From Petrolisthes cinctipes (taxonomy: Eukaryota > Arthropoda > Malacostraca > Decapoda > Porcellanidae): a DNA stretch of 64,000 nucleotides. Position numbers and translations under genes: made by a program. A model generated the notes under the pieces. That model did no database searches and had not been told where the DNA came from. It saw only the letters and a list, made by a program, of their open reading frames with translations. The stretch is taken from NCBI GenBank assembly GCA_033782935.1, contig JAWQEG010000166.1:710001-774000 (forward strand). Reading direction: 5' to 3'. This document shows, piece after piece, positions 1-64,000 of the stretch (position 1 is the stretch's first letter; each line of letters starts with the position of its first letter).

Positions 1-64
1 GGCACCTAAAATATCGAATTTCAGCATGTTTTGGGACTGTATATTGAAAATACTCTCACACGGA

Positions 65-152
65 GTAGGCATGTACAGATCGCCTCTGAGACCAAAAAAT
101 ATCGAATTTTTGGTGTTTAGAGCCTGAATTTGAGATATAAACGGGTACAGAA
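65..152 (+). repeat. A half-unit of the monomer (about 88 bp)
   Basis: First half of the monomer. Aligned with the B half from the shared CATG, without gaps, a typical A half matches its B half at 53 of 71 positions (75%, hand count). The shared blocks are CATG-ACA, ATCG, the GGG/ACC box, AAAATATCGA, TGTTTTG and GCCT, followed by an AT-rich tail. The A half is recognised by GTAGGCATGTACAG and by TATAAACGGG at its end. The most variable stretch follows the core, where TTTTCGGGTG, TTTTTGGGTG and TATCGGGTG forms distinguish monomer types within HOR units. Confidence 0.85.
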
Positions 153-239
153 GATGCATGCACATATCGACTTTGGGCACCAAAAATATCGATTTTTAGC
201 ATGCTTTGGGCCTATATTTTGAAGATATTCTAGCATTAA
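153..239 (+). repeat. B half-unit of the monomer (about 88 bp)
   Basis: Second half of the monomer, homologous to the A half but clearly diverged. It opens with GATGCATGCACATATCGAC or GATGCATACACATATTGAC, has the GGCACC box and the core AAATATCGATTTT, then AGCATGTTTTGGGCC and an AT-rich tail. The centre of the core, ATCGAT, is a perfect palindrome set in A/T tracts, giving an imperfect dyad of about 14 bp. Core-to-core spacing is 87 bp from A to B (99 to 186) and 88 bp from B to the next A (186 to 274), so the array also has an 88 bp half-period. Confidence 0.85.
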
Positions 240-1230
240 GTAGGTATGTACAGATCGCTTCTGGGACCCAAGAATATCGAATTTTCGAGTGTTTTTAACC
301 TGAATTTGAGATATAAACGGGTACAGAAGATGCATGCACATATCGACGTTTTGCACCTAAAATATCGATTTTGAGCATGTTTAGGGTCTGCATCTTGAAA
401 ACATTCTAGCAAGGAGTAGGCATGTACAGATCGCTTCTGGGACCCCAAAATATCGAATTTTCGGGTGTTTTGAGCCAGAATTTGGTATATAAACGGGTAC
501 AGAAGATACATACACATATTGACTTTTGGCACCTAAAATATCGAATTTTACCATGTTTTAGGCCTGTATTATGAAAATACTCTAACAGGGAGTAGGCATG
601 TACAGATCGCTTCTGGGACCAAAAAATATCGAATTTTCGGGTGTTTTGAGCCTGAATTCTAGATATAAACGGGTACAGAAGATGCATGCACATATCGACT
701 TTGGACACCTAAAATATCGATTTTTAGCATGTTTTGAGCCTATATTTTGAAAACATTCTAGAACTGAGTAGGCATATACAGATCGCTTCTGGGACTCAAA
801 AATATTAAATTTTCGAGTGTTTTGTGCCTGAATTTGAGATATAAACGGGTACAGAAGATAATTAACATATCGACTTTTTGCACCTAAAATATCGATTTTG
901 AGCATGTTTTGGGCCTATATTTTGGAAATTTTCTAGCACTGAGTAGGCATGTACAGATCGCTTCTGGGACCCAAAAATATCGGATTTTCGGGTGTTTTGA
1001 GCCTGAGTTTGGGATATAAACGGGTAAAGAAGATGCATACACATATTGACTTTGGGCACCTAAAATATCGAATTTTAGCATGTTTTAGGCCTGTATATTG
1101 AAAAAACTCTAAAACGGAGTAGGCATGTACAGATCGCTTCTGGGACCCAAAAATAGAGAATATTCGGGTGTTTTGAGCCTGAATTTGGGATATAAACGGG
1201 TACAGAAGATGCATACATATATTGACTTTG

Positions 1231-2460
1231 GGCACCTAAAATATCGAATTTCAGCATGTTTTGGGACTGTATATTGAAAATACTCTCACACGGAGTAGGC
1301 ATGTACAGATCGCCTCTGAGACCAAAAAATATCGAATTTTTGGTGTTTAGAGCCTGAATTTGAGATATAAACGGGTACAGAAGATGCATGCACATATCGA
1401 CTTTGGGCACCAAAAATATCGATTTTTAGCATGCTTTGGGCCTATATTTTGAAGATATTCTAGCATTAAGTAGGTATGTACAGATCGCTTCTGGGACCCA
1501 AGAATATCGAATTTTCGAGTGTTTTGAACCTGAATTTGAGATATAAACGGGTACAGAAGATGCATGCACATATCGACGTTTTGCACCTAAAATATCGATT
1601 TTTTGCATGTTTAGGGTCTGCATCTTGAAAACATTCTAGCAAGGAGTAGGCATGTACAGATCGCTTCTGGGACCCCAAAATATCGAATTTTCGGGTGTTT
1701 TGAGCCAGTATTTGGTATATAAACGGGTACAGAAGATACATACACATATTGACTTTTGGCACCTAAAATATCGAATTTTACCATGTTTTAGGCCTGTAAC
1801 TTGAAAATACTCTAACAGGGAGTAGGCATGTACAGATCGCTTCTGGGACCCAAAAATATCGAATTTTCGGGTGTTTTGATCCTGAATTCTAGATATAAAC
1901 GGGTACAGAAGATGCATGCACATATCGACTTTGGACACCTAAAATATCGATTTTTAGCATGTTTTGAGCCTATATTTTGAAAACATTCTAGAACTGAGTA
2001 GGCATGTACAGATCGCTTCTGGGACTCAAAAATATTAAATTTTCGAGTGTTTTGTGCCTGAATTTGAGATATAAACGGGTACAGAAGATAATTAACATAT
2101 CGACTTTTTGCACCTAAAATATCGATTTTGAGCATGTTTTGGGCCTATATTTTGGAAATTTTATAGCACTGAGTAGGCATGTACAGATCGCTTCTGGGAC
2201 CCAAAAATATCGGATTTTCGGGTGTTTTGAGCCTGAGTTTGGGATATAAACGGGTAAAGAAGATGCATACACATATTGACTTTGGGCACCTAAAATATCG
2301 AATTTTGGCATGTTTTAGGCCTGTATATTGAAAAATTTCTAAAACGGAGTAGGCATGTACAGATCGCTTCTGGGACCCAAAAATAGAGAATATTCGGGTG
2401 TTTTGAGCCTGAATTTGGGATATAAACGGGTACAGAAGATGCATACATATATTGACTTTG
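1231..2460. repeat. Block I HOR unit 2, 7 monomers (1,230 bp)
   Basis: Same m1-m7 order as unit 1, offset exactly 1,230 bp, with scattered single-base differences, for example GAGCCAGTATTTGG in m3 and TTTTGATCCTG in m4. It joins unit 3 with no loss of register. With unit 1 it defines the seven-monomer ground plan from which the longer and shorter block I units derive. Confidence 0.92.
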
Positions 2461-4218
2461 GGAACCTAAAATATCGAATTTCAGCATGTTTTGGGACTGT
2501 ATATTGAAAATACTCTCACACGGAGTAGCCATGTACAGATCGCCTCTGAGACCAAAAAATATCGAATTTTTGGTGTTTATAGCCTGAATTTGAGATATAA
2601 ACGGGTACAGAAGATGCATGCACATATCGACTTTGGGCACCAAAAATATCGATTTTTAGCATGCTTTGGGCCTATATTTTGAAGATATTCTAGCATTAAG
2701 TAGGTATGTACAGATCGCTTCTGGGACCCAAGAATATCGAATTTTCGAGTGTTTTGAACCTGAATTTGAGATATAATCGGGTACAGAAGATGCATGCACA
2801 TATCGACGTTTTGCACCTAAAATATCGATTTTGAGCATGTTTAGGGTCTGCATCTTGAAAACATTCTAGCAAAGAGTAGGCATGTACAGATCGCTTCTGG
2901 GACCCCAAAATATCGAATTTTCGGGTGTTTTGAGCCAGAATTTGGTATATAAACGGGTACAGAAGATACATACACATATTGACTTTTGGCACCTAAAATA
3001 TCGAATTTTACCAAGTTTTAGGCCTGTATTTTGAAAATACTCTAACAGGGAGTAGGCATGTACAGATCGCTTCTGGGACCCAAAAATATCGAATTTTCGG
3101 GTGTTTTGAGGCTGAATTTGAGATATAAATGGGCACAGAAGATGCATGCACATATTGACTTTGGGCACCTAAAATATCGAATTTCAGCATATTTTGGGCC
3201 TATATTTTGAAAATACTCTAACACGGAGTAGGCATGTACAGATCGCTCCTGGGACCCAAAAATATCGGATTTTCGGATGTTTTGAGCCTGAATTTAAGAT
3301 ATAAACGGGTACAGAAGATGCATGCTTATATCGACTTTTTGCTCCAAAAATATCAATTTTCAGAATGTTTTGGGTCTGTATCTTGAAAACATTCTAGAAC
3401 TGAGTAGGCATGTACAGATCGCTTATGGGACTCAAAAATATTAAATTTTCGAGTGTTTTGTGCCTGAATTTGAGATATAAATGGTTACAGAAGATACATA
3501 CACATATTGACTTTGGTCACCTAAAATATCGATTTTTAGCATGTTTTGGGCCTATATTTTGAAAATATTCTAGCACTGAGTAGGCATGTACAGATCGTTT
3601 CTGGGACCCAAAAATATCGAATTTTCGGGTGTTTTGAGCCTGAATTCTAGATATAAACGGGTACAGAAGATGCATGCACATAACGACTTTGGACACCTAA
3701 AATATCGATTTTTAGCATGTTTTGAGCCTATATTTTGAAAACATTCTAGAACTGAGTAGGCATGTACAGATCGCTTCTGGGACTCAAAAATATTAAATTT
3801 TCGAGTGTTTTGTGCCTGAATTTGAGATATAAACCGGTACAGAAGATAATTAACATATCGACTATTTGCACCTAAAATATCGATTTTGAGCATGTTTTGG
3901 GCCTATATTTTGGAAATTTTCTAGCACTGAGTAGGCATGTACAGATCGCTTCTGGGACCCAAAAATATCGGATTTTCGGGTGTTTTGAGCCTGAGTTTGG
4001 GATATAAACGGGTAAAGAAGATGCATACACATATTGACTTTGGGCACCTAAAATATCGAATTTTAGCATGTTTTAGGCCTGTATATTGAAAAAACTCTAA
4101 AACGGAGTAGGCATGTACAGATCGCTTCTGGGACCCAAAAATAGAGAATATTCGGGTGTTTTGAGCCTGAATTTGGGATATAAACGGGTACAGAAGATGC
4201 ATACATATATTGACTTTT
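2461..4218. repeat. Block I HOR unit 3, 10 monomers (1,758 bp)
   Basis: m1-m3 as in unit 1, then m4 is split by three extra monomers (3,052-3,579, 528 bp), then the rest of m4 and m5-m7. The monomer starting near 3,400 is a hybrid. Its A half has the m5 form (GAACTGAGTAGG, GACTCAAAAATATTAAA), where units 4 and 5 have CAAGGAGTAGGCATGTCTAG. Its B half has the expected ATGGTTACAGAAG form. m2 carries TATAATCGGG, shared with units 5 and the fragment at 55,235. Confidence 0.9.
3052..3579. repeat. Three-monomer insertion inside m4 of unit 3
   Basis: The distance between the two partial m4 copies flanking this stretch is exactly 528 bp, three monomers. The same insertion sits at 4,810-5,337 in unit 4 and 6,568-7,095 in unit 5, again 528 bp each. 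It brings monomers with GCTCCTGGGACC, with GATGCATGCTTATATCGAC and GCTCCAAAAATATC, and with ATGGTTACAGAAG and GGTCACC. It turns the 7-monomer unit into a 10-monomer unit. Its exact ends are uncertain within the m4 A half because the flanks are alike. Confidence 0.8.
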
Positions 4219-5976
4219 GGCACCTAAAATATCGAATTTCAGCATGTTTTGGGACTGTATATTGAAAATACTCTCACACGGAGTAGGCATGTACAGATCG
4301 CCTCTGAGACCAAAAAATATCGAATTTTTGGTGTTTAGAGCCTGAATTTGAGATATAAACGGGTACAGAAGATGCATGCACATATCGACTTTGGGCACCA
4401 AAAATATCGATTTTTAGCATGCTTTGGGCCTATATTTTGAAGATATTCTAGCATTAAGTAGGTATGTACAGATCGCTTCTGGGACCCAAGAATATCGAAT
4501 TTTCGAGTGTTTTGAACCTGAATTTGAGATATAAACGGGTACAGAAGATGCATGCACATATCGACGTTTTGCACCTAAAATATCGATTTTGAGCATGTTT
4601 AGGGTCTGCATCTTGAAAACATTCTAGCAAGGAGTAGGCATGTACAGATCGCTTCTGGGACCCCAAAATATCGAATTTTCGGGTGTTTTGAGCCAGAATT
4701 TGGTATATAAACGGGTACAGAAGATACATACACATATTGACTTTTGGCACCTAAAATATCGAATTTTACCATGTTTTAGGCCTGTATTTTGAAAATACTC
4801 TAACAGGGAGTAGGCATGTACAGATCGCTTCTGGGACCCAAAAATATCGAATTTTCGGGTGTTTTGAGGCTGAATTTGAGATATAAATGGGCACAGAAGA
4901 TGCATGCACATATTGACTTTGGGCACCTAAAATATCGAATTTCAGCATGTTTTGGGCCTATATTTTGAAAATACTCTAACACGGAGTAGGCATGTACAGA
5001 TCGCTCCTGGGACCCAAAAATATCGGATTTTCGGGTGTTTTGAGCCTGAATTTAAGATATAAACGGGTACAGAAGATACATGCTTATATCGACTTTTTGC
5101 TCCAAAAATATCAATTTTCAGAATGTTTTGGGTCTGTATCTTGAAAACATTCTAGCAAGGAGTAGGCATGTCTAGATTGCTTCTGGGACCCAAAAATATA
5201 GAATTTTTGGGTGTTTTGAGCCTGAATTTGGGATATAAATGGTTACAGAAGATACATACACATATTGACTTTGGTCACCTAAAATATCGATTTTTAGCAT
5301 GTTTTGGGCCTATATTTTGAAAATATTCTAGCACTGAGTAGGCATGTACAGATCGTTTCTGGGACCCAAAAATATCGAATTTTCGGGTGTTTTGAGACTG
5401 AATTCTAGATATAAACGGGTACAGAAGATGCATGCACATATCGACTTTGGACACCTAAAATATCGATTTTTAGCATGTTTTGAGCCTATATTTTGAAAAC
5501 ATTCTAGAACTGAGTAGGCATGTACAGATCGCTTCTGGGACTCAAAAATATTAAATTTTCGAGTGTTTTGTGCCTGAATTTGAGATATAAATGGGTACAG
5601 AAGATAATTAACATATCGACTTTTTTCACCTAAAATATCGATTTTGAGCATGTTTTGGGCCTTTATTTTGGAAATTTTCTAGCACTGAGTAGGCATGTAC
5701 AGATCGCTTCTGGGACCCAAAAATATCGGATTTTCGGGTGTTTTGAGCCTGAGTTTGGGATATAAACGGGTAAAGAAGATGCATACACATATTGACTTTG
5801 GGCACCTAAAATATCGAATTTTGGCATGTTTTAGGCCTGTATATTGAAAAAACTCTAAAACGGAGTAGGCATGTACAGATCGCTTCTGGGACCCAAAAAT
5901 AGAGAATATTCGGGTGTTTTGAGCCTGAATTTGGGATATAAACGGGTACAGAAGATGTATACATATATTGACTTTG
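4219..5976. repeat. Block I HOR unit 4, 10 monomers (1,758 bp)
   Basis: Ten-monomer form, offset 1,758 bp from unit 3 and from unit 5, with the 528 bp insertion at 4,810-5,337. Here the monomer at about 5,160 keeps GGCATGTCTAGATTGC and AAATATAGAATTTTTGG, unlike the patched version in unit 3. m5 has ATGGGTACAG for the usual ACGGGTACAG, and m7 ends in GATGTATACATAT. Confidence 0.9.
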
Positions 5977-7734
5977 GGCACCTAAAATATCGAATTTCAG
6001 CATGTTTTGGGACTGTATATTGAAAATACTCTCACACGGAGTAGGCATGTACAGATCGCCTCTGAGACCAAAAAATATCGAATTTTTGGTGTTTAGAGCC
6101 TGAATTTGAGATATAAACGGGTACAGAAGATGCATGCACATATCGACTTTGGGCACCAAAAATATCGATTTTTAGCATGCTTTGGGCCTATATTTTGAAG
6201 ATATTCTAGCATTAAGTAGGTATGTACAGATCGCTTCTGGGACCCAAGAATATCGAATTTTCGAGTGTTTTGAACCTGAATTTGAGATATAATCGGGTAC
6301 AGAAGATGCATGCACATATCGACGTTTTGCACCTAAAATATCGATTTTGAGCATGTTTAGGGTCTGCATCTTGAAAACATTCTAGCAAGGAGTAGGCATG
6401 TACAGATCGCTTCTGGGACCGCAAAATATCGAATTTTCGGGTGTTTTGAGCCAGAATTTGGTATATAAACGGGTACAGAAGATACATACACATATTGACT
6501 TTTGGCACCTAAAATATCGAATTTTACCATGTTTTAGGCCTGTATTTTGAAAATACTCTAACAGGGAGTAGGCATGTACAGATCGCTTCTGGGACCCAAA
6601 AATATCGAATTTTCGGGTGTTTTGAGGCTGAATTTGAGATATAAATGGGCACAGAAGATGCATGCACATATTGACTTTGGGCACCTAAAATATCGAATTT
6701 CATTATGTTTTGGGCCCATATTTTGAAAATACTCTAACACGGAGTAGGCATGTACAGATCGCTCCTGGGACCCAAAGATATCGGATTTTCGGGTGTTTTG
6801 AGCCTGAATTTAAGATATAAACGGGTACAGAAGATGCATGCTTATATCGACTTTTTGCTCCAAAAATATCAATTTTCAGAATGTTTTGGGTCTGTATCTT
6901 GAAAACATTCTAGCAAGGAGTAGGCATGTCTAGATTGCTTCTGGGACCCAAAAATATCGGATTTTCGGGTGTTTTGAGCCTGAATTTGGTATATAAATGG
7001 TTACAGAAGATACATACACATATTGACTTTGGTCACCTAAAATATCGATTTTTAGCATGTTTTGGGCCTATATTTTGAAAATATTCTAGCACTGAGTAGG
7101 CATGTACAGATCGTTTCTGGGACCAAAAAATATCGAATTTTCGGGTGTTTTGAGCCTGAATTCTAGATATAAACGGGTACAGAAGATGCATGCACATATC
7201 GACTTTGGACACCTAAAATATCGATTTTTAGCATGTTTTGAGCCTATATTTTGAAAACATTCTAGAACTGAGTAGGCATGTACAGATCGCTTCTGGGACT
7301 CAAAAATATTAAATTTTCGAGTGTTTTGTGCCTGAATTTGAGATATAAACGGGTACAGAAGATAATTAACATATCGACTTTTTGCAACTAAAATATCGAT
7401 TTTGAGCATGTTTTGGGCCTATATTTTGGAAATTTTCTAGCACTGAGTAGGCATGTACAGATCGCTTCTGGGACCCAAAAATATCGGATTTTCGGGTGTT
7501 TTGAGCCTGAGTTTGGGATATAAACGGGTAAAGAAGATGCATACACATATTGACTTTGGGCACCTAAAATATCGAATTTTAGCATGTTTTAGGCCTGTAT
7601 ATTGAAAAAACTCTAAAACGGTGTAGGCATGTACAGATCGCTTCTGGGACCCAAAAATAGAGAATATTCGGGTGTTTTGAGCCTGAATTTGGGATATAAA
7701 CGGGTACAGAAGATGCATACATATATTGACTTTG
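5977..7734. repeat. Block I HOR unit 5, 10 monomers (1,758 bp)
   Basis: Ten-monomer form with the insertion at 6,568-7,095. It carries GGGACCGCAAAATATCG in m3 (about 6,416), where other block I units have GGGACCCC, and TATAATCGGG in m2. Both markers recur together in the displaced fragment at 54,935-56,423, which ties that fragment to this unit or a close relative. The monomer near 6,920 has AAATATCGGATTTTCGGG and GAATTTGGTATATAAATGG, another A-half variant at the position that differs among units 3, 4 and 5. Confidence 0.9.
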
Positions 7735-9315
7735 GGCACCTAAAATATCGAATTTCAGCATGTTTTGGGACTGTATATTGAAAATACTCTCACACGGAGT
7801 AGGCATGTACAGATCGCCTCTGAGACCAAAAAATATCGAATTTTTGGTGTTTAGAGCCTGAATTTGAGATATAAACGGGTACAGAAGATGCATGCACATA
7901 TCGACTTTGGGCACCAAAAATATCGATTTTTAGCATGCTTTGGGCCTATATTTTGAAGATATTCTAGCATTAAATAGGTATGTACAGATCGCTTCTGGGA
8001 CCCAAGAATATCGAATTATCGAGTGTTTTGAACCTGAATTTGAGATATGAACGGGTACAGAAGAAGCATGCACATATCGACGTTTTGCACCTAAAATATC
8101 GATTTTGAGCATGTTTAGGGTCTGCATCTTGAAAATATTCTAGCAAGGAGTAGGCATGTACAGATCGCTTCTGGGACCCCAAAATATCGAATTTTCGGGT
8201 GTTTTGAGCCAGAATTTGGTATATAAACTGGTACAGAAGATACATACACATATTGACTTTTGGCACCTAAAATATCGAATTTTACCATGTTTTAGGCCTG
8301 TAATTTGAAAATACTCTAACAGGGAGTAGGCATGTACAGATCGCTTCTGGGACCCAAAAATATCGAATTTTCGGGTGTTTTGAGCCTGAATTCTAGAAAT
8401 AAACGGGTACATAAGATGCATGCACATATCGACTTTGGACACCTAAAATATCGATTTTTAGCATGTTTTGAGCCTATATTTTGAAAACATTCTAGAACTG
8501 AGTAGGCTTGTACAGATCGCTTCTTTGACTCAAAAATATTAAATTTTCGAGTGTTTTGTGCCTGAATTTGAGATATAAACGGGTACAGAAGATAATTAAC
8601 ATATCGACTTTTTGCACCTAAAATATCGATTTTGAGCATGTTTTGGGCCTATATTTTGGAAATTTTCTAGCACTGAGTAGGCATGTACAGATCGCTTCTG
8701 GGACCCAAAAATATCGAATTTTCGGGTGTTTTGAGCCTGAATTTGGTATATAAACGGGTACAGAAGATGCATGCACATATCGACTTTGGACACCTAAAAT
8801 ATCGATTTTTAGCATGTTTTGAGCCTATATTTTGAAAACATTCTAGAACTGAGTAGGCATGTACAGATCGCTTCTGGGACTCAAAAATATTAAATTTTCG
8901 AGTGTTTTGTGCCTGAATTTGAGATATAAACGGGTACAGAAGATAATTAACATATCGACTTTTTGCACCTAAAATATCGATTTTGAGCATGTTTTGGGCC
9001 TATATTTTGGAAATTTTCTAGCACTGAGTAGGCATGTACAGATCGCTTCTGGGACCCAAAAATATCGGATTTTCGGGTGTTTTGAGCCTGAGTTTGGGAT
9101 ATAAACGGGTAAAGAAGATGCATACACATATTGACTTTGGGCACCTAAAATATCGAATTTTAGCATGTTTTAGGCCTGTATATTGAAAAAACTCTAAAAC
9201 GGAGTAGGCATGTACAGATCGCTTCTGGGACCCAAAAATAGAGAATATTCGGGTGTTTTGAGCCTGAATTTGGGATATAAACGGGAACAGAAGATGCATA
9301 CATATATTGACTTTT
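7735..9315. repeat. Block I HOR unit 6, 9 monomers (1,581 bp)
   Basis: Seven-monomer plan without the 528 bp insertion, but with a two-monomer (351 bp) tandem duplication of the m5-m6 stretch: 8,431-8,781 and 8,782-9,132. The marker GACTTTGGACACC starts both copies. The first m6 A half after 8,700 is hybrid: it has GAATTTTCGGGTG and GAATTTGGTATAT where an ordinary m6 has GGATTTTCGGGTG and GAGTTTGGGATAT, so the exchange left a new junction monomer. Confidence 0.9.
8431..9132. repeat. Two-monomer (351 bp) tandem duplication in unit 6
   Basis: Two copies of 351 bp, each starting at GACTTTGGACACC and containing the GACTCAAAAATATTAAA and GATAATTAACATATCG markers of m5. The copies match closely except in the last A half, where the first is the junction monomer. 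This accounts exactly for the difference between the 1,581 bp unit and the 1,230 bp plan. The dimer involved, m5-m6, is also missing from a later HOR copy near 49,145. Confidence 0.85.
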
Positions 9316-10545
9316 GGCACCTAAAATATCGAATTTCAGCATGTTTTGGGACTGTATATTGAAAATACTCTCACACGGAGTAGGCATGTACAGATCGCCT
9401 CTGAGACCAAAAAATATCGAATTTTTGGTGTTTTGAGCCTGAATTTGAGATATAAACGGGTACAGAAGATGCATGCACATATCGACTTTGGGCACCAAAA
9501 ATATCGATTTTTAGCATGCTTTGGGCCTATATTTTGAAGATATTCTAGCATTAAGTAGGTATGTACAGATCGCTTCTGGGACCCAAGAATATCGAATTTT
9601 CGAGTGTTTTGAACCTGAATTTGAGATATGAACGGGTACAGAAGATGCATGCACATATCGACGTTTTGCAACTAAAATATCGATTTTGAGCATGTTTAGG
9701 GTCTGCATCTTGAAAACATTCTAGCAAGGAGTAGGCATGTACAGATCGCTTCTGGGACCCCAAAATATCGAATTTTCGGGTGTTTTGAGCCAGAATTTGG
9801 TATATAAACGGGTACAGAAGATACATACACATATTGACTTTTGGCACCTAAAATATCGAATTTTACCATGTTTTAGGCCTGTAATTTGAAAATACTCTAA
9901 CAGGGAGTAGGCATGTACAGATCGCTTCTGGGACCCAAAAATATCGAATTTTCGGGTGTTTTGAGCCTGAATTCTAGATATAAACGGGTACAGAAGATGC
10001 ATGCACATATCGACTTTGGACACCTAAAATATCGATTTTTAGCATGTTTTGAGCCTATATTTTGAAAACATTCTAGAACTGAGTAGGCATGTACAGATCG
10101 CTTCTGGGACTCAAAAATATTAAATTTTCGAGTGTTTTGTGCCTGAATTTGAGATATAAACGGGTACAGAAGATAATTAACATATCGACTTTTTGCACCT
10201 AAAATATCGATTTTGAGCATGTTTTGGGCCTATATTTTGGAAATTTTCTAGCACTGAGTAGGCATGTACAGGTCGCTTCTGGGACCCAAAAATATCGGAT
10301 TTTCGGGTGTTTTGAGCCTGAGTTTGGGATATAAACGGGTAAAGAAGATGCATACACATATTGACTTTGGGCACCTAAAATATCGAATTTTAGCATGTTT
10401 TAGGCCTGTATATTGAAAAAACTCTAAAACGGAGTAGGCATGTACAGATCGCTTCTGGGACCCAAAAATAGAGAATATTCGGGTGTTTTGAGCCTGAATT
10501 TGGGATATAAACGGGTACAGAAGATGCATACATATATTGACTTTG
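9316..10545. repeat. Block I HOR unit 7, 7 monomers (1,230 bp)
   Basis: Return to the plain m1-m7 plan at exactly 1,230 bp. m1 has GTGTTTTGAGCC where nearly all other m1 copies have GTGTTTAGAGCC. m2 has GATATGAACGGG, shared with units 6 and 8, which suggests these three units are close relatives. Confidence 0.92.
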
Positions 10546-11775
10546 GGCACCTAAAATATCGAATTTCAGCATGTTTTGGGACTGTATATTGAAAATACTC
10601 TCACACGGAGTAGGCATGTACAGATCGCCTCTGAGACCAAAAAATATCGAATTTTTGGTGTTTAGAGCCTGAATTTGAGATATAAACGGGTACAGAAGAT
10701 GCATGCACATATCGACTTTGGGCACCAAAAATATCGATTTTTAGCATGCTTTGGGCCTATATTTTGAAGATATTCTAGCATTAAGTAGGTATGTACAGAT
10801 CGCTTCTGGGACCCAAGAATATCGAATTTTCGAGTGTTTTGAACCTGAATTTGAGATATGAACGGGTACAGAAGATGCATGCACATATCGACGTTTTGCA
10901 CCTAAAATATCGATTTTGAGCATGTTTAGGGTCTGCATCTTGAAAACATTCTAGCAAGGAGTAGGCATGTACAGATCGCTTCTGGGACCCCAAAATATCG
11001 AATTTTCGGGTGTTTTGAGCCAGAATTTGGTATATAAACGGGTACAGAAGATACATACACATATTGACTTTTGGCACCTAAAATATCGAATTTTACCATG
11101 TTTTAGGCCTGTAATTCGAAAATACTCTAACAGGGAGTAGGCATGTACAGATCGCTTCTGGGACCCAAAAATATCGAATTTTCGGGTGTTTTGAGCCTGA
11201 ATTCTAGATATAAACGGGTACAGAAGATGCATGCACATATCGACTTTGGACACCTAAAATATCGATTTTTAGCATGTTTTGAGCCTATATTTTGAAAACA
11301 TTCTAGAACTGAGTAGGCATGTACAGATCGCTTCTGGGACTCAAAAATATTAAATTTTCGAGTGTTTTGTGCCTGAATTTGAGATATAAACGGGTACAGA
11401 AGATAATTAACATATCGACTTTTTGCACCTAAAATATCGATTTTGAGCATGTTTTGGGCCTATATTTTGGAAATTTTCTAGCACTGAATAGGCATGTACA
11501 GATCGCTTCTGGGACCCAAAAATATCTGATTTTCGGGTGTTTTGAGCCTGAGTTTGGGATATAAACGGGTAAAGAAGATGCATACACATATTGACTTTGG
11601 GCACCTAAAATATCGAATTTTAGCATGTTTTAGGCCTGTATATTGAAAAAACTCTAAAACGGAGTAGGCATGTACAGATCGCTTCTGGGACCCAAAAATA
11701 GAGAATATTCGGGTGTTTTGAGCCTGAATTTGGGATATAAACGGGTACAGAAGATGCATACATATATTGACTTTG
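10546..11775. repeat. Block I HOR unit 8, 7 monomers (1,230 bp)
   Basis: Plain m1-m7 unit, offset 1,230 bp from unit 7, with a few single-base differences (for example TAATTCGAAAATAC at about 11,112 and ATCTGATTTTCGGG at about 11,524). Used here as the intact reference for mapping the deletion in unit 9. Confidence 0.92.
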
Positions 11776-12741
11776 GGCACCTAAAATATCGAATTTCAGC
11801 ATGTTTCGGGACTGTATATTGAAAATACTCTCACACGGATTAGGCATGTACAGATCGCCTCTGAGACCAAAAAATATCGAATTTTTGGTGTTTAGAGCCT
11901 GAATTTGAGATATAAACGGGTACAGAAGATGCATGCACATATCGACTTTGGGCACCAAAAATATCGATTTTTAGCATGCTTTGGGCCTATATTTTGAAGA
12001 TATTCTAGCATTAAGTAGGTATGTACAGATCGCTTCTGGGACCCAAGAATATCGAATTTTCGAGTGTTTTGAACCTGAATTTGAGATATAAACGGGTACA
12101 GAAGATGCATGCACATATCGACGTTTTGCACCTAAAATATCGATTTTGAGCATGTTTAGGGTCTGCATCTTGAAAACATTCTAGCAAGGAGTAGGCATGC
12201 ACATATCGACTTTGGACACCTAAAATATCGATTTTTAGCTTGTTTTGAGCCTATATTATAAAAACATTCTAGAACTGAGTAGTCATGTACAGATCGCTTC
12301 TGGGACTCAAAAATATTAAATTTTCGAGTGTTTTGTGCCTGAATTTGAGATATAAACGGGTACAGAAGATAATTAACATATCGACTTTTTGCACCTAAAA
12401 TATCGATTTTGAGCATGTTTTGGGCCTATATTTTGGAAATTTTCTAGCACTGAGTAGGCATGTACAGATCGCTTCTGGGACCCAAAAATATCGGATTTTC
12501 GGGTGTTTTGAGCCTGAGTTTGGGATATAAACGGGTAAAGAAGATGCATACACATATTGACTTTGGGCACCTAAAATATCGAATTTTAGCATGTTTTAGG
12601 CCTGTATATTGAAAAAACTCTAAAACGGAGTAGGCATGTACAGATCGCTTCTGGGACCCAAAAATAGAGAATATTCGGGTGTTTTGAGCCTGAATTTGGG
12701 ATATAAACGGGTACAGAAGATGCATACATATATTGACTTTG
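11776..12741. repeat. Block I HOR unit 9, 5.5 monomers (966 bp)
   Basis: Same plan as unit 8 but 264 bp short, exactly one and a half monomers. The loss joins the A box of m3 to the B half of m4, so two B halves follow each other. The junction lies in GCATG at 12,195-12,199. The equivalent bases in unit 8 are 10,965-10,969 and 11,229-11,233, 264 bp apart. Everything to the right is therefore shifted by half a monomer relative to everything to the left. Confidence 0.9.
12195..12199. other. Half-unit deletion junction
   Basis: GCATG is shared by the A box (GTAGGCATGTACAG) and the start of the B half (GATGCATGCACATATCG). Left of it the sequence follows m3 (CTAGCAAGGAGTAG); right of it the sequence follows the m4 B half (CACATATCGACTTTGG). 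Because A and B are homologous in register, this looks like unequal exchange between half-units, with the crossover confined to these five bases. Confidence 0.85.
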
Positions 12742-14560
12742 GGCACCTAAAATATCGAATTTCGGCATGTTTTGGGACTGTATATTGAAAATACTCTCAC
12801 ACGGAGTAGGCATGTACAGATGGCCTCTGAGACCAAAAAATATCGAATTTTTGGTGTTTAGAGCCTGAATTTGAGATATAAACGGGTACAGAAGATGCAT
12901 GCACATATCGACTTTGGGCACCAAAAATATCGATTTTTAGCATGCTTTGGGCCTATATTTTGAAGATATTCTAGCATTAAGTAGGTATGTACAGATCGCT
13001 TCCGGGACCCAAGAATATCGAATTTTCGAGTGTTTTGAACCTGAATTTGAGATATAAACGGGTACAGAAGATGCATGCACATATCGACGTTTTGCTCCTA
13101 AAATATCGATTTTGAGCATGTTTAGGGTCTGCATGTTGAAAACATTCTAGCAAGTAGTAGGCATGTACAGATCGCTTCTGGGACCTAAAAATATCGAAGT
13201 ATCGGGTGTTTTGAGCCTGAATTTGGGATATAAACGGGTACAGAAGATGCATACACATATTGACTTTAAGCACCTAAAATATCGATTTTTGGCATGTTTT
13301 GCGCTTTTATTTTAAAAATATTCTAGCACTGAGTAGGCATGTACAGATCGCTTCTGGGACCCAAAAATATCGGATTTTTGGGTGTTTTGAGCCTGAATTT
13401 AAGATATAAACGGGTAAAGAAGGTGCATGCTTATATCGACTTTTTGCACCTAAAATATCGATTTTTAGAATGTTTTAGGTCTGTATCTTGAAAACATTCT
13501 AACAAGGAGTAGGCATGTACAGATTGCTTTTGGGACCTATAAATATAGAATTTTCAGGTGTTTTGAGCCTGAATTTGGGATATAAACGGGTACAGAAGAT
13601 GCATACATATATTGACTTTGGGCACCTAAAATATCGATTTTCAGCATGTTTTGGGACTGTATTTTAAAAATACTCTAACACAGAGTAGGCATGTAAAGAT
13701 GGCCTCTGGGACCAAAAAATATCGAATTTTTGGGTGCTTAGAGCCTGAATTTGAGATATAAACGGGTACAGAAGATGCATGCACATATCGACTTTGGGCA
13801 CCAAAAATATCGATTTTTAGCATGCTTTGGGCCTATATTTTGAAGATATTCTAGCACTGAGTAGGCATGTACAGATCGCTTCTGGGACCCAAAAAAAACG
13901 AATTCTCGGGTGTTTTGAGCCTGAATATGAGATATAAACGGGTACAGAAGATGCATACACATATTGACTTTGGGCATCTAAAATATCGAATTTCAGCATG
14001 TTTTAGGCCTGTATTTTGAAAATACTCGAAAAGGGAGTAGGTATGTACAGATCGCTTCTGGGACCCAGGAATATCGAATTTTCGGGTGTTTTGAGCCTGA
14101 ATTCGAGATATAAATGGGTACAGAAGATGCATGCACATATCGACTTTGGACACCTAAAATATCGATTTTTAGCATGTTTAGAGCCTATATTTTGAAAACA
14201 TTCTAGAACTGAGTAGGCATGTACAGATCGCTTCTGGGACTCAAAAATATTAAATTTTCGAGTGTTTTGTGCCTGAATTTGAGATATAAACGGGTACAGA
14301 AGATGATTAACATATCGACTTTTTGCACCTAAAATATCGATTTTGAGCATGTTTTGGGCCTATATTTTGGAAATTTTCTAGCACTGAGTAGGCATGTACA
14401 GATCGCTTCTGGGACCCAAAAATTTTGGATTTTCGGGTGTTTTGAGCCTGAGTTTGGGATATAAACGGGTAAAGAAGATGCATACACATATTGACTTTGG
14501 GCACCTAAAATATCGAATTTTAGCATGTTTTAGGCCTGTATATTGAAAAAACTCTAAAAC
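12742..14560. repeat. Block II, mosaic transition
   Basis: Opens like a block I unit (m1 and m2 to about 13,090), then passes through monomers that resemble block III and V types (GTGCTTAGAGCC near 13,735; TTTTGCGC near 13,308), and then m4-m7-like monomers again (14,003-14,560, with GATGATTAACATATCG). No monomer order repeats inside it. Two monomers have a damaged core: AAAAAAAACGAATTC at about 13,891, and AATTTTGGATTTT at about 14,421. It is best read as a patchwork between two homogenised blocks. Confidence 0.75.
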
Positions 14561-17500
14561 GGAGTAGGCATGTACAGATCGCTTCTGGGACCCAAAAATA
14601 TAGAATTTTCGGGTGTTTTGAGCCTGAATTTGAGATATAAACGGGTACAGAAGATGCATTCACATATTGACTTTGGGCACCTAAAATATCGAATTTCAGC
14701 ATGTTTTGGGCCTGTATTTTGAAAATACTCTAACACGGAGTAGGCATGTACAGATCGCTTCTGGGACCCTAAAATATCGGATTTTCGGGTGTTTAAGCCT
14801 GAATTTAAGATATAAACGGGTACAGAAAATGCATGCTTAAATCGACTTTTTGCACCAAAAATATCAATTTTCAGATTGTTTTGGGTCTGTATCTTGAAAA
14901 CATTCTAGCAAGGAGTAGACATGTCTAGATTGCTTCTGGGACCCAAAAATATAGAATTTTCGGGTGTTTTGAGTCTGAATTTGGGATATAAACGGGTACA
15001 GAAGATACATACACATATTGACTTTGTGCACCTAAAATATCGATTTTTAGCATGTTTTGGCCCAATATTTTGAAAATATTCTAGCACTGAGTAGGCATGT
15101 ACAGATCGCTTCTGGGACCCAAAAATATTAAATTTTCGGTTGTTTTGAGCCTGAATTTGGGATATAAACGGGTACAGAAGATGCATACAAATATTGACTT
15201 TGGGCACCTAAAATATCGAATTTCGGCATGTTTTGGGACTGTATATTGAAAATACTCTAACACGGAGTACGTATGTACAGATCGCCTCTGAGACCAAAAA
15301 ATATCGAATTTTTGGTGTTTAGAGCCTGAATTTGAGATATAAACGGGTACAGAAGATGCATGCACATATCGACTTTGGGAACCAAAAATATCGATTTTTA
15401 GCATGCTTTGGGCCTATATTTAAAGATATTCTAGCATTAAGTAGGTATGTACAGATCGCTTCTGAGACCCAAAAATATCGAATTTTCGAGTGTTTTGAAC
15501 CTGAATTTGAGATATAAACGGGTACAGAAGATGCATGCACATATCGACTTTTTGCACCTAAAATATCGATTTTGAGCATGTTTAGGGTCTGCATCTTGAA
15601 AACATTCTAGCAAGGAGTAGGCATGTAAAGATCGCTTCTGGGACCCAAAAATATCGAAGTATCGGGTGTTTTGAGCCTGAATTTGGGATATAAACGGGTA
15701 CAGAAGATGCATACACATATTGACTTTAGGCACCTAATATATCGATTTTTAGCATGTTTTGCGCCTTTATTTTAAAAATATTCTAGCACTGAGTAGGCAT
15801 GTACAGATCGCTTCTGGGACCCCAAAATATCGAATTTTCGGGTGTTTTGAGCCTGAGTTTGGGATATAAACAGGTAAAGAAAATGCATACACATATTGAC
15901 TTTGGGCACCTAAAATATCGAATTTTAGCATGTTTTGGGCCTGTATTTTTAAAATACTCTAACACGGAGTAGGCAGGTGCAGATCTCTTCTGGGACCCAA
16001 AAATATCGATTTTTTCGTATATTTTGAGCCTGAATTCGAGATATAAACGGGTACAGAAGATACATGCACATATCGACTTTGGACACCTAAAATATTGATT
16101 TTTAGCATGTTTTGAGCCAATATTTTGAAAACATTCTAGAACTGAGTAGGCATGTACAGATCGCTTCTGGGACCCAAAAATATCGGATTTTCGGGTGTTT
16201 TGAGCCTGAGTTTGGGATATAAACGGGTAAAGAAGATGCTTACACATATTGACTTTGGGCACCTAAAATATCGAATTTCAGCATGTTTTAGGTCTGTATT
16301 TTGAAAATACTCTAACAGGGAGTAGGCATATACAGATCGCTTATGGGACCCAAAAATATCGGATTTTCAGGTGTTTTGAGCCTGAATTTATGATATAAAC
16401 GGGTACAGAAGAGGCATGCTTATATCGACTTTTTGCACCAAATATATCGATTTTCAGAATGTTCTGGGTCCGTATCTTGAAAACATTCTAGCAAGGAGTA
16501 GGCATGTATAGATTGCTTCTGGGACCCTAAAATATAGAATTTTCGGGTGTTTTGAGCCTGAATTTGGCATATAAACGGGTACAGAAGATACATACACATA
16601 TTGACTTTTGGCACCGACAATATCGAATTTTACCATGTTTTGAGCCTATATTTTGAAAACATTATAGAACTGAGGAAACATGTACAGATCACTTCTAGGA
16701 CTCAAAAATATTGAATTTTCGGGTGTTTAGAGCCTGAATTTGAGATATAAACGGGTACAGAAGATGCATGCACATATCGACTTTGGGCACCAAAAATATC
16801 GATTTTTAGCATGCTTTGGGCCTATATTTTGAAGATATTCTAGCATTAAGTAGGTATGTACAGATCGCTTCTGGGACCCAAGAATATCGAATTTTCGAGT
16901 GTTTTGAACTTGAATTTGAGATATAAACGGGTACAGAAGATGCATGCACATATCGACGTTTTGCACCTAAAATATCGATTTTGAGCATGTTTAGGGTCTG
17001 CATCTTGAAAACATTCTAGCAAGGAGTAGGCATGTACAGATTGCTTCTGGGACCCAAAAATATCGAAGTATCGGGTGTTTTGAGCCTGAATTTGGGATAT
17101 AAACGGGTACAGAAGATGCATACACATATTGACTTTAGGCACCTAAAATATCGATTTTTAGCATGTTTAGCGCCTTTATTTTAAAAATATTCTAGCACTG
17201 AGTAGGCATGTACAGATCGCTTCTGGGACCCAAAAATAACGGATTTTTGGGTGTTTTGAGCTTGAATTTAAGATATAAACGGGTAAAGAAGATGCTGCTT
17301 ATATCGACTTTTTGCACAAAAAATATCGATTTTTAGAATGTTTTAGGTCTGTATCTTGAAAACATTCTAGCAAGGAGTAGGCATGTACAGATTGCTTCTG
17401 GGACCTAAAAATATAGAATTTTCAGGTGTTTTGAGCCTGAATTTGGGATATAAACGGGTACAGAAGATACATACACATATTGACTTTGGGCACCTAAAAT

Positions 17501-18781
17501 ATCGATTTTCAGCATGTTTTGGGACTGTATTTTGAAAATACTCTAACACAGAGTAGGCATGTACAGATCGCCTTTGGGACCAAAAAATATCGAATTTTTG
17601 GGTGCTTAGAGCCTGAATTTGAGATATAAACGGGTACAGAAGATGCATCCACATATCGACTTTTTGCACCTAAAATATCGATTTTGAGCATGTTTTGGGC
17701 CTATATTTTGGAAATTTTCTAGCACTGAGTAGGTATGTACAGATTGCTTCTGGGAACTAAAAATATAGAATTTTCAGGTGTTTTGAGCCTAAATTTGGGA
17801 TATAAACGGGTACAGAAGATACATACACATATTGACTTTGGGCACCTAAAATATCGATTTTTAGCATGTTTTGGGCCTATAATTTGAAAATATTCTAGCA
17901 CTGAGTAGGCATGTACAGATCGCTTGTGGGACCCAAAAATATCGAATTTTCGGGTTGTTTGAGCCTGAATTTGGGATATAAACGGGTACAGAAGATGCAT
18001 ACATATATTGACTTTGGGCACCTAAAATATCGATTTTCAGCATGTTTTGGGACTGTATTTTGAAAATACTCTAAAACGAAGTAGGCATGTACAGATCGCT
18101 TCTGGGACCCAAAAATATCGAATTTTCGGGTGTTTTGAGCCTGAATTTGAGATATATACGGGTACAGAAGATGCATTCACATATTGACTTTGGGCACCTA
18201 AAATATCGAATTTCAGCATGTTTTCGGCCTGTATTTTGAAAATACTCTAACACGGAGTAGGCATATACAGATCGCTTCTGGGACCCAAAAATATCGGAAT
18301 TTCGGGTGTTTTAAGCCTGAATTTAAGATATAAACGGGTACAGAAGATGCATACATATATTGACTTTGGGCACCTAAAATATCGATTTTCAGCATGTTTT
18401 GGGACTGTATTTTGAAAATACTCAAACACAGAGTAGGCATGTACAGATTGCCTCTGGGACCAAAAAATATCGAATTTTTGGGTGCTTAGAGCCTGAATTT
18501 GAGATATAAACGGGTACAGAAGATGCATGCACATATCGACTTTGGGCACCAAAAATATCGATTTTTAGCATGCTTTGGGCCTATATTTTGAAGATATTCT
18601 AGCACTGAGTAGGCATGTACAGATCTCTTCTGGGACCCAAAAATATCGAATTTTCGGGCGTTTTGAGCCTGAATATGAGATATAAACGGGTACAGAAGAT
18701 GCATACACATATTGACTTTGCGCATCTAAAATATCGAATTTCAGCATGTTTTGGGCCTGTATTTTGAAAATACTCTAACAG
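14561..18781. repeat. Block III HOR copy A, 24 monomers (4,221 bp)
   Basis: Matches 18,782-23,002 base for base except for a few substitutions. The left end of the match is sharp: 14,560 is C but its partner 18,781 is G. It contains monomers with GGCAGGTGCAGATCTC (about 15,974), the TTTTGCGCC marker (about 15,750 and 17,165), GATGCTGCTTATATCG (about 17,294) and one pair of block I-like m1-m2 monomers (16,727-17,142). The longest open frame here (159 codons, 15,783-16,262, minus) repeats in copy B and is a by-product of local indels. Confidence 0.9.
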
Positions 18782-18822
18782 GGAGTAGGCATGTACAGAT
18801 CGCTTCTGGGACCCAAAAATAT
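18782..18822. other. Junction window of the 4,221 bp duplication
   Basis: The 41 bp at 18,782-18,822 fit both the start of copy A (14,561-14,601) and the sequence after copy B (23,003-23,043). The exchange that made the tandem pair therefore falls within it. The window covers the A box, GGGACCC and AAAAATAT up to the core. Confidence 0.8.
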
Positions 18823-21800
18823 AGAATTTTCGGGTGTTTTGAGCCTGAATTTGAGATATAAACGGGTACAGAAGATGCATTCACATATTGACTTTGGGCA
18901 CCTAAAATATCGAATTTCAGCATGTTTTGGGCCTGTATTTTGAAAATACTCTAACACGGAGTAGGCATGTACAGATCGCTTCTGGGACCCTAAAATATCG
19001 GATTTTCGGGTGTTTAAGCCTGAATTTAAGATATAAACGGGTACAGAAAATGCATGCTTAAATCGACTTTTTGCACCAAAAATATCAATTTTCAGATTGT
19101 TTTGGGTCTGTATCTTGAAAACATTCTAGCAAGGAGTAGACATGTCTAGATTGCTTCTGGGACCCAAAAATATAGAATTTTCGGGTGTTTTGAGTCTGAA
19201 TTTGGGATATAAACGGGTACAGAAGATACATACACATATTGACTTTGTGCACCTAAAATATCGATTTTTAGCATGTTTTGGCCCAATATTTTGAAAATAT
19301 TCTAGCACTGAGTAGGCATGTACAGATCGCTTCTGGGACCCAAAAATATCGAATTTTCGGTTGTTTTGAGCCTGAATTTGGGATATAAACGGGTACAGAA
19401 GATGCATACAAATATTGACTTTGGGCACCTAAAATATCGAATTTCGGCATGTTTTGGGACTGTATATTGAAAATACTCTAACACGGAGTACGTATGTACA
19501 GATCGCCTCTGAGACCAAAAAATATCGAATTTTTGGTGTTTAGAGCCTGAATTTGAGATATAAACGGGTACAGAAGATGCATGCACATATCGACTTTGGG
19601 AACCAAAAATATCGATTTTTAGCATGCTTTGGGCCTATATTTAAAGATATTCTAGCATTAAGTAGGTATGTACAGATCGCTTCTGGGACCCAAAAATATC
19701 GAATTTTCGAGTGTTTTGAACCTGAATTTGAGATATAAACGGGTACAGATGATGCATGCACATATCGACTTTTTGCACCTAAAATATCGATTTTGAGCAT
19801 GTTTAGGGTCTGCATCTTGAAAACATTCTAGCAAGGAGTAGGCATGTAAAGATCGCTTCTGGGACCCAAAAATATCGAAGTATCGGGTGTTTTGAGCCTG
19901 AATTTGGGATATAAACGGGTACAGAAGATGCATACACATATTGACTTTAGGCACCTAATATATCGATTTTTAGCATGTTTTGCGCCTTTATTTTAAAAAT
20001 ATTCTAGCACTGAGTAGGCATGTACAGATCGCTTCTGGGACCCCAAAATATCGAATTTTCGGGTGTTTTGAGCCTGAGTTTGGGATATAAACAGGTAAAG
20101 AAAATGCATACACATATTGACTTTGGGCACCTAAAATATCGAATTTTAGCATGTTTTGGGCCTGTATTTTTAAAATACTCTAACACGGAGTAGGCAGGTG
20201 CAGATCTCTTCTGGGACCCAAAAATATCGATTTTTTCGTATGTTTTGAGCCTGAATTCGAGATATAAACGGGTACAGAAGATACATGCACATATCGACTT
20301 TGGACACCTAAAATATTGATTTTTAGCATGTTTTGAGCCAATATTTTGAAAACATTCTAGAACTGAGTAGGCATGTACAGATCGCTTCTGGGACCCAAAA
20401 ATATCGGATTTTCGGGTGTTTTGAGCCTGAGTTTGGGATATAAACGGGTAAAGAAGATGCTTACACATATTGACTTTGGGCACCTAAAATATCGAATTTC
20501 AGCATGTTTTAGGTCTGTATTTTGAAAATACTCTAACAGGGAGTAGGCATATACAGATCGCTTATGGGACCCAAAAATATCGGATTTTCAGGTGTTTTGA
20601 GCCTGAATTTATGATATAAACGGGTACAGAAGAGGCATGCTTATATCGACTTTTTGCACCAAATATATCGATTTTCAGAATGTTCTGGGTCCGTATCTTG
20701 AAAACATTCTAGCAAGGAGTAGGCATGTATAGATTGCTTCTGGGACCCTAAAATATAGAATTTTCGGGTGTTTTGAGCCTGAATTTGGCATATAAACGGG
20801 TACAGAAGATACATACACATATTGACTTTTGGCACCGACAATATCGAATTTTACCATGTTTTGAGCCTATATTTTGAAAACATTATAGAACTGAGGAAAC
20901 ATGTACAGATCACTTCTAGGACTCAAAAATATTGAATTTTCGGGTGTTTAGAGCCTGAATTTGAGATATAAACGGGTACAGAAGATGCATGCACATATCG
21001 ACTTTGGGCACCAAAAATATCGATTTTTAGCATGCTTTGGGCCTATATTTTGAAGATATTCTAGCATTAAGTAGGTATGTACAGATCGCTTCTGGGACCC
21101 AAGAATATCGAATTTTCGAGTGTTTTGAACTTGAATTTGAGATATAAACGGGTACAGAAGATGCATGCACATATCGACGTTTTGCACCTAAAATATCGAT
21201 TTTGAGCATGTTTAGGGTCTGCATCTTGAAAACATTCTAGCAAGGAGTAGGCATGTACAGATTGCTTCTGGGACCCAAAAATATCGAAGTATCGGGTGTT
21301 TTGAGCCTGAATTTGGGATATAAACGGGTACAGAAGATGCATACACATATTGACTTTAGGCACCTAAAATATCGATTTTTAGCATGTTTAGCGCCTTTAT
21401 TTTAAAAATATTCTAGCACTGAGTAGGCATGTACAGATCGCTTCTGGGACCCAAAAATAACGGATTTTTGGGTGTTTTGAGCTTGAATTTAAGATATAAA
21501 CGGGTAAAGAAGATGCTGCTTATATCGACTTTTTGCACAAAAAATATCGATTTTTAGAATGTTTTAGGTCTGTATCTTGAAAACATTCTAGCAAGGAGTA
21601 GGCATGTACAGATTGTTTCTGGGACCTAAAAATATAGAATTTTCAGGTGTTTTGAGCCTGAATTTGGGATATAAACGGGTACAGAAGATACATACACATA
21701 TTGACTTTGGGCACCTAAAATATCGATTTTCAGCATGTTTTGGGACTGTATTTTGAAAATACTCTAACACAGAGTAGGCATGTACAGATCGCCTTTGGGA

Positions 21801-23002
21801 CCAAAAAATATCGAATTTTTGGGTGCTTAGAGCCTGAATTTGAGATATAAACGGGTACAGAAGATGCATCCACATATCGACTTTTTGCACCTAAAATATC
21901 GATTTTGAGCATGTTTTGGGCCTATATTTTGGAAATTTTCTAGCACTGAGTAGGTATGTACAGATTGCTTCTGGGAACTAAAAATATAGAATTTTCAGGT
22001 GTTTTGAGCCTAAATTTGGGATATAAACGGGTACAGAAGATACATACACATATTGACTTTGGGCACCTAAAATATCGATTTTTAGCATGTTTTGGGCCTA
22101 TAATTTGAAAATATTCTAGCACTGAGTAGGCATGTACAGATCGCTTGTGGGACCCAAAAATATCGAATTTTCGGGTTGTTTGAGCCTGAATTTGGGATAT
22201 AAACGGGTACAGAAGATGCATACATATATTGACTTTGGGCACCTAAAATATCGATTTTCAGCATGTTTTGGGACTGTATTTTGAAAATACTCTAAAACGA
22301 AGTAGGCATGTACAGATCGCTTCTGGGACCCAAAAATATCGAATTTTCGGGTGTTTTGAGCCTGAATTTGAGATATATACGGGTACAGAAGATGCATTCA
22401 CATATTGACTTTGGGCACCTAAAATATCGAATTTCAGCATGTTTTCGGCCTGTATTTTGAAAATACTCTAACACGGAGTAGGCATATACAGATCGCTTCT
22501 GGGACCCAAAAATATCGGAATTTCGGGTGTTTTAAGCCTGAATTTAAGATATAAACGGGTACAGAAGATGCATACATATATTGACTTTGGGCACCTAAAA
22601 TATCGATTTTCAGCATGTTTTGGGACTGTATTTTGAAAATACTCAAACACAGAGTAGGCATGTACAGATCGCCTCTGGGACCAAAAAATATCGAATTTTT
22701 GGGTGCTTAGAGCCTGAATTTGAGATATAAACGGGTACAGAAGATGCATGCACATATCGACTTTGGGCACCAAAAATATCGATTTTTAGCATGCTTTGGG
22801 CCTATATTTTGAAGATATTCTAGCACTGAGTAGGCATGTACAGATCTCTTCTGGGACCCAAAAATATCGAATTTTCGGGCGTTTTGAGCCTGAATATGAG
22901 ATATAAACGGGTACAGAAGATGCATACACATATTGACTTTGCGCATCTAAAATATCGAATTTCAGCATGTTTTGGGCCTGTATTTTGAAAATACTCTAAC
23001 AG
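18782..23002. repeat. Block III HOR copy B, 24 monomers (4,221 bp)
   Basis: Second copy of the 4,221 bp unit. I found seven single-base differences from copy A, for example CAAAAATATCGAATTTTC against ATATTAAATTTTC near 19,350, GCTTCTGGGACC against GCTTCTGAGACC near 19,686, and GTTTCTGGG against GCTTCTGGG near 21,614. That is about 99.8% identity, though some differences may have escaped me. The match runs 41 bp past the unit end, to 23,043. Confidence 0.9.
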
Positions 23003-24079
23003 GGAGTAGGCATGTACAGATCGCTTCTGGGACCCAAAAATATCGAATTTTAAGGTGTTTTGAGCCTGAATTCAAGATATAAACGGGTACAGAAGATGAT
23101 TAACATATCGACTTTTTGCACCTAAAATATCGATTTTGAGCATGTTTTGGGCCTAAATTTTGGAAATTTTCTAGCACTGAGTAGGCATGTACAAATCGCT
23201 TCTGGGACCCAAAAATATCGGATTTTCGGTTGTTTTGAGCCTGAGTTTGGGATATAAACGGGTAAAGAAGATGCATACACATATTGACTTTGGGCACCTA
23301 AAATATCGAATTTTAGCATGTTTTCGGCCTGTATTTTGAAAATACTCTAACACGGAGTAGGCATGTACAGATCGCTTCTGGGACCCAAAAATATCGGAAT
23401 TTCGGGTGTTTTAAGCCTGAATTTAAAATATAAACGGGTACAGAAGATGCATACATATATTGACTTTGGGCACCTAAAATATCGAATTTCAGCATGTTTT
23501 GGGACTGTATATTGAAAATACTCTAACACGGAGTAGGTATGTACAGATCGCCTCTGACACCAAAAAATATCGAATTTTTGATGTTTAGAGCCTGAATTTG
23601 AGATATAAACGGGTACAGAAGATGCATGCACATATCGACTTTGGACACCTAAAATATCGATTTTTAGCATGTTTTGAGCCAATATTTTGAAAACATTCTA
23701 GCACTGAGTAGGCATGTACAGATCGCTTCTGGGACCCAAAAATATCGGATTTTCGGTTGTTTTGAGCCTGAATTTAAGATATAAACGGGTATGGAAGAGG
23801 CATGCTTATATCGACTTTTTGCACCAAAAATATCGATTTTCAGAATGTTTTGGATCTGTATCTTGAAAACATTCTAGCAAGGAGTAGGCATGTATAGATT
23901 GCTTCTGGGACCCAAAAATATAGAATTTTCGGGTGTTTTGAGCCTGAATTTGGGATATAAACGGGTACAGAAGATACACATACACATATTGACTTTGGGC
24001 ACCTAAAATATCGATTTTTAGCATGTTTTGGGCCTATATTTTGAAAATATTCTAGCACTGAGTAGGCATGTACAGATCG
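22848..24079. repeat. Block IV HOR copy A, 7 monomers (1,232 bp)
   Basis: Identical, in every stretch I compared, to 24,080-25,311 at offset 1,232. The left limit is the T at 22,847 against G at 24,079. Marker features: GGGCGTTTTGAGCC, TTTTAAGGTGTTTTG, ACAAATCGC, CTGACACCAAAAAATATCG and GATACACATACACATATTG. It overlaps the last 155 bp of block III copy B, so it formed on material that already included the 4,221 bp unit end. Confidence 0.88.
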
Positions 24080-25311
24080 CTTCTGGGACCCAAAAATATC
24101 GAATTTTCGGGCGTTTTGAGCCTGAATATGAGATATAAACGGGTACAGAAGATGCATACACATATTGACTTTGCGCATCTAAAATATCGAATTTCAGCAT
24201 GTTTTGGGCCTGTATTTTGAAAATACTCTAACAGGGAGTAGGCATGTACAGATCGCTTCTGGGACCCAAAAATATCGAATTTTAAGGTGTTTTGAGCCTG
24301 AATTCAAGATATAAACGGGTACAGAAGATGATTAACATATCGACTTTTTGCACCTAAAATATCGATTTTGAGCATGTTTTGGGCCTAAATTTTGGAAATT
24401 TTCTAGCACTGAGTAGGCATGTACAAATCGCTTCTGGGACCCAAAAATATCGGATTTTCGGTTGTTTTGAGCCTGAGTTTGGGATATAAACGGGTAAAGA
24501 AGATGCATACACATATTGACTTTGGGCACCTAAAATATCGAATTTTAGCATGTTTTCGGCCTGTATTTTGAAAATACTCTAACACGGAGTAGGCATGTAC
24601 AGATCGCTTCTGGGACCCAAAAATATCGGAATTTCGGGTGTTTTAAGCCTGAATTTAAAATATAAACGGGTACAGAAGATGCATACATATATTGACTTTG
24701 GGCACCTAAAATATCGAATTTCAGCATGTTTTGGGACTGTATATTGAAAATACTCTAACACGGAGTAGGTATGTACAGATCGCCTCTGACACCAAAAAAT
24801 ATCGAATTTTTGATGTTTAGAGCCTGAATTTGAGATATAAACGGGTACAGAAGATGCATGCACATATCGACTTTGGACACCTAAAATATCGATTTTTAGC
24901 ATGTTTTGAGCCAATATTTTGAAAACATTCTAGCACTGAGTAGGCATGTACAGATCGCTTCTGGGACCCAAAAATATCGGATTTTCGGTTGTTTTGAGCC
25001 TGAATTTAAGATATAAACGGGTATGGAAGAGGCATGCTTATATCGACTTTTTGCACCAAAAATATCGATTTTCAGAATGTTTTGGATCTGTATCTTGAAA
25101 ACATTCTAGCAAGGAGTAGGCATGTATAGATTGCTTCTGGGACCCAAAAATATAGAATTTTCGGGTGTTTTGAGCCTGAATTTGGGATATAAACGGGTAC
25201 AGAAGATACACATACACATATTGACTTTGGGCACCTAAAATATCGATTTTTAGCATGTTTTGGGCCTATATTTTGAAAATATTCTAGCACTGAGTAGGCA
25301 TGTACAGATCG
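24080..25311. repeat. Block IV HOR copy B, 7 monomers (1,232 bp)
   Basis: Second copy of the 1,232 bp unit, with the same private variants as copy A (CTGACACC at 24,786 as at 23,554; ACAAATCGC at 24,423 as at 23,191). The match to copy A stops at 25,340 (T against C at 24,108). The crossover therefore lies within 24,080-24,107, a 28 bp window that again spans GGGACCC and the ATATCGAATTTT core. Confidence 0.88.
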
Positions 25312-25752
25312 CTTCTGGGACCCAAAAATATCGAATTTTTGGGTGTTTTGAGCCTGAATTTGGGATATAAACGGGTACAGAAGATGCATACATATATTGA
25401 CTTTGGGCACCTAAAATATCGAATTTCAGCATGTTTTGGGACTGTATATTGAAAATACTCTAACACGGAGTAGGTATGTACAGATCGCCTCTGAGACCAA
25501 AAAATATCGAATTTTTGATGTTTAGAGCCTGAATTTGAGATATAAACGGGTACATAAGATGCATGCACATATCGACTTTTTGCATGTAAAATATCGATTT
25601 TGAGCATGTTTATGGTCTGCATCTTGAAAACATTCTAGCAAGGAGTAGGCATGTACAGATCGCTTCTGGGACCCAAAAATATCGAAGTATCGGGTGTTTT
25701 GAGCCTGAATTTGGGATATAAACGGGTACAGAAGATGCATACACATATTGAC
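25312..25752. repeat. Transition into block V with a one-monomer deletion
   Basis: Two and a half monomers that match 28,476-29,091 except for a missing monomer. Left of about 25,529 the offset to the later copy is 3,164; right of about 25,567 it is 3,339, a loss of 175 bp here. The deletion junction lies in the shared GAATTTGAGATATAAACGGG-TACATAAGATGCATGCA stretch. TGCATGTAAAATATCG at about 25,582 replaces the usual TGCATCTAAAATATCG. Confidence 0.75.
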
Positions 25753-28700
25753 TTTAGGCACCTAATATATCGATTTTTAGCATGTTTTGCGCCTTTATTT
25801 TAAAAATATTCTAGCACTTAGTAGGCATGTACAGATCGCTTCTGGGACCCAAAAATATCAGATTTTTGGGTGTTTTGAGCTTGAATTTAAGATATATACG
25901 GGTAAAGAAGATGCTGCTTATATCGACTTTTTGTACAAAAAATATCGATTTTTAGAATGTTTTAGGTCTGTATCTTGAAAACATTCTAGCAAGGAGTAGG
26001 CATGTACAGATTACTTCTGGGACCTAAAAATATAGAATTTTCAGGTGTTTTGAGCCTGAATTTGGGATATAAACGGGTACGGAAGATACATACACATATT
26101 GACTTTGGGCACCTAAAATATCGATTTTTAGCATGTTTTGGGCCTATATTTTGAAAATATTCTAGCACTGAGTAGGCATGTACAGATCGCTTCTGGGACC
26201 CAAAAATATCGAATTTTCGGGTGTTTTGAGCCTGAATTTGGGATATAAACGGGTACAGAAGATGCATATATATATTGACTTTGGGCACCTAAAATATCGA
26301 TTTTCAGCATGTTATGGGACTGTATTTTGAAAATACTCTAACACAGAGTAGGCATGTACAGATCGCCTCTGGGACCACAAAATATCGAATTTTTGGGTGC
26401 TTAGAGCCTGAATTTGAGATATAAACGGGTACAGAAGATGCATGCACATATCGACTTTGGGCACCAAAAATATCGATTTTTAGCATGCTTTGGGCCTATA
26501 TTTTGAAGATATTCTAGCACTGAGTAGGCATGTACAGATCGCTTCTGGGACCCAAAAATATCGAATTTTCGGGTGTTTTGAGCCTGAATATGAGATATAA
26601 ACGGGTACAGAAGATCCATACACATATTGACTTTGGGCATCTTAAATATCGAATTTCAGCATGTTTTAAGCCTGTATTTTGAAAATACTCTAACAGGGAG
26701 TAGGTATTTACAGATCGCTTCTGGAACCCAAAAATATCGAAATTTAGGGTGTTTTGAGCCTGAATTCGAGATATAAACGGGTACAGAAGATGATTAACAT
26801 ATCGACTTTTTGCACCTAAAATATCGATTTTGAGCATGTTTTGGGCCTAAATTTTGGAAATTTTCTAGCACTGAGTAGGCATGTACAGATCGCTTCTGGG
26901 ACCCAAAAATATCGGATTTTCGGTTGTTTTGAGCCTGAGTTTGGGATATAAACGGGTAAAGAAGATGCATACACATATTGACTTTGGGCACCTAAAATAT
27001 CGAATTTTAGCATGTTTTAGGTCTGCATATTGAAAAAACTCTAAAACGAAGTAGGCATGTACAGATCGCTTCTGGGACCCAAAAATATCGAATTTTCGGG
27101 GGTTTTGAGCCTGAATTTGAGATATATACGGGTACAGAAGATGCATTCACATATTGACTTTGGGCACCTAAAATATCGAATTTCAGCATGTTTTCGGCCT
27201 GTATTTTGAAAATACTCTAACACGGAGTAGGCATGTACAGATCGCTTCTGGGACCCAAAAATATCGGAATTTCGGGTGTTTTAAGCCTGAATTTAAGATA
27301 TAAACGGGTACAGAAGATGCATACATATATTGTCTTTGGGCACCTAAAATATCGAATTTCAGCATGTTTTGGGACTGTATATTGAAAATTCTCTAACACG
27401 GAGTAGGTATGTACAGATCGCCTCTGAGACCCAAAAATATCGAATTTTTGGTGTTTAGAGCCTGAATTTGAGATATAAACGGGTACAGAAGATGCATGCA
27501 CATATCGACTTTGGGCACCAAAAATATCGATTTTTAGCATGCTTTGGGCCTATATTTAAAGATATTCTAGCATTAAGTAGGTATGTACAGATCGCTTCTG
27601 GGACCCAAAATTATCGAAGTTTCGAGTGTTTCGAACCTGAATTTGAGATATAAACGGGTACAGAAGATGCATGCACATATCGACTTTTTGCACCTAAAAT
27701 ATCGATTTTGAGCATGTTTTGGGCCTATATTTTGGAACTTTTCTAGCACTGAGTAGGCATGTACAGATCGCTTCAGGGACCCAAAAATATCGAATTTTTG
27801 GGTGTTTTGAGCCTGAATTTGGGATATAAACGGGTACAGAAGATTCATTCATATATTGACTTTGGGCACCTAAAATATCGAATTTCAGCATGTTTTGGGA
27901 CTGTATATTGAAAATACTCTAACACGGAGTAGGTATGTTCAGATCGCCTCTGAGACTAAAAAATATCGAATTTTTTGTGTTTAGAGCCTGAATTCGAGAT
28001 ATAAACGGGTACAGAAGATGCATGCACATATCGACTTTGGACTCCTAAAATATCGATTTTTAGCATGTTTTGAGCCAATATTTTGAAAACATTCTAGCAC
28101 TGAGTAGGCATGTACAGATCGCTTCTGGGACCCAAAAATATCGGATTTTCGGGTGTTTTGAGCCTGAATTTAAGATATAAACGGGTACGGAAGAGGCATG
28201 CTTATATCGACTTTTTGCACCAAAAATATCGATTTTCAGAATGTTTTGGATCTGTATCTTGAAAACATTCTAGCAAGGAGTAGGCATGTATAGATTGCTT
28301 CTGGGACCCAAAAATATAGAATTTTCGGGTGTTTTGAGCCTGAATTTGGGATATAAACGGGTACAGAAGATACACATACACATATTGACTTTGGGCACCT
28401 AAAATATCGATTTTTAGCATTGTTTGGGCCTATATTTTGAAAATATTCTAGCACTGAGTAGGCATGTACAGATCGCTTCTGGGACCCAAAAATATCGAAT
28501 TTTTGGGTGTTTTGAGCCTGAATTTGGGATATAAACGGGTACAGAAGATGCATACAGATATTGACTTTGGGCACCTAAAATATCGAATTTCAGCATGTTT
28601 TGGGACTGTATATTGAAAATACTCTAACACGGAGTAGGTATGTACAGATCGCCTCTGAGACCAACAAATATCGAATTTTTGATGTTTAGAGCCTGAATTT

Positions 28701-29091
28701 GAGATATAAACGGGTACATAAGATGCATGCATATATCGACTTTGGGCACCAAAAATATCGATTTTTAGCATGCTTTGGGCCTATATTTAAAGATATTCTA
28801 GCATTAAGTAGGTATGTACAGATCGCTTCTGGGACCCAAAATTATCGAAGTTTCGAGTATTTTGAACCTGAATTTGAGATATAAACGGGTACATAAGATG
28901 CATGCACATATCGACTTTTTGCATCTAAAATATCGATTTTGAGCATGTTTAGGGTCTGCATCTTGAAAACATTCTAGCAAGGAGTAGGCATGTACAGATC
29001 GCTTCTGGGACCCAAAAATATCGAAGTATCGGGTGTTTTGAGCCTGAATTTGGGATATAAACGGGTACAGAAGATGCATACACATATTGAC
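25753..29091. repeat. Block V HOR unit a, 19 monomers (3,339 bp)
   Basis: Phased on the marker TTTAGGCACCTAATATATCG, which heads a B half with TTTTGCGCCTTTATTTTAAAAATATTC. The marker recurs at 29,092 (+3,339) and the matching monomers keep that offset to about 27,890. Other landmarks are GATGCTGCTTATATCG (about 25,911), CATGTTATGGGACTG (about 26,308) and GATGATTAACATATCG (about 26,791). The whole unit, with what follows to 31,690, matches 33,659 onward at offset 7,909. Confidence 0.85.
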
Positions 29092-32080
29092 TTTAGGCAC
29101 CTAATATATCGATTTTTAGCATGTTTTGCGCCTTTATTTTAAAAATATTCTAGCACTGAGTAGGCATGTACAGATCGCTTCTGGGACCCAAAAATATCAG
29201 ATTTTTGGGTGTTTTGAGCTTGAATTTAAGATATATACGGGTAAAGAAGATGCTGCTTATATCGACTTTTTGCACAAAAAATATCGATTTTTAGAATGTT
29301 TTAGGTCTGTATCTTGAAAACATTCTAGCAAGGAGTAGGCATGTACAGATTACTTCTGGGACCTAAAAATATAGAATTTTCAGGTGTTTTGAGCCTGAAT
29401 TTGGGATATAAACGGGTACAGAAGATACATACACATATTGACTTTGGGCACCTAAAATATCGATTTTTAGCATGTTTTGGGCCTATATTTTGAAAATATT
29501 CTAGCACTGAGTAGGCATGTACAGATCGCTTCTGGGACCCAAAAATATCGAATTTTCGGGTATTTTGAGCCTGAATTTGGGATATAAACGGGTACAGAAG
29601 ATGCATATATATATTGACTTTGGGCACCTAAAATATCGATTTTCAGCATGTTATGGGACTGTATTTTGAAAATACTCTAACACAGAGTAGGCATGTACAG
29701 ATCGCCTCTGGGACCACAAAATATCGAATTTTTGGGTGCTTAGAGCCTGAATTTGAGATATAAACGGGTACAGAAGATGCATGCACATATCGACTTTGGG
29801 CACCAAAAATATCGATTTTTAGCATGCTTTGGGCCTATATTTTGAAGATATTCTAGCACTGAGTAGGCATGTACAGATCGCTTCTGGGACCCAAAAATAT
29901 CGAATTTTCGGGTGTTTTGAGCCTGAATATGAGATATAAACGGGTACAGAAGATCCATACACATATTGACTTTGGGCATCTTAAATATCGAATTTCAGCA
30001 TGTTTTAAGCCTGTATTTTGAAAATACTCTAACAGGGAGTAGGTATTTACAGATCGCTTCTGGAACCCAAAAATATCGAAATTTAGGGTGTTTTGAACCT
30101 GAATTCGAGATATAAACGGGTACAGAAGATGATTAACATATCGACTTTTTGCACCTAAAATATCGATTTTGAGCATGTTTTGGGCCTAAATTTTGGAAAT
30201 TTTCTAGCACTGAGTAGGCATGTACAGATCGCTTCTGGGACCCAAAAATATCGGATTTTCGGTTGTTTTGAGCCTGAGTTTGGGATATAAACGGGTAAAG
30301 AAGATGCATACACATATTGACTTTGGGCACCTAAAATATCGAATTTTAGCATGTTTTAGGTCTGTATATTGAAAAAACTCTAAAACGAAGTAGGCATGTA
30401 CAGATCGCTTCTGGGACCCAAAAATATCGAATTTTCGGGGGTTTTGAGCCTGAATTTGAGATATATACGGGTACAGAAGATGCATTCACATATTGACTTT
30501 GGGCACCTAAAATATCGAATTTCAGCATGTTTTCGGCCTGTATTTTGAAAATACTCTAACACGGAGTAGGCATGTACAGATCGCTTCTGGGACCCAAAAA
30601 TATCGGAATTTCGGGTGTTTTAAGCCTGAATTTAAGATATAAACGGGTACAGAAGATGCATACATATATTGACTTTGGGCACCTAAAATATCGAATTTCA
30701 GCATGTTTTGGGACTGTATATTGAAAATTCTCTAACACGGAGTAGGTATGTACAGATCGCCTCTGAGACCCAAAAATATCGAATTTTTGGTGTTTAGAGC
30801 CTGAATTTGAGATATAAACGGGTACAGAAGATGCATGCACATATCGACTTTGGGCACCAAAAATATCGATTTTTAGCATGCTTTGGGCCTATATTTAAAG
30901 ATATTCTAGCATTAAGTAGGTATGTACAGATCGCTTCTGGGACCCAAAATTATCGAAGTTTCGAGTGTTTCGAACCTGAATTTGAGATATAAACGGGTAC
31001 AGAAGATGCATGCACATATCGACTTTTTGCACATAAAATATCGATTTTGAGCATGTTTTGGGCCTATATTTTGGAACTTTTCTAGCACTGAGTAGGCATG
31101 TACAGATCGCTTCAGGGACCCAAAAATATCGAATTTTTGGGTGTTTTGAGCCTGAATTTGGGATATAAACGGGTACAGAAGATGCATGCACATATCGACT
31201 TTGGACACCTAAAATATCGATTTTTAGCATGTTTTGAGCCAATATTTTGAAAACATTCTAGCACTGAGTAGGCATGTACAGATCGCTTCTGGGACCCAAA
31301 AATATCGGATTTTCGGGTGTTTTGAGCCTGAATTTAAGATATAAACGGGTACGGAAGAGGCATGCTTATATCGACTTTTTGCACCAAAAATATCGATTTT
31401 CAGAATGTTTTGGATCTGTATCTTGAAAACATTCTAGCAAGGAGTAGGCATGTATAGATTGCTTCTGGGACCCAAAAATATAGAATTTTCGGGTGTTTTG
31501 AGCCTGAATTTGGGATATAAACGGGTACAGAAGATACACATACACATATTGACTTTGGGCACCTAAAATATCGATTTTTAGCATGTTTTGGGCCTATATT
31601 TTGAAAATATTCTAGCACTGAGTAGGTATGTACAGATCGCTTCTGGGACCCAAAAATATCGAATTTTTGGGTGTTTTGAGCCTGAATTTGAGATATAAAC
31701 GGGTACATAAGATGCATGCATATATCGACTTTGGGCACCAAAAATATCGATTTTTAGCATGCTTTGGGCCTATATTTAAAGATATTCTAGCATTAAGTAG
31801 GTATGTACAGATCGCTTCTGGGACCCAAAATTATCGAAGTTTCGAGTGTTTTGAACCTGAATTTGAGATATAAACGGGTACATAAGATGCATGCACATAT
31901 CGACTTTTTGCATCTAAAATATCGATTTTGAGCATGTTTAGGGTCTGCATCTTGAAAACATTCTACCAAGGAGTAGGCATGTACAGATCGCTTCTGGGAC
32001 CCAAAAATATCGAAGTATCGGGTGTTTTGAGCCTGAATTTGGGATATAAATGGGTACAGAAGATGCATACACATATTGAC
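29092..32080. repeat. Block V HOR unit b, 17 monomers (2,989 bp)
   Basis: Same order as unit a but two monomers shorter. One monomer is missing near 31,190 (GATGCATGCACATATCGAC replaces GATTCATTCATATATTGAC and the monomer after it), and another near 31,691, where the offset to unit a falls from 3,164 to 2,989. ACATAAAATATCG at about 31,031 is shared with 38,940 and 43,157. Confidence 0.82.
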
Positions 32081-33661
32081 TTTAGGCACCTAATATATCG
32101 ATTTTTAGCATGTTTTGGGCCTATATTTTGAAAATATTCTAGCACTGAGTAGGCATGTACAGATCGCTTCTGGGACCCAAAAATATCGAATTTTCAGGTG
32201 TTTTGAGCCTGAATTTGGGATATAAACGGGTACAGAAGATGCATACATATATTGACTTTGGGCACCTAAAATATCGATTTTCAGCATGTTATGGGACTGT
32301 ATTTTGAAAATACTCTAACACAGAGTAGGCATGTACAGATCGCCCCTGGGACCACAAAATATCGAATTTTTGGGTGCTTAGAGCCTGAATTTGAGATATA
32401 AACGGGTACAGAAGATGCATGCACATATCGACTTTGGGCACCAAAAATATCGATTTTTAGCATGCTTTGGGCCTATATTTTGAAGATATTCTAGCACTGA
32501 GTAGGCATGTACAGATCGCTTCTGAGACCCAAAAATATCGAATTTTCGGGTGTTTTGAGCCTGAATATGAGATATAAACGGGTACAGAAGATCCATACAC
32601 ATATTCACTTTGGGCATCTTAAATATCGAATTTCAGCATGTTTTAAGCCTGTATTTTGAAAATACTCTAACAGGTAGTAGGTATTTACAGATCGCTTCTG
32701 GAACCCAAAAATATCGAAATTTAGGGTGTTTTGAGCGTGAATTCGAGATATAAACGGGTATAGAAGATGATTAACATATCGACTTTTTGCACCTAAAATA
32801 TCGATTTTGAGCATGTTTTGGGCCTAAATTTTGGAAATTTTCTAGCACTGAGTAGGCATGTACAGATCGCTTCTGGGACCCAAAAATATCGGATTTTCGG
32901 TTGTTTTGAGCCTGAGTTTGGGATATAAACGGGTAAAGAAGATGCATACACATATTGACTTTGGGCACCTAAAATATCGAATTTTAGCATGTTTTAGGTC
33001 TGTATATTGAAAAAACTCTAAAACGAAGTAGGCATGTACAGATCGCTTCTGGGACCCAAAAATATCGAATTTTCGGGGGTTTTGAGCCTGAATTTGAGAT
33101 ATATACGGGTACAGAAGATGCATTCACATATTGACTTTGGGCACCTAAAATATCGAATTTCAGCATGTTTTCGGCCTGTATTTTGAAAATACTCTAACAC
33201 GGAGTAGGCATGTACAGATCGCTTCTGGGACCCAAAAATATCGGAATTTCGGGTGTTTTAAGCCTGAATTTAAGATATAAACGGGTACAGAAGATGCATA
33301 CATATATTGTCTTTGGGCACCTAAAATATCGAATTTCAGCATGTTTTGGGACTGTATATTGAAAATTCTCTAACACGGAGTAGGTATGTACAGATCGCCT
33401 CTGAGACCCAAAAATATCGAATTTTTGGTGTTTAGAGCCTGAATTTGAGATATAAACGGGTACAGAAGATGCATGCACATATCGACTTTGGGCACCAAAA
33501 ATATCGATTTTTAGCATGCTTTGGGCCTATATTTAAAGATATTCTAGCATTAAGTAGGTATGTACAGATCGATTCTGGGACCCAAAATTATCGAAGTTTC
33601 GAGTGTTTCGAACCTGAATTTGAGATATAAACGGGTACAGAAGATGCATGCACATATCGAC
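32081..33661. repeat. Block V HOR unit c, 9 monomers (1,581 bp)
   Basis: A shortened unit: the marker TTTAGGCACCTAATATATCG at 32,081 is fused directly to TTTTGGGCCTATATTTTG, skipping the TTTTGCGCC monomer and its neighbour. Most of it (32,095-33,664) repeats at 34,027-35,596 (offset 1,932). Shared private variants include CGCCCCTGGGACC (32,341 and 34,273), ATATTCACTTTGGG, GAGCGTGAATTCG and GATCGATTCTGGG (33,567 and 35,499). Confidence 0.82.
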
Positions 33662-36600
33662 TTTAGGCACCTAATATATCGATTTTTAGCATGTTTTGCG
33701 CCTTTATTTTAAAAATATTCTAGCACTGAGTAGGCATGTACAGATCGCTTCTGGGACCCAAAAATATCAGATTTTTGGGTGTTTCGAGCTTGAATTTAAG
33801 ATATATACGGGTAAAGAAGATGCTGCTTATATCGACTTTTTGCACAAAAAATATCGATTTTTAGAATGTTTTAGGTCTGTATCTTGAAAACATTCTAGCA
33901 AGGAGTAGGCATGTACAGATTACTTCTGGGACCTAAAAATATAGAATTTTCAGGTGTTTTGAGCCTGAATTTGGGATATAAACGGGTACAGAAGATACAT
34001 ACACATATTGACTTTGGGCACCTAAAATATCGATTTTTAGCATGTTTTGGGCCTATATTTTGAAAATATTCTAGCACTGAGTAGGCATGTACAGATCGCT
34101 TCTGGGACCCAAAAATATCGAATTTTCAGGTGTTTTGAGCCTGAATTTGGGATATAAACGGGTACAGAAGATGCATACATATATTGACTTTGGGCACCTA
34201 AAATATCGATTTTCAGCATGTTATGGGACTGTATTTTGAAAATACTCTAACACAGAGTAGGCATGTACAGATCGCCCCTGGGACCACAAAATATCGAATT
34301 TTTGGGTGCTTAGAGCCTGAATTTGAGATATAAACGGGTACAGAAGATGCATGCACATATCGACTTTGGGCACCAAAAATATCGATTTTTAGCATGCTTT
34401 GGGCCTATATTTTGAAGATATTCTAGCACTGAGTAGGCATGTACAGATCGCTTCTGAGACCCAAAAATATCGAATTTTCGGGTGTTTTGAGCCTGAATAT
34501 GAGATATAAACGGGTACAGAAGATCCATACACATATTCACTTTGGGCATCTTAAATATCGAATTTCAGCATGTTTTAAGCCTGTATTTTGAAAATACTCT
34601 AACAGGGAGTAGGTATTTACAGATCGCTTCTGGAACCCAAAAATATCGAAATTTAGGGTGTTTTGAGCGTGAATTCGAGATATAAACGGGTATAGAAGAT
34701 GATTAACATATCGACTTTTTGCACCTAAAATATCGATTTTGAGCATGTTTTGGGCCTAAATTTTGGAAATTTTCTAGCACTGAGTAGGCATGTACAGATC
34801 GCTTCTGGGACCCAAAAATATCGGATTTTCGGTTGTTTTGAGCCTGAGTTTGGGATATAAACGGGTAAAGAAGATGCATACACATATTGACTTTGGGCAC
34901 CTAAAATATCGAATTTTAGCATGTTTTAGGTCTGTATATTGAAAAAACTCTAAAACGAAGTAGGCATGTACAGATCGCTTCTGGGACCCAAAAATATCGA
35001 ATTTTCGGGGGTTTTGAGCCTGAATTTGAGATATATACGGGTACAGAAGATGCATTCACATATTGACTTTGGGCACCTAAAATATCGAATTTCAGCATGT
35101 TTTCGGCCTGTATTTTGAAAATACTCTAACACGGAGTAGGCATGTACAGATCGCTTCTGGGACCCAAAAATATCGGAATTTCGGGTGTTTTAAGCCTGAA
35201 TTTAAGATATAAACGGGTACAGAAGATGCATACATATATTGTCTTTGGGCACCTAAAATATCGAATTTCAGCATGTTTTGGGACTGTATATTGAAAATTC
35301 TCTAACACGGAGTAGGTATGTACAGATCGCCTCTGAGACCCAAAAATATCGAATTTTTGGTGTTTAGAGCCTGAATTTGAGATATAAACGGGTACAGAAG
35401 ATGCATGCACATATCGACTTTGGGCACCAAAAATATCGATTTTTAGCATGCTTTGGGCCTATATTTAAAGATATTCTAGCATTAAGTAGGTATGTACAGA
35501 TCGATTCTGGGACCCAAAATTATCGAAGTTTCGAGTGTTTCGAACCTGAATTTGAGATATAAACGGGTACAGAAGATGCATGCACATATCGACTTTTTGC
35601 ACCTAAAATATCGATTTTGAGCATGTTTTGGGCCTATATTTTGGAACTTTTCTAGCACTGAGTAGGCATGTACAGATCGCTTCAGGGACCCAAAAATATC
35701 GAATTTTTGGGTGTTTTGAGCCTGAATTTGGGATATAAACGGGTACAGAAGATTCATTCATATATTGACTTTGGGCACCTAAAATATCGAATTTCAGCAT
35801 GTTTTGGGACTGTATATTGAAAATACTCTAACACGGAGTAGGTATGTTCAGATCGCCTCTGAGACTAAAAAATATCGAATTTTTTGTGTTTAGAGCCTGA
35901 ATTCGAGATATAAACGGGTACAGAAGATGCATGCACATATCGACTTTGGACACCTAAAATATCGATTTTTAGCATGTTTTGAGCCAATATTTTGAAAACA
36001 TTCTAGCACTGAGTAGGCATGTACAGATCGCTTCTGGGACCCAAAAATATCGGATTTTTGGGTGTTTTGAGCCTGAATTTAAGATATAAACGGGTACGGA
36101 AGAGGCATGCTTATATCGACTTTTTGCACCAAAAATATCGATTTTCAGAATGTTTTGGATCTGTATCTTGAAAACATTCTAGCAAGGAGTAGGCATGTAT
36201 AGATTGCTTCTGGGACCCAAAAATATAGAATTTTCGGGTGTTTTGAGCCTGAATTTGGGATATAAACGGGTACAGAAGATACACATACACATATTGACTT
36301 TGGGCACCTAAAATATCGATTTTTAGCATGTTTTGGGCCTATATTTTGAAAATATTCTAGCACTGAGTAGGCATGTACAGATCGCTTCTGGGACCCAAAA
36401 ATATCGAATTTTTGGGTGTTTTGAGCCTGAATTTGGGATATAAACGGGTACAGAAGATGCATACATATATTGACTTTGGGCACCTAAAATATCGAATTTC
36501 AGCATGTTTTGGGACTGTATATTGAAAATACTCTAACACGGAGTAGGTATGTACAGATCGCCTCTGAGACCAAAAAATATCGAATTTTTGATGTTTAGAG

Positions 36601-37000
36601 CCTGAATTTGAGATATAAACGGGTACATAAGATGCATGCATATATCGACTTTGGGCACCAAAAATATCGATTTTTAGCATGCTTTGGGCCTATATTTAAA
36701 GATATTCTAGCATTAAGTAGGTATGTACAGATCGCTTCTGGGACCCAAAATTATCGAAGTTTCGAGTATTTTGAACCTGAATTTGAGATATAAACGGGTA
36801 CAGAAGATGCATGCACATATCGACTTTTTGCATCTAAAATATCGATTTTGAGCATGTTTAGGGTCTGCATCTTGAAAACATTCTAGCAAGGAGTAGGCAT
36901 GTACAGATCGCTTCTGGGACCCAAAAATATCGAAGTATCGGGTGTTTTGAGCCTGAATTTGGGATATAAACGGGTACAGAAGATGCATACACATATTGAC
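33662..37000. repeat. Block V HOR unit d, 19 monomers (3,339 bp)
   Basis: Full-length unit, same length as unit a and matching it at offset 7,909. Its first B half is a chimera: GCATGCACATATCGACTTT on the left is not the usual GCATACACATATTGACTTT, so the junction lies in GACTTT at 33,659-33,664. Inside it, 34,027-35,596 is the second copy of the 1.57 kb segment also found in unit c. Confidence 0.85.
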
Positions 37001-40000
37001 TTTAGGCACCTAATATATCGATTTTTAGCATGTTTTGCGCCTTTATTTTAAAAATATTCTAGCACTGAGTAGGCATGTACAGATCGCTTCTGGGACCCAA
37101 AAATATCAGATTTTTGGGTGTTTTGAGCTTGAATTTAAGATATATACGGGTAAAGAAGATGCTGCTTATATCGACTTTTTGCACAAAAAATATCGATTTT
37201 TAGAATGTTTTAGGTCTGTATCTTGAAAACATTCTAGCAAGGAGTAGGCATGTACAGATTACTTCTGGGACCTAAAAATATAGAATTTTCAGGTGTTTTG
37301 AGCCTGAATTTGGGATATAAACGGGTACAGAAGATACATACACATATTGACTTTGGGCACCTAAAATATCGATTTTTAGCATGTTTTGGGCCTATATTTT
37401 GAAAATATTCTAGCACTGAGTAGGCATGTACAGATCGCTTCTGGGACCCAAAAATATCGAATTTTCGGGTGTTTTGAGCCTGAATTTGGGATATAAACGG
37501 GTACAGAAGATGCATATATATATTGACTTTGGGCACCTAAAATATCGATTTTCAGCATGTTATGGGACTGTATTTTGAAAATACTCTAACACAGAGTAGG
37601 CATGTACAGATCGCCTCTGGGACCACAAAATATCGAATTTTTGGGTGCTTAGAGCCTGAATTTGAAATATAAACGGGTACAGAAGATGCATGCACATATC
37701 GACTTTGGGCACCAAAAATATCGATTTTTAGCATGCTTTGGGCCTATATTTTGAAGATATTCTAGCACTGAGTAGGCATGTACAGATCGCTTCTGGGACC
37801 CAAAAATATCGAATTTTCGGGTGTTTTGAGCCTGAATATGAGATATAAACGGGTACAGAAGATCCATACACATATTGACTTTGGGCATCTTAAATATCGA
37901 ATTTCAGCATGTTTTAAGCCTGTATTTTGAAAATACTCTAACAGGGAGTAGGTATTTACAGATCGCTTCTGGAACCCAAAAATATCGTAATTTAGGGTGT
38001 TTTGAGCCTGAATTCGAGATATAAACGGGTACAGAAGATGATTAACATATCGACTTTTTGTACCTAAAATATCGATTTTGAGCATGTTTTGGGCCTAAAT
38101 TTTGGAAATTTTCTAGCACTGAGTAGGCATGTACAGATCGCTTCTGGGACCCAAAAATATCGGATTTTCGGTTGTTTTGAGCCTGAGTTTGGGATATAAA
38201 CGGGTAAAGAAGATGCATACACATATTGACTTTGGGCACCTAAAATATCGAATTTTAGCATGTTTTAGGTCTGTATATTGAAAAAACTCTAAAACGAAGT
38301 AGGCATGTACAGATCGCTTCTGGGACCCAAAAATATCGAATTTTCGGGGGTTTTGAGCCTGAATTTATGATATATACGGGTACAGAAGATGCATTCACAT
38401 ATTGACTTTGGGCACCTAAAATATCGAATTTCAGCATGTTTTCGGCCTGTATTTTGAAAATACTCTAACACGGAGTAGGCATGTACAGATCGCTTCTGGG
38501 ACCCAAAAATATCGGAATTTCGGGTGTTTTAAGCCTGAATTTAAGATATAAACGGGTACAGAAGATGCATACATATATTGACTTTGGGCACCTAAAATAT
38601 CGAATTTCAGCATGTTTTGGGACTGTATATTGAAAATTCTCTAACACGGAGTAGGTATTTACAGATCGCCTCTGAGACACAAAAATATCGAATTTTTGGT
38701 GTTTAGAGCCTGAATTTGAGATATAAACGGGTACAGAAGATGCATGCACATATCGACTTTGGGCACCAAAAATATCGATTTTTAGCATGCTTTGGGCCTA
38801 TATTTAAAGATATTCTAGCATTAAGTAGGTATGTACAGATCGCTTCTGGGACCCAAAATTATCGAAGTTTCGAGTGTTTCGAACCTGAATTTGAGATATA
38901 AACGAGTACAGAAGATGCATGCACATATCGACTTTTTGCACATAAAATATCGATTTTGAGCATGTTTTGGGCCTATATTTTGGAACTTTTCTAGCACTGA
39001 GTAGGCATGTACAGATCGCTTCAGGGACCCAAAAATATCGAATTTTTGGGTGTTTTGAGCCTGAATTTGGGATATAAACGGGTACAGAAGATGCATGCAC
39101 ATATCGACTTTGGACACCTAAAATATCGATTTTTAGCATGTTTTGAGCCAATATTTTGAAAACATTCTAGCACTGAGTAGGCATGTACAGATCGCTTCTG
39201 GGACCCAAAAATATCGGATTTTCGGGTGTTTTGAGCCTGAATTTAAGATATAAACGGGTACGGAAGAGGCATGCTTATATCGACTTTTTGCACCAAAAAT
39301 ATCGATTTTCAGAATGTTTTGGATCTGTATCTTGAAAACATTCTAGCAAGGAGTAGGCATGTATAGATTGCTTCTGGGACCCAAAAATATAGAATTTTCG
39401 GGTGTTTTGAGCCTGAATTTGGGATATAAACGGGTACAGAAGATACACATACACATATTGACTTTGGGCACCTAAAATATCGATTTTTAGCATGTTTTGG
39501 GCCTATATTTTGAAAATATTCTAGCACTGAGTAGGCATGTACAGATCGCTTCTGGGACCCAAAAATATCGAATTTTTGGGTGTTTTGAGCCTGAATTTGG
39601 GATATAAACGGGTACAGAAGATGCATACATATATTGACTTTGGGCACCTAAAATATCGAATTTCAGCATGTTTTGGGACTGTATATTGAAAATACTCTAA
39701 CACGGAGTAGGTATGTACAGATCGCCTCTGAGACCAAAAAATATCGAATTTTTGATGTTTAGAGCCTGAATTTGAGATATAAACGGGTACATAAGATGCA
39801 TGCATATATCGACTTTGGGCACCAAAAATATCGATTTTTAGCATGCTTTGGGCCTATATTTAAAGATATTCTAGCATTAAGTAGGTATGTACAGATCGCT
39901 TCTGGGACCCAAAATTATCGAAGTTTCGAGTGTTTTGAACCTGAATTTGAGATATAAACGGGTACATAAGATGCATGCACATATCGACTTTTTGCATCTA

Positions 40001-40164
40001 AAATATCGATTTTGAGCATGTTTAGGGTCTGCATCTTGAAAACATTCTAGCAAGGAGTAGGCATGTACAGATCGCTTCTGGGACCCAAAAATATCGAAGT
40101 ATCGGGTGTTTTGAGCCTGAATTTGGGATATAAACGGGTACAGAAGATGCATACACATATTGAC
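37001..40164. repeat. Block V HOR unit e, 18 monomers (3,164 bp)
   Basis: Begins exactly 3,339 bp after unit d. It is one monomer shorter because, like unit b, it lacks the GATTCATTCATATATTG monomer near 39,100. It matches unit b to 39,599 at offset 7,909, then continues with the CTGAATTTGGGATAT monomer that unit b lost. Private variants: GAATTTGAAATAT (37,663), ATCGTAATTTAGGG (37,985) and AAACGAGTACAG (38,902). Confidence 0.83.
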
Positions 40165-40178
40165 TTTAGGCACCTAAT

Positions 40179-41232
40179 ATATCGATTTTTAGCATGTTTT
40201 GCGCCTTTATTTTAAAAATATTCTAGCACTGAGTAGGCATGTACAGATCGCTTCTGGGACCCAAAAATATCAGATTTTTGGGTGTTTCGAGCTTGAATTT
40301 AAGATATATACGGGTAAAGAAGATGCTGCTTATATCGACTTTTTGCACAAAAAATATCGATTTTTAGAATGTTTTAGGTCTGTATCTTGAAAACATTCTA
40401 GCAAGGAGTAGGCATGTACAGATTACTTCTGGGACCTAAAAATATAGAATTTTCAGGTGTTTTGAGCCTGAATTTGGGATATAAACGGGTACAGAAGATA
40501 CATACACATATTGACTTTGGGCACCTAAAATATCGATTTTTAGCATGTTTTGGGCCTATATTTTGAAAATATTCTAGCACTGAGTAGGCATGTACAGATC
40601 GCTTCTGGGACCCAAAAATATCGAATTTTCAGGTGTTTTGAGCCTGAATTTGGGATATAAACGGGTACAGAAGATGCATACATATATTGACTTTGGGCAC
40701 CTAAAATATCGATTTTCAGCATGTTATGGGACTGTATTTTGAAAATACTCTAACACAGAGTAGGCATGTACAGATCGCCTCTGGGACCACAAAATATCGA
40801 ATTTTTGGGTGCTTAGAGCCTGAATTTGAGATATAAACGGGTACAGAAGATGCATGCACATATCGACTTTGGGCACCAAAAATATCGATTTTTAGCATGC
40901 TTTGGGCCTATATTTTGAAGATATTCTAGCACTGAGTAGGCATGTACAGATCGCTTCTGAGACCCAAAAATATCGAATTTTCGGGTGTTTTGAGCCTGAA
41001 TATGAGATATAAACGGGTACAGAAGATCCATACACATATTGACTTTGGGCATCTTAAATATCGAATTTCAGCATGTTTTAAGCCTGTATTTTGAAAATAC
41101 TCTAACAGGGAGTAGGTATTTACAGATCGCTTCTGGAACCCAAAAATATCGAAATTTAGGGTGTTTTGAGCCTGAATTCGAGATATAAACGGGTATAGAA
41201 GATGATTAACATATCGACTTTTTGCACCTAAA
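40179..41232. repeat. Six-monomer tandem unit, copy A (1,054 bp)
   Basis: Matches 41,233-42,286 at offset 1,054. The left limit is set by CCTAATATATCG here (T at 40,178) against CCTAAAATATCG at 41,232. It includes the GATGCTGCTTATATCG, CATGTTATGGGACTG and GTATTTACAGATCGC monomers of block V, so it is an internal duplication of the first third of an 18-19-monomer unit. Confidence 0.85.
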
Positions 41233-42286
41233 ATATCGATTTTTAGCATGTTTTGCGCCTTTATTTTAAAAATATTCTAGCACTGAGTAGGCATGTACAG
41301 ATCGCTTCTGTGACCCAAAAATATCAGATTTTTGGGTGTTTCGAGCTTGAATTTAAGATATATACGGGTAAAGAAGATGCTGCTTATATCGACTTTTTGC
41401 ACAAAAAATATCGATTTTTAGAATGTTTTAGGTCTGTATCTTGAAAACATTCTAGCAAGGAGTAGGCATGTACAGATTGCTTCTGGGACCTAAAAATATA
41501 GAATTTTCAGGTGTTTTGAGCCTGAATTTGGGATATAAACGGGTACAGAAGATACATACACATATTGACTTTGGGCACCTAAAATATCGATTTTTAGCAT
41601 GTTTTGGGCCTATATTTTGAAAATATTCTAGCACTGAGTAGGCATGTACAGATCGCTTCTGGGACCCAAAAATATCGAATTTTCAGGTGTTTTGAGCCTG
41701 AATTTGGGATATAAACGGGTACAGAAGATGCATACATATATTGACTTTGGGCACCTAAAATATCGATTTTCAGCATGTTATGGGACTGTATTTTGAAAAT
41801 ACTCTAACACAGAGTAGGCATGTACAGATCGCCTCTGGGACCACAAAATATCGAATTTTTGGGTGCTTAGAGCCTGAATTTGAGATATAAACGGGTACAG
41901 AAGATGCATGCACATATCGACTTTGGGCACCAAAAATATCGATTTTTAGCATGCTTTGGGCCTATATTTTGAAGATATTCTAGCACTGAGTAGGCATGTA
42001 CAGATCGCTTCTGAGACCCAAAAATATCGAATTTTCGGGTGTTTTGAGCCTGAATATGAGATATAAACGGGTACAGAAGATCCATACACATATTGACTTT
42101 GGGCATCTTAAATATCGAATTTCAGCATGTTTTAAGCCTGTATTTTGAAAATACTCTAACAGGGAGTAGGTATTTACAGATCGCTTCTGGAACCCAAAAA
42201 TATCGAAATTTAGGGTGTTTTGAGCCTGAATTCGAGATATAAACGGGTATAGAAGATGATTAACATATCGACTTTTTGCACCTAAA
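41233..42286. repeat. Six-monomer tandem unit, copy B (1,054 bp)
   Basis: Second copy of the 1,054 bp unit. Differences from copy A that I saw are TCTGTGACCC at about 41,307 (copy A TCTGGGACCC) and AGATTGCTTC at about 41,474 (copy A AGATTACTTC). The match ends at 42,297, where copy A has T (41,244) and this copy has G (42,298). The exchange is thus confined to ATATCGATTTT at 41,233-41,243. Confidence 0.85.
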
Positions 42287-43851
42287 ATATCGATTTTGAG
42301 CATGTTTTGGGCCTAAATTTTGGAAATTTTCTAGCACTGAGTAGGCATGTACAGATCGCTTCTGGGACCCAAAAATATCGGATTTTCGGTTGTTTTGAGC
42401 CTGAGTTTGGGATATAAACGGGTAAAGAAGATGCATACACATATTGACTTTGGGCACCTAAAATATCGAATTTTAGCATGTTTTAGGTCTGTATATTGAA
42501 AAAACTCTAAAACGAAGTAGGCATGTACAGATCGCTTCTGGGACCCAAAAATATCGAATTTTCGGGGGTTTTGAGCCTGAATTTGAGATATATACGGGTA
42601 CAGAAGATGCATTCACATATTGACTTTGGGCACCTAAAATATCGAATTTCAGCATGTTTTCGGCCTGTATTTTGAAAATACTCTAACACGGAGTAGGCAT
42701 GTACAGATCGCTTCTGGGATCCAAAAATATCGGAATTTCGGGTGTTTTAAGCCAGAATTTAAGATATAAACGGGTACAGAAGATGCATACATATATTGAC
42801 TTTGGGCACCTAAAATATCGAATTTTAGCATGTTTTGGGACTGTATATTGAAAATTCTCTAACACGGAGTAGGTATGTACAGATCGCCTCTGAGACACAA
42901 AAATATCGAATTTTTGGTGTTTAGAGCCTGAATTTGAGATATAAACGGGTACAGAAGATGCATGCACATATCGACTTTGGGCACCAAAAATATCGATTTT
43001 TAGCATGCTTTGGGCCTATATTTAAAGATATTCTAGCATTAAGTAGGTATGTACAGATCGCTTCTGGGACCCAAAATTATCGAAGTTTCGAGTGTTTTGA
43101 ACCTGAATTTGAGATATAAACGGGTACAGAAGATGCATGCACATATCGACTTTTTGCACATAAAATATCGATTTTGAGCATGTTTTGGGCCTATATTTTG
43201 GAACTTTTCTAGCACTGAGTAGGCATGTACAGATCGCTTCAGGGACCCAAAAATATCGAATTTTTGGGTGTTTTGAGCCTGAATTTGGGATATAAACGGG
43301 TACAGAAGATTCATTCATATATTGACTTTGGGCACCTAAAATATCGAATTTCAGCATGTTTTGGGACTGTATATTGAAAATACTCTAACACGGAGTAGGT
43401 ATGTACAGATCGCCTCTGAGACCAAAAAATATCGAATTTTTGATGTTTAGAGCCTGAATTTGAGATATAAACGGGTACATAAGATGTATGCACATATCGA
43501 CTTGGGCACCAAAAATATCGATTTTTAGCATGCTTTGGGCCTATATTTAAAGATATTCTAGCATTAAGTAGGTATGTACAGATCGCTTCTGGGACCCAAA
43601 ATTATCGAATTTTCGAGTGTTTTGAACCTGAATTTGAGATATAAACGGGTACAGAAGATGCATGCACATATCGACTTTTTGAACCTAAAATATCGATTTT
43701 GAGCATGTTTAGGGTCTGCATCTTGAAAACATTCTAGCAAGGAGTAGGCATGTACAGATCGCTTCTGGGACCCAAAAATATCGAAGTATCGGGTGTTTTG
43801 AGCCTGAATTTGTGATATAAACGGGTACAGAAGATGCATACACATATTGAC
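42287..43851. repeat. Block V, remainder of the unit after the six-monomer pair
   Basis: Nine monomers that finish the interrupted HOR unit. They match 38,069-39,090 or so at offset 4,218 as far as about 43,305, then switch to the GATTCATTCATATATTG type seen at 35,751. Private variants: GGGATCCAAAAATATCGG (42,717), AAGCCAGAATTT (42,750) and CACTTGGGCACC near 43,500, where a T of CTTTGGG is missing. The marker TTTAGGCACCTAATACATCG follows at 43,852. Confidence 0.78.
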
Positions 43852-45427
43852 TTTAGGCACCTAATACATCGATTTTTAGCATGTTTTGCGCCTTTATTTT
43901 TAAAATATTCTAGCACTGAGTAGGCATGTACAGATCGCTTCTGGGACCCAAAAATATAGAATTTTCGGGTGTTTTGAGCCTGAGTTTGGGATATAAACGG
44001 GTAAAGAAAATGCATACACATATTGATTTTGGGCACATAAAATATCGAATTTTAGCATGTTTTCGGCCTGTAATTTGAAAATTCTCTAACACGGAGTAGG
44101 CATGTACAGATCGCTTCTGGGACTCAAAAAAAAATCGAATTTTTGGGTGTTTTGAGCCTGAATTTGAGATATAAACGGGTACAGAAGATGCATGCACATA
44201 TCGACTTTGGACACCTAAAATATCGATTTTTAGCATGTTTTGAGCCAATATTTTGAAAACATTCTAGCACTGAGTAGGCATGTACAGATCGCTTCTGGGA
44301 CCCAAAAATATCGGATTTTCGGGTGTTTTGAGCCTGAGTTTGGGATATAAACGGGTAAAGAAGATGCTCACACATATTGAATTTGGGCACCTAAAATATC
44401 GAATTTCAGCATGTTTTAGGTCTGTATTTTGAAAATACTCTAACAGGGAGTAGGCATGTAGAGATCGCTTATGGGACCCAAAAATATCGGATTTTCGGGT
44501 GTTTTGAGCCTGAATTTAAGATATAAACGGGTACGGAAGAGGCATGCTTATATCGACTTTTTGCACCAAAAATATCGATTTCCAGAATGTTTTGGATCTG
44601 TATCTTGAAAACATTCTAGCAAGGAGTAGGCATGTATAGATTGCTTCTGGGACCCAAAAATATAGAATTTTCGGGTGTTTTGAGCCTGAATTTGGGATAT
44701 AAACGGGTACAGAAGATACATACACATATTGACTTTGGGCACCTAAAATATCGATTTTTAGCATGTTTTGGGCCTATATTTTGAAAATATTCCAGCACTG
44801 AGTAGGCATGTACAGATCGCTTCTGGGACCCAAAAATATCGAATTTTTGGGTGTTTTGAGCCTGAATTTGGGATATAAACGGGTACAGAAGATGCATACA
44901 TATATTGACTTTGGGCACCTAAAATATCGAATTTCAGCATGTTTTGGGACTGTATATTGAAAATACTCTAACACGGAGTAGGTATGTACAGATCGCCTCT
45001 GAGACCAAAAAATATCGAATTTTTGATGTTTAGAGCCTGAATTTGAGATATAAACGGGTACATAAGATGCATGCATATATCGACTTTGGGCACCAAAAAT
45101 ATCGATTTTTTGCATGCTTTGGGCCTATATTTAAAGATATTCTAGCATTAAGTAGGTATGTACAGATCGCTTCTGGGACCCCAAATTATCGAATTTTCGA
45201 GTGTTTTGAACCTGAATTTGAGATATAAACGGGTACAGAAGATGCATGCACATATCGACTTTTTGCACCTAAAATATCGATTTTGAGCATGTTTAGGGTC
45301 TGCATCTTGAAAACATTCTAGCAAGGAGTACAGATCGCTTCTGGGACCCAAAAATATCGAAGTATCGGGTGTTTTGAGCCTGAATTTGGGATATAAACGG
45401 GTACAGAAGATGCATACACATATTGAC
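43852..45427. repeat. Block V HOR unit h, 9 monomers (1,576 bp)
   Basis: A short unit between two TTTAGGCACC markers. It mixes monomers like block III (GAGTTTGGGATATAAACGGG with TAAAG) with block V types (GGAAGAGGCATGCTTATATCG). One core is damaged: AAAAAAAAATCGAATT at 44,126-44,140 replaces AAAAATATCGAATT. At 45,326-45,330 eight bases of the A box are missing (GGAGTACAGATCGC). These two indels explain most of the small departure from nine full monomers. Confidence 0.75.
45324..45336. other. Eight-base deletion in an A box
   Basis: CAAGGAGTACAGATCGC replaces CAAGGAGTAGGCATGTACAG. The missing bases are flanked by GTA direct repeats (GTA-GGCATGTA), as expected for slippage. The same loss is seen at 54,105-54,117 in a different monomer type, so it happened at least twice. 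Confidence 0.85.
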
Positions 45428-47536
45428 TTTAGGCACCTATTATATCGATTTTTAGCATGTTTTGCGCCTTTATTTTAAAAATATTCTAGCACTGAGTAGG
45501 CATGTACAGATCGCTTCTGGGACCCAAAAATATCAGATTTTTGGGTGTTTTGAGCTTGAATTTAAGATATATACGGGTAAAGAAGATGCTGCTTATATCG
45601 ACTTTTTGCACAAAAAATATCGATTTTTAGAATGTTTTAGGTCTGTATCTTGAAAACATTCTAGCAAGGAGTAGGCATGTACAGATTACTTCTGGGACCT
45701 AAAAATATAGAATTTTCAGGTGTTTTGAGCCTGAATTTGGGATATAAACGGGTACAGAAGATACATACACATATTGACTTTGGGCACCTAAAATATCGAT
45801 TTTTAGCATGTTTTGGGCCTATATTTTGAAAATATTCTAGCACTGAGTAGGCATGTACAGATCGCTTCTGGGACCCAAAAATATCGAATTTTCGGGTGTT
45901 TTGAGCCTGAATTTGGGATATAAACGGGTACAGAAGATTCATACATATATTGACTTTGGTCACCTAAAATATCGATTTTCAGCATGTTATGGGACTGTAT
46001 TTTGAAAATACTCTAACACAGAGTAGGCATGTACAGATCGCCTCTGGGACCACAAAATATCGAATTTTTGGGTGCTTAGAGCCTGAATTTGAGATATAAA
46101 CGGGTACAGAAGATGCATGCACATATCGACTTTGGGCACCAAAAATATCGTTTTTTAGCATGCTTTGGGCCTATATTTTGAAGATATTCTAGCACTGAGT
46201 AGGCATGTACAGATCGCTTCTGGGACCCAAAAATATCGAATTTTCGGGTGTTTTGAGCCTGAATATGAGATATAAACGGGTACAGAAGATCCATACACAT
46301 ATTGACTTTGGGCATCTTAAATATCGAATTTCAGCATGTTTTAGGCCTGTATTTTGAAAATACTTTAACAGGGAGTAGGTATTTACAGATCGCTTCTGGA
46401 ACCCAAAAATATCGAATTTTAGGGTGTTTTGAGCCTGAATTCGAGATATAAACGGGTACAGAAGATGCATGCACATATCGACTTTGGACACCTAAATATC
46501 GATTTTTAGCATGTTTTGAGCCTATATTTTGAAAACATTCTAGAACTGAGTAGGCATGTACAGATCGCTTCTGGGACTCAAAAATATTAAATTTTCGAGT
46601 GTTTTGTGCCTGAATTTGAGATATAAACGGGTACAGAAGATGATTAACATATCGACTTTTTGCACCTAAAATATCGATTTTGAGCATGTTTTGGGCCTAT
46701 ATTTTGGAAATTTTCTAGCACTGAGTAGGCATGTACAGATCGCTTCTGGGACCCAAAAATATCGGATTTTCGGGTGTTTTGAGCCTGAGTTTGGGATATA
46801 AACGGGTAAAGAAGATGCATACACATATTGACTTTGGCACCTAAAATATCGAATTTTAGCATGTTTTTAGGCCTGTATATTGAAAAAACTCTAAAACGGA
46901 GTAGGCATGTACAGATCGTTTCTGGGACCCAAAAATATCGAATTTTCGGGTGTTTTGAGCCTGAGTTTGGGATATAAACGGGTAAAGAAGATGCATACAC
47001 ATATTGACTTTGGCACTTAAAATATCGAATTTTAGCATGTTTTTAGGCCTGTATATTGAAAAAACTCTAAAACGGAGTAGGCATGTACAGATCGTTTCTG
47101 GGACCCAAAAATATCGAATTTTCAGGTGTTTTGAGCCTGAATTTGAGATATAAACGGGTACAGAAGATGCATTCACATATTGACTTTGGGCACCTAAAAT
47201 ATCGAATTTCAGCATGTTTTGGGCCTGTATTTTGAAAATACTCTAACACGGAGTAGGCATGTACAGATCGCTTCTGGGACCCAAAAATATCGGATTTTCG
47301 GGTGTTTTAAGCCTGAATTTAAGATATAAACGGGTACAGAAGATGCATGCTTATATCGACTTTTTGCACCAAAAATATCAGTTTTCAGATTGTTTTGGGT
47401 CTGTATCTTGAAAACATTCTAGTAAGGTGTAGGCATGTCTAGATTGCTTCTGGGACCAAAAAGTATCGAATTTTCGAGTGTTTAGAGCCTGAATTTGAGA
47501 TATAAACGGGTACAGAAGATGCATACACATATTGAC
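45428..47536. repeat. Block V-VI boundary unit, 12 monomers (2,109 bp)
   Basis: 45,428-46,490 follows block V (offset 8,427 from 37,001). Then m4-m6-like monomers of the block I kind appear (GAACTGAGTAGG, ATATTAAATTTTCG at 46,580, GATGATTAACATATCG at 46,639). Next come two nearly identical adjacent monomers at 46,831-47,182, and then block III-like monomers (GATGCATTCACATATTG, TTTTCAGATTGTTTTGGG). CACCTAAATATCG (46,489) and ACTTTGGCACC (46,831) carry small deletions that break the usual reading-frame pattern. Confidence 0.75.
46831..47182. repeat. Two near-identical adjacent monomers
   Basis: Both 176 bp monomers start ACTTTGGCAC and share AGCATGTTTTTAGGCCTG, AAAACGGAGTAGG and GATCGTTTCTGGG. 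In the first ~130 bp they differ only at CACCTAAAA against CACTTAAAA and at TTTTCGGGTG against TTTTCAGGTG; after that the second switches to GAATTTGAGATAT. Adjacent monomers are usually quite different in this array, so this is a young single-monomer tandem duplication. Confidence 0.8.
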
Positions 47537-48239
47537 TTTAGGCACCTAATATATCAATTTTTAGCATGTTTTGCGCCTTTATTTTAAAAATATTCTAGCA
47601 CTGAGTAGGCATGTACAGATCGCTTTTGGGACCCAAAAATATAGAATTTTCGGGTGTTTTGAGCCTGAATTTGGGATATAAACGGGTACAGAAGATGCAT
47701 GCACATATTGACTTTGGGCACCTAAAATATCGAATTTCAGCATGTGTTGGGCCTGTACTTTGAAAATACTCTAACACGGAGTAGGCATGTACAGATCGCT
47801 TCTGGGACCCAAAAATATCTAATTTTCGTGTGTTTTGAGCCTGAATTTGAGATATAAACGGGTACAGAAGATGCATGCACATATCGACTTTGGGCACCAA
47901 AAATATCGATTTTTAGCATGCTTTGGGCCTATATTTTGAAGATATTCCAGCATTAAGTAGGTATGTACAGATCGCTTCTGGGACCCAAGAATATCGAATT
48001 TTCGAGTGTTTTGAACCTGAATTTGAGATATAAACGGGTACAGAAGATGCATGCACATATCGACGTTTTGCACCTAAAATATCGATTTTGAGCATGTTTA
48101 GGGTCTGCATCTTGAAAACATTCTAGCTAGGAGTAGGCATGTACAGATTGCTTCTGGGACAAAAAATATCGAAGTATCGCGTGTTTTGAGCCTGAATTTG
48201 GGATATAAACGGGTACAGAAGATGCATACACATATTGAC
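47537..48239. repeat. Four-monomer segment with block I m1-m2
   Basis: Four monomers (703 bp) between two TTTAGGCACC markers. The middle (about 47,820-48,110) is the block I m1/m2 pair (CCAAGAATATCG, GGTATGTACAG, GACGTTTTGCACC), a pair also dispersed at 16,727, 20,948 and 50,998. A private change is ATATTCCAGCATTAAG at 47,942. Confidence 0.75.
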
Positions 48240-50171
48240 TTTAGGCACCTAAAATATCGATTTTTAGCATGTTTTGCGCCTTTATTTTAAAAATATTCTA
48301 GCACTGAGTAGGCATGTACAGATCGCTTCTGGGACCCAAAAATATCAGATTTTTGGGTGTTTTGAGCTTGAATTTAAGATATAAACGGGTAAAGAAGATG
48401 CTGCTTATATCGACTTTTTGCACAAAAAATATCGATTTTTAGAATGTTTTAGGTCTGTATCTTGAAAACATTCTAGCAAGGAGTAGGCATGTACAGATTG
48501 CTTCTGGGACCTAAAAATATAGAATTTTCAGGTGTTTTGAGCCTGAATTTGGGATATAAACGGGTACAGAAGATAAATACACATATTGACTTTGGGCACC
48601 TAAAATATCGATTTTTAGCATGTTTTGGGCCTATATTTTGAAAATATTCTAGCACTGAGTAGGCATGTACAGATCGCCTCTGGGACCACAAAATATCGAA
48701 TTTTTGGGTGCTTAGAGCCTGAATTTGAGATATAAACGGGTACAGAAGATGCATGCACATATCGACTTTGGGCACCAAAAATATCGATTTTTAGCATGCT
48801 TTGGGCCTATATTTTGAAGATATTCTAGCACTGAGTAGGCATGTACAGATCGCTTCAGGGACCCAAAAATATCGAATTTTCGGGTGTTTTGAGCCTGAAT
48901 ATGAGATATAAACGGGTACAGAAGATCCATACACATATTGACTTTGGGCATCTTAAATATCGAATTTCAGCATGTTTTTGGCCTGTATTTTGAAAATACA
49001 CTAACAGGGAGTAGGTATTTACAGATCGCTTCTGGAACCCAAAAATATCGGATTTTTGGGTGTTTTGAGCCTGAAATCGAGATATAAACGGGTACAGAAG
49101 ATGCATGCACATATCGACTTTGGACACCTAAATATCGATTTTTAGCATGTTTTAGGCCTGTATATTGAAAAAACTCTAAAACGGAGTAGGCATGTACAGA
49201 TCGTCTCTGGGACCCAAAAATATCGAATTTTCTTGTGTTTTGAGCCAGAATTTGAGATATAAACGGGTACAGAAGATGCATTCACATATTGACTTTGGGC
49301 ACCAAAAATATCGAATTTCAGCATGTTTTGGGCCTGTATTTTGAAAATACTCTAACACGGAGTAGGCATGTGCAGATCGTCTCTGGGACCCAAAAATATC
49401 GAATTTTCGGGTGTTTTGAGCCAGAATTTGAGATATAAACGGGTACAGAAGATGCATTCACATATTGACTTTGGGCACCTAAAATATCGAATTTCAGCAT
49501 GTTTTGGGCCTGTATTTTGAAAATACTCTAACACGGAGTAGGCATGTGCAGATCGCTTCTGGGACCCAAAAATATCGGATTTTCGGGTGTTTTAAGCCTG
49601 AATTTAAGATATAAACGGGTACAGAAGATGCATGCTTATATCGACTTTTTGCACCAAAAATATCAATTTTCAGATTGTTTTGGGTTTGTATCTTGAAAAC
49701 ATTCTAGCAAGGAGTAGGCATGTCTAGATTGCTTCTAGGACCAAAAAATATCGAATTTTTGGTGTTTAGAGCCTTAATTTGAGATATAAACGGGTACAGA
49801 AGATGCATCCACATATCGACTTTAGGAACCAAAAATATCGATTTTTAGCATGCTTTGGGCTTATATATAAAGATATTCTAGCATTAAGTAGGTATGTACA
49901 GATCGCTTCTGGGACCCAAAAATATCGAATTTTCGAGTGTTTTGAACCTGAATTTGAGATATAAACGGGTACAGAAGATCCATGCACATATCGACTTTTT
50001 GCACCTAAAATATCGATTTTGAGCATGTTTAGGGTCTGCATCTTGAAAACATTCTAGCAAGGAGTAGGCATGTACAGATCGCTTCTGGGACCCAAAAATA
50101 TCGAAGTATCGGGTGTTTTGAGCCTTAATTTGGGATATAAACGGGTACAGAAGATGCATACACATATTGAC
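48240..50171. repeat. Block VI HOR unit 1, 11 monomers (1,932 bp)
   Basis: Matches unit 2 at offset 3,341 from about 48,340 to 49,140. Then this copy lacks two monomers: the m4-type B half runs straight into an m6-type B half at TAGCATGTTTT, 49,143-49,153. It then carries one extra monomer (GATCGTCTCTGGG at 49,202 and again at 49,378). After that the offset is 3,515. GTGCTTAGAGCC, GATCCATACACATATTG and CTTCTAGGACC are shared with unit 2. Confidence 0.78.
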
Positions 50172-53100
50172 TTTAGGCACCTAATATATCGATTTTTAGC
50201 ATGTTTTGCCCCTTTATTTTAAAAATATTCTAGCACTGAGTAGGCAGGTGCCGATCTCTTCTGGGACCCAAAAATATCGATTTTTTCGTATGTTTTGAGC
50301 CTGAATTCGAGATATAAACGGGTACAGAAGATGCATGCACATATCGACTTTGGACACCTAAAATATCGATTTTTAGCATGTTTTGTGCCAATATTTTGAA
50401 AACATTCTAGAACTGAGTAGGCATGTACAGATCGCTTATGGGACCCAAAAATATCGAATTTTCGGGTGTTTTGAGCCTGAATTTAAGATATAAACGGGTA
50501 CAGAAGAGGCATGCTTATATTGACTTTTTGCACCAAAAATATCGATTTTCAGAATGTTTTGGGTCTGTATCTTGAAAACATTCAACCAAGGAGTAGGCAT
50601 GTATAGATTGCTTCTGGGACCCTAAAATATAGAATTTTCGGGTGTATTGAGCCTGAATTTGGTATATAAACGGGTACAGAAGATACATACACATATTGAC
50701 TTTTGGCACCTAAAATATCGAAATTTACCATGGTTTGGGCCTATATTTTGAAAATATTCTAGCACTGAGTAGGCATGTACAGATCATTTCTAGGACCCAA
50801 AAATATCGAATTTTCGGGTGTTTTGAGCTTGAATTCGAGATATAAACGAGTACAAAAGATGCATGCACATATCGACTTTGGACACCTAAAATATCGATTT
50901 TTAGCATGTTTTGAGCCTATATTTTGAAAACATTATAAAACTGAGTAGGCATGTACAGATCATTTCTGGGACTCAAAAATATTGAATTTTCGGGTGTTTA
51001 GAGCCTGAATTTGAGATATAAACGGGTACAGAAGATGCATGCACATATCGACTTTGGGCACCAAAAATTTCGATTTTTAGCATGCTTTGGGCCTAAATTT
51101 TGAAGATATTCTAGCATTAAGTAGGTATGTACAGATCGCTTCTGGGACCCAAGAATATCGAATTTTCGAGTGTTTTGAACCTAAATTTGAGATATAAACG
51201 GGTACAGAAGATGCATGCACATATCGACGTTTTGCACCTAAAATATCGATTTTGAGCATGTTTAGGGTCTGCATCTTGAAAACATTCTAGCAAGGAGTAG
51301 GCATGTACAGATCGCTTCTGGGACTCAAAAATATCGAATTTTCGGGTTGTTAGAGCCTGAATTTGGGATATAAACGTGTACAGAAGATGCATACATATAT
51401 TGACTTTGGGCACCTAAAATATCGATTTTCAGCATGTTTTGGGACTGTATTTTAAAAATACTCAAACACAGAGTAGGCATGTACAGATCGCTTCTGGGAC
51501 CAAAAAATATCGAATTTTTGGGTGCTTAGAGCCTAAATTTGAGATATAAACGGGTACAGAAGATGCATGCACATATCGACTTTGGGCACCAAAAATATCG
51601 ATTTTTAGCATGCTTTGGGCCTATATTTTGAAGATATTCTAGCAAGGAGTAGGCATGTACAGATCGCTTCTGGGACCCAAAAACATCAGATTTTTGGGTG
51701 TTTTGAGCTTGAATTTAAGATATAAACGGGTAAAGAAGATGCTGCTTATATCGACTTTTTGCACAAAAAATATCGATTTTTAGAATGTTTTAGGTCTGTA
51801 TCTTGAAAACATTCTAGCAAGGAGTAGGCATGTACAGATTGCTTCTGGGACCTAAAAATATAGAATTTTCAAGTGTTTTGAGCCTGAATTTGGGATATAA
51901 ACGGGTACAGAAGATTCATACACATATTGACTTTGGGCACCTAAAATATCGATTTTTAGCATGTTTTGGGCCTATATTTTGAAAATATTCTAGCACTGAG
52001 TAGGCATGTACAGATCGCCTCTGGGACCACAAAATATCGAATTTTTGGGTGCTTAGAGCCTGAATTTGAGATATAAACGGGTACAGAAGATGCATGCACA
52101 TATCGACTTTGGGCACCAAAAATATCGATTTTTAGCATGCTTTGGGCCTATATTTTGAAGATATTCTAGCACTGAGTAGGCATGTACAGATCGCTTCAGG
52201 GACCCAAAAATATCGAATTTTCGGGTGTTTTGAGCCTGAATATGAGATATAAACGGGTACAGAAGATCCATACACATATTGACTTTGGGCATCTTAAATA
52301 TCGAATTTCAGCATGTTTTTGGCCTGTATTTTGATAATACACTAACAGGGAATAGGTATTTACAGATCGCTTCTGGAACCCAAAAATATCGGATTTTCGG
52401 GTGTTTTGAGCCTGAATTCGAGATATAAACGGGTACAGAAGATGCATGCACATATCGACTTTGGACACCTAAATATCGATTTATAGCATGTTTTGAGCCT
52501 ATATTTTGAAAACATTCTAGAACTGAGTAGGCATGTACAGATCGCTTCTGGGACTCAAAAATATTAAATTTTCGAGTGTTTTGTGCCTGAATTTGAGATA
52601 TAAACGGGTACAGAAGATGATTAACATATCGACTTTTTGCACCTAAAATATCGATTTTGAGCATGTTTTGGGCCTATATTTTGGAAATTTTCTAGCACTG
52701 AGTAGGCATGTACAGATCGCTTCTGGGATCCAAAAATATCGGATTTTCGGGTGTTTTGAGCCTGAGTTTGGGATATAAACGGGTAAAGAAGATGCATACA
52801 CCTATTGACTTTGGCACCTAAAATATCGAATTTTAGCATGTTTTAGGCCTGTATATTGAAAAAACTCTAAAACGGAGTAGGCATGTACAGATCGTCTCTG
52901 GGACCCAAAAATATCGAATTTTCGGGTGTTTTGAGCCAGAATTTGAGATATAAACGGGTACAGAAGATGCATTCACATATTGACTTTGGGCACCTAAAAT
53001 ATCGAATTTCAGCATGTTTTGGGCCTGTATTTTGAAAATACTCTAACACGGAGTAGGCATGTGCAGATCGCTTCTGGGACCCAAAAATATCGGATTTTCG

Positions 53101-53686
53101 GGTGTTTTAAGCCTGAATTTAAGATATAAACGGGTACAGAAGATGCATGCTTATATCGACTTTTTGCACCAAAAATATCAATTTTCAGATTGTTTTGGGT
53201 TTGTATCTTGATAACATTCTAGCAAGGAGTAGGCATGTCTAGATTGCTTCTAGGACCAAAAAATATCGAATTTTTGGTGTTTAGAGCCTGAATTTGAGAT
53301 ATAAACGGGTACAGAAGATGCATGCACATATCGACTTTAGGAACCAAAAATATCGATTTTTAGCATGCTTTGGGCTTATATATAAAGATATTCTAGCATT
53401 AAGTAGGTATGTACAGATCGCTTCTGGGACCCAAAAATATCGAATTTTCGAGTGTTTTGAACCTGAATTTGAGATATAAACGGGTACAGAAGATCCATGC
53501 ACATATCGACTTTTTGCACCTAAAATATCGATTTTGAGCATGTTTAGGGTCTGCATCTTGAAAACATTCTAGCAAGGAGTAGGCATGTACAGATCGCTTC
53601 TGGGACCCAAAAATATCGAAGTATCGGGTGTTTTGAGCCTTAATTTGGGATATAAACGGGTACAGAAGATGCATACACATATTGAC
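50172..53686. repeat. Block VI HOR unit 2, 20 monomers (3,515 bp)
   Basis: From the TTTAGGCACC marker at 50,172 to the next at 53,687. It holds a GGCAGGTGCCGATCTC monomer (50,244), CATTCAACCAAGGAG (50,580), the block I m1-m2 pair (50,998-51,300), the GATGCTGCTTATATCG monomer (51,737) and the m4-m6-like trio (52,470-52,830). Compared with unit 1 it keeps the m5-m6 dimer and has only one GATCGTCTCTGGG monomer. Confidence 0.78.
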
Positions 53687-54934
53687 TTTAGGCACCTAAT
53701 ATATCGATTTTTAGCATGTTTTGCGCCTTTATTTTAAAAATACTCGAACACGGAGTAGGCAGGTGCCGATCTCTTCTGGGACCCAAAAATATCGATTTTT
53801 TTCATATGTTTTGAGCCTGAATTCGAGATATAAACGGGTACAGAAGATGCATGCACATATCGACTTTGGACACCTAAAATATCGATTTTTAGCATGTTTT
53901 GTGCCAATATTTTGAAAACATTCTAGAACTGAGTAGGCATGTACAGATCGCTTATGGGACCCAAAAATATCGAATTTTCGGGTGTTTTGAGCCTGAATTT
54001 AAGATATAAACGGGTACAGAAGCGGCATGCTTATATTGACTTTTTGCACCAAAAATATCGATTTTCAGAATGTTTTGGGTCTGTATCTTGAAAACATTCA
54101 ACCAAGGAGTACAGATTGCTTCTGGGACCCTAAAATATAGAATTTTCGGGTGTATTGAGCCTGAATTTGGTATATAAACGGGTACAGAAGATACATACAC
54201 ATATTGACTTTTGGCACCTAAAATATCGAATTTTACCATGGTTTGGGCCTATATTTTGAAAATATTCTAGCACTGAGTAGGCATGTACAGATCGCTTCTG
54301 GGACCCAAATATATCGAATTTTTGGGTGTTTTGAGCCTGAATTTGGGATATAAACGGGTACAGAAGATGCATGCACATATTGACTTTGGGCACCTAAAAT
54401 ATCGAATTTCTGCATGTTTTGGGCCTGTATTTTGAAAATACTCTAACACGGAGTAGGCATGTACAGATCGCTTCTGGGACCCAAAAATATCGAATTTTCG
54501 GGTGTTTTGAGCTTGAATTCGAGATATAAACGAGTACAAAAGATGAATGCACATATTGCCTTTGGACACCTAAAATATTGATTTTTAGCATGTTTTGAGC
54601 CTATATTTTGAAAACATTATAAAACTGAGTAGGCATGTACAGATCATTTCTGGGACCCAAAAATATTGAATTTTCGGGTGTTTAGAGCCTGAATTTGAGA
54701 TATAAACGGGTACAGAAGATGCATTCACATATCGACTTTGGGCACCAAAAATATCGATTTTTAGCTTGTTTTGGGCCTATATTTTGAAAATATTCTAGCA
54801 CTGAGTAGGCATGTACAGATCGCTTCTGGGACCCAAAAATATCGAATTTTCGGGTTGTTAGAGCCTGAATTTGGGATATAAACGGGTACAGAAGATGCAT
54901 ACATATATTGACTTTGGGCACCTAAAATATCGAT
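53687..54934. repeat. Block VI partial unit 3
   Basis: About seven monomers that repeat 50,172 onward at offset 3,515 (GGCAGGTGCCGATCTC at 53,759; CATTCAACCAAGGAG at 54,096), then drift. At 54,109 eight bases of the A box are missing (GGAGTACAGATTGC), although its parent at 50,590 still has them, so the loss came after the duplication. The block ends where the block I-like fragment begins. Confidence 0.75.
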
Positions 54935-56423
54935 TTTCAGCATGTTTTGGGACTGTATATTGAAAATACTCTCACACGGAGTAGGCATGTACAGATCGCC
55001 TCTGAGACCAAAAAATATCGAATTTTTGGTTTTTAGAGCCTGAATTTGAGATATAAACGGGTACAGAAGATGCATGCATGCACATATCGACTTTGGGCAC
55101 CAAAAATATCGATTTTTAGCATGCTCTGGGCCTATATTTTGAAGATATTCTAGCATTAAGTAGGTATGTACAGATCGCTTCTGGGACCCAAGAATATCGA
55201 ATTTTCGAGTGTTTTGAACCTGAATTTGAGATATAATCGGGTACAGAAGATGCATGCACATATCGACGTTTTGCACCTAAAATATCGATTTTGAGCATGT
55301 TTAGGGTCTGCATCTTGAAAACATTCTAGCAAGGAGTAGGCATGTACAGATCGCTTCTGGGACCGCAAAATATCGAATTTTCGGGTGTTTTGAGCCAGAA
55401 TTTGGTATATAAACGGGTACAGAAGATACATACACATATTGACTTTTGGCACCTAAAATATCGAATTTTACCTTGTTTTAGGCCTGTATTTTGAAAATAC
55501 TCTAACAGGGAGTAGGCATGTACAGATCGCTTCTGGGACCCAAAAATATCGAATTTTCGGGTGTTTTGAGGCTGAATTTGAGATATAAATGGGCACAGAA
55601 GATGCATGCACATATTGACTTTGGGCACCTAAAATATCGAATATTAGCATGTTTTGGGCCTATATTTTGAAAATACTCTAACACGGAGTAGGCATGTACA
55701 GATCGCTCCTGGGACCCAAAAATATCGGATTTTCGGGTGTTTTGAGCCTGAATTTAAGATATAAACGGGTACAGAAGATGCATGCTTATATCGACTTTTT
55801 GCTCCAAAAATATCAATTTTCAGAATGTTTTGGGTCTGTATCTTGAAAACATTCTAGCAAGGAGTAGGCATGTCTAGATTGCTTCTGGGACCCAAAAATA
55901 TAGAAGTTTTGGGTGTTTTGAGCCTGAATTCTAGATATAAACGGGTACAGCAGATGCATGCACATATCGACTTTGGACACCTAAAATATCGATTTTTAGC
56001 ATGTTTTGAGCCTATATTTTGAAAACATTCTAGAACTGAGTAGGCATGTACAGATCGCTTCTGGGACTCAAAAATATTAAATTTTCGAGTGTTTTGTGCC
56101 TGAATTTGAGATATAAACGGGTACAGAAGATTATTAACATATCGACTTTTTGCACCTAAAATATCGATTTTGAGCATGTTTTGGGCCTATATTTTGGAAA
56201 TTTTCTAGTACTGAGTAGGCATGTACAGATCGCTTCTGGGACCCAAAAATATCGGATTTTCGGGTGTTTTGAGCCTGAGTTTGGGATATAAACGGGTAGA
56301 GAAGATGCATACACATATTGACTTTGGGCACCTAAAATATCGAATATTCGCATGTTTTAGGCCTGTATATTGAAAAAACTCTAAAACGGAGTAGGCATGT
56401 ACAGATCGCTTCTGGGACCCAAA
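54935..56423. repeat. Block VII, displaced block I fragment (about 1.49 kb)
   Basis: m1, m2, m3, m4 and the insertion-type monomers of block I reappear, in block I order. Private markers of unit 5 are present together: GGGACCGCAAAATATCG (55,360; unit 5 6,416) and TATAATCGGG (55,234; unit 5 6,290). The offset is 48,940 to about 55,070, 48,944 after a 4 bp insertion, and 48,768 after a one-monomer (176 bp) deletion near 55,925. These offsets are 278.5 and 277.5 monomers, the half coming from the break at 12,195. The longest open frame of the window (171 codons, 54,761-55,276, minus) arises from the 4 bp insertion. Confidence 0.85.
55071..55082. other. Four-base tandem insertion (GCAT)
   Basis: TGCATGCATGCA replaces the usual TGCATGCA. 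The result is a perfect 12 bp palindrome, extended from the 8 bp palindrome present in many B halves. Simple slippage explains it. It is the only copy of this insertion I found. Confidence 0.85.
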
Positions 56424-57200
56424 AATATCGAATTTTCGGGTGTTTTGAGCCTGAATTTGAGATATAAACGGGTACAGAAGATGCATGCTTATATCGACTT
56501 TTTGCACCAAAAATATTAATTTTCAGTATGTTTTGGGTCTGTATCTTGAAAACATTCTAGCAAGGAGTAGGCATGTCTAGATTGCTTCTGGGACCCAAAA
56601 ATATAGAATTTTCGGGTGTTTTGAGCCTGAATTTGGGATATAAACGATTACAGAAGATGCATACATATATTGACTTTGGGAACATAAAATATCGAATTTC
56701 AGCATGTTTTGAGACTGTATATTGAAAATACTCTAACACGGAGTAGGTATGTACAGATCGCCTCTAAGACCAAAAAATATCGATTTTTTGATGTTTAGAG
56801 CCTGAATTTGAGATATAAACGGGTACATAAGATGCATGCACATATCGACTTTCGGCACCAAAAATATCGATTTTTAGCATGCTTTGGGCCTATATTTAAA
56901 GATATTCTAGCATTAAGTAGGTATATACAGATCGCTTCTGGGACCCAAAATTATCGAATTTTCGAGTGTTTTGAACCTGAATTTGAGATATAAACGGGTA
57001 CAGAAGATGCATGCACATATCGACTTTTTGCACCTAAAATATCGATTTTGAGCATGTTTAGGGTCTGCATCTTGAAAACATTCTAGTAAGGAGTAGGCAT
57101 GTACAGATCGCTTCTGGGACCTAAAAATATCGAAGTATCGGGTGTTTTGAGCCTGAATTTGGGATATAAACGGGTACAGAAGATGCATACACATATTGAC
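56424..57200. repeat. Block VIII start, block V-like monomers
   Basis: About four monomers: GATGCATGCTTATATCG and CAGTATGTTTTGGG, GGCATGTCTAGATTGC, then block V-like GCCTCTAAGACC with GATGTTTAGAGCC, and the GGTATATACAGATCGC and TTATCGAATTTTCG pair. Similar to 28,600-29,090 but with more private substitutions than the block V copies have among themselves (for example AAACGATTACAG, GGAACATAAAATATCG). Confidence 0.7.
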
Positions 57201-60200
57201 TTTAGGCACCTAATATATCGATTTTTAGCATGTTTTGCGCCTTTATTTTAAAAATATTCTAGCACTGAGTAGGCATGTACAGATCGTTTCTGGGACCCAA
57301 AAATATAGAATTTTCGGGTGTTTTGAGCCTGAGTTTGGGATAAAAACGGGTAAAGAAAATGCATAAACATATTGATTTTGGGCACCTAAAATATCGAATT
57401 TTAGCATGTTTTAGGCCTGTATTTTGAAAATTCTCTAACACGGAGTAGACATGTACAGATCGCTTCTGGGACCCCAAATAAATCGAATTTTTGGGTGTTT
57501 TGAGCCTGAATTTGAAATATAAACGGGTACAGAAGATACATGCACATATTGACTTTTTGCACCTAAAATATCGAATTTCAGCATGTTTTGGGCCTGTATT
57601 TTTAAAATACTCTAACACGGAGAAGGCAGGGGCCGATCTCTTCTGGGACCCAAAAATATCGATTTTTTAGTATGTTTTGAGCCTGAATTCGAGATATAAA
57701 CCGGTACAGAAGATGCATGCACATATCGACTTTGGACACCTAAAATATCGATTTTTAGCATGTTTTGAGCCAATATTTTGAAAACATTCTAGAACTGAGT
57801 AGGCATGTACAGATCGCTTCAGGGACCCAAAAATATCGGATTTTCGGGTGTTTTGAGCCTGAGTTTGGGATATAAACGGGTAAAGAAGATGCTTACACAT
57901 ATTGACTTTGGGCACCTAAAATATCGAATTTCAGCATGTTTTAGGTCTGTATTTTAAAAATACTCTAACAGGGAGTAGGCATGTACAGATCGCTTATGGG
58001 ACCCAAAAATATCGGATTTTCGGGTGTTTTGAGCCTGAATTTGAGATATAAACGGGTACAGAAGAGGCATGCTTATATCGACTTTTTGCACCAAAAATAT
58101 CGATTTTCAGAATGTTTTGGGTCTGTATCTTGAAAGCATTCTAGCAAGGAGTAGGCATGTATAGATTGCTTCTGGGACCCTAAAATATAGAATTTTCGGG
58201 TGTTTTGAGCCTGAATTTGGTATATAAACGGGTACAGAAGATACATACACATATTGACTTTTGGCACCTAAAATATCGAATTTTACCATGTTTTGGGCCT
58301 ATGTTTTGAAAATTTTCTAGCACTGAGTAGGCATGTACAGATCGCTTCAGGGACCAAAAAATATCGAATTTTCGGGTTGTTTTGAGCCTAAATTTGGGAT
58401 ATAAACGGGTACAGAAGATGCATACACATATTGACTTTGGGCACCAAAAATATCGATTTTTAGCATGCTTTGGGCCTATATTTTGAAGATATTCTAGCAC
58501 TGAGTAGGCATGTACAGATCGCTTCTGGGACCCAAAAATATCAAATTTTCGAGTGTTTTGAACCTGATTTTGAGATATAAAAGGGTACAGAAGATGCATG
58601 CACATATTGACTTTGGGCATCTAAAATATCGATTTTTAGCATGTTTTAGGACTATATTTTGAAAATATTCTAGCACGGAGTAGGCATGTACAGATCGCTT
58701 CTGGGACCCAAAAATATCGAATTTTCGGGTGTTTTGAGCCTGAGTTTGGAATATAAACGGGTAAAGAAAATGCATACACATATTGATTTTTGGCACCTAA
58801 AATATCGAATTTCAGCATGTTTTAGGCTTGCTATTTTGAAAATACTCTAACACGGAGTAGGCATGTACAGATCGCTTCTGGGACCCAAAAATATCGAAGT
58901 TTCGGGTGTTTTGAGCCTGAATTTGAGATATAAACGGGTTCAGAAGATGCATGCAGATATTGACTTTGGGCACCTAAAATATCGAATTTCAGCATGTTTT
59001 TGGCCTGTATTTTGAAAATACTCTAACACGGAGTAGGCATGTACAGATCGCTTCTGGTACCCAAAAATATCGAAGTTTCGGGTGTTTTGAGCCTCAATTT
59101 GGGATATAAACGGGTACAGTAGATGCATACACATATTGACTTTAGGCACCTAAAATATCGATTTTGAGCATGTTTTGGGCCTATATTCTGAAAATATTCT
59201 AGCCCGGAGTAGGCATGTACAGATCGCATCTGGGACCCAAAAATATTGAATTTTCGGGTGTTTTGAGCCTGAGTTTGAAATATAAACGGGTAAAGAAAAT
59301 GCATACATATATTGACTTTTGGCACCTAAAATATCGAATTTCAGCATGTTTTAGGCCTGTATTTTGAAAATACTCTAACACGGAGTAGGCATGTACAGAT
59401 CGCTTCTGGGACCCAAAAATATCGAATTTTCGGGTGTTTTGAGCCTGAATTTGAGATATAAACGGGTACAGAAGATGCATGCATATATTTACTTTTGGCA
59501 CCTAAAATATCGAATTTCAGCATGTTTTTGGCCTGTATTTTAAAAATACTCTAGCACTGGGTAGGCATGTACAGATCGCTTCTGGGACCCAAAAATATCG
59601 AATTTTCGAGTGTTTTGAACCTAAATTTGAGATATAAACGGGTACAGAAGATGCATGCACATATTGACTTTTTGCACCTAAAATATCGATTTTGAGCATG
59701 TTTATTGTCTGTATCTTGAAAACATTCCAGCAAGGAGTAGGCATGTACAGATCGCTTCTGGGACCCAAAATTAGCGAATTTTTGGGTGTTTTGAGTCTTA
59801 ATTTGAGATATAAACGGGTTCAGAAGATGCATGCATATATCGACTTTGGGCACCCAAAATATCGATTTTGAGCATGTTTTGGGAATGTATTTTGAAAATA
59901 CTCTAACACGGAGTAGGCATGTGTAGATCGCTTCTGGGACACAAACATATCGAAATTTCGGGTGTTTTGAGCCTGAAATTGAGATATAAACGGGTACAGA
60001 AGATGAATGCACGTATCGACTTTGCGCACCCAAAATATCGATTTTTAGCATTTTTTGGCCATATATCTTGAAAATATTCTAGCACTGAGTAGGCATGTAC
60101 AGATAGCTTCTGGGACCCAAAAATATCGAATTTTCGGGATTTTTGAGCCTTAATTTTGGTTATAAACGTGTACAGAATATGCATGCACATATCGACATTG

Positions 60201-62308
60201 GGCACATAAGATATCGATTTTTAGCATGTTTTTGGCCTATATTTTGAAAATATTCTAGCACTGAGTAGGCATGTACAGATTACTTCTGGGACCCAAAAAA
60301 TATCGAATTTTCGGGTGTTTTGAGCCTGAATTTGGTATATAAACGGGTACAGAAGATACATACACATATTGACTTAGGCACCTAAAATATCGAATTTTAC
60401 CATGTTTTGGGCCTTCATTTTGAAAATATTCTAGCACTGAGTAGGCATGTACAGATCGCTTCTGGGACCCAAAAATATCGAATTTTCAGGTGTTTTGAGC
60501 CTGAATTTGGGATATAAACAGGTACAGAAGATGCATGCACATATTGACTTTGGGCACCTAAAATATCGAATTTCAGCATGTTTTGGGCCAGTATTTTTAA
60601 AATACTCTAACACGGAGAAGGCAGGTGCCGATCTCTTCTGGGACCCAAAAATATCGATTTTTTCGTATGTTTTGAGCCTGAATTCGAGATATAAACGGGT
60701 ACAGAAGATGCATGCACATATCGACATTGGACACCTAAAATATCGATTTTTAGCATGTTTTGAGCCAATATTTTGAAAACATTCTAGAACTGAGTAGGCA
60801 TGTACAGATCGCTTTTGGGACCCAAAAATATCGGATTTTTGGGTGTTTTGAGCCTGAGTTTGGGATATAAACGGGTACAGAAGATGCTTACACATATTGA
60901 CTTTGGGCACCTAAAATATCGAATTTCAGCATGTTTTAGGTCAGTATTTTGAAAATACTCTAACAGGGAGTAGGCATGTACAGATCGCTTATGGGACCCA
61001 AAAATATCGGATTTTTGGGTGTTTTGAGCCTGAATTTAAGATATAAACGGGTAAAGAAGATCCATGCTTATATCGACTTTTTGCACAAAAAATATCGATT
61101 TTTAGAATGTTTTAGGTCTGTATCTTGAAAACATTCTAGCAAGGAGTAGGCATGTACAGATTGCTTCTGGGACCTAAAAATATAGAATTTTCAGGTGTTT
61201 TGAGCCTGAATTTGGGATATAAACGGGTACAGAAGATACATACATATATTGACTTTCGGCACCTAAAATATCGATTTTCAGCATGTTTTGGAACTGTATT
61301 TTGAAAATACTCTATCACAGAGTAGGCATGAACAGATCGCCTCTGGGACCAAAAAATATCGAATTTTTGGGTGCTTAGAGCCTGAATTTGAGATATAAAC
61401 GGGTACAGAAGATGCATGCACATATCGACTTTGGGCACCAAAAATATCGATTTTTAGCATGCTTTGGGCCTATATTTTGAAGATATTCTAGCACTGAGTA
61501 GGCATGTACAGATCGCTTCTGGGACCCAAAAATATCGAATTTTCGGGTGTTTTGAGCCTGAATATGAGATATAAACGGGTACAGAAGATGCATACACATA
61601 TTGACTTTGGGCATCTAAAATATCGAATTTCAGCATGTTTTGGGCCTGTATTTTAAAAAATACTCTAACAGGGAGTAGGCATGTACAGATCGCTTCTGGG
61701 ACCCAAAAATATCGAATTTTCGGGTGTTTTGAGCCTGAATATGAGATATAAACGGGTACAGAAGATGCATACATATATTGACTTTGGGCACCTAAAATAT
61801 CGAATTTCAGCATGTTTTGGGACTGTATATTGAAGATACTCTAACACGGAGTAGGTATGTACAAATCGCCTCTGAGACCAAAAAATATCGAATTTTTGGT
61901 GTTTAGAGCCTGAATTTGAGATATAAACGGGTACAGAAGATGCATGCACATATCGACTTTGGGCACCAAAAATATCGATTTTTAGCATGCTTTGGGCCTA
62001 TATTTGAAGATATTCTAGCATTAAGTAGGTATGTACAGATCGCTTCTGGGACCCAAAAATATCGAATTTTCGAGTGTTTTGAACCTGAATTTGAGATATA
62101 AACGGGTACAGAAAATGCATGCACATATCGACTTTTTGCACCTAAAATATCGATTTTGAGCATGTTTACGGTCTGCATCTTGAAAACATTCTAGCAAGGA
62201 GTAGGCATGTACAGATCGCTTCTGGGACCCAATAATATCGAAGTATCGGATGTTTTGAGCCTGAATTTGGGATATAAACGGGTACAGAAGATGCATACAC
62301 ATATTGAC
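57201..62308. repeat. Block VIII, diverged satellite, 29 monomers
   Basis: No full HOR copy is repeated here. Monomers have many private changes, most marked at 58,800-60,250 (CTTGCTATTTTG, GGTACCCAAAAATATCG, TTAGCGAATTTTTGG, GTGTAGATCGC, GGTTATAAACGTG, GCACATAAGATATCG). GGCAGG-type monomers at 57,627 and 60,620 and the following two monomers resemble those in blocks III and VI. 61,080-62,308 is closer to blocks III-V (GTGCTTAGAGCC, GGGACTGTATATTG) and looks younger. No interruption of the 176 bp phase. Confidence 0.75.
59802..60326. repeat. Old three-monomer duplication, left copy
   Basis: About 525 bp that match 63,325-63,849 at offset 3,523 (20 monomers). Shared oddities: ACGGGTTCAGAAG, GGGAATG, GGCATGTGTAGATCGC, GGGACACAAACATATCG, GCCTTAATTTTGGTTATAAACG and GTACAGAATATGCATGC. 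The copies differ at many places (for example TTTCGGGTGTTTTG against TTTAGGGTGTCTTG), so this duplication is much older than those of blocks III-V. Confidence 0.8.
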
Positions 62309-64000
62309 TTTACGCACCTAATATATCGATTTTTAGCATGTTTTGTGCCTTTATTTTAAAAATATTCTAGCACTGAGTAGGCATGTACAGATCGCTCCTG
62401 GGACCCAAAAATATAGAATTTTCTGGTGTTTTGAGCCTGAGTTTGGGATATAAACGGGTACAGAAGATGCATGCACACATTGACTTTGGGCACCTAAAAT
62501 ATCGAATTTTTTAGCATGTTTTGGGCCTGTATTTTGAAAATACTCTAACACGGAGTAGGCAGGTACCGATCTCTTCTGGGACCCAAAAATATCGATTTTT
62601 TTGTATGTTTTGAGCCTGAACTCGAGATATAAACGGGTACATAAGATGCATGCACATATCGACTTTGGACACCTAAAATATCGATTTTTAGCATGTTTTG
62701 AGCCAATATTTTGAAAACATTCTAGAACTGACTAGGCATGTACAGATCGCTTCTGGGACCCAAAAATATCGGATTTTCGGGTGTTTTGAGCCTGAGTTTG
62801 GGATATAAACGGGTAAAGAAGATGCTTACACATATGGACTTTGGGCACCTAAAATATCGAATTTCAGCATGTTTTAGGTCTGTATTTTGAAAATACTCTA
62901 ACAGGGAGTAGGCATGTACAGATCAATTATGGGACCCAAAAATAACGGATTTTCGGGTGTTTTGAGCCTGAATTTAAGATATAAACGGGTACAGAAGAGG
63001 CATGCTTATATCGACTTTTTGCACCAAAAATATCGATTTTCAGAATGTTTTGGGTCTGTATCTTGAAAACATTCTAGCAAGGAGTAGGCATGTATAGATT
63101 GCTTCTGGGACCCTAAAATATAGAATTTTCGGGTGTTTTGAGCCTGAATTTGGTATATAAACGGGTACAGAAGATACATACACATATTGACTTTTGGCAC
63201 CTAAAATATCTAATTTTACCATGTTTTGGGCCTATATTTTGAAAATATTCTAGCACTGAGTAGGCATGTACAGATCGCTTCAGGGACCCAAAAATATCGA
63301 ATTTTCGGGTGTTTTGAGCCTGAATTTGAGATATAAACGGGTTCAGAAGATTCATGCATATATCGACTTTGGGCACCCAAAATATCGATTTTGAGCATGT
63401 TTTGGGAATGCATTTTGAAAATACTCTAACACGGAGTAGGCATGTGTAGATCGCTTCTGGGACACAAACATATCGAAATTTAGGGTGTCTTGAGCCTGAA
63501 ATTGAGATATAAACGGGTACAGAAGATGTATGCACATATCGACTTTGGACACTTTAATTATTGATTTTTAGCATGATTTGAGCCTATTTTTTGAAAAAGA
63601 TCAAGCACTGAGTAGGCATGTACAGATCTCTTCTGGGACCCAAAACAATCGAATTTTCGGGATTTTTGAGCCTTAATTTTGGTTATAAACGTGTACAGAA
63701 TATGCATGCACATATCGACTTTGGGCACATAAGATATCGATTTTTAGCATGTTTTTGGCCTATATTTTGAAAATATTCTAGCACTGAGTTGGCATGTACA
63801 GATTACTTCTGGGACCCAAAAAATATCGAATTTTCGGGTGTTTTGAGCGTGAATCTGGGATATAAACTGGTACAGAAGATGCATAAACATATTGACTTTA
63901 GCCACCTAAAAATTAGTTTTTCAGCATGTTTTGGGCCTGTTTTTTTTAAATGCTCTAACTAGGAGTAGGCATGTACAGATCGCTTCTTGGACACAAAAAT
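62309..64000. repeat. Block VIII end, diverged satellite to the window edge
   Basis: Starts with a variant marker (TTTACGCACCTAATATATCG). 62,540-63,220 matches 57,607-58,290 at offset 4,933 (28 monomers): GGTACCGATCTC, GAACTGA-TAGG, GGCATGTATAGATTGC. 63,325-63,849 is the right copy of the old three-monomer duplication. The last monomers are the most worn: CACTTTAATTATTGATTTT (63,550), GAAAAAGATCAAGCACTG (63,593) and AAAAATTAGTTTTTCAGC (63,908). The satellite continues past the end. Confidence 0.75.

What the first reader, a model, noticed from the sequence alone, without database searches (positions are those of the whole stretch)
1..64000. Unrecognised 176 bp satellite with multi-scale higher-order repeats over at least 64 kb
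The window is pure satellite, one orientation, without a single transposon, and with HOR units of 5.5, 6, 7, 9, 10, 11, 17-20 and 24 monomers, some nested. Seen in sequence: period, order and offsets. Known: HOR arrays of this sort mark active centromeres in several plants and animals. Inferred: that this array is centromeric. I do not recognise the monomer as CEN180, CentO, CentC, CentBr or alpha satellite, so the family may be undescribed.
Basis: partly seen in the sequence, partly recalled or inferred. Interest (0 to 1): 0.8.

Follow-up and report, generated by a model that had tools for sequence, protein, structure and literature searches.

The report
Giant unannotated porcelain-crab satellite DNA
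The window is a small piece of a 176-base tandem repeat that runs for megabases and seems to make up roughly a quarter of the genome of a porcelain crab, where the published annotation lists almost no satellite DNA; whether it marks centromeres is not known.

Summary
The window is uninterrupted 176-bp satellite: 365 monomers, one strand, no insert seen. Blocks are copied locally in register: 88 high-identity runs against 0-3 in 20 order shuffles. Only units of about 5.5, 6, 7 and 10 monomers reach two copies; those of 9, 11, 18-20, 24 and 45 have fewer, and the last ~19 kb has few.

The window lies in a 4.44-Mb contig that is satellite at 32 of 33 points sampled from 90 kb to 3.9 Mb. The host is almost certainly the porcelain crab Petrolisthes cinctipes. 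Two k-mers counted genome-wide and scaled by local density give about 410-416 Mb, near 28% of the assembly. The genome paper reports under 1 Mb of satellites and 806 Mb of unclassified repeats, and credits interspersed repeats for the size gap to its sister species.

This is ordinary satellite biology (recombination-driven turnover, inferred) at unusual scale, overlooked. Centromere function is untested. Four short pieces of the monomer occur in no held paper.

The parts
1..64000 (+). 176-bp satellite array (365 monomers), part of a ~3.8-Mb satellite region on contig C166
   Evidence: extent beyond the window
1..2990 (+). 7-monomer higher-order unit (1,230 bp), 2.4 copies, 98.7% identical
   Evidence: monomers 0-16; end estimated from the monomer positions
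1934..8261 (+). 10-monomer higher-order unit (1,758 bp), 3.6 copies, 98.5% identical
   Evidence: monomers 11-46; end estimated from the monomer positions
8789..12126 (+). 7-monomer higher-order unit, 2.7 copies, 99.3% identical; a 7-monomer block with matching monomers recurs on contig C125
11318..12984 (+). 5.5-monomer offset (966 bp), up to 99.1% identical over 700 bp; a shift of phase by half a monomer
12127..12214 (+). single 88-bp half monomer that explains the half-integer offsets
14676..22941 (+). 24-monomer duplication (4.2 kb), 1.96 copies, 99.8% identical
   Evidence: end estimated from the monomer positions
22766..25405 (+). 7-monomer higher-order unit, 2.1 copies, 99.4% identical
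25406..39640 (+). 45-monomer duplication (7.9 kb), 1.8 copies, 98.9% identical, overlapping 11-, 15-, 18-, 19- and 26-monomer duplications
   Evidence: end estimated from the monomer positions
40169..42277 (+). 6-monomer higher-order unit, 2 copies, 99.6% identical
   Evidence: end estimated from the monomer positions
45328..63939 (+). stretch with few long duplications, in which the 88-bp half-monomer period is visible to Tandem Repeats Finder

Best explanation
This is the major satellite DNA of a porcelain crab, almost certainly Petrolisthes cinctipes: a 176-bp AT-rich monomer that is itself a diverged dimer of two ~88-bp subunits. It forms megabase arrays and fills about 28% of the assembly. 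Shown here: tandem arrangement, extent on two contigs, local in-register duplications, inserts and a strand switch at one array edge, and a very high copy number. Inferred: the arrays grow and turn over by recombination between misaligned monomers (unequal sister exchange or break-induced replication), which keeps making short-lived local HOR blocks and clears inserts from the array body, while inserts and inversions persist at the edges. Also inferred: the arrays are constitutive heterochromatin, most likely pericentromeric, with centromere seeding a possibility for part of them.
For: Tandem, one strand, no insert seen in 64 kb. 88 duplication runs against 0-3 in shuffles. The 13 half-integer offsets found (up to 59.5 monomers, best place of each) all pair sequence left of the half monomer with the stretch just right of it, starting at 12.26-12.39 kb in 7 and 14.03-14.06 kb in 6, as one phase shift would give; the rest are whole monomers. 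Monomer halves align with 64 identical columns, score 92 (best of 88 rotations) against 26 +/- 7, maximum 46, for 200 shuffles at that rotation. C166: all 7 points at 90-110 kb and all 16 points from 120 kb to 3.8 Mb are satellite on +; of 9 points at 3.81-3.89 Mb, 8 are satellite on + and the one at 3.81 Mb is not; 3.9 Mb is satellite on -. The strand switches near 3,896,420 and the last satellite ends near 3,910,786. In 16.6 kb fetched at that edge lie four 459-483-bp inserts with ~30-bp inverted ends, three of them 99.4-99.8% identical and so apparently copied with the satellite. C125: 17 of 17 points from 200 kb to 3.5985 Mb are satellite. Abundance: 834,517 exact hits of a 24-mer and 455,251 of a 28-mer, 0 for reversed controls; scaled by densities in sampled arrays they give 416 Mb and about 410 Mb (my arithmetic). 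Host: 1.484 Gb in 9,385 contigs against 1.49 Gb in 9,391 in the paper; cox1 copies 15,395-15,396 bp apart against 15,324 and 15,348 bp for two Porcellanidae and 16.3 kb or more for the eight other Anomura whose sizes stand in the passage seen.
Against: The host is inferred from statistics, not from a named record; the gill DNA carried much non-target sequence. The contig sample is too small to test abundance alone (3 of 39 points satellite, length-weighted 37%, bootstrap 0-66%). Density scaling varies by sample: 290-479 Mb for the 24-mer, 228-569 Mb for the 28-mer. A floor of one 147-bp monomer per 24-mer hit is 123 Mb. Local duplication is weaker in places: four 3-kb samples of C3 reach only 0.93-0.95 identity at their best offset, and five of sixteen 4-kb pieces of the window stay below 0.93. 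Heterochromatin and chromosomal position are not shown by any search.
Confidence: 0.82

Rival explanations
1. The array is the functional centromere: HOR blocks of this satellite carry CENP-A and the rest is flanking pericentromere, as with human alpha satellite.
For: HOR blocks with 98-100% identity, one family seen on seven contigs (C166, C125 and C128, C3, C400 and C1200, C450), an edge with inserts and an inversion. A crayfish satellite sits at the probable pericentromeres of all chromosomes (passages of PMC7859515).
Against: No HOR was seen to run through an array: none of 138 monomers sampled in ten groups elsewhere on C166 has a >=98% partner in the window (monomers with 10 or more gaps were left out). 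No CENP-B box above controls. The amount, about 28% of the assembly, is far beyond kinetochore need. The position on chromosomes is unknown.
Confidence: 0.3
2. The satellite belongs to a contaminating animal in the gill sample (for example a parasitic crustacean), not to the crab.
For: Only 9,391 of 21,161 primary contigs survived the authors' filtering. The host was inferred here, and the 18S gene on C166 could not be assigned to a taxon with these tools.
Against: The authors kept only contigs covered by 10x reads from claw muscle of what appears to be another specimen, and with 0.33-3 times arthropod depth. A repeat of ~400 Mb in a contaminant would need a second genome at host-like coverage. 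C166 itself carries coding-like stretches with SNF, ankyrin and cold-shock domains, and a repeat at 3.99 Mb resembles one on contig C10 (by eye); neither names the animal.
Confidence: 0.06
3. The abundance is inflated by assembly: both haplotypes kept, or false duplication of arrays.
For: C125:404,001-412,000 matches the window monomer by monomer (median 99.4%, 84% of 44 monomers at >=98%) with recurring monomers in a similar order, as an allele might.
Against: Further along, C125 matches the window at only ~92-97% and then falls to 88-89%, and it shows a 13-monomer unit besides the 7-monomer one, so it is not a simple duplicate. Even a two-fold inflation leaves ~200 Mb.
Confidence: 0.15

Closest known systems
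TmSat1/TmSat2 of Tribolium madens (PMC13081366; passages seen, abstract among them)
   Same: Satellites from one ~110-bp element fill 38% of a genome in megabase regions, with orientation switches.
   Different: The C3 switch junction tested here occurs once in the genome, whereas the beetle's inversion sites recur thousands of times. C166 samples keep one strand for megabases. The organisms are unrelated; the monomers were not compared.
Human alpha satellite (recalled)
   Same: ~170-bp AT-rich monomer, local HOR blocks, array edges with transposons.
   Different: No array-wide HOR seen; monomers of different contigs are nearly as alike as those within one; no CENP-B box signal.
Satellites of the crayfish Pontastacus leptodactylus, e.g. 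PlSAT3-411 (PMC7859515; passages seen)
   Same: Decapod with satellites at 27.5% of the genome; an AT-rich probably pericentromeric satellite.
   Different: There 258 families share this, minisatellites holding 24.7%; PlSAT3-411 is 1.29%. Here a single conventional satellite holds a comparable share.
Unclassified repeats of the Petrolisthes cinctipes assembly (PMC10849366; outline with abstract, sections 5 and 6, part 1 of 2 of section 9, and passages seen)
   Same: Very probably the same DNA: 806 Mb unclassified in that assembly.
   Different: The paper counts satellites under 1 Mb and speaks of interspersed repeats; by the estimate here about half of that amount is tandem.

Membership tests
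Satellite DNA | Long head-to-tail arrays of one monomer | tested here: met
   for the window; sampled points over ~3.8 Mb of C166 and 3.4 Mb of C125
Satellite DNA | High copy number in the genome | tested here: met
   834,517 exact 24-mer hits, 0 for the reversed control; 455,251 hits of a second k-mer
Higher-order-repeat satellite | Multi-monomer unit repeated at least twice at much higher identity than between monomers | tested here: met
   units of 6, 7 and 10 and 5.5 against mean monomer identity 0.870
Higher-order-repeat satellite | One HOR homogenised through the array, as in alpha satellite | tested here: not met
   Units change every few kb; 0 of 138 monomers from elsewhere on C166 are >=98% identical to one of the window
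Centromeric satellite | CENP-A chromatin on the repeat | not testable with these tools
   no chromatin data
Centromeric satellite | One block at the primary constriction of each chromosome | not testable with these tools
   unscaffolded contigs, no cytogenetics
CENP-B-box satellite | NTTCGNNNNANNCGGGN in the monomer (motif recalled) | tested here: not met
   best 7 of 9 in the consensus; 20 of 60 letter-permuted motifs do as well or better; 0 full matches in the window, and 0 for each of 8 permuted motifs
Tribolium-type macro-dyad satellite | Recurrent conserved inversion junctions | tested here: inconclusive
   C3 junction pattern: 1 exact hit in the genome, against it; the C166 junction query did not complete and other junctions were not looked for
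CEN180, CentO, CentC, CentBr, alpha satellite | Sequence identity to the family | not tested
   no satellite library or nt available; the host is an animal by its mitochondrial code, which makes the plant families unlikely

The most novel reading that the evidence does not exclude
Amplification, or filtering, of this one satellite explains most of the published 0.57-Gb difference in assembly length between the sister species Petrolisthes cinctipes and P. manimaculis (unclassified repeats 806 against 329 Mb). Either the family expanded by ~400 Mb in P. cinctipes alone while coding genes diverged only moderately, or the unclassified 33%-GC contigs that the authors removed from P. manimaculis as an 'unknown epibiont' were its own satellite and the difference is partly an artefact. 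Either way the 'interspersed repeats' explanation in print would be wrong.
Probability: 0.5. Interest if true: 0.68.

Novelty: new member of a known kind. Interest (0 to 1): 0.52.

Why it matters
If the estimate holds, about a quarter of a published crab genome is one unannotated satellite. It would be a ready handle on decapod heterochromatin and centromeres, and a natural experiment in genome-size change between close relatives living side by side. The HiFi contigs span megabases of satellite, so the spectrum of local duplications can be read directly. It is also a practical warning: a standard repeat pipeline can put hundreds of megabases of tandem DNA under 'unclassified' repeats.

Tried and rejected
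CENP-B box: 7 of 9 positions in the consensus, but 20 of 60 letter-permuted controls reach 7 or more; rejected. One variant on C3 looked like a full match by eye; it was not pursued.

Exceptional hairpin structure: a 351-bp stretch of the window folds with z = -1.26, 12 of 100 shuffles as stable; rejected.

Conserved inversion sites as in Tribolium: the C3 junction is unique; the C166 junction query did not complete, so this is open for other sites.

Array-specific subfamilies: mean identity between loci is 0.84-0.93 and within loci 0.835-0.946, so none is evident at the level of average monomers; local private HORs do exist. Monomers with 10 or more gaps, including the 147-bp variant, were dropped from these two comparisons.

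C125 as simple allele of the window: 99% locally, 92-97% and then 88-89% further on; undecided.

Satellite in other organisms: the 24-mer is absent from IMG/VR contigs (the tool says that records of the window's own genome may be left out). No other animal genome was at hand. Genome-wide searches for 18S (RF01960) and rbcL (PF00016) did not complete. A first wide paper search gave one unrelated fish paper; PMC10454600 was seen in passages and not used for a claim.
Full report
What is in the window. Identity at lag 176 is 0.698, then 352 (0.571) and 88 (0.559). Tandem Repeats Finder covers the whole window with a 176-bp unit. A wrap-around alignment gives 365 monomers with mean identity 92% to the consensus on the + strand; three spacings depart from 176 by more than 4 bp, one 88-bp half monomer (12,127) and two of 168 bp. 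G+C is 37.1% and CpG observed/expected is 0.89, so CpG is hardly depleted. The two halves of the monomer align with 64 identical columns (score 92, best of 88 rotations; 200 shuffles at that rotation 26 +/- 7, maximum 46), so 176 bp looks like a diverged dimer of ~88 bp.

Higher-order structure. In the monomer identity matrix, 88 diagonal runs of at least four monomers reach 96.5% (one weaker monomer allowed); 20 shuffles of monomer order gave 0-3. Units with two or more full copies are 6, 7 (three places) and 10 monomers and, if its stretch is continuous, 5.5 monomers. Those of 9, 11, 18, 19, 20, 24 and 45 monomers have 1.6-1.96 copies in their best run and are better called duplications. Thirteen half-integer offsets were found; in each, the best place pairs sequence left of the half monomer with the ~2.5 kb just right of it (second copy starting at 12.26-12.39 kb in 7 and 14.03-14.06 kb in 6), as one shift of phase would give. 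From about 45 kb on, long duplications are rare. Other parts of the satellite behave alike with other units: best offsets of 1,414 to 2,197 bp at 97-100% in five of five 4-kb samples of C166, and 2,284 bp on C125; but four 3-kb samples of C3 reach only 93-95%, and five of sixteen 4-kb pieces of the window stay below 93%.

Where it lies. The window is C166:710,001-774,000 of a 1.484-Gb genome in 9,385 contigs. C166 has 4,444,514 bases. Of 33 points sampled from 90 kb to 3.9 Mb, 32 are satellite; the exception is at 3.81 Mb. All are on + except the one at 3.9 Mb. The strand changes near 3,896,420 and the last satellite piece ends near 3,910,786. In the 16.6 kb fetched at this edge lie four 459-483-bp inserts with ~30-bp inverted ends, three of them 99.4-99.8% identical and hence apparently amplified with the satellite, and a 732-bp insert whose ends look inverted by eye. 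Beyond the edge there are coding-like stretches with cold-shock (3.96 Mb), ankyrin (3.97 Mb) and sodium:neurotransmitter symporter (4.44 Mb) domains. On the left, a full-length 18S rRNA gene lies on the minus strand at C166:9,243-11,306 (1,696 bits) and a GAG-pre-integrase fragment at 84 kb. Parts of that end are withheld, so whether the array borders a nucleolus organiser or a stray 18S copy is open. On contig C125 (3.6 Mb), 3 of 3 points up to 100 kb are not satellite and 17 of 17 from 200 kb to 3.5985 Mb are, one of them (2.0 Mb) on the other strand.

Whose genome. cox1 reads with TGA as tryptophan, and cox1 is followed by cox2 and then nad3 (my reading of the frames). Copies stand 15,395-15,396 bp apart. 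A table in PMC9956181 gives 15,324 and 15,348 bp for two Porcellanidae and more than 16.3 kb for the eight other Anomura visible in the passage. The Petrolisthes cinctipes paper (PMC10849366) reports 9,391 contigs and 1.49 Gb, from hifiasm on HiFi reads. I take the host to be P. cinctipes with about 95% confidence; no record name was seen.

How much there is. The 24-mer CATGTACAGATCGCTTCTGGGACC has 420,474 + 414,043 exact hits and none for the reversed control. Its density is 2.17/kb in the window, 1.90 in five C166 samples, 1.74 over the first 100 listed hits on C3 and 2.88 on C125; pooled, this gives 416 Mb or 28.0% (single-sample range 290-479 Mb). These samples were not drawn at random. 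A 28-mer from another part of the monomer has 455,251 hits; with pooled density 222 per 199.7 kb (counts, arithmetic mine) it gives about 410 Mb (single-sample range 228-569). One 147-bp monomer per 24-mer hit gives a floor of 123 Mb. A sample of contigs, one point each at 20 kb, was satellite in 3 of 39 (a fortieth contig was too short), length-weighted 37% with bootstrap 0-66%: compatible, but no test.

Variants and turnover. At four of five other C166 samples, on C3 and on C400, a 147-bp variant lacking 29 bp between two ATAT tetramers is mixed with the long one; none was found in the window. A 27-mer across that deletion has 75,879 hits in the genome. Mean identity between loci (0.84-0.93) is nearly as high as within them (0.835-0.946), yet 0 of 138 monomers from other C166 samples have a >=98% partner in the window, while 84% of 44 monomers from C125:404-412 kb do, in a similar order, with a 13-monomer unit beside the 7-monomer one. 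Further along, C125 resembles the window at 92-97% and then at 88-89%. So the family is shared between contigs while HOR blocks are local and young, as expected from frequent local unequal exchange. That is an inference from pattern; no rate was measured.

What the literature held says. The P. cinctipes paper counts satellites below 1 Mb, unclassified repeats at 806 Mb against 329 Mb in P. manimaculis, and its abstract credits interspersed repeats for the length difference. The present estimate is about half of the 806 Mb and near the 477-Mb difference. The same paper removed from P. manimaculis unclassified contigs making an odd GC peak near 0.33, thought to be an epibiont. A giant satellite would look like that too, though this satellite has 37% G+C; untested. 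A precedent for one family at about a third of a genome exists in a beetle (TmSat1 33%, passages of PMC13081366).

Verdict. A real, very abundant satellite family, undescribed as far as could be searched, with ordinary recombination-type HOR blocks. New as a family and notable for its scale in a decapod; not a new kind of system. Centromere function is possible (about 0.3) and untested.

Noticed in passing
C166:9,243-11,306 (L137:3243-5306, minus): Full-length eukaryotic 18S rRNA gene on the same contig, about 80 kb left of the array; whether it is part of an rDNA array could not be seen.
   Followed up: partly
L135:1340-1822, 3062-3542, 4254-4712; L134:6949-7430 and 1526-2257 (C166 right edge): MITE-like inserts with terminal inverted repeats inside the satellite at the array edge; three copies are nearly identical and seem to have been amplified with the satellite.
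   Followed up: partly
L040, L042, L043, L044 (C166), L012, L019, L030 (C3), L059 (C400): A 147-bp monomer variant with a 29-bp deletion between ATAT tetramers is mixed with the 176-bp monomer but was not found in the window; its length equals a nucleosome core, perhaps by chance.
   Followed up: partly
C3:1,539,480 (L009, L177) and C166:3,896,420 (L134): Points where the satellite changes strand; the C3 junction is unique in the genome.
   Followed up: partly
L055 (C40:20,001-21,000) and L089 (C166:4,000,001-4,000,500): Other tandem repeats with different, more GC-rich units, seen by eye.
   Followed up: no
C4313:109,287-171,153: Five cox1 copies, three on minus about 15.4 kb apart and two on plus, which looks like a concatenated mitochondrial genome with a strand change; C452 (two) and C237 (one) carry further cox1 copies that were not examined.
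   Followed up: no
PMC10849366, Assembly section: The authors removed unclassified contigs of ~33% GC from the P. manimaculis assembly; these may deserve a check for satellite DNA.
   Followed up: no
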